From contig NC_089781.1 of the NCBI RefSeq assembly GCF_040412425.1, forward strand, positions 56,100,968 to 56,164,967: DNA of 64,000 bases, read 5' to 3'. The position numbers were made by a program, and so were the translations under genes. The notes under the pieces were generated by a model. The model saw only the letters and a program-made list of their open reading frames with translations, was not told the origin of the DNA and ran no database searches. The DNA comes from Macrobrachium rosenbergii. Lineage: Eukaryota > Arthropoda > Malacostraca > Decapoda > Palaemonidae. Numbering within the stretch: the first letter of the stretch is position 1; every line of letters begins with the position of its first letter. Below are positions 1 through 64,000 of this stretch, in pieces.

Positions 1-1253
1 TCTGCACCATCCTTTTGCATCATAGATGCATTGCTTTGTTGCACTGTACCTGGGTGCTGATGCCTCATATTGTGATGCTGACATTTTATAACGTGTTGCT
101 GGCTTGCTTTTTTCCTTTGTCTCATACTCTTTATTCCTTCCTTTATTTGTTTCATTTTTACTTTGATTTTTGATATGTATTTGATTTTGATTTTTGTTCT
201 TCATGGCAACAGGATGCATATACCTGCACTTTTTGTTGAATCTGCACCCTTTTCCTTCTCTCAAGTTTCTACGTATTTTTGGATGTAGATCGCTGCATTC
301 AACCTCATAGCGGTCTAGATATGCACATTTGCCATAAATCTCATAGTTGTGACATATATTGGGACGTTTGTAGTGACATCTTTCACCGAATCTGCAGTTC
401 CATCTTTTCAAAAGAGTGTAGACTATGTCTTTTTTTTCTTTTTTTTTCTTGCTCTTTCCCGTCAGTATGTATATTCGGGTACAACCTCTTTGGGATTTTA
501 TTTTGGGTTGTCATTTCATAGTTTATTTCTTCTTATATATGCTGTTGTATTGCCTCATATGTAGAGTCTGTGAGTCTCTCTGCATCCATACTCTTATCCT
601 GTTCTTTGTTTTCGTTATTGTTTTCAATCTCTTCAACCTTACTTTCTTCTATTTCGTTTTCCTCTTCTTTATCTTCCTCATTTTCTTCATCCTCGACTAT
701 TTGCACATTAAGTCTTCACTTAATAACATTGCCTATCCATATTAAACATTTTGAGCAAAATACTTTTGTGTCCTTTTTTTATTTTGCTGTACTTTTGCGC
801 ATATAGGGTGAGTTGGTACATGGCATGCACAGCATTTCCTTATCAGGTTTTGTGGATTTACAATGCTATACCACACATTACATAGATTGCATGCTTTAGG
901 CATTCGTTTTCCTATTGCATCAATCAGTATATTCACCATATTCACCTTGTTCATTTTCTTTGTTGGAATGTGTTGATTGATGTAGATTTTCTTTATAAGT
1001 CTCTTGATCACTTGGACTTTCTTTGGTATTCCTTCAATTATTTTCATTATGTTTTCTGCTGACTTGTTCCAGCTTGAAGGATCATATCCTTTCACTATGT
1101 CTGTGTATGTTTTTGCATCTTTTTGGTTGGAGTTGTTGTTGATCTCAACGATAAAAAACCCAGCTCCCTGCTTGCCAATTCATCATATTGGTAGTCTGCT
1201 AGGCAAGCTAAATTCCTTCATCTTTTGCCGCTGTTGTTACTTGAAGCTTCCAT
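1..1253 (-). pseudogene. LINE ORF1 of copy A (PHD-like plus CCCH zinc-finger protein), broken and partial
   Basis: ORF1 products of LINEs bind the element RNA in a ribonucleoprotein. The presumed ATG (complement of 1251-1253) opens MEASSNNSGKR and soon meets a stop and frameshifts. Around 742-960 the minus strand encodes CNLC, then CCAC, HPIC and, in a shifted frame, CSKC: a C4HC3 pattern as in PHD fingers. An acidic Glu/Asp-rich linker follows (about 470-740), then CCCH fingers to position 1. Copy-to-copy alignment by eye shows at least two frameshifts, so this copy is not functional. The PHD and CCCH calls rest on Cys/His spacing only. Confidence 0.7.
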
Positions 1254-1452
1254 GATGCTTAATTTTTAATATTTCACTCGAAAAAAACACCTCAATTGAC
1301 GCTTTATCATGCTACTCTGACTTTAATCTAATCACCGACAGTCTACAAACACTTCTAGCTATAGGTCACTTGCTAGTCATATGCTATACGCGTGAAATCG
1401 GGTTGATTATTCAGACTGAGAATGAATGTGTCTTCAGACCAAGAACGGGCAC
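1..1452 (-). mobile_element. LINE copy A, 5' part (ORF1 and 5' leader), cut by window edge
   Basis: This is the 5' end of a non-LTR retrotransposon on the minus strand; its ORF2 and 3' end lie outside the window to the left. Going 5' to 3' on the minus strand it holds a leader of about 200 bases (1254-1452), the presumed ORF1 start at 1253, a PHD-like finger, an acidic stretch and CCCH zinc fingers. It is the only copy that keeps the leader, so it is the best guide to the true 5' end. The leader joins satellite at about 1452, where the satellite resumes with GGAGAGGGGTGG. The same family recurs five more times in the window, which supports the boundaries. Confidence 0.85.
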
Positions 1453-2067
1453 AGGAGAGGGGTGGTGTTTAGGGACCACACTGTTTAAATTAGTTTTTTG
1501 GGGGAGAGGAGAGGGAAGTGGGAGGGAAGGTCCTGGGGAGAGGGGTGGTGTTTAAGGATACCACTCTTTAAACCTTTCTTTTAGGGGGGAGGGGGAGAGG
1601 AGAAGAAAGTGGGAGGTAATGTACCGGGGAGAGGGGTGGTGTTTAGGGACCACACTTTTTAAACCAGTTTTTTGGGGGAGGGGAGAGGAGAGGGAAGTGG
1701 GTGGCAAGGTCCTGGGAGGACGGGTGGTGTTTAGGGAGCACACTGTTTAAATGAGTTTTTTGGGGGAGGGGTAGAGGAGAGGGAAGTGGGAGGAAGGTCC
1801 TGGGGAGAGGGGTGGTGTTTAGGGACCACATTGTTTAAACTAGTTTTTTGGGGGAGGGGAGAGAGGACAGGGAAGTGGGAAGAAGGTCCCTGGGATAAGG
1901 GTGTTGTTAAGGACCACGCTGTTTAAACCAGTTTTTTGGGAGAGGGTGGAGAGGAGGGGGAAGAGGGAGGCAAGATCCTTCGCAGAGGGGTGGTGTTTAG
2001 GGACCACACTGTTTAACCTAAGGTTTTGGGGGGAGGGGAGAGGCGAAGGAAGTGGGAACAAGGTCCA
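1453..2067 (+). repeat. 89-bp satellite array, purine-rich strand on +
   Basis: About seven monomers lie between LINE copies A and B. A typical monomer reads GGGGAGAGGGGTGGTG, then TTTAGGGACCACACTG, then TTTAAACCAGTTTTTTGG, then a GGGGGAGGGGGAGAGGAGAG tract, then GGAAGTGGGAGGCAAGGTCC. The last two monomers (about 1850-2067) are nearly the same as 8314-8584, which marks a segmental duplication. Confidence 0.95.
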
Positions 2068-4230
2068 CATCGCCTTACAGACCTCACAGTTTTTTGGGTT
2101 GCCCCAGGTCACTCAGTGTGAGGCACCTTTTGTGTCTACCATAGAGTTGCTAATGCGTCTTCCGTTATATTTTGCACCTTCCAGTCTTGAATGGTCTGGG
2201 ACGCAGCTTAGATATTTGTCGACCTTATTCTTAAACACATCTACGCTCACTCCTGATATGTTCCTCAGATGAGCTGGTAACGCATTGAAGAGACGTTGAA
2301 TTATTGATGCTGGTGCGTAGTGGATTAATGTCCTGTGTGTTTTCCTTAGTTTTCCTGGTATAGTTTTGGGCACTATTAATCTACCTCTGCTTTCTCTTTC
2401 TTATGTTTTTAGCTCCATGATGTTTTTGGTGATCCCTTCTTTCTGTTTCCATGCCTGTATTATCATGTAGCTTTGTCTTCTCCTTTTGAAACTATATAAT
2501 TTTAAGAAATGTAGTCTTTCACAGTAGTCAAGGTTCTTAACTTCTTCTAGTCTAGCTGTAAAGGACCTTTGTACACTCTCTATTTGTGCAATATCCTTTT
2601 GGTAGTATGGGTACCACATCATACTGCAATATTCAAGTGGACTACCTGCATACGTTTTATAAAGCATAATCATGTGTTCGGTTTTTCTTGTTGTGAAGTG
2701 CCGGAACAACATTCCCATTTTTGCTTTGCATTTTGCCAATAGCATTGCTATTTGATCATTGCATATATTCTTATTCAACATCACACCAAGGTCTTTAACT
2801 GTTTCCTTATTTGTGAATGTCTCATTGTTAGGAGGTCCCCTATATGCATATATCATTCCTTCTTTATTACCATAATTTATTGATTCAAATTTATCAGAGT
2901 TAAATACCATCCTATTTACCTCTGCCCATTCATATATTTTGTTTAGGTCTCTTTGTAGCAAGTTCCTGTCTTCATCACAAGTAATTTCTCTACTTATTCT
3001 TGTGTCATCGGTGAAACTTTCACTACCAAGTCCTTAACATTAGTCTATGTCTGCAATCATAATAACAAACAGCAATGCAGCTAACACTGTACCTTGTGGC
3101 ACACCGGATATTACCGTAGCTTCATCCGATTTCTCATCGTTTGCAATCACTATCTGTTTTCTGTTTTGCAAAAATTCTTTTATCCAACTTCCTACTTTGT
3201 CCACAATATTATGTTTTCAAATTTTTTTTGCTAATATATTATGGTCTACCTTGTCAAATGCTATTGCAAAGTCTAGGTAAACCACATCTGTATCTTTTTC
3301 GTTTATCATAATTTTATATTTGTTTTCATAGTGGGCTAACAATTAGCTTTGTGTACTTTTTCCGGGTACAAAACCACGTTGTCCTATATTAAACAAACTA
3401 TTTTTCATTAAATGTTTCATTACATTTTTTTTTATTTCCCTTTTAAACACTTTCGTAATATGTGATGTTAGACTCACAGGCCTATAATTACTTGCCTCTA
3501 GTCTAGATGCACTTTGAAAATAGGGGTGATATATGCTAATTTATGTTCATCATAAATGTTGCCTGTATCTACACTTTGTCTTAATAATATTGCGAGCAGC
3601 TTTGCGATAGAATGAACTACTTTTTTTAAGAAAATGGCAGGTATGCCGTCTGGTCCTGCTGCTGATCCATTTTTAATTTCATTAATAGCCTGCACAATAT
3701 CGGCTTCATTAATATCTATGTCCGATAAATATCCACTATTTTTATCTCTTATTCCTGTATCATTATTTTCATTATCAATTCTAGGTGTAGATTCTCTCTT
3801 ATATCTTTCTGCTAATATGTTGCATTTTTGCCTTTTCTCATTTGTTAATCTCCCTTCGTTTCTTAGAGGGCCTATTTCTACTCTTCTTTTATTCATCTTT
3901 TTCTCGTATGAGTAGAACATTTTGGGGTTTTGTTTTATACTTTGTAGGGTCTTCTCTTCTAAGTCCCGTTTTTTATTTTCTTTTTACTGTATAATCTTTT
4001 GTTCTGCATTTTCTATCTTACTTTTTAGTTCCATCACTTTCTATGCATTCTTTTCTTTTGAAAGTGCTTTTTTCCACTTTCTGATTTTCTGGAACAAGAT
4101 CCTTCTGTCTCTTGGTATGCATGAATGGTGTTTGCTTTTCTTCTTTGGAATATTATATAATATAGCCATATTTACCTGTATATTATAACTTATGAATGTG
4201 TTTTCCTAGTCTTTGTTTAATTTTTCATTT

Positions 4231-4268
4231 CAGGCATTAAGGAGAGAGGGGCATATATGCCAGAAAAA
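4231..4268 (+). repeat. Left terminal inverted repeat of the DNA transposon
   Basis: It begins CAGGCATTAAGGAGAG directly after the ATTT target duplication at 4227-4230. It pairs with 6050-6090 read on the opposite strand. Confidence 0.85.
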
Positions 4269-4678
4269 TAAAAAAACATAAAACATTGCTCTAGTCATGC
4301 TCTTTCCAATGGTATGACTTATAAGCCCCTGCACCATTATCTATAAGAGCTATTCTAGTTTGAAAACTAATTTTTTTCCCTCCGAAAGATTATGGCCAAA
4401 ATTGGCTCATGCGGTTAATTAGAAAGGGACTTATACGACTTGACTCGGTAAAAGGATACGGAAATACACGCAGTGGCACTCGCGCCTTCTTGACGGCCTA
4501 TCAGGATGCCCGACTTGTGCTGCTTTGGCAGACTAGAGTAATTCCCGCCAATCAGTGGCTTCGTACCTTCACACTTTTAAAGTACTTCCAAGACCACGTG
4601 AATGTTTATAGGTTGCTTAGTGTATTGCACTCGTGTTTTTCACTGTTTTTTACGTAAATTCAGCGTGATTAGTCATAA

Positions 4679-4990
4679 TGGCTGATGATAGTGGTAGTTC
4701 TGTGCATGGGGAGATCCTGTGAGTGACCTTAAAACCCTTTGTCTGTACATAGCTCCTGTAAAGCAAGAGTATTTCCGGTAAATTATTGCTACACAGAGTA
4801 CCCCCCCCCCCACCTCCTGAGCCTGCACCTAAACAAGGGCAACCCAGTCGTCGTGAGCAAGATGAATTTGCAGAGGACGACGATGATGAGGTGCAGGAGA
4901 ATCTTTTTGACTACTAAGTCAAATCAGTGGGGGAGGGGGGAGGGAGGGGGTGGGGCCTTTGGAGCAGATGCAAGATCTTTGGGAGGGTGA
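4679..4990 (+). other. Possible exon remnants inside the DNA transposon
   Basis: An ATG at about 4679 opens a short reading MADDSGSSVHGEIL that runs into GTGAGT, a splice-donor-like sequence. About 80 bases later, after a pyrimidine-rich run, a Pro-rich and acidic peptide (PEPAPKQGQPSRREQDEF then EDDDDEVQENLFDY) can be read at about 4810-4915. Another GTGAGT follows at about 4988. The pattern looks like the start of a spliced gene with an acidic N-terminus, perhaps the relic of a transposase gene. There is no family match and the frames are short. Confidence 0.25.
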
Positions 4991-5282
4991 GTGTTATTAT
5001 CATTAATTATTTTGTTTTATTGCCATTTCATTAATGTTTTTGTCCTTGTTCATTCAATTTACAGTCTTATTTTTTTTCTAATGCTTAATCATTGCTTTAG
5101 GGTAAGCTTGTGTTTGTTGTTTTTGTGTTTGCTTGCATGCATGCAATTATTATTATCTTATTCCAATATTATTTTGTGGCGATCGATATGTTACAAAATA
5201 TTCTTATTTTACATTTAATTTTATAAAAATGTTTTTTTTTATTGTACTGTTTAATGTTGCATACTATGAAAATGCTGTTTGC

Positions 5283-5900
5283 CTGTGCTCCCTTAAGGCA
5301 AATTAGGGAATTCTTAGGGTTAGGTTATTAAAATGAAACAACGTAACAATAAAAAAATACCATTACTGTTATTTTTTTTTACTTAAAACTCTAAATTCCT
5401 TCCATTTTGCTATTTTGCGTATGATTTTACGAGGGCTTGTGCACCTGCAATACATATTAGGGACTTCTGAAGGTTGAGGGATTAAAATGAAACAACGTAA
5501 CAAGAAAAAATGCCTTTATTTTTATTATCTTTTTTTTTTCTCGTAAATTCCTTCCACTTTGCTATTGTGCGTATGTTTTGAAGCGCACTTGCGAATCTGG
5601 AATACAATTTTAGGACTTTCGGGGTAGTGGGGGTCGGAATGAAACAACTATCTACCAAAAAAGTCTTTATTTCTAAATTACAACATAGAAAAATATTCTT
5701 TTTTATTGTACTATTTTGCGTGTGTTTTTACGCGCGCATGCGCGCCAATAATGAAATAGTGCATTCTGAGGGATGCGAGGGGTTATGGTGAAATGATTTT
5801 ATAGCAAAAAAATCTTTATTGCCATTTTCAACCCCAAAAATATTAATGATTTTATTTTATTGTCTTCTTTGATGCACGCTTGCGTGCGCGCAAGCCATTC
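5283..5900. repeat. Four diverged 153-bp subterminal tandem repeats in the DNA transposon
   Basis: The motif AAATGAAACAACGTAAC or a variant occurs at 5331, 5484, 5637 and 5788, a period of about 153 bp. Each unit also carries a TATTTTGCGTATG-like stretch and a G-rich stretch. The third and fourth units carry GCGCGCATGCGCGC and TGCGTGCGCGCAAG palindromes, which may form hairpins or cruciforms. Subterminal arrays like this often bind transposase, but that role is an inference. Confidence 0.75.
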
Positions 5901-6049
5901 CTAAACAAATTTTGGGGCTCTGTAAAAATTCCAACATCATCACCTATAACTTGCCGCAAGTTACATCTTAATATCTTTAATGATTTTCCTGCTACAAACT
6001 TTTAACTTTAACCCTCTGTTTCTCCTTTTCTATGGCCTTTTTGTATTTT

Positions 6050-6090
6050 TTAAAAAATGGCATATTGGCCCCTATCTCCTTATACACCTG
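6050..6090 (-). repeat. Right terminal inverted repeat of the DNA transposon
   Basis: Read on the minus strand it begins CAGGTGTATAAGGAGATAGG and continues GGCCAATATGCCA. It abuts the ATTT duplication at 6091-6094. Confidence 0.85.
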
Positions 6091-6904
6091 ATTTATTTCT
6101 GACAATTTTATATTCTTACTATAGAAATTGCATTTTCCATATCCTTCCCACTTTTTCGTCTCTTGCTTATCTCTGTTTTCACTTGCTTTGGAATGGACTG
6201 TTAATTCTATGACATTATGGTCTAAACTACTCGTATTATACACTATTATTTCTTTAACATAGTTCACCCCATTCACAAATACTAGGTCTAAAATAGTTTC
6301 CTTTCTTGTTGGCAGGTGTTATATTTGCTGAATGTTATGTTCTAGTAGCATATCTAATAGATTTTCAAATTGTCTCTTATCTTCTACACTAGTATTACTC
6401 TCTTTTTTACATGCATAAATACAACCACAGTCTCCTATTCATTCTTTCCAATCTATGAAAGGAAAGTTAAAGTCTCCGGATAGGAGTATAATCCAGTCTT
6501 TGAGATTTCTACATATACCATCTAATTTCTCTATTATTATGTCAAACTCTTTAGTATTAAGGGGTCTGTATATTATGATGTTCACTAATTTTTCAGATTC
6601 AGATTCTACTGCAATTATTTCACATTCTGTGTTACTATATTTCTCACAGATTTTTCCTTCATTAACGTCTCTCCCATATATTGTGGTTCCCCCTTGATTC
6701 CTATTTTTTCTACCTGATCTATAAGTTTGGAAACTCTTTATCTGGCCGTCATTACCAGTCTCTTGGGAATACCATGTTTCACTTATATTCATTATATCTA
6801 TTTTTTCATTTTGGGTTAGTTCTAAGAACTCTATTTTTCTTTTTGAGTTACTCAAAACTAAACCTTGCACATCCATCACTATGATGGTTTGCTTGTTATC
6901 CCCA

Positions 6905-8265
6905 TTATATAATATGGATAATAATAAGGATTTTCCCATGCCTCTTTCCTGTTCTGATATGTTGTTTTTTCTTCATTTCCAGAAATTCAGACAAAACAAA
7001 AAAAAAAAACCAGCTTTTCCAAAATATTTGGTCTTCCATCTTCATATTTATTCATTTTGTGTATATATATATCTACATTTATCACCATATCTGCACCACC
7101 TCTTGGCATCATAAATGTATTGCTTGTTCCTTGCCCTGTATCTACAGTAGGTGCTGATGCCTCATATCGTGATGTTGACATTTCATAACGTGGTGTTGGC
7201 TTGCTTTTTTCCTTGGTCTCATACACTTTATTCCTTTCTTTATTTGTTTCATTTTTACTTTGATTTTTGCTATGTATTTGATTTTGATTTTCCTTCTTCA
7301 TGGCTACAGGATACATATATCTACATTTTTTGTTGAATCTACATCCTTTTCCATCTCTCAAGTTTTTGCATATTTTGTGATGTAGATCGCTGCATTCATC
7401 CTCATAGTCATCTAGATATGCACATTTGCCATAAATCTCATAGTTGTGACATATCTTGGGATACTTGTAGTGACATCTTTCACCGAATCTGCAATTCCCT
7501 CTTTTCAAAAGGGTGCAGACTGTGTCTCTCTTTTTTTTTTTTTTTTTTCTTGCTGTTTCCTGTCGGTATGTAGATTCGGGTACAACCTCTTTGGAATTTT
7601 ATTTTGTGTTGTCATTTCATAGTTTATTTCTTCGTATGTATGCTGTTGTATTGCCTCATATGTAGAGTCTATGAGATTCTCTGCAGCCATACTCTTATCC
7701 TGTTCTTTGTTTTCATTATTTTTTTCTATCTCTTCAATCTTATTTTCTTCTTCTATTCCATTTTCCTCTTCTTCCTCTTTCTCATCTTCTTCATCCTCTA
7801 CTATTTGCACATTAAGTCTTGACTTAATGACATTGTCTATCCATATTGGACATGTTGAGCAAAATACTCTTGTGTCCTTATTTTTATTTTGTTGGACTTC
7901 AGCACATGTAGGGTGAGTAGGTACGTGGCATGCATAGCATTTCCTTATCAGGTTTGTGGATTTACAATACCATACCAGACATTACATAGATTACATGCTT
8001 TAGGCATTCGTTTTCCTATTGCATCAATCAGTATATTCACGATATTCACCTTGTTCATTTTCTTTGTTGGAATGTGTTGATTGATGTAGATTTTCTTGAT
8101 AAGTCTCTTGATCACTTGGACTTTCTTTGGTATTCCTTCAAATATTTTCATTATGTTTTCTGCTGACTTGTTCCAGCTTGATGGGTTATATCCTTTCAAT
8201 ATTTCTGTGAATATTTTGCATCTTTTTGGTTGGAGTTGTTGGTGATCTCGTCGATAAGAAACCAA
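6905..8265 (-). pseudogene. LINE ORF1 (PHD-like plus CCCH fingers), copy B
   Basis: On the minus strand the order is: N-terminal segment KGYNPSSWNKSAENIMK (about 8150-8200), PHD-like cysteines CNLC, CYAC and CSTC (about 7830-8010), an Asp/Glu-rich linker (7690-7810), and CCCH fingers at 7330-7508 with C-x7-C-x5-C-x3-H spacing. The PHD histidine position reads PTYPTC here, where copies A and E have His, so the finger is probably damaged. The fourth CCCH finger is frameshifted, and the TAG that ends ORF1 in copies D, E and F reads TAT. Several breaks; not functional. Confidence 0.75.
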
Positions 8266-8584
8266 GGGGAGAAGGATGGTGTTTAGGGACCACACTGTTT
8301 AAACTAGTTTTTTGGGGGAGGGGAGAGAGGACAGGGAAGTGGGAGGAAGGTCCCTGGGATAAGGGTGTTGTTAAGGACCACGCTGTTTAAACCAGTTTTT
8401 TGGGGAAGGGTGGAGAGGAGGGGGAAGTGGGAGGCAAGATCCTGCGCAGAGGGGTGGTGTTTAGGGACCAAGAGTTTTTGGGGAGGGGGAGAGGAGAGGG
8501 AAGTAGGGGTGGTGTTTAGGGACCACACTGTTTAACCTAAGGTTTTGGGGGAGGGGAGAGGCGAGGGAAGTGGGAACAAGGTCC
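8266..8584 (+). repeat. Satellite block between LINE copies B and C
   Basis: It holds three to four monomers plus a half-size variant (about 8461-8520). It matches 1800-2067 closely, including shared oddities such as TTAACCTAAGGTTTTGG and GGGAACAAGGTCC. Confidence 0.95.
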
Positions 8585-8952
8585 ACATCGCCTTACAGAC
8601 CTCACAGTTTTTTCGGGTTGCCCCAGGTCACTCAGTGTGAGGCACCTTTTATGTCTACCATAGAGTTGCTAATGCATCTTCAGTTATATTTTGCACCTTC
8701 CAGTCTTGGATGGTCTGGGACGTAGCTTAGATATTTGTCGACCTCATTCTTAAACACATCTATGCTCACTCCTGATATGTTCCTCAGATGAGCTGGTAAC
8801 GCATTGAAGAGACGTTGCATTATTGATGCTGGTGTGTAGTGGGTTAATGTCCTGTGTGTTTTCCTTAGTTTTCCTGGTATAGTTTTGGGCACTATTAATC
8901 TACCTCTGCTTTCTCTTTCTTATGTTTTTAGCTCCATGATGTTTTTGGTGAT
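8585..8952 (-). mobile_element. LINE copy C, 3' fragment duplicated together with copy B
   Basis: This is about 370 bases of ORF2 C-terminus and 3' end, including RNISGVSIDVFKNEVDKYL and the ORF2 stop (complement of 8632-8634). Its junction with satellite (GGGAACAAGGTCCACATCGC) and the diverged tail are the same as in copy B. It therefore arose by duplication of the B locus and was not a separate insertion. The 5' side breaks off within ORF2 into about 17 bases of filler, then satellite. Confidence 0.9.
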
Positions 8953-11900
8953 TCTGTGGACTACACAGGTTAAACCAGTTTTTTGGGGGGGAAGGGGGAG
9001 TGGAGAGGGAAGTGGGAGGCAAGGTCATTGGGAGAGGGGTGGTGTTTAGGGACCACAATGTTTAAAAAAATTTTTTTGCCGAAGGGGAAAGGAGAGGAAA
9101 GTGGGAGGAAGGTCCCGGGGAAAGGGGTGGTGTTTAGGGACCACACTGTTTCAACCAGTTTTTTGGGGGTAGTGGGGAGAGGAGAGGAGAGGGAAGTGGG
9201 AGGCAAGGTCCCGGGGGGAAGGGTGGTGTTTAGAGACCACTCTGTTTAAATCAGTTTTTTGGGGAAAGGGCGAGAGGAGAGGTAAGTGGGAGATAAGGTC
9301 CTAGGGAGGGGGGTTGTTTAGGGATCACACTGTGTAAACAAGTTTTAGGGGAGAGGAGAGAGGAGAGGGAAGTGGAAGGCAAGGTCTATAGGAAAGGGGC
9401 AGTATTTAAGGACCACACTGTTTAAATCAGTTTTTTGGGGGACAGGAGAGGGAAGTGGGAGGCAAGACTCTGGGGATAGGGGAGGTTTTTAGGTACCATA
9501 CTTTTTAAACCAGGTTTTTGATGGAGGGATGAGAGCAGAGGGAAGTGGGAGGCAAGGTACCGGGGAGAGGGGTGGTGTTTAGGGACCACAATGTTTAAAC
9601 TAGTCTTTTGGGAGAGGGGGAGAGGAGAATGAAGTGGAAGTGAAGGTCCCAGGGAGAGGGGTGGTGTTTAAGGACCACACTGTTTAAACCAGTTTTTTTG
9701 GTGGAGGGGGGAGAGGAGAGGGAAGTGGGAGGAAAGGTCCTTGGGAGAGGTGTGGTGTTTATGGACTGCAATGTTCAAACTAGTTTTGGGGGAGGGGGGA
9801 GAGGAGAGGGAAGTAGGAGTCATTGGCCCGCGAATAGGGTGAGGTGTTTAGGGACAACATTGTTTAAACCAGTTTTTGGGAGAGGGGGGAGAGGAGAGGG
9901 AAATAGGAGGGAAGGTTCTTAGGAGAGAAGTGGTCTTTAGGGACTACACTGTTTAAAACAGTTTTTTTAGGGGAGGGGGAGAGGAGAGGGAAGTGGGAGG
10001 CAAGGTACCTGGGAGAGGGGTGGTGTTTAGGGACCACACTGTTTAAACCAGTTTTTTAGGGGAGGCAGGGAGAAGGGAGGGAAATGGGAGGCAAGTTCCC
10101 GGGAGAGGGGTGGTGTTTAGGGACCACACTGCTTAAACGAGTTTTTTGGGGGAGGGGGAGAGGAGAGGGAAGTGAGAAGCAAGGTCTCGGCGAGAGGGGT
10201 GTTGTTTAGGGACCACACTGTTTAAACCAGTTTTTTTGGGGAGGGGGGAGAGTAGAGGGAAGTGGGAGGCTAGGTATGGGGGAGAGGGGTGGTGTTTAAA
10301 CTAGTTTTTGGGTGAGGGGGAGAGGAAAGGGAAGTGGGAGCAATGTCCTGGGGAGAGGTGTGGTATTTAGGGACCATACTGCTTAAACAGATTTTTTGAG
10401 GCAAGTGGGAGAGGAGACGATGTGGGAGGCAAAGTTCCGGGGAGAGGGCTGGTGTTTAGGGACCACACTGTTTAAACCAGTTTGTTAGGGGAGAGGAGAT
10501 GGAAGTGGGAGGAAAGGTCCGGGGGAGATGGGTAATGTTTAGGGACCACACTGTTTAAACCAGTTTTTTGGGGTAGGGTGGAAAGGAGAGGGAAGTGGGA
10601 AGGAAGGTTCTGGAGAGAGGGGTGATGTTTAGGGACCACACTGTTTAAACCAGTTTTTTAAGGGAGGGGGGAGAGGATAGGAGAGGGAAGTGAGAGGCAA
10701 GGTCCCGAGGGGAAGTGCTGTGTTTAGGAACCACTCTGTTTAAACCAGTTTTTTGGGGAAAGGGTGAGAGGAGAGGTAAGTGGGAAGGAAGGTCCTAGGG
10801 AGGGGGGTGATGTTTAGGGACCACACTGTGTAACTAAGTTTTTTAGGGGAGAGGAGAGAGGAGAGGGAAGTGGGAGGCAAGGTCTATGGGAGAGGGATGG
10901 TGTTTAAGGACCACAATGTTCAAATAAGTTTTTTAGGGGACAGGAGAGAGATGTGTGAGGCAAGGCTCCTGGGATAGGGGAGGTTTTTAGGTACCACTCT
11001 TTTTAAACCAGCTGTTTGGTGGAGGGGTGAGAGCAGAGGGAAGTGGGAGGCAAGGTACTGGGGAGAGGGGTGGTGTTTAGGGACCACAATGTTTAAACTT
11101 ATTTTTTGGGAGAGGGGAAGAGGAGAGGGAAGTGGGAGGGAATATCCCAGGGAGAGGGGTGGTGTTTAAGGACCACACTGTTTAAACCAGTTTTTGGGGG
11201 AGGGTCGAGAGGAGAAGGAAGTGGGAGGCAAGGTCCCGGGGAGAGGGTTGGGGTTTAGGGACCAAAATGTTTAAACCATTTTTTGGGGGAGGGGAGAGGT
11301 AAGTGAAGTGGAAGGCAATGTCCCGGGGAGAGGGGTGTAGTTTAGTGGCCTCACTGTTTAAACTAGGTCTTTGGTGGAAGGGGAGAGGAGAGGGAAGTGG
11401 GAGGGAAGGATCTTTGGAGATGGGTGGTGTTTAGGGACAGTACCGTTTAAACCAGTTTTTTTGGGGGAGGGGGAGAGGAGAGGAAATTGGAGGCAAGTTC
11501 CCACTGAGAGGGGCCGTATTTATTGCCCCCACTTTTAAAACCAGTTTTTGCGGGAGGTGGAGAGAAGAGGGAAGTGGGAGGCAATGTCCCGTTGAGAGTG
11601 GTGGTGTATAGGGACCATTCCGTTTAAACCAGTTTTTGGGGGAATGGGGAGAGGAGAGAGAAGTGGGAGGGAAGGTTCTGGTGAGAGGGGTGATGTTTAG
11701 GACCACACTGTTTAAACGAGTTTTTTGGGGGAGGGGGAGAGGAGAGGGAAGTAGGAGACAAGGTCCCAAGGAGAGGGGTGGTGTTTAGGGACCAAACTGC
11801 TTAAACAGTTTTTGGGGGAGCGGGAGAAGAGAGGGAAGTGGGAGGGAAGGTTCTGGAAAGAGGGGGGGTGTTTAGGGACCACAATGTTTAAACTAGTTTT

Positions 11901-14900
11901 TTTGGGAATGGGGGAGAGGAAAGGGAAGTGGGAGGCAAGATCCCTGGGAAAAGGGTGGTGTTTAAGGACCACACTGTTTAAACCAGTTTTTAGGGGAGGG
12001 GGAGAGGAGAGGGAAGTGAGAGTGAAGGTTCTGTGGAGAGGGGTGGTGTTTGGGGACCACACTGTTTAAACCAGTTTTATGGGGGAGGGGGAGAGGGGAG
12101 AGAAGCGGAAGGCAAGGTCCTTGGGACAGGGTTGGTGCTTAGGGACCAAACTGCTTAAATAGTTTTTGGAAGAGGGGAGAAGAGAGGGAAGTGGGAGGGA
12201 AGGTTCTGTAGAGAAGTGTCATGTTTAGGGACCACATTTTTAAACCAGTTTTTCAGGGGAGGGTGGAGAGGAAAGGGAAGTTGGAGGCAAGGTTCTGGGG
12301 AGATGGGTGGTGTTTACAGACCACACTGTTTAAACCAGGTTTTGGGGGAGGCGGGAGGGGAGAGGAGAGGGAATTGGGGGGAAGGTTCTGAGGAGAGGGG
12401 TATTGTTTGAGGACCGCACTGTTTAAACCAGCTTTTTAGGGGAGAGGATTGAGGAGAGGGAAGTGAGAGCCTTGGTCTCTGAGAGGGGTGTTGTTTAAGG
12501 ACCACACTGTTTAAATCAGTTTTTTTGGGGGAGAGGAGAGGGAAGTGGGAGGCAAGGTACTGGGGAGAGGAGTGGTGTTTAGGGACCACAATGTTTAACC
12601 CTCTGGGAGGGTGAAAGGAGAGGTAAGTGGGAGGGAAGGTCCCATGGAGAGGGTTGGTGTTTAAGGACCAAACAGTTTAAAACATTTTTTGGGAGGAGGG
12701 GGGAGAGGAGAAGGAAGTGGGAGGCAAGGCCCCGTGGAGAGGGGTGGTGTTTAGGGACCACAATGTTTAAACCAGTTTTTTGGGGAGGGGAGAGAGGTGA
12801 GGAAAGTGGGAGGCAAGGTCCCGGGAGAAGGGTGGTGTTTAGCTACCACACTGTTTAAACCAGTTTTTTGTTTGCGGTGGGAGAGGAGATGGAAGTGGGA
12901 GGGAAGGTTCTGGGGAGAGGGGTGGTGTTTAGGGTCCACACTGTTTAAACCAGATTTTTGGAGGAAGGGGAGAGAAGAGGGAAGTGGCGGTAAGTTCCCA
13001 CTGAAGGTGGTGGTTTTTAAGGACCATGCTGTTTAAACCAGTTTTTGCGGTTGGGGAAGACGAAAGTAAAGTGGGAGGCAAGGCCCTGGTGAGAGTGGTG
13101 GTGTTTAGGTACCTTTCTGTTTAAACCAGTCTTTTAGGAAGGAGGGAGAGGAGAAGGAAGTCGGATTGAAGGTTCTGGTGAGAGAAGTGGTGTTTAGGGA
13201 TCACACTGTTTAAACCAGTCTTTTGGGGAGGGGGAGAGGAGAGGTAAGTGGGAGACAAGGACCCGGAGAGAGGTGTGGTGTTTAGGGACCAAACTGTTTA
13301 AACAGATTTTGTGGGAGGGGGAGAAGAGAGGGAAGTGGGAGGGAAGGTTCTGGAGCGAGGGGTGGTGTTTAGGGACCAGAATGTTTAAATCAGTTTTTTG
13401 GAGGGGAGGGAGAGGGAAGGTAAGTGGAAGGCAAGGTCCCGGGGAGAAGGGTAGTGTTTAAGGACCACACTGTTTAAACCAGTTTTTGGGGGAGGGGGAG
13501 AGGAGAGGGAAATGAGAGTGAATGTTCTGGGGAGAAGGGTGGTGTTTAGTGGCCATACTGTTTAAACAAGTTTTTTTGGGGGAGGGACAGAAGAGAAAGA
13601 AGGGGTAGACAAGGCCCCGGGGAGATGGGTGGTGTTTGAGGACCAAACAGCTTAAACATTTTTTGGCGGAGGGGGAGAAGAGAGGGAAGTGGGAGGTAAG
13701 GTTCTGGGGAGAGGTGTCGTGTTTAGGGACCACAGTTTTTAAACCAGTTTTTTGGGGGAGGGGGAGAGGAGAGGGAAGTGGTAGGTGAGGTCTGGACGAG
13801 AGGGGTGGTGTTTAGGGACCACACTGTTTAAACTAGTTTTTTGGGGGAGAGGAGAGAGGAGAGGGAAGTGGGAGGCGAAGTCTCTGGGAGGGGGTGGTTT
13901 TTAGGTACCACACTGTTTAAATCAATTTTTTGGGGGAGAGGAGAGGGAAGCGGTGGCAAGGTTCCGGGGAGATGGGTGGTGTTCAGGGAACATGCTGTTT
14001 AAATCAGTTCTTTTGGGGGGAGGGATGAGAGGAGAGGGAAGTGGGAGGCAATGTCCCTGAGAGAGGGGTTGTGTTTAGTGACCACAATGTTTAAACTAGT
14101 TTTTTGGGGAGCGAGGATATGAGAAGGAAGTGGGAGGCAAGATTCCGGAGAGAGTGGTGGTGTTTAAGTACCACACTGTTGTAAACAAGATTTTTGTGGG
14201 AGGCATGGAGAGTCGAGGGAAGGGAGAGGCAAGGTCCCAGGGAGAGGGGTGGTGTTTATGGACCACGCTGTTTAAACCAGTTTTTTGGGGGAGAGGGGAA
14301 AGGAGAGGGAAATAGGAGGCAAGGTCCTTGGAGAGTGGTGGTGTGGTGTTTACGGACCACACTGTTTAAACCAGTTATCTGGGGGAGGGGGAGAGGAGAG
14401 GAGAGTATAGTGGGAGGCAAGGTCCCGGGGGATAGGGTTGGTGTTTAAGGACCACTCTGTTTAAACCAGTGTTTTGCGGGAAGGGCGAGAGGAGAGGGAA
14501 GTGGGAGGCAAGGTCCTAGGGGTAGGGGTGGTGTTTAGGGACAACCCTGTTTAAACCAGTTTTTTAGGGGAGAGGAAGAGGAGTGGGAAGTGGGAGGCAA
14601 GGTCTCTGGGAGAGGGGTGGTGTTTAAGGACCACACTGTTTAATCAGTCTTTTGGGAGAGAGGAGAGGGAAGTGGGAGGAAAGGTTCCTTGGAGAGGGAA
14701 GGTGTTCAGGTACTGAACTGTTTAAACCAGGTTTTTGGTGGACGGATGAGAGGAGAGGGAAGTGGGAGGATAGGTACTGGGGAGAGGGGTGGTGTTTAGC
14801 GACCACAATGTTTGAACTAGTTTTTTGTGGGAAGGGGAAAGGAGAGGGATGATGGAGGGAAGGTCCCAGGGAGAGGGGTGGTGTTTAAGAACCATACTGT

Positions 14901-17900
14901 TTAAACCAAGGTCTAGGGGAGAGGGGTGGTGTTGAGGGACCACAATGTTTAACCAGTTTTTTAGGGAGGGGGGAGAGATGAGGGAAGTGGGAGGCAAGGT
15001 CCCGGGGATAGGGGTGGTGTTTAGGCACCACACAGTTTAAAAAATTTTTTTGGAAGAGGGTGAGAGGAGAGGGAAGTGGGAGGGAAGGTTCTGGGGTTAG
15101 GGATGGTGTTTAGGGACCACATTTTTTAAACCACTTTTTTGGGGTAGGGGGAGAGGAGAAGGAAGAAAGAGGTAAGTTCTTGTTGAGAGGGGTGTTGTTT
15201 AGGTACCACACTTTAAACCAGTTTTTGCGGGAGGGGGAGAGGAGAGGAAAGTGGGAGGCAAGGTTTCGGGGAGAGGGGTGGTGTTTAGGGACCATTCTGT
15301 TTAAACCAGTTTTGTGGGGAGGGGGGAGAGGAGAGGGCAGTGGGAGGGATGGTTCTGGGGAGAGGGGTGGTGTTTAGTGACCACACTGCTTAAATGGTTT
15401 TTGGGGGAGGGGGAGAAGAAAGGGAAGTGGGAGGAAAGGTTCTGTGGAGAGTGGTGGTGTTTAGGGACCACACTGCTTAAACCAGTTTTTTGGGGAAGGG
15501 GGAGAGGAGAAGGAAGTGGGAGGCAAGGTCCCTTGGAGAAGGGTGGTGTTTAGGGACCAAACTACTTAAACAGTTTTTGGGGGAGGGGGAGAAGAGAGGG
15601 AAGTGGGAGGGAAGGTTCTGGGGAGAGGGGTTGTGTTTAGCGACCACAGTGTTTAAACCAGTTTTCTGGGGGCGGTGGACCCAGAAGGGAAGTGGGAGGC
15701 AAGGTTCCGTGGAGAGGGGTGGTGTTTATGGACCAGACTGTTTAAACCAGTATTTGAGGGAGGGGGAGAGGAGAGGGAAGTGGGAGGGAAGGTTCTGGGG
15801 AGAGCGTTGGTGTTCAGGGACCATACTCCTTAAATCAGTATTTTTGGGTAGGGGGAGAGGAGAGGGTAGTGGGAGGCAAGGTCCTTGGGATGAGGGGTGG
15901 TGTTTAGGGACCACACTGTTTAAACCAGTTTTGGGGGGGAGAGGAGAGGGAAGTGGGAGGGAAGGTTCTGTTGAGAGGGGTGGTGTTTAGGTACCATTCT
16001 GTTTAAACCAGTTTTTTGGGGGAGGGGCAAGAGGAGTGGAAGTGGGAGGCAAGGTCCCGGGGAGAGATGTGGTGGTGTTTAGGGAACACACTCTTTAAAC
16101 TATTTTTTAGCGGGAGGGGGAGAGGAGAGGGAAGTGGGAGGCAAGGTCCCGGCGAGAGAGGTGGTTTTCAGGGACTACACTATTTAAAGAAGTTTTTCAG
16201 GGGAGAGGAGAGTGAAATGGGAGGAAAGGTCCTGGGGAGATGGGTGGTGTTTAATGGATCACATTGTTTAAAGCAGTTTTTTTGGGGAGGGGGAAGAGGA
16301 GAGGGAAGTGGGAGGTGAGTTCCTATGGAGAGGGTTACTGCTTAGCTACCACACTGTTTAAACCAGTTTTTTGGGAAGATGGGAGAGGAGAGGGAAGTGG
16401 GAGGCATGGTCTCAGGTAGAGGGGTGGTGTTTAGGGACCACACTGTTTAAACCAGTTTATTGGTTGAGAGAGGAGAGGGAAGTGGTAGGCGAAGTCTCTG
16501 GGAGAGGGATGGTGTTTATGGACCACACTGTTTAAACCAGTTTTTTGGGGGAGAGGAGAGAGGAGAGTTAAGTGGGAGGCAAGGTGTCTGGGATAGGGGT
16601 GGTGTTTAGGCAACACACTGTTTAAATTTGTTTTTTGGGGGAGAGGAGAGGGAAGTGGGAGGCAAGGTTCCGGGGAAAGGGGTGGTGTTTACGGACCACA
16701 CTGTTTAAACCAGTTTTTTGGGCGAGGGATGAGAGGAGAGGGCAGTGTGAGGCAAGGTCCTAGGGAGACGGTGGTGTTTAGGTACCACAATGTTTAAACT
16801 AGTTTTTTGGGGGAGGGGGGAAAGGAGAGGGAAGTGGGAGGCAAGGTCCCGAGGAGAGGGTGGTGTTTAGGGACCACACTGTTTAAACCAGTTTTTGGGA
16901 AGGGGGAGAGGAGAGGGAAGTGGGAGGCAAGGTACCGTGGAGATGGGTGGTGTTTATGGACCACAATATTGAAAACAGTTTTTTGGGGAGGGGGAGAGGA
17001 GAGGGAATTGGGAGGGAAGGTCCCGGGGAAACGGGTGGTGTTTAGGGAACATTCTTTTTAAACCAGTTTTTGCTGGGGGGGAGAGGAGGGGGAAGCGGGA
17101 AGGATGGTTCTGGGGAGAGGGGTGGTGTTTAGGGATCACACTGTTCAAACTAGTTTTGTGGGGGAGGGGGAGAGGAGAGGGAAGAGAGAGGTTCGGTCCT
17201 GGGTAGAGTGGTGGTGTTTAGCACTACACTGTTTTAACAAGTTTATTCGGGAAGGGGGAGAGGTGAGGGAAATGAGAGCAAGGTCCAGGGGAGAGTGGTG
17301 GTGTTTAGGGACCACATTGTTTAAAACAGTTTTTTGGGGGAGGGGGAAAGGAGAGGGAAGTGGGAGTCAAGGTCCCGTAGAGAGGGGTGGTGTTTAGGGA
17401 CCACACTGTTTAAACCACTTTTTTAGGGGAGAAGAGGGGGAAGTGGGAGGGAAGGTTCCGGGGAGAGGGGTGGTGTTTGGGGACCACACTGTTTAAACCA
17501 GGTTTTTGGATTGGGCGCCTAAGAAAAGGAATTGGGAGGCAAGGTCCTGGGGAGAAGTGTGGTGTTTAGGGACTACTCTGTTTAAATCAGACTTTTAGGG
17601 GAGAGGAGAGAGGAGAGTAAGTGGGAGGCGAGGTCTCTGGGAGAGTGGTGGGTTTTAGGTACCATATTGTTTAAACCTGTTTTTTGGGGGGAGAGGAGAG
17701 AGGAGAGGGAATGAGGAGGCGAGGTCTCTGGGAGAGGGATGGTGTTTAGGGACCACACTGTTTAAACCAGTTTTTTAGGGGAGGGATGAAAGGATATGGA
17801 AGTTGGAGGGAAGGTCCCTGTGAGAGGGGTGGTGTTTAGGGACCACACTATTTAAAGCAGTTTTTGGGGGAGGAGGGGGGACAGGAGAGTGAAGTGAGAG

Positions 17901-18174
17901 GCAAGGTCCCTGGGAGAGGTGAGGTGTTTAAGGACCACACTGTTTAAACTAGTTTTTTGGGGGAGGGGGAGAGGAGTGAGAAGTTTGAGGCTAGGTCATG
18001 GGGAGAGGGTTGGTGTTTAGGGACCACAGTGTTCAAACTAGTTTTTGGTGGAGTGGGAAAGGAGAGGGAAGTGGGAGGCAAGATCCCGTGGAGACGGGTC
18101 GTGTTTAGGTACCATACTGTTTAAACCAGATTTTGGTGGAGGGGGAGAGCAGAAGGAAGTGGGAGGGTAGGTCC
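8953..18174 (+). repeat. Main left satellite array (about 100 monomers of 89 bp)
   Basis: This is about 9.2 kb of head-to-tail monomers with the purine-rich strand on +. The period was measured as 89 bp at 13738-13827. Monomers differ by substitutions and small indels. A higher-order block of about 0.55 kb recurs near 9150-9690, 10640-11190 and 14455-14890, recognised by shared variants such as AGGGGAGGTTTTTAGGTACC and TGAGAGCAGAGGGAAG. No gene is present; open frames through the array are a by-product of its composition. Confidence 0.95.
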
Positions 18175-18232
18175 TTACCTTACAGACCTTACCTTACAGA
18201 CCTTACAATTCGTTCGTGTTTCCACAGGTCCC

Positions 18233-21189
18233 TCAGTGTGAGGCACCTCTTATGTCTACCAGAGAATTGCTAATGCATCTTCCGGTATATTTTGTATCTT
18301 CCAATCTTGGATGGTCTGGGATGCATATCAGATATTTGTCGAGCTTATTCTTAAACACATCTACGCTCACTCCTGATATGTTCCTCAGATGAGCTGGTAG
18401 TGCATTGAATAGATGCTGCATTATCAATGCTGGTGCGTGGTGGATTAATGTCCTGTGTGCTTTCTTTAGTTTTCCTGGTATAGTTTTGGGCACTATTAAT
18501 CTACCTCTGCTAGCTCTTTCTGATATTTTTAACTCCATGATGTTTTCGGTAATTTCTTCTATCTGTTTCCATGCCTGGATTTTCGAGACTATCTAAATTT
18601 AAAAATTGTAGTCTTTCCTAGTAGTCAAGGTCCTTAACTTCTTCTATTCTTGCTATAAAGGACCTTTGTACACTCTATTTGTGTAATATCCTTTTGGTAG
18701 TGTGGGTACCATATTATACTGCAATATTCAAGTGGACTAGGTACATACGTTTTATAAAGCATATTCATGTGTTTGGCTTTTCTTGTTTTGAAGTGCCGGA
18801 ACAACATTTCCATTTTTGTTTTGCATTTTGCCATTAGTATTGCTATTTGATCATTGCATAACATATTTCTATTTAACATCACACCAAGGTCTTTAACTGC
18901 TTCCTTATTTGTGATTGTCTTGTTATTAGGTCCTTTATACGCATACATCACTCCTCCCTTATCACCGTAGTTTACTGATTCAAATTTATCAGAGTTAAAT
19001 ACCACCCTATTTACCTCTGCCCATTTATATATTTTGTTTAGGTCTCTTTGTAACGAGTTCCTATCTTCATCACAAGTAATTTCTCTACTTATTCTTGTGT
19101 CATCGGTAAAACTTCTCACTACCAAGTCCTTAACATTACTGTCTATGTCTGCAATCATAATCACAAGCAGCAATGCAGCTAACACCGTTCCTTATGGCAT
19201 ACCGGATATTACCTTAGCTTCATCCGATTTCTTGTCATTTGCAATCACTATCTGTTTTTTGTTTTGCAAAAATTCTTTTATCCATCTTCCTACTCTGTCC
19301 ACAATGTTATGTTTTCTAATTTTTTTTCTAATATATTATGGTCTACCTTGTCAAAAGCTTTTGCAAAGTATAAGTAAACCACATCTGTATCTTTTTCATT
19401 TATCATATTTTTATATATGCTTTCATGGTGGACTAACAGGTCGGTTTGTGTACTTTTTCCAGGTACAAAACCATGTTGTCCTATATTAAACAAACTATTT
19501 TTCATTAAATGTTTCATTATATTTTTCTTCATTACCCTTTCATACACTTTTATAATATGAGATGTCAGACTTACAGGTCTGTTATTACTTGCCTGTAGTG
19601 TTGATCCACCTTTGAAAATAGGGGTAATATATGCTAATTTATGCTTACCATAAATCTTGCCTGTATCTGCTCTTTGTCTTAATAATATTGCGAGCGGCTT
19701 TGCGATTGAATGAACCACTTTCTTTAACAAAATGGCTGGGATGCCGTCTGGTCCTGTTGCTGGTCCATTTTTAATTTCATTAATAGCCTGCACAATATTG
19801 GCTTCATTAATATATATGTCCATAAATATTCACTATTTTCATCTCTTATTTCTGTATCATTATCTTCATTATCAATTATAGGTGTAAATTCACTCTTATA
19901 TCTTTCTTCTAATATGTTACATATTTCCTTTTTTTCATTCGCTAATCGCCCTTCAATTCTTAGAGGGCCTATTTCTATTCTTCTTTTATTCATCTTTTTT
20001 GCATAAGAGTGAAAAATTTTGGGGTTTTGCTTGATATTTGTAGGGTCTTTTCTTCTAGGTCCCATTTTTCATTTTCTTTTGACTGTGTAATCTTTTGTTC
20101 TGCATTTTCTATCTTACTTTTTAGTTCCATCACTTTCCATGCATTCTTTTCTTTTGCAAGACCTTTTTTCCACTTTCTGATTTTCTGGAACAGGATCCTT
20201 CTGTCTCTTGGTATGCATAACTGATATTTACTTTTCTTCTTCGGTATTCATTTATCCACTATTTTCTCTAATATCTTATATAATATATCCAAATTTACCT
20301 GTATATTATCACTTACAAATATGTTTTCCCAGTCTTTGTTTAATTCTTCATTTATTTCTGACTATTTTATATTCTTATTTTCCATACCCTTCCCACTTTT
20401 TCGACTCTTGCTTATCTCTGTTTTCACTTGCTTTGGAATGGACTGTTAAATCTAAGACATTATGGTCTGAAATACTCGTATTATATACTATTATATCATT
20501 AACATAATTTACTTTTTTCACAAATACTAGGTCTAAAATATTATCCTTTCTTGTTGGCAGGTGATTTATTTGCTGGATGTTATGTTCTAGTAGCATATCT
20601 AATAGTTTTTCAAATTGCCTCTTATCTTCTGCGCTATTATTTTTCTCTTTTTTATATGTATAAATACAACCTCAGTCTCCTATTCGTTCTTTCCAATCTA
20701 CGAAAGGAAAGTTAAAGTCTCCAGGTTGGAGTATAGTCCAGTCTTTGTGATTTCTACATATATCATCTAATTTGTCTATTATTATATCAAACCCTTTAGT
20801 ATTAGAGGGTCTGTATATTATGATGTTCACTAATTTTTCATATTTAAATTCTACCACTATTAATTCACATTCTGTGTTACTATATTTCTCACAGATTTTT
20901 GCTTGATTTACGTCTCTCCCATATATTGCAGTTCCCCCTTGATTCCTATTTTTTCTATCTGATCTATAAGTTTGGAAACGCTTTATCTGATCATCATATT
21001 ACCAGTCTCTTGTGAGTACCAGGGTTCACTTATATTCATTATATCTATTTTTTCAGTTTGGGTTTCTTCTTCTAAGAACTCTATTTTTCTTTTTGAGTTA
21101 CTCGAAACTAAACCCTGTGCATTCATCACTATGATGGTTTGCGTGTTATCCCCATTATCTAATAAGGGTAATAATAAGGATTTTCCCAT
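18233..21189 (-). pseudogene. LINE ORF2 (endonuclease-reverse transcriptase), copy D
   Basis: The start is the ATG complementary to 21187-21189 (MGKSLLLPLLDNGD). Endonuclease pieces show NISEPW where other copies have NISETW, PGDFNFPFVDW, and SDHNVLDLTV. RT pieces include GPDGIPAILLKKV (about 19730-19770), RPVSLTSHIIKVYERV, GQHGFVPGKSTQTDLL, YLYFAKAFDKVDH (where F has YLDFAKAF, so a catalytic Asp is lost), and SFTDDTRIS (about 19090). It ends RGASH at 18233. Several frameshifts separate these blocks. The 2-base deletion seen in copies E and F near the endonuclease-RT boundary is absent here. Confidence 0.85.
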
Positions 21190-21946
21190 GTCTCTTTCCT
21201 GTTCTGATATGTGTTCCTTTTCTTCATTTCCATAACTTCGTACATTAAAAAATCCAACTTTTCCAATATAGTTGACCTTCCATCTTCATATTTATTCATT
21301 TTGTGTTTGTACCTGCATCTATCTCCATATCTGCACCATCCTTTTGCATCGTAGATACATTGCTTTGTTGCATTGTACCTAGGTGCTGATGCCTCATATT
21401 GTGATGCTGACATTTTATAACATGTTGCTGGCTTGCTTTTTTCCTTTGTCTCATACTCTTTATTCCTTTCTTTATTTGTTTCATTTTTACTTTGATTTTT
21501 GATATGTATTTGATTTTGATTTTCGTTCTTCATGGCAACAGGATGTATATACCTGCACTTTTTGTTGAATTTGCACCCTTTTCCTTCTCTCAAGTTTCGA
21601 CATATTTTTGGATGTAGATCTCTGCATTTAACCTCAGCCGTCTAGATATGCACATTTGCCATAAATCTCATAGTTGTGACATATCTTGGGATGTTTGTAG
21701 TGACATCTTTCACCGCATCTGCAATTCCCTCTTTTTGAAAGAGTGCAGACTATGTCTTTCTTTTCTTTTTTTTCTTGCTCTTTCCCATCAATATGTATAT
21801 CCGGGTACAACCTCTTTGGGAATTTATTTTGGGTTGTCATCTCATAGTTTACTTCTTTATATGTATGCTGTTGTATTGCCTCATATGTAGAGTCTATGAG
21901 TTTCTCTGCATTCATACTCTTATCCTGTTCCTTGTATTCATTATTG
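21159..21946 (-). pseudogene. LINE ORF1, copy D, CCCH-finger half only
   Basis: It contains the acidic linker end, KDIVCTLSKRGNCRCGERCHYKHP (split here only by description: finger 1 with C-x7-C-x5-C-x3-H), finger 2 (CHNYEIYGKC), finger 3 (GKGCKFNKKCRYIHP) and finger 4 (CIYDAKGWCRYGDRCRYKH), ending NPYYYPY at 21159. The stop overlaps the start of ORF2 in another frame. A frameshift lies near 21600. The N-terminal PHD-like part is missing because of 5' truncation. Confidence 0.8.
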
Positions 21947-21965
21947 TAAGGTGTAAGGTAAGGTA

Positions 21966-22032
<67 letters not shown>

Positions 22033-22265
22033 CCCACACACTTTTCTTTCACTCTCCCCTTTTTTTAGATCCCATTTTTGTTTCGCTCTCCCTCTCTATC
22101 TTTATCTTTTTCCCTTGCCATTCTCTCTTAATGGTGGAAATGTAAATGATGAAAGAATCTTTCATCTGTTAAGTCAGCAGAAGAGAAGCCTTCCAGTGCG
22201 AAATATTAGTTGTAACTGTTCAGGTGCAAAAAGCGCAAGGCACTCCGCTCTTCAGAAAGACATGA
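21947..22265. repeat. (CT)n microsatellite with flanking unidentified sequence
   Basis: It starts with GTAAGGTGTAAGGTAAGG, which resembles the LINE 3' tail but in the opposite sense to copy D. A CT dinucleotide run of about 58 bases (21971-22028) follows, then about 235 bases of non-satellite sequence. The last part (about 22130-22265) has an open + frame with LNGGNVNDERIFHLLSQQ and GAKSARHSALQKDMKK, which I do not recognise. Satellite resumes at about 22266. Confidence 0.6.
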
Positions 22266-24734
22266 AAAAACTGGGGAGATGTTTAGTGTTTAGGGACCAC
22301 ACTGTTTAAACCAGTTTTTCTGGGCAGGGGGGAGAGGGGAGGGAAGTAAGAAGTTCCCGGGGAGAGAGGGGGTGTTTAAGGACCACTCTGTTTAAACCAT
22401 TTTTTTGGGGGAGAGGGGTGTGAAGCGTGAGGCAAGGTCCCGGGGAGACGGGTGGTGTTTAGGTACCACATTGTTTAAACCAGTTTTTGGGGGAGAGGGA
22501 GAGGAGACGGAAGTGGGATGCAAGATCCTATGGAGAGGGGTGGTGTTTAAGTACCACACTGTTTAAACCAGTTTTTAGGGGAGTGGGGAGAGGAGAGGGA
22601 AGTGGGAGGGAAGGTTCTGGGGAGAGGGGGGTGTTTAAGTACCTCTCTGTTTCAACCAGTTTTTACGGGGGAGGGGGAGAGGAGAGGGAAGTGGGAGGCA
22701 AGGCCCTAAGGAGAGGGGTGGTGTTTAGGGACCTATCGGTTTGAACCAGTTTTTTGGGGGAGGGTAGTTACGAGAGGGAAGTGGTAGGCTAGTTCCAGAA
22801 GAGAGGGGTGGAGTTTAGGGACCACAATGTTGAAACTAGTCTTTTGGGGGAGGGGGAGAGGAGAGGGAAGTGGGAGGCTAGGTCCTTGGGAGAGGGATGG
22901 TGTTTAGGGACCACACTAATCAAAGAATTTTTTGGTGGAGTGGGAGAGGAGAGGGAAGTGGGAGGCAAGGTCCCGGGGAGACAGGTGGTGTTTAGGTACC
23001 ATACTGTTTAAACCAGATTTTGGGGGAGGGGAAGAGAAGAAGGAAGTGGCAGGGTAGGTCCTGGGGGGATGGTTGGTGTTTAGGGACCACACTGCTTTAA
23101 CCAGTTTTTCTGGGGAGGGGGAGAGGAGAGGGAAGTGGGAGGGAAGGTCCAGGGGAGAGAGGTGGTGTTGAGGGACCACTCTGTTTAAACCAGTTTTTGG
23201 GGGGAGGGGAGGGAAGTGTGAGGCAAGGTCCTGGGGAGATGGGTGGTGTTTAGGTACCACATTGTTTAATCTAGTTTTTGGGGGAGAGGGAGAGGAGAGG
23301 GAAGTAGGAGGCAAGGTCCCAGGGAGAGGGTTGGTGTTTAGGTACCACACTGTTTAAACCAGTTTTTAGGGGAATGGGGAGAGGAGAGGGATGTGGGAAG
23401 GAAGGTTCTGGGGAGAGGGGGGTGTTTAGGTACCCCTCTGTTTCAACCAGTTTTTTGGGGGAGGGGGAGAGGAGAGGGAAGTGGGAGGCAAGGTCCTGAG
23501 GAGAGGGGTGGTGTTTAGGGACTTATTGGTTTGAACCATTTTTGGTGGGATGGGGAGACGAGAGTAAAGTGGGAGGCAAAGTCCCAGGGAGAGGGGTGGT
23601 TTTTTTGGGACATCTCTGTTTAAACCAGTTTTTTGAGGGAGGTGGAGAGGAGTGGGAATTGGGAGGCAACGTCCCGGGGAGAGTGGTGGTGTTTACGGAC
23701 CACATTGTTTAAACAGTTTTTGGGGGAGGGGGTAAAAGAGAGGGAAGTGGGAGGTAAAGTTCTGGGGAGAGGGGGGGATGTTTAAGGACTACATTGTTTA
23801 AACCAGTTTTTTGGGCAGGGGGGAGAAGAGAGGGAATTAGGAGGCACGGACACAGGGAGAGGGGTGGTGTTTATGGACCACACTGTTTAAACCAGTCTTT
23901 GGGGGAGGGTGGAGGGGAGAGGGAAATGGGAGGGAAGGTTCTTGGGAGAGGGGTGGTGTATAGGGACCACACTGTTTAGACCAGTTTTTTGGTGGAAGGG
24001 GAGAGGAGAGGGAAGTGGGAGGCAAGGTCTCAAGGGAGATGGGTGGTGTTTAGGGACTACACAGTTTAAGCCAGTTATGAGGGAATGGGGAGAGGAGAGG
24101 GAAGCGGGACGCTAGGTCCCGTGGAGTGGGTGGGTGTTTAGGGACCACACTGTTTAAACCAGTTTTGGTGGAGGGAGGAGAGGAGAGGGAAATAGGAGTC
24201 ATTGTCCCAAAGAAATGGGTGGTGTTTAGGGACCACACTGTTTAAACTAATGTTTTGGGGGGTGAGGAGGGTGAAGTGGGAGGCAAGGGCTTGGGGAGAT
24301 AGATGATGTTTAGGGACCACACTGTTTAAATCAGATTTTTGGCGGAGGGGGAGAGGAGAGGGAATTGGGAGGCAAGATCCCAGGGAGAGTGGTGGTGTTT
24401 TAGGACAACATTGTTTATGCCAGTTTTTTGTGGGTGAGGAGAGGGAAGTGGGAGGTAAGGTCTCAGGGAGACGGGTGGTGTTTAGGGGCCACTCTGTTTA
24501 AACCGGTTTTTGGCGGAGGTGGAGAGGAGAGGGAAGTGGGAGGCAAGAATCCCGGGGAGAGTGGTGGTGTTTATGGACCACACTGTTTTAAACCAGTTTT
24601 TGGGGGAGAGGAGAGGGAAATGGGAGGCAACGTCTCTGGGAGAGGGTTGGTGTTTAGGGACCACATTGTTTAAACCAGTTTTTTCGGGGAGGGGGAAGAG
24701 GAGAGGAAAGTGGGAGGCAAGGTCGCGGGGAGAG
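22266..24734 (+). repeat. Satellite array between LINE copies D and E
   Basis: About 28 monomers, purine-rich strand on +. A higher-order repeat of about 785 bp (nine monomers) is visible: 22437-22745 matches 23222-23540, sharing variants such as TTCTGGGGAGAGGGGGGTGT and CTGTTTCAACCAG. Confidence 0.95.
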
Positions 24735-24776
24735 ACCTTACAGACCTTACAGTTCGTTCGGGTTGCCCCAGGTCCC

Positions 24777-27765
24777 TCAGTGTGAGGCACCTCTGATGGC
24801 TACCAGAGAATTGCTAATGCATCATCCGGTATATTTTGCATCTTCCAGTCTTGGATGGTCTGGGATGTATCTTAGATATTTTTCGAACTTATTCTTAAAC
24901 ACACCTACACTCACTCCTGATATGTTTCTCAGATGAGCTGGTAGCACATTGAATAGACGCTGCATTATCAATGTTGGTGCGTGGTGGATTAATGTCCTGT
25001 GTGCTTTCCTTAGTTTTCCTAGTATAGTTTTGGGCACTATTAATCTACCTCTGCTTGCTCTTTCTGATATTTTTAGCTCTATGATGTTTTCAGTAATTCC
25101 TTCTATTTCCATGCCTGGATAATTATGTAGCGTTCTCTTCTCCTTTCAAGACTATATAAATTTAAGAATTGCAGTCTTTCCCAGTAGTCAAGGTCCTTAA
25201 CTTCTTCTATTCTAGCTGTAAAGGACCTTTGTACACTCTCTATTTGTGCAATATCCTTTTGGTAGTGTGGGTACCATATTATATTGCAATATTCAAGTGG
25301 ACTAGGTACGTATGCTTTATAAAGCATAATCATGTGTTCGGCTTTTCTTGTTTTGAAGTGCCAGAACAACATTCCCATTTTTGCTTTGCATTTTGCCAAT
25401 ATTATTGCTATTTGGTCATTGCATAACATATTCCTATTCAACATCACACCAAGGTCTTTAACTCTTCCTTTTTTGTGATTGTCTCATTATTAGGTCCTTT
25501 ATATGCATATAGCATTCCTTCTTTATTACCATAATTTATTGACTCAAATTTATCAGAGTTAAATACCATCCTATTTACCTCTGCCCATTTATATATATTG
25601 CTTAGGTCTCTTTGTAGCGAGTTCCTATCTTCATCACAATTAATCTCTTTACTTATTCTTGTGTCATCAGCGAAACTTCGCACTACCAAGTCCTTAACAT
25701 TACTGTCTATGTCTGCAATCATAATCACAAACAGCAATGCAGCTAACACCGTACCTTGTGGCACACCGGGTATTACCTTAGCTTCATCCGATTTCTCATC
25801 GTTAGCAATCACTATCTGTTTTCTGTTTTGCAAAAATTCTTTTATCCATCTTCCTACTTTGTCTACAATGCTATGTTTTTTAATTTTTTTGCTAATATAT
25901 TATGGTCTACCTTGTCAAAAGCTTTTGCAAAGTCTAGGTAAACCACATCTGTATCTTTTTCATTTATCATATTTCTATATATGCTTTCGTGGTGGACTAA
26001 CAGTTGGGTTTGTGTACTTCTTCCTGGTACAAAACCATGTTATCCTATATTAAACAAACTATTTTTCATTAAATGTTTCATTATATATTTTTTCATTACC
26101 CTTTCATAAACTTTCATAATATGAGATGTCAGACTCACAGCCCTATAATTACGTGCCTCTAGTCTTGATCCACCTTTGAAAGTTGGGGTAATATACGCTA
26201 ATTAATGTTCATCATAATCTTGCCTGTATCTATACTTTGTCTTAATAATATTGCGAGCGGTTTTGTGGTTGAATGATCCACTTTCTTTAACAATATGGCA
26301 GGAACACCATCAGGTCCTGCTGCTGATCCATTTTTAATTTCATTAATAGCCTGCACAATATCGGCTTCAGTAATATCTATGTCCAATAAATATTCACTAT
26401 TTTCATCTCTTATTTCTGTATCATTATCTTCATTATCAATTCTAGGTGTGAATTCACTCATATCATTCTGCTAATATGCTACATATTTCCTTTTTTTCAT
26501 TTGTTAATCGCCCTTCAATTCTTAGAGGGCCTATTTCTACTCTTATTTTATTCATCTTTTTTGCATATGAGTAAAAAATTTTGGGGTTTTGCTTGATATT
26601 TTTTAGGGTCCTTTCTTCAAGGTCCTGATTTTCTTTTTCTTTTGACTGTATAATCTTTTGTTCTGCATTTTCTATCTTACTTTTTAGTTCCATCACTTTC
26701 CATGCATTCTTTTCTTTTGCAAGACCTTTTTTCCACTTTCTGATTTTCTGGAACAAGATCCTTCTGTCTCTTGGTATGCGTGACTGATGTTTACTTTTCT
26801 TCTTCAGTATATATTTTTCCACTATTTCCTCTAATATTTTATATAATATATCCGTATTTACCTGTATATTATCACTTACGAATATGTTTTTCCAGTCTTT
26901 GTTTAATTCTTCATTTATTTTTGACCAATTTATATTTTTACTATAAAAATTATATTTTCCATATCCTTCCCATTTTTTCTTCTGTTGCTTATCACTGTTT
27001 TTATATGCTTTGGAACGGACTGTTAATTCTATGACATTATAGTCTGAAATACTCGTATTATACACTATTATTTCTTTAACATAGTTCACCTCGTTCACAA
27101 ATACTAGGTCTAAAATATTATCCTTTCTTGTTGGTAGGTGATTTATTTGCTGAATGTTATGTTCTAGTAGCATATCTAATAGCTTTTCAAATTGCCTCTT
27201 ATCTTCTGCGCTACTATTACTCTCCTTTTTATATGTACAAATACAACCACAGTCTCCTATTCGTTCTTTCCATTCTACGAAAGGAAAGTTAAAGTCTCCG
27301 GATAGGAGTATAGTCCAGTCTTTGTGATTTCTACATATATCATCCAATTTGTCAATTATTATGTCAAACTCTTTAGTATTAGGGGGTCTGTATATTACAA
27401 TGTTTACTAATTTTTCAGATTCAAATTCTACTGCTATTAATTCACATTCTGTGTTACTATATTTCTCACAGATTTTTGCTTGATTTACGTCTCTCCCATA
27501 TATCACGGTTCCCCCTTGATTCCTATTTTTTCTATCTGATCTATAAGTTTGGAAACCCTTTATCTGATCATCATTACCAGTCTCTTGTGAGTACCAGGTT
27601 TCACTTATATTCATTATATCTATTTTTTTCAGTTTGGGTTAGTTCTTCTAAGAACTCTATTTTTCTTTTTGAGTTACTCGAAACTGAACCCTGTGCATTC
27701 ATCACTATGATGGTTTGCGCTTTATCCCCATTATCTAATATGGGTAATAATAAGGATTTTTCCAT
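24777..27765 (-). pseudogene. LINE ORF2 (endonuclease-reverse transcriptase), copy E
   Basis: The endonuclease domain is open over 383 codons (26463-27614) with NISETW, GGTVIYGR, VIYRPPN, LSGDFNFPFVEW and SDYNVIELTV; SDY replaces the SDH of copy F, so the catalytic His is changed. A frameshift near 27630 separates it from the MEKS start at 27765. The RT is in pieces: GPDGVPAILLKKV (about 26310), SGVPQGT-like PGVPQGTVLAALLF (about 25760) and SFADDTRIS (about 25670), the F-x-DD catalytic motif. The thumb region follows at 25103-25447. A 2-base deletion near 26461 is shared with copy F. No RNase H domain is seen. Confidence 0.88.
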
Positions 27766-28794
27766 GTCTCTTTCCTGCTCTGATATGTTGTTCTTTTCTT
27801 CATTTCCATAACTTCGGACATTAAAAAATCCAACTTTTCCAAAATAGTTGATCTCCTACCTTCATAATTATTCATTTTGTGTTTGTACCTGCACCTATCT
27901 CCATATCTGCACCATCCATTTACATCGTAGATACATTGCTTTGTTGCACTGTACCTGGGAGCTGATGCCTCATATCGTGGTGCTAACATTTCATAAAGTG
28001 GTGCCGGCTTGCTTTTTTTCTTCGTCACATACTCTTTATTCTTTCCTTTGTTTGTTTCATTTTTACTTTGATTTTTGATATGTATTTGCTTTTGATTTTC
28101 GCTCTTCATGACAACAGGATGCATGTATCTGCATTTTTTGTTGAATTTGCAACCTTTTCCTTCTTTCAGATTCCGACATACTTTTGGATGTAAATCGCTG
28201 CATTCAACCTCATAGCCATCTAGATATGCACATTTGCCATAAATTTCATAGTTGTGACATATCTTGGGATGTTTGTAGTGACATCTTTCACCGAATCTGC
28301 AATTTCCTCTTTTCAAAAGAGTGCAGACTGTGTCCTTTTTTCTTTTTTTTCTTGCTTTTTCCCTTCAATATGTATATCCGGGTACAGCCTCATTGGGATT
28401 TTTTTTTGCGTTGTCATTTCATAGTTTATTTCTTCGTATGTATGCTGTTGTATTGCCTCATATGTAGAGTCTATGAGTTTCTCTGCATCCATACTCTTAT
28501 CCTGTTCTTTGTTTTCATTACTGTTTTCTATCTCTTCAGTCTTATTTTCTTCTATTTCGTTTTCCTTTTCTTCCTCATCCTCAGTTTCATCATCCTCGAC
28601 TATCTGTACATTAAGTCTTGACTTAATAACATTGTCTATCCATATTAGACATGTTGAGCAAAATACTTTTGTGTCTTTTTTTTATTTTGCTGTACTTCGG
28701 TGCATGTAGGATGAGTTGGAACATGGCATGCACTGCATTTCCTTATCAGGTTTTGTGGATTTACAATTATATACCACACATTACATAGATTGCA
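27735..28794 (-). pseudogene. LINE ORF1 (four CCCH fingers), copy E, 5'-truncated
   Basis: The CCCH part is the cleanest in the window (27735-28330). Finger 1 is CTLLKRGNCRFGERCHYKH, finger 2 CHNYEIYGKC with CSDLH, finger 3 CRNLKEGKGCKFNKKC with RYMH, and finger 4 CIYDVNGWCRYGDRCRYKH. Spacing is C-x7/8-C-x5-C-x3-H, except finger 2 with nine residues in the middle. The protein ends RKETWKNPYYYPY at 27735, overlapping the ORF2 start. An acidic linker lies at 28460-28620, followed upstream by remains of the PHD-like finger. A frameshift lies near 28330-28390. Such fingers usually bind RNA, which fits an ORF1 role. Confidence 0.82.
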
Positions 28795-29348
28795 GGGGTG
28801 GTGTTGAGGGACCACACTGTTTAAACTAGTTTTTTCGGAGGGGGAGAGGAGAGGGAAGTGGGAGGAAGTTCACTGGGAGATTTGTGGTGTTTAGGGACCA
28901 CACTGTTTAAACCATTTTTTGGGGGGTGAGGAGAGGGAAGTGGAAGACAATTTATTGGAAAGAGGGGTGGTGTTTAGGGACGACCACACTGTTTAAAATA
29001 GTTTTTTGGGGAGGGGGAGGAGAGGGTAGTAGGAGGAAGGTCACGATGATAGTGGTGGTGTTTAGGGACCACACTATTTAAACCAGTTTTTTGGGGGTGA
29101 GGAGAGGGAAGTAGGAGGGAAGGTCCCAAGGAGAGGGGTGATGTTTAGGGACCACAGTTTTTAAATCAGTTTTTTTTGGGGAGAGGGGGAGAATAGAGGG
29201 AAGTGGGAGGTAAGGTCCCCAGGAGAGGGGTGGTGTTTAGGGACCACACTGTTTAACAAATTTTTGGGGGGAGGGCTGAGAGGAGAGGGAAGTGGGTGGT
29301 AAGGTTGCTTGGAGAGGGGTGGTGTTTAGGAACCACATTGTTTAAACC
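28795..29348 (+). repeat. Satellite, last purine-rich-on-+ block before the flip
   Basis: About six monomers in the same orientation as everything to the left. The block ends in TTGTTTAAACC at 29348, where orientation reverses. Confidence 0.95.
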
Positions 29349-29350
29349 AC
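29346..29350. other. Satellite inversion junction
   Basis: A monomer reading ...GTTTAAACC is joined directly to ACCCCTCTCCCCGGGACC of the opposite orientation. Three bases (CCA) can be assigned to either side, so the junction has short microhomology and no spacer. Confidence 0.85.
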
Positions 29351-32327
29351 CCCTCTCCCCGGGACCTTGCCTCCCACTCCCCACACCTCTTCCCCCTCCC
29401 CCAAAAAACTGGTTTAAAAAGTGTGGTCCCTAAACATCACCCCTCTCCCCAGGAACTTCCCTCTCACTTCCCTCTGCTCCCCCCCCATTCCCCAAAAAAC
29501 TGGTTGAAACAGTGTCATCCATAAACACCACCCCTCTCCTGGGACCTTGTGTCCACTTTCGTCTCCTCTCCCTCTCCCATAAAAAACTGGTTTAAACAGT
29601 GTGGTTCCGAAACACCACCCCACTCACCGAGATCTTGCCTCCCAATTCCCTCTCCTCACGCCCAAAAACAGGTTTAAACAGTGTGGTCCCTAAACACCAC
29701 CACTCTCCGGTGACCTTGTCTCCCACTTCCCTCTACTCACTCACTCCCACAAAAAATTGGTTTAAACAGTGTGGTCCCTAAACAACACCCGTTTCCACAA
29801 TACCTTGCATCCTACTTACCTCTCCTTACCCCCAAAAAACTGTTTTAAACAGTGTGGTCCTAAACATCACCACTCTCCCCATGACCTTGCCTTCCACTTC
29901 CCTCTCCTCTCCCCCTACCCCAAAAAACTGGTTTAAACAGTGTGGTCCCTAAACACCACCCCTCCTCCTGGGCCCCAGGAGATGTTGCCTTGAACTTCCC
30001 TTTCCTCACCAACAAAAAACTGGTTTAAACAGTGTGGTCCCTATACATCACCACTCTTCCCAGGACCTTGCCTCCCACTTCCCTCCCCTCTTCCCCTCCA
30101 CCAAAATACTGGTTTAAACAGTGTGGTCCCTAAACATCACCCCTCTCTCCAGAACCTTCCATCCCACTTCCCTCTCCTTTCTCCCCTCACACAAAAAAAT
30201 GGTTTAAATCGTGTGGTCCCTTAACACCACCCCTCTCCCCTTGGACCTTGCCTCCCACTTCCCTCTCCTCTCCCGTTTCCCAAATACTGGTTTAAATGGT
30301 GGGGTCCCTAAACACCACACATCTCCCTGAGACCTTGCCTCCCTCTTCTGTCTCCTCACTCACCAAAAAACTGGTTTAAACAGTGTGGTCACTAAACACC
30401 ACTTCTTTCCCCGGGACCATACCTCCCACTTCCCACTCCCCTCCCCCTACACAAAAAACTGGTTTAAAGAGTGTGGTCCCTAAACACCACCTCTCTCCCA
30501 AGGACCTTGTCTCCCATTTCCCTATCCTCTCATCCCTCCCCCGAAAAATTGTTTTAAACGGTGTGGTCCCTAAACACCACCCCTCTCCCTGGAACCTTGC
30601 CTCCCACTTCCTTCCCCTCTCCCCCAAAAAACTGGTTTAAACAGAGTGGTCCCTAATCACCACCCCTCTCCCTGGACATTGACTCCTTCCCTCTCCTCTA
30701 CCCCTGCCACCAAAAATGGTTTAAACAAACTAGTCCCTAAACACCATCCATCTGCCGGGACCTTGCCTCCCACTTTCCTCTCCTCTCCTCCTTCCCCCAA
30801 AACTGGTTTAAACTATGTAGAACCTAAATAACACCCCTCTCCCCTGCACCTTGCCTCCACTTCCCTCTCCTCTCCCCCTCCACCAAAAAACTGGTTTAAA
30901 CAGTGTGGTCCCTAAACACCACCCCTCTCCAAGGGACCTTCCCTTCCACTTCCCTCTCCCCTGCCACTCCCCAAAAACTGGTTTAAACAGTGTGGTCTGT
31001 AAGCACAACCCCTCTCCCAGGGACCATGCCTCCCATTTTGCTGTCCACTCCCCATGCCCCAAAAAGCCAGTTTAAATAGTGTGGTCCCTAAACACCACTC
31101 TTATCCCCAGACCCTTCCCTCCCACTTCCCTCTCTTCTCCCCCTGCCTCAAAAAACTGGTTTAAACAGAGAGGTCCCAAAACCCCACCCCTCTGCCCGGG
31201 ACTTTGCTTCCCACTTCCCTCTCCTCTCCCCTTCCCCCCAAAAACCAGTTCAAACAAAGGTCCCTAAAAACCAATCCTCTCCCTGGACCTTGCCTCCCAC
31301 TTCCCTCTCCTCTTCTCCCTCCCCCAAAAAAGTGGTTTAAACAGTGTGGCCCCTAAAAACCACCACTCTCTCTGGAACGTGCCTCCCACTTCCTTCTCCT
31401 TTCCCCCTCCCCTAGATAACTGGTTTAAATAGTGTGGCCCCTAAAAACCACCACCCTCCCCAGAACCTTGCCTCCTACTTCCCTCTTCTCTCCCCCTCAC
31501 CCAAAAACTGGTTTAAACAGTCTGGTACCTAAATACTATCCGTCTCATTGGGACTTGGCCTCCCATTTCCCTCTCCTTTCCCCCTCCCCCAAAAAACTGG
31601 TTTAAACAGTGTGGTGCCTAAACACCGCCCGTCTCCCGGGTACCTTGCTCCACACCTTCCTCCCCTCTACCCCAAAAATCTGGTTTAAACAGTGTGGTCC
31701 CTAAACACCACCACTCTCCCGGGACCTTCCCTGCAATTTCCCTCTCCTCTTCCCCTCCCAAAAAACTGGTTGAACAGTATGGTACCAAAACACCACCTCT
31801 TTTCCTGGGACCTTGCCTCCCACTTCCCTTTCCTCTCCCCCTCCACCAAAATCTGGTTTGAACAGTGTGGCCCCTAAACACCACTCCTCTCCCTGGGAAC
31901 TTACCTCCCACTTCCCTCTCCTCTCCCCCTCCCCCAATAAACTGGTTTAAATAATGTGGTCCCTAGACACCACCCCTCTCCCGGAGACCTTGCCTCCCAC
32001 TTTCCTCTCCTCTCCCTCTCCCCCCAAAAAACTGGTTTAAACAGTGTGGTACCTAAACACCACCTGTTTCCCAGAGAACTTCCTTCCCACCTCCCTCTCC
32101 TCTCCCCCGAAAAACTGGTTTAAACAGAGTGGTCCCTAAACTGCACCCCTCTCCCCAGGAACTTACCTCTCACTTCCATCTCCTCTCCCCCCACCCCCAA
32201 AAAAACTGGTGTAAACATTATGGTCCTAAACACCACCCCTCTCCCTTGGACCTTCCCTCCCACTTCCCTCTCTTCTCTCCTTCCCCGAAAAACTTTATAA
32301 ACAGTATCGTACCTAAACACCACCCTT
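29349..32327 (-). repeat. Satellite array, pyrimidine-rich strand on +
   Basis: About 33 monomers of the same 89-bp unit reversed: AAAAAACTGG, TTTAAACAGTGTGG, TCCCTAAACACCACC, CCTCTCCCCGGGACCTTGCC, TCCCACTTCCCTCTCC. No gene is present. Confidence 0.95.
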
Positions 32328-32854
32328 GCCACAATTACGAGATCTATGGCAAATGTGCATATCTACATGGCTATGAGGAGGAATGCAGCGATCTATATCC
32401 AAAAATATGTAAAAACTGGAGAGAAGGAAATGGATGTAGGCTTAATAAAAAATGTAGGTATATGCATCCTGTAGCCATGAAGAATAAAAATCAAAATCAA
32501 ATACATATAAAAAATCAAGGTAAAAATGAAGCAAATAAAGAAAGGAACAAAGATCATATGATGAAGGAAAAAAGCAAGCCAACAACACATTACGAAATGT
32601 CAGCACCACGATATGAGGCATCAGCACCTAGATATAGTGCAAGGAACAAGCAATGTATCTACAATGCTAGGGGATGGTGCAGATATGGAGATAAATGCAA
32701 GTATATGCACAAAATGAATAAATATGAAGATGGAAGGTCAAATATAATGGAAAAGTTGGATTTTTTAATGTACAAATTTCTGGAAATGAAGAAAAGAACA
32801 ACATGTCAGAACAGGAAAGAGACATGGGAAAATCCTTATTATTACCCATATTAG
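32328..32854 (+). pseudogene. LINE ORF1, copy F, C-terminal part
   Basis: The open frame enters from satellite and encodes most of CCCH finger 2 (from CHNYEIYGKC), finger 3 (GNGCRLNKKCRYMH), a Lys/Asn-rich linker and finger 4 (CIYNARGWCRYGDKCKYMH). It ends RKETWENPYYYPY with the stop at 32852-32854. A predicted helical tail (IMEKLDFLMYKFLEMKK) lies after finger 4. The frame is intact from the truncation point to the stop but has no start of its own. It overlaps ORF2 by 31 bases. Confidence 0.82.
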
Positions 32855-35826
32855 ATAATGGAGATAACACGCAACCCATCATAGTGATGAATGCGCAGGG
32901 TTTAGTTTCGAGTAACTCAAAAAGAAAGATAGAGTTCTTAGAAGAACTAACCCAAAATGGAAAAATAGAAATAATGAATATAAGTGAAACCTGGTATTCC
33001 CAAGAGACTGGTAATGATGACCAGATAAAGGGTTTTCAAACTTATAGATCAGGTAGAAAAAATAGAAATCAAGGGGGAACCGCAATGTATGGGAGAGACG
33101 TAAATCAAGCAAAAATCTGTGAGAAATATAGTAACACAGAATGTGAATTAAAAGAGGTAGAATTTGAATCTGAAAAATTAGTAACATTGTAATATAAAGA
33201 ACCCCTAATATTGAAGAATATTAAAGAGTTTGACATAATAATTGACAAATTGGATGATATATGTAGAAATCACAAAGACTGGACTATACTCCTATCTGGA
33301 GACTTTAACTTTCCTTTTGTAGGATGGAAAGAATGAATAGGAGACTGTGGTTGTATTTATACACAAAAAAAAGAGAGTAATAGTAGCGCAGAAGATAAGA
33401 GGCAATTTGAAAAGCTATTAGATATGCTACTAGAACATAACATTCAGCAAATAAATCACCTGCCAACAAGAAAGGATAATATTTTAGACCTAGTATTTGT
33501 GAACGAGGTGAACTATGTTAAAGAAATAATAGTGTATAATACGAGTATATCCGACCATAATGTCATAGAAATAACAGTCCATTCCAAAACACATGAAAAC
33601 AGAGATAAGCAAGAGACGAAAAAATGGGAAGGATATGGAAAATACAATTTCTATAGTAAGAATATAAATTGGTCAAAAATAAATGAAGAATTACACAAAG
33701 ACTGGGAAAACATATTTGTAAGTGATAATATACAGGTATATACAGATACATTGTATAAAATATTAGAGGAAATAGTGGAAAAATATATACCGAAGAAAAA
33801 AAGTAAACATCAGTCACGCATACCAAGAGACAGAAAGATCTTGTTCCAGAAAATCAGAAAGTGGAAAAAGGTCTTGCAAAAGAAAAGAATGCATGGAAAG
33901 TGATGGAACTAAAAAGTAAGATAGAAAATGCGGAACAAAAGATTATACAGTAAAAAGAAACTGAAAAATGGGACCTAGAAGAAAAGACCCTACAAAATAT
34001 CAAGCAAAACCCAAAAATTTTTTACTCATATGCAAAAAAGATGAATAAAATAAGAGTAGAAATAGGCCCTCTAAGAATTGAAGGGCGATTAACAAATGAA
34101 AAAAAGGAAATATGTAACATATTAGCAGAAAGATATGAGTGAATTTACACCTAGAATTGATAATGAAGATAATGATACAGAAATAAGAGATGAAAATACT
34201 GAATATTAATCGGACATAGATATTACTGAAGCTGATATTGTGCAGGCTATTAATGAAAGTAAAAATGGATCAGCAGCAGGACCAGATGGTGTACGTGCCA
34301 TTTTGTTAAAGAAAGTGGTTCATTCAATCGCAAAGCCGCTAGCAATATTATTAAGACAAAGTATAGATACAGGCAAGATTTATGATGAGCATAAATTAGC
34401 ATATATTACCCTTATTTTCAAAAGTGGATAAAGACTAGAGGCAAGTAATTATAGGCCTGTGAGTCTGACATCTCATACTATGAAAGTTTATGAAAGGGTA
34501 ATGAAAAAAAATATAATGAAACATTTAATGAAAAATAGTTTGTATAATATGGGACAACATGGTTTTGTACCGGGAAAAAGTACACAAACCCAGCTGTTAG
34601 TCCACCATGAAAGCATATATAAAAATATGATAAACGAAAAAGATACAGATGTGGTTTACCTAGACTTTGCAAAAGCTTTTGACAAGGTAGACCATAATGT
34701 ATTAGCAAAAAAAATTAGAAAACATAACATTGTGGACAAAGTAGGAAGATGGATAAAAGAATTTTTACAAAACAGAAAACAGATAGTGATTGCAAACGAT
34801 GCGAAATCGGATGAAGCTACGGTAATATCCGGTGTGCCACAAGGTACGGTGTTAGCTGCATTGCCGTTTGTGATTATGATTGCAGACATAGACAGCAATG
34901 TTAAGGACTTGGTAGTGAGAAGTTTCACCGATGACACAAGAATAAGTAGAGAAATTACTTGTGATGAAGATAGCAACTCGCTACAAAGAGACCTAAACAA
35001 AATATATAAATGGGCAGAGGTAAATAGGATGGTATTTTACTCTGATAAATTTGAATCAATAAACTATGCTGATAAAGAAGGAATGCTATATGCATATAAA
35101 GGACCTAATAATGAGACAATCACAAATAAGGGAGCAGTTAAAGACCTTGGTGTGATGTTGAATAGGAATATGTTATGCAATGATCAAATAGCAATACTAC
35201 TGGCAAAATGCAAAGCAAAAATGGGAATGTTGTTCCGGCACTTCAAAAAAAGAAAAGCCGAACACATGATATTGCTTTATAAAACGTATGTACCTAGTCC
35301 ACTTGAATGTTGCAATATAATATGGTACCCACACTACCAAAAGGATATTGCACACATAGAGAGTGTACAAAGGTCATTTACAGCTAGAATAGAAGAAGTT
35401 AAGGACCTTGACTACTGGGAAAGACTACAATTCTTAAATTTATATAGTCTTGAAAGGAGAAGAGAAAGCTACATGATAATACAGGCATGGAAACAGAAAG
35501 AAGGAATTACCGAAAACATCATGGAGCTAAAAATATCAGAAAGAGCAAGCAGAGGTAGATTAATAGTGTGCAAAACTATACCAGGAAAACTAAGAAAAGC
35601 ACACAGGACATTAATCCACCACTCACCAGCATCTATAATGCAGCGTCTATTCAATGTGCTACCAGCTCATCTGAGGAACATAATAGGAGTGAGCGTAGAT
35701 TTGTTTAAGAATAAGTTCGACAATTATCTAAGATGCATCCCAGACCATCCAAGATTGGAAGATGCAAAATATACTAGAAGATGCATTAGCAATTCTCTGG
35801 TAGACATCAGAGGTGCCTCACACTGA
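32824..35826 (+). pseudogene. LINE ORF2 (endonuclease-reverse transcriptase), copy F, about 1000 codons with breaks
   Basis: The chosen start is MGKS at 32824, which also has an ATG in copies B and D. An ATG seven codons upstream exists only in this copy. Endonuclease: SETW with Glu near residue 55, GDFN near 160, SDHN near 244. Reverse transcriptase: GPDGVRAILLKK, RPVSLTSHTMKVYER, HGFVPGKSTQTQLL, YLDFAKAFDKVDH with Asp near 614, SGVPQGT, and FTDD near 701-704. The C-terminal part is open from 34459 to 35826 and ends RGASH. Breaks: in-frame stops at 33190, near 33336 and at 34429, a one-base deletion near 33880, and a 2-base deletion near 34135 that together restore the frame. No RNase H or C-terminal zinc knuckle is seen. 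Confidence 0.9.
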
Positions 35827-35849
35827 GGGACCTGGGGCAACCCGAACGA

Positions 35850-35879
35850 ACTGTAAGGTCTGTAAGGTCTGTAAGGTCT
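35850..35879 (+). repeat. LINE 3' tail, three TGTAAGGTC units
   Basis: Three perfect 9-bp units follow GGGGCAACCCGAACGAAC and meet the satellite directly. The same tail is seen reversed at copies D and E. Short tandem 3' tails in place of poly(A) are known for CR1/L2-like and other non-LTR elements. Confidence 0.9.
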
Positions 35880-38800
35880 CCTCTCCCCCTAAAAACTGGT
35901 TTAAAAAGTGTGGTCCCTAAACACCACCCCTCTCACTGAGACCTTGCCTCCCACTTCCCTCTCCTCTACCCCTCCACCAAAAAACTGGTTTAAACAGTGT
36001 GGTCACTAAACACCACCTCCCTCCCAAAGACCTCGCCTCCCACTTCCCTCTCCTCTCCCCCCAAAACTGGTTTAAACAGTGTGGTACCTAAACACCACTG
36101 GTCTCCCCAGGACATTGCCTTCCTCTTCCCTCTCCCCTTCCTCTTCCCCCAAATCTGGTTTAAACTGTGTAGAACCTAAACAACTCCAATCTCCCGTGGA
36201 CCTTGCCTCCCAGTTCCCTCTCCTCTCCCCCTCTCCACCAAAAAACTGGTTTAAACTGTGTAGTCCCTAAACACCAACCCTCTCCCAGGGACCTTCCCTC
36301 CCTCTTCCCTCTCCTCTCCCCCTCCCCCAAAAACTGGTTTAAACAGTGTGGTCCCTCAACACCACACCTCTCCCTGGAATCGTGTCTCCCACTTCCCTCT
36401 CCTCTCCCCTTCCCATAAAAAACCAGTTTAAACAGTGTGGTCCTTAAACATTGCCTCTCTCCCCAGAACCTTAACTCCAACTTCTCTCTCTTCTCCCCCT
36501 CCCTCAAAAACTGTTTAAACAGTGTGGTCCCTAAACACCACCCATCTCCCCAGGATCTTGCCTCCCACTTCCCTCTCCTCTCCCCCTTCCTCAAAAAACT
36601 GTTTAAAACCGAAAGGTCCCTAAACACCACCCCTCTCCCTTGGACCTTGCCTCCCACTTCCGTCTCCTCTCCCCCTCCCCTCTAAAATTGGTTCAAACAG
36701 AGAGGTCCCTAAACACCACCCTCTCCCCTGGACTTTGCCTCATACTTCCATCTCCTCTCCCCCTCCCCCCCAAAATTGGTTCAGTCAAAGAGGTCCCTAA
36801 ACAAAACTCTTCTCCCCAGGACCTTGCCTCCCACTTCCCTCTCCTCTCCTCCTCCCCCAAAAATCTGATTTAAACAGAGAGTTCCCTAAACACCACCCCT
36901 CTCCCCAGGACCTTGCCACCCACTTCCATGTGCTCTCCCCCTTTCCAAAAAAAACTGGTTTAAACAGTGTGGTCCCTAAACAGAGAGGTCCCTAAACACC
37001 ACCCCTCTCCCCTGGACTTTGCCTCCCACTTCCCTTTCCTCCTCCCCTTCCCTCAAAAACTGGTTCAAACAGAGAGGTTCATAAACACCTCTCCTCTCCC
37101 CAGTACCTTGCCTGCCACTTCCCTCTCCTTTCCCCCTCCCCCAAAAATTTTTTTAAACAGAGAGATCCCTAACACCACCCCTCTTCCAAGGACCTTGCCA
37201 CCCACTTCTATCTCCTCTCCCCCTCCCCAAAAAAACTGGTTTAAACAGTGTGGTCCCCAAACACCACCCCTCACCCCAGAACCTTCCTTCCCTCTTCCCT
37301 CTCCTCTCCCCCTCCCGAAAAACCAGTTCAATCAGTGTGGTGTCTAAACACCTTCCCTCTCCCTGGGACCTGGCCTATCACTTCCCTCTCCTCTCCCCCT
37401 CCCCCAAAAACTGGTTTAAAGTGTTGCACCTAAACACCACCGTCTCCCGGGGACCTTGACCCACACTTCCCCTCCTCTCCCGCCAGTAATTGGTTTAAAC
37501 AGAGTGGTCACTAAACACCACCCCTCTTCCCGGGAACTTACCTCCCAATTCCATCACCTCGCTCCCCTCCCCCAAAACTGGTTTAAACAGTGTGCTCACA
37601 AAACACCACCCCTCTCCTCGGACCATCCCTCCCATTTTCCTCTCCTGTCATCCCTCCCCCAAAAACTAGTTTAAACAGTATGGTACCTAAACACCACCCC
37701 TCTCCCCGGGACTTGCCTCCCAATTCCGTTTCCTCCTCCCCTCCCCAAAAACTGGTTTGAACAGTGTCGTCCCTAAACACCACCCCTCTCCCAGGGAACT
37801 TGCCTCCCACCTCCCCCTCCTCTACCCCCTCCACCAAAAAACTGGTTTAAACAGTGTGGTCCCTAAACACCACCCCTCTCCCCGAGACCGTGCCTCCCAC
37901 TTCCTTCTCCTCTCCCCCTCCTATAAAAAAATTTGTTTAAACATTGTGGTACTTAAAAACCACCCGTTTCCCCGGGACCTTGGCTCACACTTCCCTCCCC
38001 TTTCCCACAAAAAACTGGTGTAAAAAGAGCGGTCCCTAAACTGCAGCCCTCTCCCTGCGAACAAACCTCCCACTTCCCTCTCCTCTCCCCATCACCCTCT
38101 CCAAAAACTGGTTTAAACAATATGGTACCTAAACCCCAACCCTCTCACCCTCTCCTCTCACCCTCTCCTCTCCCCCAAAAGACTGGTTTCAACAGAGTGG
38201 TCACTAAACACCACCCCTCTCACTGAGACCTCACTTCCCACTTCCCTTTCCTCTCCCCCTCCGCCAAAAAACTGGTTTAAACAGTGTGATCCCTAAACAC
38301 CACCCCCTCTCCCCCCTGATCTTCCCTCCCACTTCCCTCTCCTCTCCCCCTCCCCAAAAAACTGGTTTAAACAGTATGGTACCTAAACACCATCCCTATC
38401 ACCCTCTCCTCTTCCAACGAAAACTGCTTTAAACAGTATGGTCACTAAATACCATCCCTCTCACCGAAACCTCACCTCCAACTTCCCTCTCCTCTACACC
38501 TCCCCAAAAAAACAGTGTGGTCCCTGAACACCTCCCCTTTCCTTAGGACCTTGCCTCCCACTTCCCTATCCTCTCATCCCTCCCCCAAAAAACTGGTTTA
38601 AACAGTGTGGTCCCTAAACACCACCCCTCTCAACGAGACCTCGCTTCCCACTTCCCTTTCCTCTCCCCCTCCCTCAAAAAACCGGTTTAAACAGTGTGGT
38701 CCCTAAAACCCACCTCTCTCCCTAGGACCTTCCCTTCCACTTCCCTCTCCTCTGCCCCTCCCCCAAAAAACTGGTTTAAACAGTATGGTCCCCAAACACC

Positions 38801-41800
38801 ACTCCTATTACCATCTCCTCTCCCCCCCAAAAATGGTTTAAAAGTATGGTCCCCAAACACCACCCCTCTCACCAAGACCTAGCCTCCAACTTCCCTCTCC
38901 TCTACTCCTCCCCCAAGAAACTGGTTTGAACAATGTGGTCCCTAAACACCATCCCTCTCCCCAGGACATTGCCTCCTACTTCGCTTTCCTCTCCACCTCC
39001 ACCAAAAACTGGTTTGAACTTTGTGGTCCCTAAACACCACCCTTTTCCCTGGGAACTTGCCTTCCACTTCCTTCTCCTCTCCTCCATCCCCCAAAAAACT
39101 GGTTTAAATAATGTGGTCCCTAAACACCACCCTCGCCCCCAGGTCCTAACCTCCCACTTCCCTCTAGTCTCCCTCTCCCCCCAAAAAATGGTTTAAAAAT
39201 TGTGGTCCCTAAAAAATACCCCTCTCCCCGGGACCTTCCCTCCCACTTCCCTCTCCTTAACCCGTCCCCCATAAAACTGGTTTAAACAATGTGGTCCCTA
39301 AGCACTACCCTTCCCCCCAGGACCTAACCTCCCACATCCCTCTCCTCTCCCCTTCCCCCCCAAAATTGGCTCAAACACAGTGGTCACTGAACACCACGCC
39401 TCTCCCCGGGACATTGCCACCCACTTCCCTCTCCTCTCCCCCTCCTCCTCCCCCTCCCCCTACCCCCAAAAATTGGTTCAAACAGAGAGGTCCCTAAACA
39501 CCACTCCTCTCCCCAGGACCTTGCCTCCCACTTCCCTCTCCTCTCCCCCTCCCCAAAAATCTGGTTTAAACAGAGAGGTCCCTAAACACCACCCCTCTCA
39601 GCAGACCTTGCCACCCACTTCCATCTCCTCTCCCCCTCCACCAAGAACTGGTTTGAACAGTGTGGTCCCTAAACACCACCCTTCTCCCCAGGAACTTGCC
39701 TTCAACTTCCCTCTCCTCTCCCCCTCACCCAAAAAACTGGTTTAAACAATGTGGTCCCTAAACACCACCCTTCCCCCCAGGACCTAACCTCCCACTTCCC
39801 TCTCTTCTCCCCCTCCCCCAAAAAACTGGTTTAAACATTGTGGTCCCTGAACAATACCCCTCTCCCCTGGACCTTACCTCCCACTTCCCTCTCCTCTACC
39901 CCCTCCCCCAAAAAACTGGTTTAAACAGTGTGGTCCATAAACACCACACTTCTTTCTGGGACCTTGACTCCCACATCCCTATCCTCTCCCCTCTTCCCCC
40001 AAAAATTGGTGTAAACAGTGTAGTCCCTAAACACCACCCCTCTCCTTGTGACATTGCCTCCCACTTCCCCATCCTCTCATCCCTCCCCCCAAACACTGGT
40101 TTAAACAGTGTTGTCCCTAAACACCACCCCTTTCTCTGGAACCTTGCTTCCCACTTCCCTCTCCTCTCCTCTTCCCCAAAAAACCCGCTTAAATAGTGCA
40201 GTCCTTAAACACCACTCTTCTCCCCAGAACCTTCTCTCCAACTTCCCAGTCTTCTCCCCCTCCCCCGGAAACGGTTTAAACAGTGTGGTCCCTAAACACC
40301 AGCCCCCTCCCCAAGACCTCGCCTCCCACTTCCCTCTCCTCTCTCCCCAAAAACTGGTTTAAACAGTGTGGTACCTAAACACCACCAGACTCCCCAGGAC
40401 ATTGCCTTCCACTTCCCTCTCCCCTCCCACTTCCCCCAAAACTGGTTTAAACTGTGTAGAATCTAAACAACTCCAATCTCCCGTGGACCTTGCCTCCCAG
40501 TTCCCTCTCCTCTCCCTCTTTCCACCAAAAAACTGGTTTAAACTGTGTGGTCCCTAAACACCAACCCTCTCCCAGGGACCTTCCCTCCCTCTTCCCTCTC
40601 CTCTTCCCCTCCCCCAAAAACTGGTTTAAACAGTGTGGACCCTAAACACCACCCCTCTTCCTGGAATCGTGCCTCCCACTTCCCTCTCCTCTTCCCCTTC
40701 CACAAAAAACTGTTCAAAACCGAAAGGTCCCTAAACACCACCCCTCTCCCTTGGACCTTGCCTCCCACTTCCGTCTCCTCTCCCCCTCACCTCAAAAATT
40801 GGTTCAAACAGCGAGGTCCTTAAACACCACTACTCTACCTTGGACTTTGCCTCCCACTTCCTTCTCCTCTTCCCCTCCCCCCAAAAAATTGGTTCAAACA
40901 GAGAGGTCCCTAAACACCACTCGTCTCCCAGGACCTTGCCTCCTACTTCTCTCTCCTCTCCCCCTCCCCCAAAAATCTGGTTTAAAATGGGTGGTCCCTA
41001 AACACCACCCGTCTCCCTAGGACCTTGCTTCCCACTTCCCTCTCCTCTCCCCCTCCTGCAAAAAACTGGTTAAAACAGAAAGGTCCCTAAACACCACCCT
41101 TCTCCCTTGGAACTTGCCTCCCATTTCCCTCTCCTCTCCCCCTCCCCGCCAAAAATTTGTTCAAACAGAGGTCCCTAAAAACCACACCTCTCCCCTGGAC
41201 ATTGCCTCCCACTTCCCTCTCCTTTCCCCCTCCTCCTTCCCCCAAAAATTGGTTTAAACATAGAGGTCCCTAAACACCACTCCTCTCCCCAGGACCTTGC
41301 CTCCCACTTCCCTCTCCTCTCCCACTCTCCCAGAAATCTGGTTTAAACAGAGAGGTTCCTAAACACCACCCCTCTCCCCAGGACCTTGCCACCCACTTCC
41401 ATATCTTCTTCCCCTCCCCAAAAAAGTTGCTTTAAACAGTGTGGTCCCTAAACAGAGAGGTCCCTAAACACCACCCCCCTCCCCTGGACTTTGCCTCCCA
41501 CTTCCCTCTCCTCTCCCCCTCCACCCCCAAAAATTGGTTCAAACAGAGGTCCCTAAAAACCACCCCTCTCCCTTGGACATTGCCTCCCACTTCCCTCTCC
41601 TCTCCCCCTCCTTCCCCCAAAAAATGGTTCAAACAGAGAGGTTCCTAAACACCACTCCTCTCCACATGACCTTGCCTCCCACTTCCCTATCCTCTCCCCC
41701 TCCCCCAAAAAACTAGTTTAAACAGAGAGGTCCGTAAACACCACTCATCTCCACATGACCTTAACTCCCACTTCCCTCTCCTCTCCCCCTTCCCCCCAAA

Positions 41801-44800
41801 ATTCTTTTAAACAGAGAGGTCCCTAAACACCACCCCTATCCCCAGGACCTTGCCACCCATTTCCATCTCCTCTCCCCCTCCCCAAAAAACTGCTTTAAAC
41901 AGTGTGGTCCCTAAACACCATCCCTCATCCCAGAACCTTCCCTCCCTCTTCCCTCTACTCTCCCCCTCCCCCAAAAACTGGTTTAAACAGTGTGGTACCT
42001 AAACACCATCTGTCTCGCTGGGACCTGACCTCCCTCTTCCCTCTCTTCTCCCCGTCCCCCAAAACTGGTTTACAGTGTGGTACCTAAACACCACCCATCT
42101 CCCAGGGACCTTGACCCACACTTCCCTCCCCTCCTCCCCCAAAAAGTGGTTTAAACAGAGTGGTCATTAAACACCACCCCTCTCCCTGGGAACTTACCTC
42201 CCAATTCCCACTCTTTTCTCCCCTCCCCCCCAAAAATGGTTTAAGCAGTGTGGTCCCTAAACACCACCCCTCTCCCCCTCCACCTTCCTCTCCCATTTCC
42301 TTTCCTCTCATCCTCCCCCCTCCTTCAAAAAAGTATTGCTGGTTTAAACAGTATAGTACCTAAACAAATTTGTTTATATGTAATGTCTTCCCAAACATTG
42401 CCTAATAATAAAATATACAGCACTTCCCTTTCCTCTCCATTACAAAAAAATCTACACGGAACATTGTTATTTGACTAAGAAACTGGTTTTTTGAACAGTG
42501 TCATACACATTTTAACATTTCTTACAAATTATTTCAGTTCCCTAAACTCCACCCCTCTCCCAGGAACTTGCCTCCCACCTCCCCCTCCTCTTTAAAATAA
42601 ATTCCCAAAAACTGGTTTAAACAGTTTATCCAGCAAGATCAAAACGTAAACATTTGCACCAGCCCTTCTCCCCGAGACCTTGCCTTCCACTTCCTTCTCC
42701 TCTCCCCCCCCCTTCTTCAGATACTGACACATTTTTGTGAAAAAACTGGTTTTAAACATTGTATTTTAAAAGTGCAATGGTGCTTTACATGTTTTTATTT
42801 CTGGAGGATTTCTCTCCGTATGCGATTCATTGCGCTAAACACCACCCATTTCCCTGGGACCTTGGCAACGACTTCCCTCCCCATCTCCCAAGGAAACAAA
42901 GACTGGTTTAAAAATAGTGGTATTGAGTAAATGGGCATCTAGTTGGAAAAAGCTGTTCATTTTGTGATATTTGCTGCAGCCCTCTCCCTTGGGAACTTAG
43001 TATCTGAGAAATATTTTACCTCCACTTCCCTCTCAACTGGTCTCCCCATCAAACCCTCCCCAAAACTGGATTAAACAGTATGGTACCTAAACACCACCCT
43101 TCTTCTTCGCCTGTATCAAGGTCTTTCTCACCCCTTCAATCCTTTCCTCTCCCACCAAAAACTGGTTGAAACAGTGTGGTACCTAAAAAAATCAGAATTA
43201 ATAAAGGTCAAAAATGGTGTACATTTATTGTGCCCATGTTCTAGTGGTATAAACATGTATGTTAGTACACCCCCCTCTCACTGAGACCTCGCTCCCCACT
43301 TCCCTTTTCTCTCTCTCTCTCCCAAAAAACTGATTTAAACAGTGTGGTCCCTAAACACCACCCCTCTCCACGGGACCTTCCCTCCCACTTCCCTCTCCTC
43401 TCCCCCTCCCCCAAAAACTGGTTTAAACAGTATGGTACCTAAACACCACACCTATCATCCTCTCCTCTCCCAAAAAAAAAATCTGCTTTTCCCTCTCTCT
43501 CCCCAAACAGTTAAACAGTGGTCCTAAACACCACCCTTCTCACCACCCCCTCTCACCAGTGACCTCACCTCCCACTTCCCCACTCTCCTCTCCCCCCCAA
43601 AAACTGGTTTAAACAGTGTGGTCCCAAAACACCACCCCTTTTCCCCCCAAAAAATCTGGTTTAAACATTGCCTAAACACCACACCTATCATCTTCCTCTT
43701 CTGCTTTAAACAGTATGGTCCCTTTACTCCCCCCTCCACCCCTCTCCTCTACTGGTTTTAAACAGTATGGTCCCAAAACACCACCCCCTTTTCCACCTCT
43801 CTCCCCCATCCACCAAAAACTGGTTTTGCAGTGTCCCACCCTTCCCCTCTTGCCTCTCCCCCTCCCCCCCCCAAAAACTGGTTTAAACAGTGTGGTCCCT
43901 AAACACCTCCCCTCTCCCCAGGACCTAACCTCCCACTTCCCTCTCCTCTCCCCCACAAAAAAAACTGGTTTAAACATTTTGGTCCCTAAACACCACCCCT
44001 TTCCCCGGGACCTTGCCTCCCACTTTCCTCTCCTCTACCCCCTCCCCCAAAAACTGGTTTAAACAGTGTGGCCTGTAAACACCACACCTCTCCCTGGGAC
44101 CTTGACTCCCACTTCCCTCTCCTCTCCCCCCCACTCACCTAAAAAACTGGTTTAAACAGTGAGGCCCCTAAACACCTCCCCTTTCCCTGGGACCTTGCCT
44201 CCCACTTCCCTATCCTCTCATCCCTCCCCCAAAAAACTGGTTTAAACAGTGTGGTACCTAAACACCACCCCTCTCAACGAGACCTCGCTTCCCACTTCCC
44301 TTTCCACTCCACCTCCCCCAAAAAACTGGTTTAAATAGTGTGGTCCCTAAACCCCACCCCTCTCCCCGGGACCTTCCCTCCCACTTCCCTCTCCTCTCCT
44401 CCTCCCCCAAAAACTGGTTTAAACAGTATGGTACCTAAACACCACCCCTATTACCCTCTCCTCTCCCCCGAAAAACTGGTTTAAACAGTATGGTCCTTAA
44501 ACACCACCCCTCTCACCGAAACCTCGCCTTCCACTTCCCTCTCCTCTACCCCTCCCCAAGAAACTGGTTTAAACAGTGTGGTCCCTAAGCACCACCCCTC
44601 TCCCCAGGACATTGCCTCCTACTTCCCTTTCCTCTCCCCCTCCACCAAAAACTGGTTTGGACAGTGTGGTCCCTAAACACAACCCTTCTCCCTGGGAACT
44701 TGCCTTCTACTTCCCTCTCCTCTCCCCCTCTCCCAAAAAACTGGTTTAAACATTGTGGTCCCTAAACACCACCCTTCCCCCCAGGACCTGACCTCCCACT

Positions 44801-45363
44801 TCCCTCTCCTCTCCCCCCCAAAAAAACTGGTTTAAACATTGTGGTTGCTAAACAATACCTCTCTCCTCGGGACCTTGCCTCCCACTTCCCTCTCCTCTAC
44901 CCCCTCCCCCAAAAAACTGGTTTAAACTGTGTGGTCCATAAACACCACACCTCTCCCTGGGACCTTGACTCCCACATCCCTCTCCTCTCCCCCCTTCCCC
45001 AAAAAACTGGTTTAAACAGTGTGGTCCATAAACGCCACCCCTCCCCTTGTGACCTTGCCTCCCACTTCCCTATTCTCTCATCCCTCCCCCAGAAAACTGG
45101 TTTAAACAGTGTTGTCCCTAAACATCACCCCTCTCTCTGGAACCTTGCCTCCCACTTCCCTCTCCTCTACCCCAAAAAACAGTTTTAGAGTGTGGTCCCT
45201 AAACCGCCCCTCTCCCAGAGACTTCGCCTCCTCCTTCCTTCTTATATCTCCTATCCCCTAAAGAACTGTTTTAAACAGTGTGGTCTCTAAACACCACCCC
45301 TCTCCCCTTGACCTAGCTTCCCACTTCCCTCTCATCTCCTCCCTAAAAGACGGTAAACACAGT
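35880..45363 (-). repeat. Main right satellite array, pyrimidine-rich strand on +
   Basis: About 9.5 kb of 89-bp monomers. Many carry an AACAGAGAGGTCC variant in place of AACAGTGTGGTCC (for example 36680-37180, 39360-39640, 40700-41870). Higher-order duplication is clear: 36160-36310 with 40440-40600 (both with TGTGTAGAACCTAAACAACT or a near match), 36970 with 41440 (TCCCTAAACAGAGAGGTCCC), and 39840-40100 with 44840-45100 (GTGTGGTCCATAAACACCAC). The array stops at about 45363, where gypsy-type sequence begins. Confidence 0.95.
42365..43130. other. Satellite mosaic: monomer pieces interleaved with unrelated AT-rich pieces
   Basis: Here each monomer is broken up by 20-100 bases of unrelated sequence, for example CAAACATTGCCTAATAATAA between satellite-like TAAACA and CACTTCCC, and CTGGTTTTAAACATTGTA followed by AGTGCAATGGTGCTTTACAT. 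Identifiable satellite fragments remain in the correct order. It does not look like one insertion. Confidence 0.7.
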
Positions 45364-45690
45364 GGTTTTGGCTTCGCCATTAACGGACTCACTACAGGCG
45401 CTTTACCTTCAGAGAGCCTTTAATGGAACCACACAGCGACAAAAGTCTAGGCCTATGAAAGCTCCTTCCACGGAGAACACCCACGCCACTAACGGACTAC
45501 TTACGGCATACCCTTCCTGGTACTTTCTGGCGTGCTCAAACGGTTTGGCCCTGCTCTTTACGATTGACGTCGACATTACTCAGAAGTTATTAACGGAACC
45601 ACGTGGCGTATAGTTTTGACTTCTAATGAGCCCCAAACACCATTAATGGACTAAATACGGCGCGTACTTCGCATTTTAGTGTGAGAAAGA
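45364..45690 (+). promoter_or_regulatory. Gypsy element 1 leader with five spaced repeats
   Basis: A motif close to CCATTAACGGACTAAATACG recurs at about 45376, 45419, 45484, 45588 and 45640, spaced 40-105 bases. The leader of element 2 has four copies of the same motif. The function is unknown; RNA packaging or protein binding are possibilities. Confidence 0.65.
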
Positions 45691-46461
45691 ATGTCAGACA
45701 ATCATTCCGAGGATGCACAGATCCTCTGCATCCCTCTCTCATCTTCAGAGGCAACAATAAGCCAGGTGATAAAACTCCCTCTGTTCTCGTGACAAAACAC
45801 CGCATCCTGGTTTCTGCGGTCAGATGCCCATTTCCAGGTGGAGAAAATTACAGACGAGGAGACCAAGGTGGACGTAACCATGACAATGCTACCGGAGAAG
45901 GTCTTCAACAAAATCACCCCATTGTTGGACTCGCAGCTGGGCAAAGTCAAGTACAGAGACCTGCGAGACAAGCTCATCGAAACATACTCCATGCCCGTCC
46001 CAGAGAGAGCCCAGCGCGCCCTCGACCTGATGACCCAGCCCCTGGGGGATGCATCACCGAGGGACGCCTGGGACGAACTCCGAGGTCTCCTGATGCTGCC
46101 GGGGATCGACGCGGGCGGTCGGAGGGAGATCAGCTTGCTGTGAAAAATATTCCTGCGGTGCCTTCCACAGGAGGTGAGGGGGCAAATCACGGATGCGGAC
46201 GCCCTTTCAGTGGAAGAATTGGTGAACGTTGCACACAAACTCCACGAGGCCACCAAGGCCCCCAAACACGCCGCAGCACCTGCAGCCTGTAACCTGGTAA
46301 CAGAAGAAGACGAGGCAGAGGACACTAACGTGGTGTACAGGAAGAAGGCTCTGCCACAGCAGCAGAGGACATGGGCAAATCCAGTCTGGTGTTACTTCCA
46401 TCGGAGGTTCGGAAGTGCTGCCAGAAATTGCAGAGCCTCCTGTTCTTTCACAAAAAAATGA
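45691..46461 (+). pseudogene. gag: Gypsy gag, element 1, two in-frame stops
   Basis: Gag forms the particle and binds the element RNA. The start ATG at 45691 was chosen because it opens the frame after the leader and matches the placement in element 2. The frame is continuous to 46461 except for TGA at 45790 and TGA at 46141. Visible blocks: NTASWF (shared with element 2 and typical of arthropod gypsy gag), MTMLPEKVFNKITPLLD, SMPVPERAQRALDLM, DAWDELRGLL, and a C-terminal WCYFHRRFG with Cys residues (CRASC) in place of a classic CCHC knuckle. About 256 codons. Confidence 0.85.
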
Positions 46462-46830
46462 GAAAAGCAGCCACAAGCAACAGCAGTGGCTGCAAACCTT
46501 AAATACTGCCGACCAGAAGGATTCTTCATCCACGATGCCATATCTTAACGACTGATGCTGGTAGACACCGGGGTGAGGCAATCGGTGTTTCCGCCGTTGA
46601 GAGAGGACCGTGACCGCACATCCAGTGCTGCAACTGCACTGGTAGCCGCAAATGGAAACCCCATCCGCTGCTATGGAACTGTGACCTGCAGAATATCCAC
46701 CCTGGGCCATAAATATGATTGGCCCTTCGTCATAGCAGACGTCAAGTTCCCTCTCCTGGGTGCTGATTTCCTCACACACCACAGACTTCTGGTAGACGTC
46801 GGCCGAAAATGCCTGTTGGATACCTGAACC
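46462..46830 (+). pseudogene. Gypsy aspartic protease, element 1
   Basis: The frame shows FFIHDAIS, a TAA at 46546, then MLVDTG with the catalytic DTG at about 46564-46572. A conserved-looking VIADVKFPLLGADFL block follows, with LLVDV near the end. Retropepsins cut the Gag-Pol precursor. A TGA ends this block at 46825. The frame is the same as that of the start of the RT region. Confidence 0.82.
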
Positions 46831-46863
46831 TGCTGCTCCTGACCGCTCTCCACCGGGCTGGGG

Positions 46864-48496
46864 ATGCCCGCTGGCTGCTCCATCTCTTGGAACAAGTACA
46901 GCACCCTCCTCCACGAGTTCCCAGATGTTTTCAAGCCAGAGCTGCGTCAGTTGCTGGGAGCCCAGGCCAAACATGGCATCCATCACCATATCACCACGAC
47001 AGGCCCGCCAACACATGCGAAATTCCGGCGCTTGCCACCCAAAAAACTCCAAGATGCTAAACGGGCCTTCGCCGAGACGGAATGGATGGGCATCTGCAGG
47101 AAGGCTCAAGCCCATGGGCGTCCCCCATCCACATGGTAAAGAAACCAGACAGCTCCTGGAGGCCCTGTGGGGACTATCGTCAGCTGAACCTAGTAACGAC
47201 ACTGGGACACTGGACCACTATCCCTGGCTGAACATGCAGGACCTAACAGGTGCCCTGCACTGGGCCAAAGTATTTACAAAAATGGATTTACTCAAGTCTT
47301 ATTTTCAGGTACCAGTGCACCCCGACGACGTTCCGAAGACAGCCATTATCACGCTGTTCAGAACGTATGCCTTCTCCTACTCCACCTTCGGCCTCAGGAA
47401 CGCCAGGGCCACATCCCTTATGGACACCATCTTGGGGGACCTACCTTTCTGTATTTGCTAAGTAGACGACATCCTGATCTGCTTCAGGTCCCCGGAGGAA
47501 CACCTGCGCCACGTCCGGGCCATGCTGAAATGCCTGCAGGAGAACGGTTTGGTTGTCAGGTTCGACAAGTGTACCTTCAGAGCAGAAAAGGTAGACTTCC
47601 TGGGCCATGAGATCTCCCTGGCAGGTGTCCACCCCATGGCCTCCAAGGTGGACGCAGTAAAGAAGTTCCCAACGCCAAAAACCATCAAGTCCCTACAGGA
47701 GTTCCTCGGCATGGTCAACTACTACCGCCGCTTCATACCAGACGTCGCCCGCATCATGTATTCCCTTACCACAGTCCTGAAGGGGAAGCCAAAAGCACTG
47801 GTGTGGGCAGCTCCGCAACAACACGTGCTCGAGCAGATGAAGGCAGCCCCCGCCAAAGCCACCACATTAACACATCACGACCCCACTGCCTCCCTGAGAC
47901 TTACCACTGACGCCAGCAACATCTCTCGGGTGGAGCAGGTGTTAGATGGCTCCCCACACCCGCTGGCCTTCTTCAGTTGCAAGTTAACACTGCCGGAGAC
48001 CTGCTACAGCACATTCGACAGGGAGCTGCTGGCAATCTACCAAGCCGTGCAGCACTTCAAGTACCTCTTGGACGGCACCCCTTTTACCATCCTCACAGAC
48101 CACAAACCTTTAGCACATGCTTTCATGAAGGCAGGAGACGCATGGTCTGCGAGGCAGCAGTGGCACTTGGCTGCTATCTCCGAGTTCGGTTGCGCCATTA
48201 GCTACATCCCCAGCAGGAAGAAGCCTGTAGCCGACACCCTATCATGGGTCGAGATAAATTCCATCCACCTCGGCACAGACTATGAGGACCTGGCAAAGGA
48301 ACAGGCCGCAGACCTGGAAACAGCAGCCTACCGCATGGCACTCACCGCACTGAAATGGGAAGACGTGCTGACAGGAGGATCCAGTTCAACACTTCTCTGC
48401 GACACCAGCACGGGCTGCCCATGCCCCCTGATCCCCTCGTCCAGGAGAAAGCAGACGTTCGATGTCATCCACATCCTGTCCCATCCATCAGGCTGA
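46864..48496 (+). pseudogene. pol: Gypsy reverse transcriptase-RNase H, element 1
   Basis: The N-terminal RT part (46864-47139) has FPDVFKPELRQ and KFRRLPPKKLQDAK. After a frameshift the frame 46925-48496 carries VFTKMDLLKSYFQVPV, the palm region with an in-frame TAA at 47459 directly before VDD (so the Tyr of YVDD is lost), GLVVRFDKCTF, FLGHEIS, FLGMVNYYRRFIP, and RNase H with TTDASN and LTDHKPL. The second catalytic stretch is otherwise recognisable. It ends at HPSG followed by a TGA at 48494, after which the integrase continues in the same frame. Confidence 0.92.
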
Positions 48497-49480
48497 ACAA
48501 CGGCACGCCTGATGACAGAGAAGTTCGTGTGGCACAGTATCAAGAAGGTCGTTTGGCAGTGGGTGAAGAACTGCATACCGTGCCAAACAATTAAAGTTTC
48601 CATGCACACGGAATCAGGTATCAGAGAATTCCCTCAACCGTATCGGCGCTTTGGTCACATCCATATAGACGTTGTAGGTCCTCTGCCACAATCAGGGGGC
48701 GCCAGATACCTCCTGACGGTCATAGACCGTTCCACATGGCGGCCAGAAGCAACCCGGATGGCGGAAGCATCAACGAGCGCCTGTGCAGAGGCCTTCTTGT
48801 CGAGTTGGATCAGCCGTTTCGGTGTGCTTGACAGCATAACTACGGACAGGGACCCGGTATTCTTGTCGGAGCTCTGGGTCTCCCTGGCATGCCTGATGGG
48901 GACAACTCTCCACAGTCTGACAGCATATAACCTGGCAGCCGATGGCATGGTGGAAAGGGCCCACCGTTCGTTGAAGGCAGCTCTGATGGCACACTGTATC
49001 AATGACATTTGGAAGGCCCAGCTCCCCTGGGGCCTGCTGGGTCTCTGCACCACACTGAGGGCAAACGGCGACGTATCTCCAGCAGAGAAAGTCTATGGCG
49101 AAACGCTAGCCGTTCCGGGAGAGTTCTTCCCCCATGGCGCTGGACGACACAGATACCTCCCTTCCAAGGCTGAGGGAAGTGGCACAGAATTTTTCGCCCT
49201 GCCAAAACACTTTCATGGACAGGACCCATGTCTACAGCCCTGGGGGCCTGGATACCATCACCCATGTCTTCATCAGGATCGACGCCCACCCTTGACCAGA
49301 CCGTACAGGGGCCCATACCGTGTCGTCAGCAGATCATCCAAGGCCTATCTCATCAATATCCTTGGGCGTGAAGACTGGGTTTCTGTCAACTGGCTGAAAC
49401 CAGCTTTCCTGTTAGACAGCAACTCGGGAGGAAACTGGCAGGCGCTCCAGAATTCCTCCACAAAACGTGGCCACAGATGA
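48497..49480 (+). pseudogene. Gypsy integrase, element 1
   Basis: It continues the pol frame after the TGA at 48494. The N-terminal zinc-binding region ends with WVKNCIPCQ. The catalytic core shows HIDVVGPLP (first Asp), TTDRDPVF (second Asp) and DGMVERAHRSLKAAL (Glu). The C-terminal part shows GPYRVVSRSSKAYLIN, a GPY/F-like module, and WVSVNWLKPAFL. All three catalytic acids are visible. This part is open for 322 codons. Confidence 0.9.
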
Positions 49481-49693
49481 TTCCGTCGCCATCCCAAAAT
49501 GGGGTTGAGGATGTCCCAAGGGCCGCACTAAGGAAGTCATCTGCTCAGTTAAGCTGCCGGGCGATTCAGCAGTCGAAGCCGCCCCACATCCACAGTTATC
49601 AAGAACTCGGGGCCTGCTCCTCCTCCCAAAGCGTTCCGTGAATGATTTTTTTTTCAGATGTCTTCCAATCATTGCTTTTGTAATTATTGTCTT

Positions 49694-49710
49694 GTGGGGG
49701 GCGGGGTACA
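49694..49710 (+). promoter_or_regulatory. Polypurine tract before the gypsy 3' LTR
   Basis: TGTGGGGGGCGGGGTAC lies directly before the LTR. Purine-rich tracts here prime plus-strand DNA synthesis. Confidence 0.7.
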
Positions 49711-50009
49711 TGTAAAGACCCTTCGTTTTCGCATCAATCACGTCATGCATTGCATTTCTTAACATGTCAAGGCTCTCATGTGTAGAATTTTCTGCCCTTT
49801 CCGCCAGTATGTATTTCATAATTGTACATTTGTTATGTCTCTCAAAATTGCCATTTGTTTGTCTGTCAACAAACACAAATCACTCAGAGTGTGGGTCACG
49901 ACTATCGGAAGTCGGGCACCACGTTTCCGTCCGCACTCTGCCATGTATACCTGCGCTCAGGTAATAAAGAATTTAATACCCAGTTGACCTTTCTTGTCCT
50001 GTCCTTACA
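49711..50009 (+). repeat. Gypsy element 1 3' LTR (299 bp)
   Basis: It begins TGTAAAGACCC and ends GTCCTTACA, giving the inverted TGTAA/TTACA ends also seen in element 2. An AATAAA signal lies near 49965 (GTAATAAAGAATTT), and the end CCTTTCTTG...CCTTACA matches the LTR of element 2. The five bases after it are ATACT; the matching left duplication is lost with the 5' LTR. Confidence 0.88.
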
Positions 50010-50080
50010 ATACTATTTAGAAATGTGATCAAGTTTATACAACAAAGTGCCATGCAAGAGTTCATATAAATTGCATTTGT

Positions 50081-50527
50081 GCCGGTCTTAGATGATTATC
50101 CTGAAGAAGCCCAGCCTGTCTTAGATTATGTAGAGGATGTGTGGATTGGACACCCAAACTCGCTCAGTATGTCGACCTCCTCGACTTGATCATGTTTTTT
50201 GGAAATTTTTTGATGCTGTAAAGCAAGGTGCCTCTAAAACAAACAATTCTTGTGAAGGATGGCATCGATCATTCAGTGAGTTGATTGGCACATTTCATTC
50301 TATGATCTGGAAATTTTTAGACATTTCGAAGAAAGAACAATCAAGAAATGAAACAATAATGGAACAGTATACCGCTGGTTCAGACAGTCCTTGTCGTAAA
50401 AAAAAAAAATATTAGGATACATAGTACAGCAAGAGTCCAACGCATAGTCAATGACTTCGAAAATCGCGAACTACTTGACTATTGTGCCCAAAATTTGTCT
50501 TTTAGAGTAATGATGACATCTGTTTAA
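50081..50527 (+). pseudogene. MULE-type transposase C-terminal fragment
   Basis: The frames read PEEAQPVLDYVEDVWIG, then after a one-base shift PPRLDHVFWKFFDAVKQG, TNNSCEGWHRSFSELIG, IWKFLDISKKEQS and, at the end, RVQRIVNDFENRELLDY. The block TNNSxEGWHRxF and the closing FENRELLDY stretch are typical of the MULE transposase-like proteins (often with FLYWCH fingers) common in arthropods. Only the C-terminal end is present, with a frameshift near 50165 and a poly(A)-like run at 50400-50411 interrupting the frame. It stops at 50525-50527. The upstream catalytic part is absent. Confidence 0.75.
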
Positions 50528-50699
50528 ATGTCTTTTTTTAGAATATTTTTGTTTGTTCGTTTGTTTACCTTTGAATTTCTTAACATATTGTTACGTAATG
50601 ACATGTATTAGTTTGTATTAGTAGATGAATAAATAATTTTTAATGAATATCACCTTTTTGAACTTTTTATATTTTGATGTGTGATGTTTTTCCTTTGAA

Positions 50700-50875
50700 T
50701 ATTCAAAGGAAGTTCATCTTGTGATGAAGAAACAAGCGACGAAATTACTGACGATGTAATTTATTGCAACACAATTCCATTGCAATGAAAATGTCTAATA
50801 TGTAATTACCATGCGATGAAATTACTGCAATGAAATTACCATGATGAAATTACTGCGATTAAATTACAGAAATGA
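50700..50875 (+). repeat. Imperfect GATGAAATTACT short tandem repeats
   Basis: GATGAAATTACTG, GCAATGAAATTACC, GATGAAATTACTGC and variants recur between about 50720 and 50870. No coding capacity is seen. Confidence 0.6.
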
Positions 50876-50879
50876 AGCT

Positions 50880-51515
50880 GCTCTCAGCCTTAATCGGGAC
50901 ATGGACTGGACCAGGGAATGATGTAGTCGGTGGGGTATGAGGCTGAACTCCAGTAAAACAAAAACACTATTGATTAGCAGATCTCATACAGATTTCCCAC
51001 GCCATCCTCTCCTTCAGATGGATGGAACTTTGCTGAGTGAGTGTGAAGCTTTGACTATCATAGGTGTAGCTTTTGACTCACATATAACTTTCGAGAAACA
51101 CCTAATGAAGGTTTCAGCAAACGCTGCATGAAAGTTAGGTATTGTTTGTAAGGCCTCATATATTTATAACAGTGATAAAATCAATGCAACCTGTTTTAGG
51201 TTTAGAATACTGTCATCCAGTGTGGATGTCTGCTTCTGCCAGAGATTTATCTCTGAGATAGGTTTTCATAAGTTGTATTTCAACGAGATCTTTCACATTC
51301 ACAATTAACCCTGATCCCCTTTATCTGCCGAGAGCAACCAGATTCGCTGAACAGCAGCACCAATATGCAGTAAATGTGCCTCGCTGTCGAACTTCTCAGT
51401 TCCAGAGGTCTTTTATTCCTCACACTGTTGGGCTGTGGAACAACCTCCCATGGGATGTTGTGCAATTGGAACTTAAGAAGTTCAAGCGAAGATGCGGTGC
51501 ATTACTATCCTAATA
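50880..51515 (+). mobile_element. CR1/Jockey-like LINE fragment (RT C-terminus)
   Basis: The coding remnant reads LNRDMDWTREW, then GMRLNSSKTKTLLISRSH, IIGVAFDSHITFEKHL, and after frameshifts and a deletion ends FAEQQHQYAVNVPRCRTSQF and SFIPHTVGLWNNLPWDVV. These are the thumb and C-terminal tail blocks common to CR1/Jockey-group elements. It is unrelated to the satellite LINE at the sequence level. No catalytic palm motif remains. Confidence 0.8.
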
Positions 51516-51557
51516 CTATTCTCGTTGCATTTTAATACATTTCTGTCTATTTATTTT

Positions 51558-52568
51558 CACGAGCCTAACCTGGGGTTGATCTATCTGCCCGTAAACACAC
51601 ACTGAAACTCACCTGACTGCTCAGTTAAACTCATGAAAAGAAGTAAGATAACAGTAAATAAAAAATGGTTTCCAAAGAAATGCAAGACTTCACAATTTAG
51701 GTTTTATTGCAAGGATCAGAAGGATATTGCACGGGAGCTCCTCACTAGCTCCGTGGCACTGATATTATGTTACTCACAAAGCAAAGTGCCACTCTTAAAG
51801 AATTATGATCAATGGTAAAATTCTTAATTATAGAATTAATTATCTCTAGCAATAAAATTACTATGGGGAAACCTTTAGGCTGCATAAATATACAGATTCT
51901 GCCATGTAGACATGTAAGTCTTCAGGAATGAATCTTGAAGTGATCTTTCACACTGAAAATTAAGGAATTGGCACTCTGGGCAAAAAGGTGGACACAGCAG
52001 CAAATGCCTATTCTTTCCTGTAGGATGCACTGTCTTGATAAATATAGGCCAAACTTTGCAATAAGGCAAGGAACTTTGTGGGACTATTGCACGACAAAGA
52101 GATACGGGGTCAGAGAGGGAAGAACAGTCGAAAACCGACCTGACAAGGAAGCTACTCTGAGGCTGGCCACCAAGAAAAACCATTTCCCTGGGTCAAGGCC
52201 TTTATATAATCTCTGGTCCAGTCTCCAAGTCCTTTGTGTAACATGTGGAGTTTGACTGTTACTTGACGGCTTTCATGCTTTTAGTGGCACACAGGAGCGG
52301 TGCTGGAATTAAGGAGAATACGAAAGCCCAGGGGAAATCAAAGGGTGACAAAGTCAGGATTATAGGCTCAGAGAAAAGGGCTGGAGTTTGTCGTGAAGGC
52401 TCCGAAAATTTTAGCGTATGCTAATGTCAGACTTGTTTTGCACGTCCCCAGCTTCTCGGTTCTGGGTGGTTCGGGTGTTTGACTCACCTTCTGTACTTTA
52501 CTTGATTTAACTAAATTTGAAAAGTGAGTGAATCTGCACGTGCTCTTACAAACTGCAATTGCACGTTA
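51558..52568. repeat. Unidentified interspersed repeat X, copy 1, with an extra 348-bp block
   Basis: It shares its ends and interior with 58531-59186, from CACGAGCCTAACCTGGGGTT to TGAAAAGTGAGTGAATCTGC. Compared with copy 2 it has an extra block at about 51650-51997. Shared blocks include GGGTCAGAGAGGGAAG and TGGCACACAGGAGCGGTGCT. No protein is recognisable. Confidence 0.75.
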
Positions 52569-52786
52569 TAACTCACCCCCCCATTCCACACTGGAAGACA
52601 TATTTGGGTGTGAATATCAGTCTAGCTTTAATCACTTTTAAAATTTATCTCCTTCACCTCTCTTAGCATTCGTTCCCAAAATGAAATAAAAATTTGAAAT
52701 CATTGTTTTACTTAGAGTATCTGTTTACTTAACTTATTTGCAAGAAGTTACTCTACTGAGTTTATTTACTACAAGTCAGTTTTAAT

Positions 52787-53662
52787 GAAAATGCGGTGAT
52801 TATCAAATAAGATATCGTACTGAGCTTATTTACTATAAATCAATTTTAATGAAATTGCAGTTATTATCAAATTCGAAAGTTTATTTCACAACATTATGCA
52901 TGGAATTATATTCAGTAACCTAGCTAGCTAGACATTTTAAATTTTCCCCAGCTAGTTTTGATTCATAAAATACAAACTTTCATCTTCCAATTCATGGAAT
53001 TTTTAATCTGCATACATCTTAGTTTATTATTACAGTGTTCAGCTGTTGTAATTTTAACAATCCTGCCAGTAAACTGGCTAGCATGGTGTGCTAATTTGCA
53101 CATATATACATGGCATAAATTCAGGGTAAGAAGTAATTATTTCAATACAAACTTGGGTAAGCTAAATACAAGCAAATTTCTTCTAGTTCAAGGGTTTTAG
53201 TTTAATCATGCAAGCAATTGCTTGAAAATGCGGTGATTATCAAATAAGATATCGTACTGAGCTTATTTACTATAAATCAATTTTAATGAAATTGCAATTA
53301 TCAAATTCAGAAAGTTTATTTCACAACATTATGCATGGAATTATATTCAGTAACCTAGCTAGCTAGACATTTTAAATTTTCCCCAGCTAGTTTTGATTCA
53401 TAAAATACAAACTTTCATCTTCCAATTCATGGAATTTTTAATCTGCATACATCTTAGTTTATTATTACAGTGTTCAGCTGTTGTAATTTTAACAATCCTG
53501 CCAGTAAACTGGCTAGCATGGTGTGCTAATTTGCACATATATACATGGCATAAATTCAGGGTAAGAAGTAATTATTTCAATACAAACTTGGGTAAGCTAA
53601 ATACAAGCAAATTTCTTCTAGTTCAAGGGTTTTAGTTTAATCATGCAAGCAATTGCTTGAAA
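52787..53662 (+). repeat. Tandem duplication of about 435 bp
   Basis: Unit 1 (52787-53223) and unit 2 (53224-53662) are almost identical, differing by a 2-base indel (GCAGTTATTATC versus GCAATTATC) and a one-base change nearby. A shorter internal echo of about 70 bases (ACTGAGTTTATTTACTACAA and ACTGAGCTTATTTACTATAA) precedes unit 1. An 80-codon frame is repeated within each unit, but nothing suggests that it is translated. Confidence 0.92.
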
Positions 53663-53959
53663 GGGAGAAGTCATTGACTTATAGTGCCAGGGGATCTGCT
53701 TATACACTCTGCATTGGGCAGAGTATTATGCAAGTAAAAGTTTGCCATTATAAGGTGTAAAGTGAGATTAACAAAGATTGACTTTTCAAAAATTAGAAAA
53801 CATTACAAAATTACAGAATTACAAGAAGAGGATTATTTACAAGTTACATAGAAAGAGAATGAAGGAGTGACTTGGCATCCGACTCTGGTAGGGATGCCAA
53901 ATTGCTCAAGTGAAGGTGGCACTGTGCCATATAGGTACAAGTGCCAGGAGAGCTCAAAG
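53663..53959. other. No gene seen
   Basis: This is AT-rich sequence between the tandem duplication and the gag-protease remnant. I see nothing in it that I can name. Confidence 0.5.
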
Positions 53960-54858
53960 CTCTTGGCTACCTGGAGCTTCTACGCCCTTTGTGCTTCTTC
54001 GGACCTCTTTTAGACTGAGACTCTAAGTTTGCAGGAGGAATCGGTGAAGTTGAATCTGAGGAAGGTACTGGGGTACCAGTTATGCCTTCTGCTGCGACAG
54101 CTGAAGCATTGACAGCGCCAGGAATTTCTATTGTTTATCAACGCATTTCTTTGATTTCTGGGGTGAGCTGAGATATGGCTGAATTTTCCATCAGGATATT
54201 ATTTTTCAAGGCCTGGGATATTGATGAAGAAGTTTTTGTAGGCATGCATGGCTTGTAGGCTATGATGACAAACTCAAACACGGGTTGCGAGGCCACATCG
54301 CGGGGCGAGCTTCTGCTGAGGTCATGGGAATCCAGAATAAGCCCTAGTAAATTTCGGACTGGCTCTCTTTCCGTCACCAGTAGTGGGGCCAGGCCAGGCA
54401 AAGATGGGGGCCGACGGGACTGGGATCTCCTGAAGTGAGATCTATGTGTTGCTCTGGCACTGTCACTAAGACAGGGCCAGTCGCAGGAATTAAAGCTGGA
54501 TTTGGCTCTGGCACTGTCCTTTTGGCAGGGCCAGGTGTAGGACTTACAATTGAGATTGGCTCTACATCTGGGATGGATGGAGCATGGCACTGCTCAGAGC
54601 ACTCAGGTGGCACTGGCAGGGAATTTGAGTCAACTTTTGACTCTCCTAAAGGGAGATATGGCACTAAGGTGGGGCCAGGCACTGGAATTTGGTTTGGTAA
54701 GGGCTCCACCTTCGAGATGGGCGGAGCTTGGCACTACTCATGGCACTCATGTGGCACTGGCAGTGTTCCTGAGGCAGGGTGAGGTAGATTTACTGTGCCT
54801 GCTTGCAAATGTGAGAGGTTGTCTTGTCTTGGATTTGATGGAGACAGGGAATTTTGTC
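53960..54858 (-). pseudogene. Pro/Ser-rich downstream part of a minus-strand gag-protease element
   Basis: Downstream of the protease block on the minus strand is a low-complexity coding-like stretch. One frame has imperfect repeats such as PVPGPTLVPYLP, SPTPGPAKRTVPEPNP and ATGPVLVTVPEQ (54374-54709). A later frame has SISQALKNNILMENSAISQ (54138-54300) and, after two stops, SAVAAEGITGTPVPSSDS and a basic end KRGPKKHKGRRSSR at about 53980. I do not recognise a domain. No reverse transcriptase follows, so either the element is truncated here or this ORF is a variable linker. Confidence 0.4.
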
Positions 54859-55410
54859 TCAGAGGGAGATCATGTCCTCCAGGATATGTTTTGCAACTGC
54901 AAGAGTGCAGATGCGAGTTCTGTAAGGTCTAGTGACCCTCAAATGAACTGTTGGAAGAATCAGTTTTACGTTGTTGATACTCTCTATTGTGATAAGGTTG
55001 TGGTTTTCAATTTTACCCCCATGAGGGATTTTGTCTTCCTGTATAAGGGAGATTTGCGCCCCAGTATCTGCGAATGCTAGGACCTGGCGTGCATGGTAGC
55101 GACCATGAGGGGGTGCCACAAATATTGGAACTTTGGCTGGAGGACCAAGGGATGAATTCATAACTGCCGAAGCAATGGCAGGAATAGCAGTATTTTTAGG
55201 GCAATGCCTCCAGAGGACGGAGTGCCCATAGACCTTACACACCATGCAGAAGACCTTATTAAAATCCTTGCTAGGGGCTGGTGCAGGTTGTGGAGCTTGC
55301 CTTTGTTGATCAGGAGCTTGCTTTGCAGTGGTTTTTCTTTTAAAGTGGCACCGTTCCGAGCGGCGTCCAACCTTCTTGCAATAGATGCAGGCTGAACTTT
55401 TAGCTTGCAA
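54859..55410 (-). pseudogene. Retrotransposon zinc knuckle and aspartic protease
   Basis: The N-terminal half has two Cys/His clusters, CIYCKKVGRRSERCHF and CMVCKVYGHSVLWRHC, like the nucleocapsid knuckles of Gag though not canonical CCHC. A Gln/Pro-rich stretch (QAPDQQRQAPQPAPAPS) separates them. The C-terminal half has AFADTGAQISLIQ, the DTG active-site motif of retropepsins with its usual hydrophobic flank. The 183-codon frame is open. It lies downstream of the capsid frame at 55583-56077 with a frameshift between. Confidence 0.75.
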
Positions 55411-56330
55411 CCCTTTTTAGATTGGTTTTGAGTGGCTGTTGGATAAGTGGGTACTATTGTATTTTCATGCCCATCGTACTATGCTGGTAATGATGAGTTT
55501 CTCAGTCGTCGGCTAAGCGGCAACATTCAGCAATGGAGGTGGGGTATTTCTCATGTATGTAGGTAGCAAGTGTGCTTGGAGCCTAGTGGAAGAAATCCTC
55601 CAGCTGCACTTGCTCAGAGAGTTTGTTAAGAGTTGTGACATTATGAGCGTCTAGCCAATGTTTGTAGACTCTTCCCTTGTAATAATTCCAATCCATCCAG
55701 GATTGACCTATTTCTCTGGGTAGGCTGTGCCCCCATTGTCTCCACCTGTCTGGTGTGATTTCATACACTTTGTTGACAGCCCTCTGGACTATGGCAAGAT
55801 CTCCTTGTTCCATGGCTGTCAAAGCATGAAGACCAACTAGACCTTTTCCACCCATATGCTTATTTAATATTAAGGCTATCTCCATTGCACTGGGGGTGAA
55901 ATTTTCAAAAACCTTCTTGATGTGATACAGCCATGCATCAGGTTCACTGTCTGACCATTTCTGGATAAGGGTACTCATGCTGGACAGGGTTGACTGTGAA
56001 GTAGCAGGAGTAGGGTTCTCAGTCCTATGTTGGGCGAGGGCCGTGGCATTGGCATGGCGAACTTGCTCAAGTGCCAACTCATTGCTAGGTTGTTCTTTTC
56101 TTGCTTGTCTCTCTGCTTCGGTGAAAGCGGTTTCCTCCCAAGCCCTGTTTAGCTCATGTTGGCATTACTTCTCCTCCTTCTCGTCTTTCTCCTTCTTTGC
56201 TCTGGTTACCTGTTCGTCTATCCAGGCAGTCAGCTGCTCTCCCTGGAGACCCCTGGCCTATCCGAGCCCTTGAAAGGTCTGGTAGTCTGGAAGTGGCTAG
56301 AATGGGGAGTGCCAGACAAATTGCACTGCT
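55411..56330 (-). pseudogene. gag: Retrotransposon gag capsid region
   Basis: The 164-codon frame 55583-56077 reads LIQKWSDSEPDAWLYHIKKVFENF, shown here only as a landmark for the capsid start, then MEIALILNKHMGGKGL, WRQWGHSLPREIGQSW and KHWLDAHNVTTLNKLSEQV. After a stop at 55583, PSTLATYIHEKYPTSIAECC and LADD continue, the usual end of such capsids before the knuckles. Upstream an acidic and basic coiled-coil-like stretch (EQVTRAKKEKDEKEEKK and EAERQARKEQ) reaches about 56230. It resembles Ty3/gypsy Gag by order and composition; the family is not certain. Confidence 0.65.
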
Positions 56331-58019
56331 TCAAGTACGATGGTTTGAGTGTAAATCAGGCTTGGTAATAATAAAAGAGAACCGAGCATCAAGGTAGACA
56401 GTAAGAAAGAAGGGCCAAGACTAACCCTCAGTTTGCAAGACTAAGGAAATCACCAAGGCAGGGTATAGGAAAGAAGATGAAGAAAAGGAAATCCACATGT
56501 GTGGCATTAAGCTGAATGCTTGGTAATGGCTCTGGTGAGGATACCAGAGACCGAGTAGTGGAGAATGCCCATGAGAGTGGCACTCTTTGTAAGTTTTGAT
56601 AGTTTGCTTCCAGTCGCAATTTGCCGATCGGGAAGGGATGGTACTCAATGTGTGTCAGTTTGTTGGGGAAGTCCAGCGGAATACATCAGCTTCTTAGGCT
56701 TTAAATTTAACTACTTGTGATACGGGTTGTCGTTGAGTGAAGAGGTTTTGTGTTCCGAAGGGAATGGTTATTTCACAAATGATGTGCGATTTTATGTTCG
56801 GAATGAGCAGGTTTTTCTAGAGGCCCCGTAGGATGTTAGTTGGTTCACAAGGAACAGTGTGGGGATGTTCGGAGAACAATGGGGTGACATGCAAAAGTGC
56901 AGACTCATCCCATAACATCAAGTGTGGTGTTTTGTTTGTTCTGAAGAATAGACTTTTGTCAGTTCTGAAGAACTGGGTATTTGTGAGTGCTCATGAATGG
57001 TCAAAACTGACTATAGTGTGAACATTAGGGTGTTCCGTAGAACGTGGTCCTCATACAGAGGGAGTTATTTTAAGTTGTTCAAAAGAACAGTAGAAACTTG
57101 CACATTGACAAAACCGGTTACTGTACAAGTTAGTTTTTTGGTAAGGTTTTGGTTGTGCATGGATGGTGTGAGTGATTAACCATAGGCTACTACATGTGGT
57201 TAGTTCCCTAGACCTTATTCTTTAGAAGCAAACACACGTAAGATGTAAATTAATGGGTTCGTTGGGTTTTTAGTCCGAACAAATCGGCTTGCAATTTCAC
57301 TTCTGACAGTCCCAAGTCAAGAGAAAGCTGTGAAAACATGGTATTGTGAATGCAAGTGCGCTTGGAAAGGCTTGAGTAAGGTGGTTTGGTAAGGTATAAA
57401 TTCTGGTATTATCCAAATTAGTTGCTTTACTCGTAATGGGGTTTGTAATGCAGATTATGTGGTAAAGTGTATAGTTTTTACCCTATATAACTTCCACACA
57501 GGTATAACTAAATGACAGGAATGAATAATATCTTATCCTCACCCAATATATGTAATTTCTTGGGTGAGTACACAAATAATGCTAACTTATAATATGTGAA
57601 TGGTAATAATGCAAACTTCGCGATGTCTTCCACAAAATGAGTTTTAAACGTGACGAGTGACAGTAATATTTGTGTTAATGCTGTTCGACAGCTGTCAAAG
57701 GTTACTGAATGGTTGTTGCGTTGAGAGGATGGCCAACATTCAGCCCATAAAAGTCTGTCGTTGTGCTCTATGGTGGCCGATAGACATTCACAATGACTTT
57801 GACATTGACATTAAAGGAATGGTAATACTATGCGCTTCCTACATTAACACATGGAATTTCTTCACAAACGTTTACGTTAATATTATTTGTATGACTATGC
57901 ATAAGATGCAGAGTAACAGGGGTTAACTTGAACAAGCAGTGATGCCGTAGAGCAAATAAAATCATAAAGTACAATTGGTTATTGAGCGAAGATGAACTGA
58001 GTCTAGACAATGCATGACT
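56331..58019. other. No gene seen; GTTC...GAAC dyads
   Basis: I see no coding region or RNA gene. Between 56751 and 57090 short dyads of the form GTTC-n-GAAC recur (for example GTTCGGAGAAC, GTTCTGAAGAAC, GTTCCGTAGAAC, GTTCAAAAGAAC). This stretch could include the 5' LTR or leader of the minus-strand gag-protease element, but I could not place LTR ends. Confidence 0.4.
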
Positions 58020-58367
58020 GCTATCTGCCTGCCTATCAGAAGTTGCCAGATACCTCTTCCAGACTGAGGCTCTTGTAAGTTTTTAGAGTGAATTTTTGCA
58101 CTTTTCTGGAAAGTTAACATTTATCTGGTTATCACTTCATTTCCTAGGTAGTTCCTAACCACTAGAGGCATGTAGTCTCTTGTTACAGCATGCACTAAGG
58201 ATAAATATAGCTAAGTACATGCACGTCTGGCAATAAGCTTTCTCTTGCTCTCTGAGTGAGAGGAAGGTGAATAGCGAGCGATCCTACACTCAGGTATACG
58301 ATTTGTTTCTTTATGACACTGTATTTAAATTGCAATAAAATTCAATTAAAGTACTTATGCTGTGTAC
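58020..58367 (+). repeat. Possible LTR upstream of a degraded gypsy element
   Basis: The stretch has a TATA-like ATAAATATAGC (about 58202), an AATAAA near 58336 and an end TGTGTACACTG followed by CTGTCCACGAGTGCC. The arrangement resembles the LTR/primer-site end of element 2 (CTTACACTGGTGACC). The left end is uncertain, and no second copy is in the window. Confidence 0.3.
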
Positions 58368-58530
58368 ACTGCTGTCCACGAGTGCCAAATAAGTTACTAA
58401 AGGATATGAGGTTTCTTATGATTGTAAACACTCAGACTTAGCCAGCAAAGCTGATTAGCTGTTCTACTGAGGTTGGGGAAGAGTGTTGCATGGTTGAGCC
58501 ATGCAAAAAATCATACAAGGTCACCACTTT

Positions 58531-59186
58531 CACGAGCCTAACCTGGGATTGATCTATCTGGCCCTAAACACACCCTGAAACTCACCTGACTGCTCAGTTA
58601 AACTCATGAAAAGAAGTAAGATCAGCAAACGCCTATTTTTTCCCATAGGATGCACTTTCTTGATAAACGCAGACCAGACTTTGCAATAAGGAAAGGGACT
58701 TGGTGGGACCATTGCATGACAAAGAGATATGGGGTCAGAGAGGGAAGGGTAGTTGGAAACCGACCTGACAAGGAAGCTACTCTGATGCTGGTTACCAATG
58801 AACTCCCCCATTCCTCTGGGTCAAGACCTTTACATAATCTCTGGTCCAGTCTCCAAGTCCTTTGTGTCGCATGTTCCATTTGACCATTACTTGCTGGCTT
58901 CCATGTTCCATGTTTTTAGTGGCACACAGGAGCGGTGCTGGGATTAAGGAGAATGCGAAAGTCCAGGGGAAATCAAAGGGTGACAAAGACGGGATTATGG
59001 GCTCAGAGAGAAGGGGTGGAGTTGTCGTGAAGGCTCCGAGAATATTAGGCTTGTTTTGAACATCCCCAGCTTCTTGGTTCTGGGTGGTCGTGTGTTTGAC
59101 TCACCCTCTGAACTTTACTTGATTTAACTAAATTTGAAAAGTGAGTGAAGCTGCCCATGCTCTTGTAGACTGCAATTGGATGTTAC
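58531..59186. repeat. Unidentified interspersed repeat X, copy 2
   Basis: It matches 51558-52568 from CACGAGCCTAACCTGGGATT to TGAAAAGTGAGTGAAGCTGC, without the 348-bp block. Identity is high by eye, with scattered substitutions. The strand of the element is unknown. Confidence 0.75.
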
Positions 59187-59359
59187 ATTATTAGTTTATC
59201 GATTTATTTTTTCTTTTTTAATAAGTAGGATCTCTTCTTTATGTATTTCCCTTTACCTCTTCTTACTTCTTCCTAATTTCAAGTCAATGGCCCCTGTGGG
59301 CTTTTCCATATGAATAGGTTTCATATTCTGAATAATATAATAATAATAATCACCTACCT

Positions 59360-60920
59360 CCCTTGTTACAGGCTCCTTTCAGTAGATGCAGTCAAGGGAT
59401 ATCTCTTTGCCCTATTACAGGTATCTGAACTGAAGGGGCTAGACCTCTCCTCCCCAGTGGAGTTGTCTATGTTAATAATGAGTTTGAAACAGTCCCCCCC
59501 GCCCCTAGTGAACTTTGGCTCCTCAAGTTGGACATTACACTGGGGTGAGGAGTCTCACCAAGGCACCCTTTGAGGAGTTCTATCATTCTATGGACTAGGA
59601 TCTTACTCTGATACTGTTTTCCTCTTAGCTCTGGCCCCGGTGAAAAGAGTGGGGGAGTTACTAGGCCTGTCCTATCTTTTCTGGCATTTGGAAGGATGGG
59701 GATCCCTTATTGCTAGATGGGTAGTTGGAGAGTTTCACAATCCCCTCCCTACCAGACTTTGTAGGTGGAGACCTGGAAGAGATGCTGCTCTGCCTAATTT
59801 GTGTTGTAAGCACTATCTGCAAAAGACCCACTCTTTAAAGCAACATTTACCAGAAGACTTCACCAAAGGGCTGCACCAGCAAAACTCCCATCTGGAGGAA
59901 GTCAATGATGGAAGAGTCATTTAAAGAATAGTGGCAGACCTGGTCAGGCATATATTGCCAGTGTTGAAGAGGGCAACAAGTACATATTGATGGTGGTAGA
60001 TTTTGCTATGAGATATCCAGACGCAGAGGAACTAAGATATAAAACGAGCCTACAGCACAGGCAATTAAAATTTCTAGCAGGGTAAGATTCCCCCAGGATA
60101 TTCCCAGTGATCAAAATATTCAATTTACTTCTGAAATGATTAAGGAAGTGAGTTGTTCAGTGAGCACTAAACAGCTGTTCTTGATGCTGTACTAAGTATA
60201 TCTTAGTTTAACCAGACCACTGAGCTGATTAACAGCTCTCCTAGGGCTGGCCCGAAGGATTAGATTTATTTTTACGTGGCTAAGAACCAATTGGTTACTT
60301 AGCAACGGGACCTACAGCTTATTGTGGAATCCGAACCACATTATAGCGAGAAATGAATTTCTATCACCAGAAACAAATTCCTCTTGTTCTTCACTGGCCG
60401 CTCGGAGATTCGAACTCACGACCAACAGAGTGGTAGTTGAGAACGGAAGCCGCTCACCCAGCGAGATGCTGTACTACCCAGTCTATAATGTACTGTGTGA
60501 AAGGATCATTTGTGTACTGAAGTCCATACTCCAAGAAACCAAAGGATTGGGACAGTATCCTCCAGCAATCTTGTTTGTGTATCCACAATCAAGAACCAAA
60601 TTTCCACCATTTGACCAAATATATGGAAGGACAGTAAGAGGAGATTCTGAAGAAAATGTTGACCAGAAACTATGAGGATGAAGTATTCAATACCTACCGG
60701 TATGTGTTAGAGCTGGAGAATTACCTTGAAGCAATGTGCCAGCTAGCTGGGGAGAGTTTCCATGAGGAACAGGGGTACCAGAAGCATCACTACAAGAGGA
60801 CCAGAGATTGTCAGTTCAAGGTGTGATAGAAAGTGTTAATGTTGTTTCCAAAGTAAGCAAACAAATTGATGTTGCAGTGGAAAAGGCCATGTTAAGTCAA
60901 AGAGGTTGTTAATCACATGG
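59360..60920 (+). pseudogene. Degraded gypsy integrase (+), interrupted by a SINE
   Basis: Fragments read LPNLCCKHYLQKTHS, then GNKYILMVVDFAMRYPDAEEL (first core Asp), SDQNIQFTSEMIKEV (second Asp), and after the SINE CERIICVLKSILQETKG (Glu) with PPFDQIYGRTVRG. A diverged GPY/F-like region follows at about 60830-60920 and is a paralogue of 61750-61950 on the other strand. Many stops and frameshifts are present. This is a different gypsy family from elements 1 and 2, close in style to those with YGRTVRG after the core. RT was not found in this orientation. Confidence 0.7.
60195..60464 (-). mobile_element. tRNA-derived SINE, 270 bp, with 12-bp target duplication
   Basis: Read on the minus strand it starts with a tRNA-like head carrying a B-box-like GAGTTCGAATCTC and ends in a conserved-looking body with TTAATCAGCTCAGTGGTCTG. 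The target duplication GATGCTGTACTA is perfect at 60183-60194 and 60465-60476. The body resembles SINEs I recall as abundant in decapods. It inserted inside the integrase remnant, between the second Asp and the Glu. Confidence 0.88.
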
Positions 60921-61540
60921 ACTACAAGGTAGATGTTGGCAGAGAATTAAAGACAGTCCATCAAAACCCCCAGCTAGCCTACATGTAATGAGACGGAAGT
61001 GAATGAAGCAACAGCAACTATCATCCACACTGCACACAATAATTTTCACTTTGGCCAATTGCAACTTGGAGATGTGGCTTGACAAGGGATCAGAGGTCTT
61101 TTTCTTAGAATGGCTCCTTGCTTCCAGTTAATGATAAACTAAAGTCTTTTGAACTGAAACACTGTATTCCCCTTCCTGCTTGATATGATGGGGGAGGGGG
61201 AGGGGGGGAATGAAAGGATTTCCTTCTGCTTTGTGCTTTCATTTGAAGAACTTTTGGCTTGCATTTTAAGTCCAAAAGTTGGAGGATGAGGAATCTGGTA
61301 TTATAGCTGTGACTGGCTTCTGCGTACAAATGTTTCTCAGGGCTCTTTGGTGGACCTACATCTATGGTTGTTTTGCTTTTCATAGAAGAAGAGTTTTAAC
61401 GTTGTTTATCTGTACCATAACTTTGCTTCTTGCCATCCATGCAATAACTCTCATCCAAGTTTCTACTTCCAGAGGACGAAAGGTTTTTTTTATGGTAGCT
61501 ACCTCTGCTGATGACCTCCACGCATCCCTACCTTGTCACA
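60921..61540. other. Unidentified sequence between two opposed gypsy remnants
   Basis: It contains a G-rich run GGGGGAGGGGGAGGGGGGGA at about 61191-61210. It has no gene I can name. It may hold further decayed pol sequence. Confidence 0.4.
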
Positions 61541-61960
61541 CTATTTAAAATGAGGTTCTCCCAGTGAAGTCTTCCTCGGATTGCTGGTTAACGTGTCTTT
61601 ATATTCTTCTAGTAACTGTAATACCTGCCCTCTCTGCTGCTTGCTCAGATCTTTGCTACTATGTCTTGTTATGTCTCTTCTTCCTTCTATGGTCAAAATT
61701 CTAGCCAGTCCTCCTCGATGACAGTCATACTCAGCCATCTTTCTTCTTGGATGACAAATGCTGTTGCTTCATTCACTTCCACCTCATTATGGGCAGTCAG
61801 GATTTTTGCATAGAGTCTTTAACTCCCCATGAACATCAACCTTGTGGTTCATGTTATTAATTACTTCCTTGACTTCATATGTCCCTTTCCACTGCAACGC
61901 CAGCTTGCTTGTTTCCATTGGAAACAACTCTAAAACACTTTCTGTCTGTCAAAGTATAAT
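61541..61960 (-). pseudogene. Degraded gypsy pol (-): integrase end followed by an RT-lead-like segment
   Basis: On the minus strand about 61950-61750 reads LFPMETSKLALQWKGTYEV and NNMNHKVDVHGELKTL, a GPY/F module of a gypsy integrase C-terminus. Downstream, 61738-61541 reads GGLARILTIEGRRDITRHSS and DLSKQQRGQVLQLLEEYKDT, which resembles the stretch that precedes RT in gypsy pol (the Ls-x-eQ-x-qvl-x-ll-x-ey-x-d pattern). Integrase before RT is the unusual order of Gmr1-like gypsy elements. Both segments are decayed, and the RT core itself was not recognised. Confidence 0.5.
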
Positions 61961-62303
61961 TATGAAATTGTCATTTTCTTTTGTATAGGTCCCCTTAGCA
62001 CCGTTTTCTGCTGTAGTACTAAACAAGTTAAAGAAGTAGACTCAGCAGTGTTCTCTTAAGTTTGATATTCGTTTAAAAAGTATATGTTGATTTTGTACAT
62101 GACTTTAGTTTTCAGACATGATGTTGATAAAGTATTAGTGTAGTTTTATCAATCGATATTTTCACTTAAAACATATTAATAACTATTTTCTCAGAGGTTT
62201 TATGTTGTCTGTTCTATTCCAAGATATTGCCAGGGAGCCTGACTCCGTTGTAACTTCTGCAGAGTGGTATTGCAGGAGTAGGCTAGAATGACTGAGTGAA
62301 TGC

Positions 62304-62420
<117 letters not shown>

Positions 62421-62491
62421 CATAACCTCTGCTAGATCGCTCTTGTGAAATGTGAAAACACATTGCAAAATCTCAAATGAAAAAATGTTAT

Positions 62492-62828
62492 TGTAAGGGC
62501 ATCAAACCGCCTCTCCGTTCCTTGTTTCACTCTACATTTGTGCATTAATCATGTCGTATTTATCACTTGTTATTGTTTCAGATTCTTTATGTACCTCTTT
62601 ATATGTATCTTTCTACGGCCCATTTGCCGACATATACAGTATATCTGCCTTGTACATGTTCTTTAATGCTCTGTATATGTCATTTTATGTCTTTCAACAA
62701 ACAATTCTGTACGGACGCAGCGGGGGCCACAGGTTGCCTGCAACTTTTCTGTCCGCTTTCTGCATTATAAGTACCTGTCGTGAACAATAAAGAATCAGTC
62801 TCACTTCTGACCTTTCTTGAACCTTACA
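62492..62828 (+). repeat. Gypsy element 2 5' LTR (337 bp)
   Basis: It begins TGTAAGGGCATC and ends GAACCTTACA. It has AATAAAGAATCAG near 62786, matching the same place in the LTR of element 1, and CCTTTCTTG near the end. Confidence 0.9.
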
Positions 62829-62829
62829 C

Positions 62830-62847
62830 TGGTGACCCCAGGAAGCG
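62830..62847 (+). promoter_or_regulatory. Primer-binding site of gypsy element 2
   Basis: TGGTGACCCCAGGAAGCG begins one base after the LTR. It starts TGG as expected for pairing with a tRNA 3' CCA end. The tRNA is not identified here. Confidence 0.75.
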
Positions 62848-63098
62848 ACAGGTAGCGCGGTTTTGGCCCAGCCATTAACGGACTAACTATGGCCGCAGCC
62901 TACTGTCAGAGAGCCTTTAACAGATTAAGCACGGCGTCAAGTTTAGGCCTCGGATAGCTCCTTCCCTGGCGGAAACCGTGCCATTAACAGACTAAATACG
63001 GCGTACCCACCAAAGGGAACGTTTTGGCACTACAATCAGCGCCATTAATGGACCCAACACGGCGCATTATCCCGCATTTTGGTGCGTGAGCAGTAAAG
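62848..63098 (+). promoter_or_regulatory. Gypsy element 2 leader with four spaced repeats
   Basis: Copies of a GCCATTAACGGACTAACTAT-like motif occur at about 62869, 62917, 62979 and 63038. They match the leader of element 1. Confidence 0.65.
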
Positions 63099-63862
63099 AT
63101 GGCAGAAGATGAAATTCAGTGCAAATGCGCAAGCATCGTCTGTACGGCTGTCTCGCCAACAAAAGCAGACACGGTCAAACTCTCTCAGTTTTCGCACGAA
63201 AACACAGCATCATGGTTCGAGCGAGCAGAAGTACATTTCCACATGGCGCTCATAACAGACGATGCAAGCAAGTCCGACATCACCATGGCAGTGCTCCCAG
63301 TAGAGGTGTTCAACAGGATCTCCCCCTGGCTCGATGTGCACGCAGACGAAGTCACGTACGCTGCAATAAAAGATAACAAGACCTACTCAATGCCCGTGAC
63401 GGAAAGAGCACAGCACGCACTCGACCTGGCATCCCAGCCTCTCGGAGAAGAATCACCCAGAGAGGCCTGGGACGAACTGCAGGGGCTCACAACGTTAAAG
63501 GCTGAGAAGAGAGCGGGAGGATAAGGAAAATTGACCTTGCAAGGGCGATCTTCCTTCGACACCTCCTGCAGGAAGTAAGGAGCCAGATAAGGAATGCTGA
63601 CGCCCTCGACACCGGGACATTAATAGACATCGCCCAGATGGTACACGAGGCCACCAAGGCCTCGGAATATGCCACCACCCTGGAAACCTGCAGCCTGACG
63701 GAGAGCAACAATGACGACGACAGAGAGATCAGAAAGAAACCAAAAGAGAACAGAGGGAAATCATTTGCGCTGTGGTGCTTCTACAAGAAATTTGGCGCCA
63801 AAGCAAAGTACTGCAAACACCCCTGTTCCTTTCCAAAAAACAACGTCAGCGGCCACAAGTAA
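63099..63862 (+). pseudogene. gag: Gypsy gag, element 2, frameshifted
   Basis: The ATG at 63099 (MAEDEIQ) follows the leader. Visible blocks: SQFSHENTASWFERAEVHFH, MAVLPVEVFNRISPWLDV, SMPVTERAQHALDLASQPLG, SPREAWDELQGL, and, after a frameshift between about 63510 and 63560, IFLRHLLQEVRSQI, MVHEATKASEYATTLE and WCFYKKFGAKAKYCKHPC. The last has Cys spacing like element 1 and not CCHC. About 255 codons. Confidence 0.85.
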
Positions 63863-64000
63863 CAGCAGTGGCCACGAAACCGATCTCCCCCTGACCAGCA
63901 GGTTTTTTCATCAAAGATGAAATCTCCAAGCACCGCCTGCTGGTAGACGTGGGGGCAATGCCATCTGTTTTCCCGCTGATGAAGGAAGATCTTAAGAAGA
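63863..64000 (+). pseudogene. Start of gypsy protease, element 2, partial
   Basis: The frame shows FFIKDEIS then LLVDVGAMPSVFPLMKEDL. The position that is DTG in element 1 reads DVG, so the catalytic motif is changed. Cut by the window end. Confidence 0.7.

What the first reader, a model, noticed from the sequence alone, without database searches (positions are those of the whole stretch)
1..35879. LINE that inserts at one place and in one orientation within an 89-bp satellite monomer
All LINE copies lie with their sense strand on the pyrimidine-rich satellite strand, even though the array flips at 29348. On the CT strand the 5' junctions fall in one short stretch of the monomer: copy A after CACCACCCCTCTCC, B after CACCATCCTTCTCCCC, E after CACCACCCC, F after CACCACCC. 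The 3' junctions of B/C and D resume at GGACC and of E at TCTCCCCG; only F resumes about 35 bases further on. Copies B and E interrupt the monomer almost cleanly. This looks like sequence-specific target use, comparable in kind to R-type elements in rDNA or to LINEs known to target microsatellites. C shares its junction with B by duplication, and A shows only its 5' junction, so there are about four to five independent events.
Basis: partly seen in the sequence, partly recalled or inferred. Interest (0 to 1): 0.9.

Follow-up and report, generated by a model that had tools for sequence, protein, structure and literature searches.

The report
LINE that targets one satellite site
A jumping gene of the LINE type has landed at least five separate times at nearly the same spot and in the same direction inside a short tandemly repeated DNA unit, which suggests that it aims for that repeat, although only a survey of the whole genome could prove it.

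Summary
An 89-bp CT/GA satellite is interrupted by six segments of one LINE family. One segment (C) duplicates copy B's 3' end, leaving five independent events. All five run sense along the CT strand although the array inverts at 29345/29346. Three of four known 3' junctions fall in the same stretch; F resumes about 30-35 bp further on.

The copies have different 5' ends, and 5' flanks no more alike than random monomers, so they are not one amplified insertion. 3' ends carry (CTGTAAGGT)n tails; B, D and E are near-blunt.

The element has an APE-type endonuclease, an RT and an ORF1 with CCCH fingers and a weakly supported PHD-like finger, which points to the CR1/L2 lineages (no tree made). Best reading: target-primed insertion with a satellite-site preference, looser than R1/R2. 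Plant L1-CS in Cuscuta satellite CUS-TR24 is a close published precedent. The decisive genome-wide test could not be run: 13 identical requests did not complete.

The parts
1..1453 (-). LINE copy A, 5' part only (continues beyond the window); longest 5' end of the family here
   Evidence: 5' junction at consensus 13
2067..8265 (-). LINE copy B, 5' truncated, split by a 1.86-kb insert at about 4231-6086
   Evidence: junctions at consensus 15 and 16
8585..8957 (-). LINE segment C: duplicate of the 3' end of B, with a breakpoint at its 5' end; not an independent event
18175..22272 (-). LINE copy D with a non-LINE 5' head (21948-22270)
   Evidence: junctions at consensus 15-17 and 16
24735..28793 (-). 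LINE copy E, 5' truncated, near-blunt insertion
   Evidence: junctions at consensus 8-9 and 7-8
32326..35879 (+). LINE copy F, 5' truncated, on the other side of the array inversion
   Evidence: junctions at consensus 7-8 and about 37-42
1454..2066 (-). 89-bp satellite, CT strand is minus
8266..8584 (-). 89-bp satellite between B and C, alignable with part of 1454-2066
8958..18174 (-). 89-bp satellite
22273..24734 (-). 89-bp satellite
28794..29345 (-). 89-bp satellite up to the inversion point
29346..32325 (+). 89-bp satellite, CT strand is plus
35880..45342 (+). 89-bp satellite, degenerate between 42367 and 43517
27735..28364 (-). ORF1 part of copy E with three CCCH-finger matches
   Evidence: PF00642 E 1.2e-14
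26463..27638 (-). APE-type endonuclease part of copy E
   Evidence: PF14529 E 2.5e-11
34432..35826 (+). reverse transcriptase part of copy F
   Evidence: PF00078 E 1.1e-25

Best explanation
A LINE, probably of the CR1/L2 lineages of the Jockey superfamily, inserts by target-primed reverse transcription and prefers a short stretch (ACCACCCCTCTCCCC up to GGACC on the CT strand) of an 89-bp satellite. Its APE-type endonuclease nicks the GA strand in or next to this stretch, and the freed 3' end primes cDNA synthesis from the RNA's (CTGTAAGGU)n tail. Because it is always the GA strand that is nicked, every copy reads sense along the CT strand. Second-strand cleavage is at nearly the same position, giving near-blunt insertions (B, D, E) or a deletion (F). 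Shown: junction positions, orientation, independence of the copies, tails, EN and RT domains. Inferred: the strand nicked, the priming, and what confers the preference (the endonuclease, or tethering by the fingers of ORF1).
For: 5' junctions of 5 of 5 independent events within consensus 7-17 of 89 (P about 0.001 uniform, 0.005 within CT tracts). Same orientation in 5 of 5 across an array inversion. 3 of 4 independent 3' junctions in the same stretch. Five different 5' ends; identities of 85-94% between the five where they overlap. The 10 pairs of 240-bp 5' flanks are 0.746-0.798 identical against 0.748 (SD 0.059) for 400 random pairs drawn from 55 satellite segments, so they do not look like segmental duplicates of one insertion. 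Tail repeat at all five 3' ends seen, counting C: 7 matches against 0.03 expected. EN and RT domains.
Against: Only five events in one window. F's 3' junction lies about 30-35 bp away. Junctions scatter over 11 positions, a zone and not a nucleotide-exact site. The zone is one of the less conserved parts of the monomer (11-bp window starting at position 7 ranks 86th of 89). Enrichment in satellite over other DNA within the window is not significant (about 0.06, from sizes and the absence). Copies outside the satellite elsewhere in the genome could not be sought.
Confidence: 0.68

Rival explanations
1. The endonuclease has a general preference for a short CT-rich or structured motif that also occurs elsewhere. 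The satellite merely offers many such sites, and the element is not satellite-specific.
For: Junctions scatter over 11 bp; F's 3' junction lies in a second CT tract with a similar word (TCTCC). Clustering within CT tracts alone is less striking (0.005 against 0.001). Satellite-over-other enrichment in the window is about 0.06.
Against: The monomer has a longer CT tract (consensus about 19-56), yet none of the five 5' junctions lies in it.
Confidence: 0.2
2. One insertion was amplified with the satellite by unequal exchange, and later deletions made the different 5' ends.
For: Such exchange happened at least once here: C duplicates B's 3' end and spacer.
Against: 5' flanks of A, B, D, E and F are no more alike than background; 5' ends all differ while the satellite position stays the same; the tails and 3' target positions differ between B, D, E and F.
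Confidence: 0.05
3. Coincidence: five random insertions happened to fall close together on the monomer.
For: n is five and the pattern was found by inspection.
Against: P about 0.001 to 0.005 for position alone, with a further 1/16 for orientation.
Confidence: 0.07

Closest known systems
L1-CS LINEs in satellite CUS-TR24 of Cuscuta europaea (PMC8091179, passages read)
   Same: A LINE lineage associated with one satellite, frequently in one relative orientation, with insertions at preferred places of the monomer; the loci also show inversions and segmental duplications.
   Different: A plant L1-lineage element with AT-rich target motifs (TTCTA, TTTCAA) and shifts of about 13-16 bp between 5' and 3' ends due to target duplication. 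Here the site is CT/C-rich, near-blunt or deleted, and the element looks CR1/L2-like. The plant association rests on 97,860 scored L1-CS elements, this case on five events.
R1/R2, TRAS/SART and other target-specific LINEs (PMC4640811, passages read; details of R1, TRAS and SART recalled)
   Same: Repeated target, fixed orientation, insertion by a LINE.
   Different: Those cut at an exact place in rDNA, telomeric or RNA-gene repeats (recalled). PMC4640811 says that most reported target-specific families belong to early-branched, Tx1 or R1 clades; this one appears CR1/L2-like and its site is a zone of about 11 bp.
YURE LINEs in U2-derived satellite of Ciona (PMC4640811, passages read)
   Same: Animal LINEs with some preference for a satellite repeat.
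   Different: Related to the U2-gene-targeting Utopia families, with a satellite derived from an RNA gene. No RNA-gene origin was seen here (no Rfam match at gathering thresholds).
CR1/L2 lineages with PHD-containing ORF1 (PMC4120745, passages read)
   Same: APE endonuclease plus RT, and an ORF1 with a PHD-like finger; that paper suggests that PHD may take part in general targeting of the genome.
   Different: CCCH fingers in ORF1 are not among the ORF1 types in the passages read, and no satellite target is mentioned in them.

Membership tests
APE-type LINE (non-LTR retrotransposon) | apurinic-like endonuclease followed by reverse transcriptase | tested here: met
   PF14529 E 2.5e-11 and PF00078 E 1.1e-25; EN and RT motifs in copies
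APE-type LINE (non-LTR retrotransposon) | 5' truncation of copies with a shared 3' end | tested here: met
   five different 5' ends and one 3' tail type
CR1/L2 lineages (Jockey superfamily) | RT/APE phylogeny | not tested
   no named CR1, L2 or Jockey reference proteins at hand; of the 120 homologues listed (of 4020 found) two carry an organism name, both krill
CR1/L2 lineages (Jockey superfamily) | PHD finger in ORF1 (found in many, not all, subgroups) | tested here: inconclusive
   C-x2-C-x15-C-x2-C-x4-H-x2-C-x14-C-x2-C in two relatives, P0121 and P0122; Pfam PHD spans 1-47/47 but only at E 0.11 and 0.27, below cut-off; the window's own 158-aa piece scores PHD_2 E 0.054 and PHD E 0.25, below cut-off, and the joined piece of copy B gives no PHD row at E up to 1
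R1 and Tx1/L1 clades | C-terminal CCHC zinc knuckle in ORF2 (recalled) | tested here: not met
   no C-x2-C-x4-H-x4-C in three frames of six LINE pieces; the copies are frameshifted, so a broken motif could be missed
RLE-type target-specific LINEs (R2, R4, NeSL, CRE) | restriction-like endonuclease instead of APE | tested here: not met
   APE-type endonuclease present
Site-specific LINE | insertions at one position and orientation of a repeated target | tested here: met
   as a zone of 11 bp for 5 of 5 5' junctions, one orientation
Site-specific LINE | few or no copies outside the target | not tested
   The genome search did not complete
Cuscuta L1-CS type | AT-rich L1-like cleavage motif and target duplication of about 13-16 bp | tested here: not met
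   site is CT/C-rich and near-blunt or deleted; none of the five events lies at the monomer's GTTTAAAC word, which occurs 148 times in 24,455 bp

The most novel reading that the evidence does not exclude
A CR1/L2-lineage LINE of an animal that lives almost only in one satellite: its ORF1, with a PHD-like (chromatin-reading) finger and CCCH (RNA-binding type) fingers, tethers it to the satellite, and its endonuclease cuts one strand in one zone of the monomer. It would be a satellite counterpart of R1/R2, arisen in a lineage not known for target specificity.
Probability: 0.3. Interest if true: 0.68.

Novelty: new variant of a known kind. Interest (0 to 1): 0.5.

Why it matters
If genome-wide data agree, target specificity would have arisen in a LINE lineage for which it is not usually reported, aimed at a satellite and not at an RNA gene, telomere or microsatellite. 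It would give a natural system for asking whether PHD and zinc-finger domains of ORF1 choose the target, a role suggested for PHD but without functional studies in LINEs according to PMC4120745 (2014; passages). It would also show how LINEs use satellites as a refuge and break them up.

Tried and rejected
Tail-to-target base pairing: the tail unit matches the GA strand beside the insertion site at 7 of 9 bases, but 290 of 3000 shuffled tail units reach that too, so it is not used as evidence. Target zone as the most conserved part of the monomer: rejected, it is among the less conserved. Matches in other collections: a 36-base satellite pattern in viral contigs, the RT protein in viral contigs, genome contigs and phages: none. 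RNA-gene origin: no Rfam match at gathering thresholds in the window. Structure of the ORF1 relative P0121: mean pLDDT 36.7, not used. LINE relatives beyond 36000 in the window: none among 62 and 15 tblastn rows kept at E up to 1e-3; rows were kept for only 5 of the fetched homologues. A word count used a mistyped word and was replaced. The global B-C 3'-flank identity (0.61) speaks against duplication if taken alone; an indel of about 55 bp lowers it, and the duplication rests on the alignment. The script, meant to re-score F's 3' start, failed; F's 3' junction is therefore given as a range. Two Pfam matches to unrelated families (NMT E 0.0025, CIS_TMP E 0.0069) are below cut-off and taken as chance.
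Full report
WHAT IS THERE. The window holds an 89-bp satellite (CT-rich on one strand) at 1454-2066, 8266-8584, 8958-18174, 22273-24734, 28794-29345 (CT strand minus) and 29346-32325, 35880-45342 (CT strand plus), with a degenerate part at 42367-43517. Between the blocks lie segments of one LINE family: A 1-1453, B 2067-8265, C 8585-8957, D 18175-22272, E 24735-28793, F 32326-35879. Where the five independent copies overlap they are 87-94% identical, except A-F with 85% over 357 bp; B-C is 97%.

JUNCTIONS. Each flank was aligned to the satellite consensus and read directly. Counted in bases consumed from ACCACCCCTCTCCCCGGGACC, the 5' junctions are A 13, B 15, D 15 (17 if a following AG is counted), E 8-9, F 7-8. 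The 3' junctions are B 16, D 16, E 7-8 and F 42 by the aligner; F's first satellite bases TCTCCTCTCCCCC also equal consensus 37-49, so 37-42 is fair. A's 3' junction lies outside the window. So 5 of 5 5' junctions and 3 of 4 3' junctions fall in the same stretch. E is near-blunt; B loses about one base and has a 6-base filler (CGATGT); D is within a base or two of blunt; F lost about 30-35 bases of target. None has a long target duplication.

CHANCE. Five uniform points within 11 of 89 positions: 0.001 by simulation and formula; with only 54 CT-tract positions allowed: 0.005. The same orientation in 5 of 5 adds 1/16. D was entered as 17; with 15 the span shrinks to 9. Dropping one or two events, the same formula gives 0.004-0.03. 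Against this: n is five and the pattern was found by inspection; the zone is among the less conserved parts of the monomer (11-bp window from position 7 ranks 86th of 89). Enrichment in satellite over other DNA within the window is not significant: 24,455 bp of satellite with five events against 18,658 bp beyond 45342 with none gives about 0.06.

INDEPENDENCE. C and its spacer duplicate B's 3' end and spacer: LINE part 97% over 362 bp, same CGATGT|GGACC junction, alignable spacers. C's 5' end at consensus 83 is taken as the breakpoint of that duplication, so C is not counted. A, B, D, E and F have different 5' ends. The ten pairs of 240-bp 5' flanks have identities of 0.746-0.798; 400 random pairs drawn from 55 phase-matched satellite segments give a mean of 0.748, SD 0.059. 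Descent from one insertion would need repeated deletions that stop at the same satellite position, which is implausible.

THE ELEMENT. The endonuclease is PF14529 (E 2.5e-11), the RT PF00078 (E 1.1e-25), and ORF1 has three CCCH-finger matches. A, B and E are broken by frame changes, and D and F have split reading frames. ORF1 relatives without such breaks exist: P0121 (477 aa, 75% identical) and P0122 (481 aa, 70%). Both carry a C4HC3 array of PHD-like spacing upstream of the CCCH fingers, but Pfam's PHD models score it below their cut-offs (E 0.11 and 0.27; 0.054 to 0.25 for a piece of copy B; no row for the joined piece of B), and a structure prediction was too poor to help. No C-terminal CCHC knuckle was found in six pieces, and copy F's 464-aa piece matches only the RT family. 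By elimination and by ORF1 make-up this suggests the CR1/L2 lineages, but no tree with named references was made. Two of the 120 listed relatives are named as krill proteins, 47% and 45% identical, so a crustacean host is a guess. The 3' end is a (CTGTAAGGT)n tail in all five 3' ends seen, counting C; the doubled unit, with up to two mismatches, occurs 7 times in the window against 0.03 expected.

MECHANISM. The anatomy fits target-primed reverse transcription: 5' truncation, a constant 3' end with tail repeats, one orientation. Sense along the CT strand means that the GA strand primed (inference from the known mechanism). On that strand the nick would follow GGTCC (B, D) or GGGGAGA (E), with F's at a similar word ending GGAGA in the second CT tract. 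What confers the preference is open: the endonuclease may read the site, or ORF1's fingers may tether the complex. PMC4120745 (passages) suggests that PHD fingers of such LINEs may take part in targeting and knew of no functional study of them in LINEs.

WHAT IS KNOWN. [quoted passage not shown] So the idea of a LINE aimed at a place in a satellite monomer is already in print. The present case differs in likely lineage, in a CT/C-rich instead of AT-rich site and in lacking a long target duplication. PMC4640811 (passages) places most reported target-specific families in early-branched, Tx1 and R1 clades and reports YURE elements in a U2-derived satellite. PMC3124438 on a shrimp genome (passages) lists CR1 elements but mentions target-specific insertion only for R1. 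PMC4700185 gave one passage, on telomeric elements. In my ten library searches, judged by titles and abstract openings, I saw no CR1/L2-type LINE with a satellite-site preference; the library covers open-licence papers only.

NOT DONE. The viral, phage and prokaryote collections that I searched gave no relatives, as expected for a eukaryotic repeat.

Noticed in passing
4231-6086: A 1.86-kb insert in LINE copy B with imperfect inverted ends (CAGGTGTATAAGGAGA / CAGGCATTAAGGAGA) and AAAT at both sides, which looks like a DNA transposon; it holds a tandem repeat of about 152 bp.
   Followed up: partly
21948-22270: 5' head of copy D that is not LINE: a T-run, unrelated sequence, (GA)30, then ACCTTACCTTACCTTACACCTTAC, the antisense of the LINE tail repeat. 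It may come from template switching at the end of cDNA synthesis. No BLAST match elsewhere in the window, no Rfam match.
   Followed up: partly
29345-29346: The satellite array flips head to head without inserted sequence; real inversion or assembly join is not known.
   Followed up: no
1454-2066 and 8266-8584: Duplicated LINE 3' end plus spacer (B and C), evidence of unequal exchange within the array.
   Followed up: yes
46796-49480: Reading frames of a Gypsy-type LTR retrotransposon starting about 1.5 kb after the satellite ends; one frame matches RT and RNase H families, an integrase-like part after it is recalled from its look only.
   Followed up: no
52786-53662: Tandem duplication of a 435-bp unit, two copies at 99% match.
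   Followed up: no
42367-43517: Degenerate satellite whose monomers are interrupted by short AT-rich stretches.
   Followed up: no
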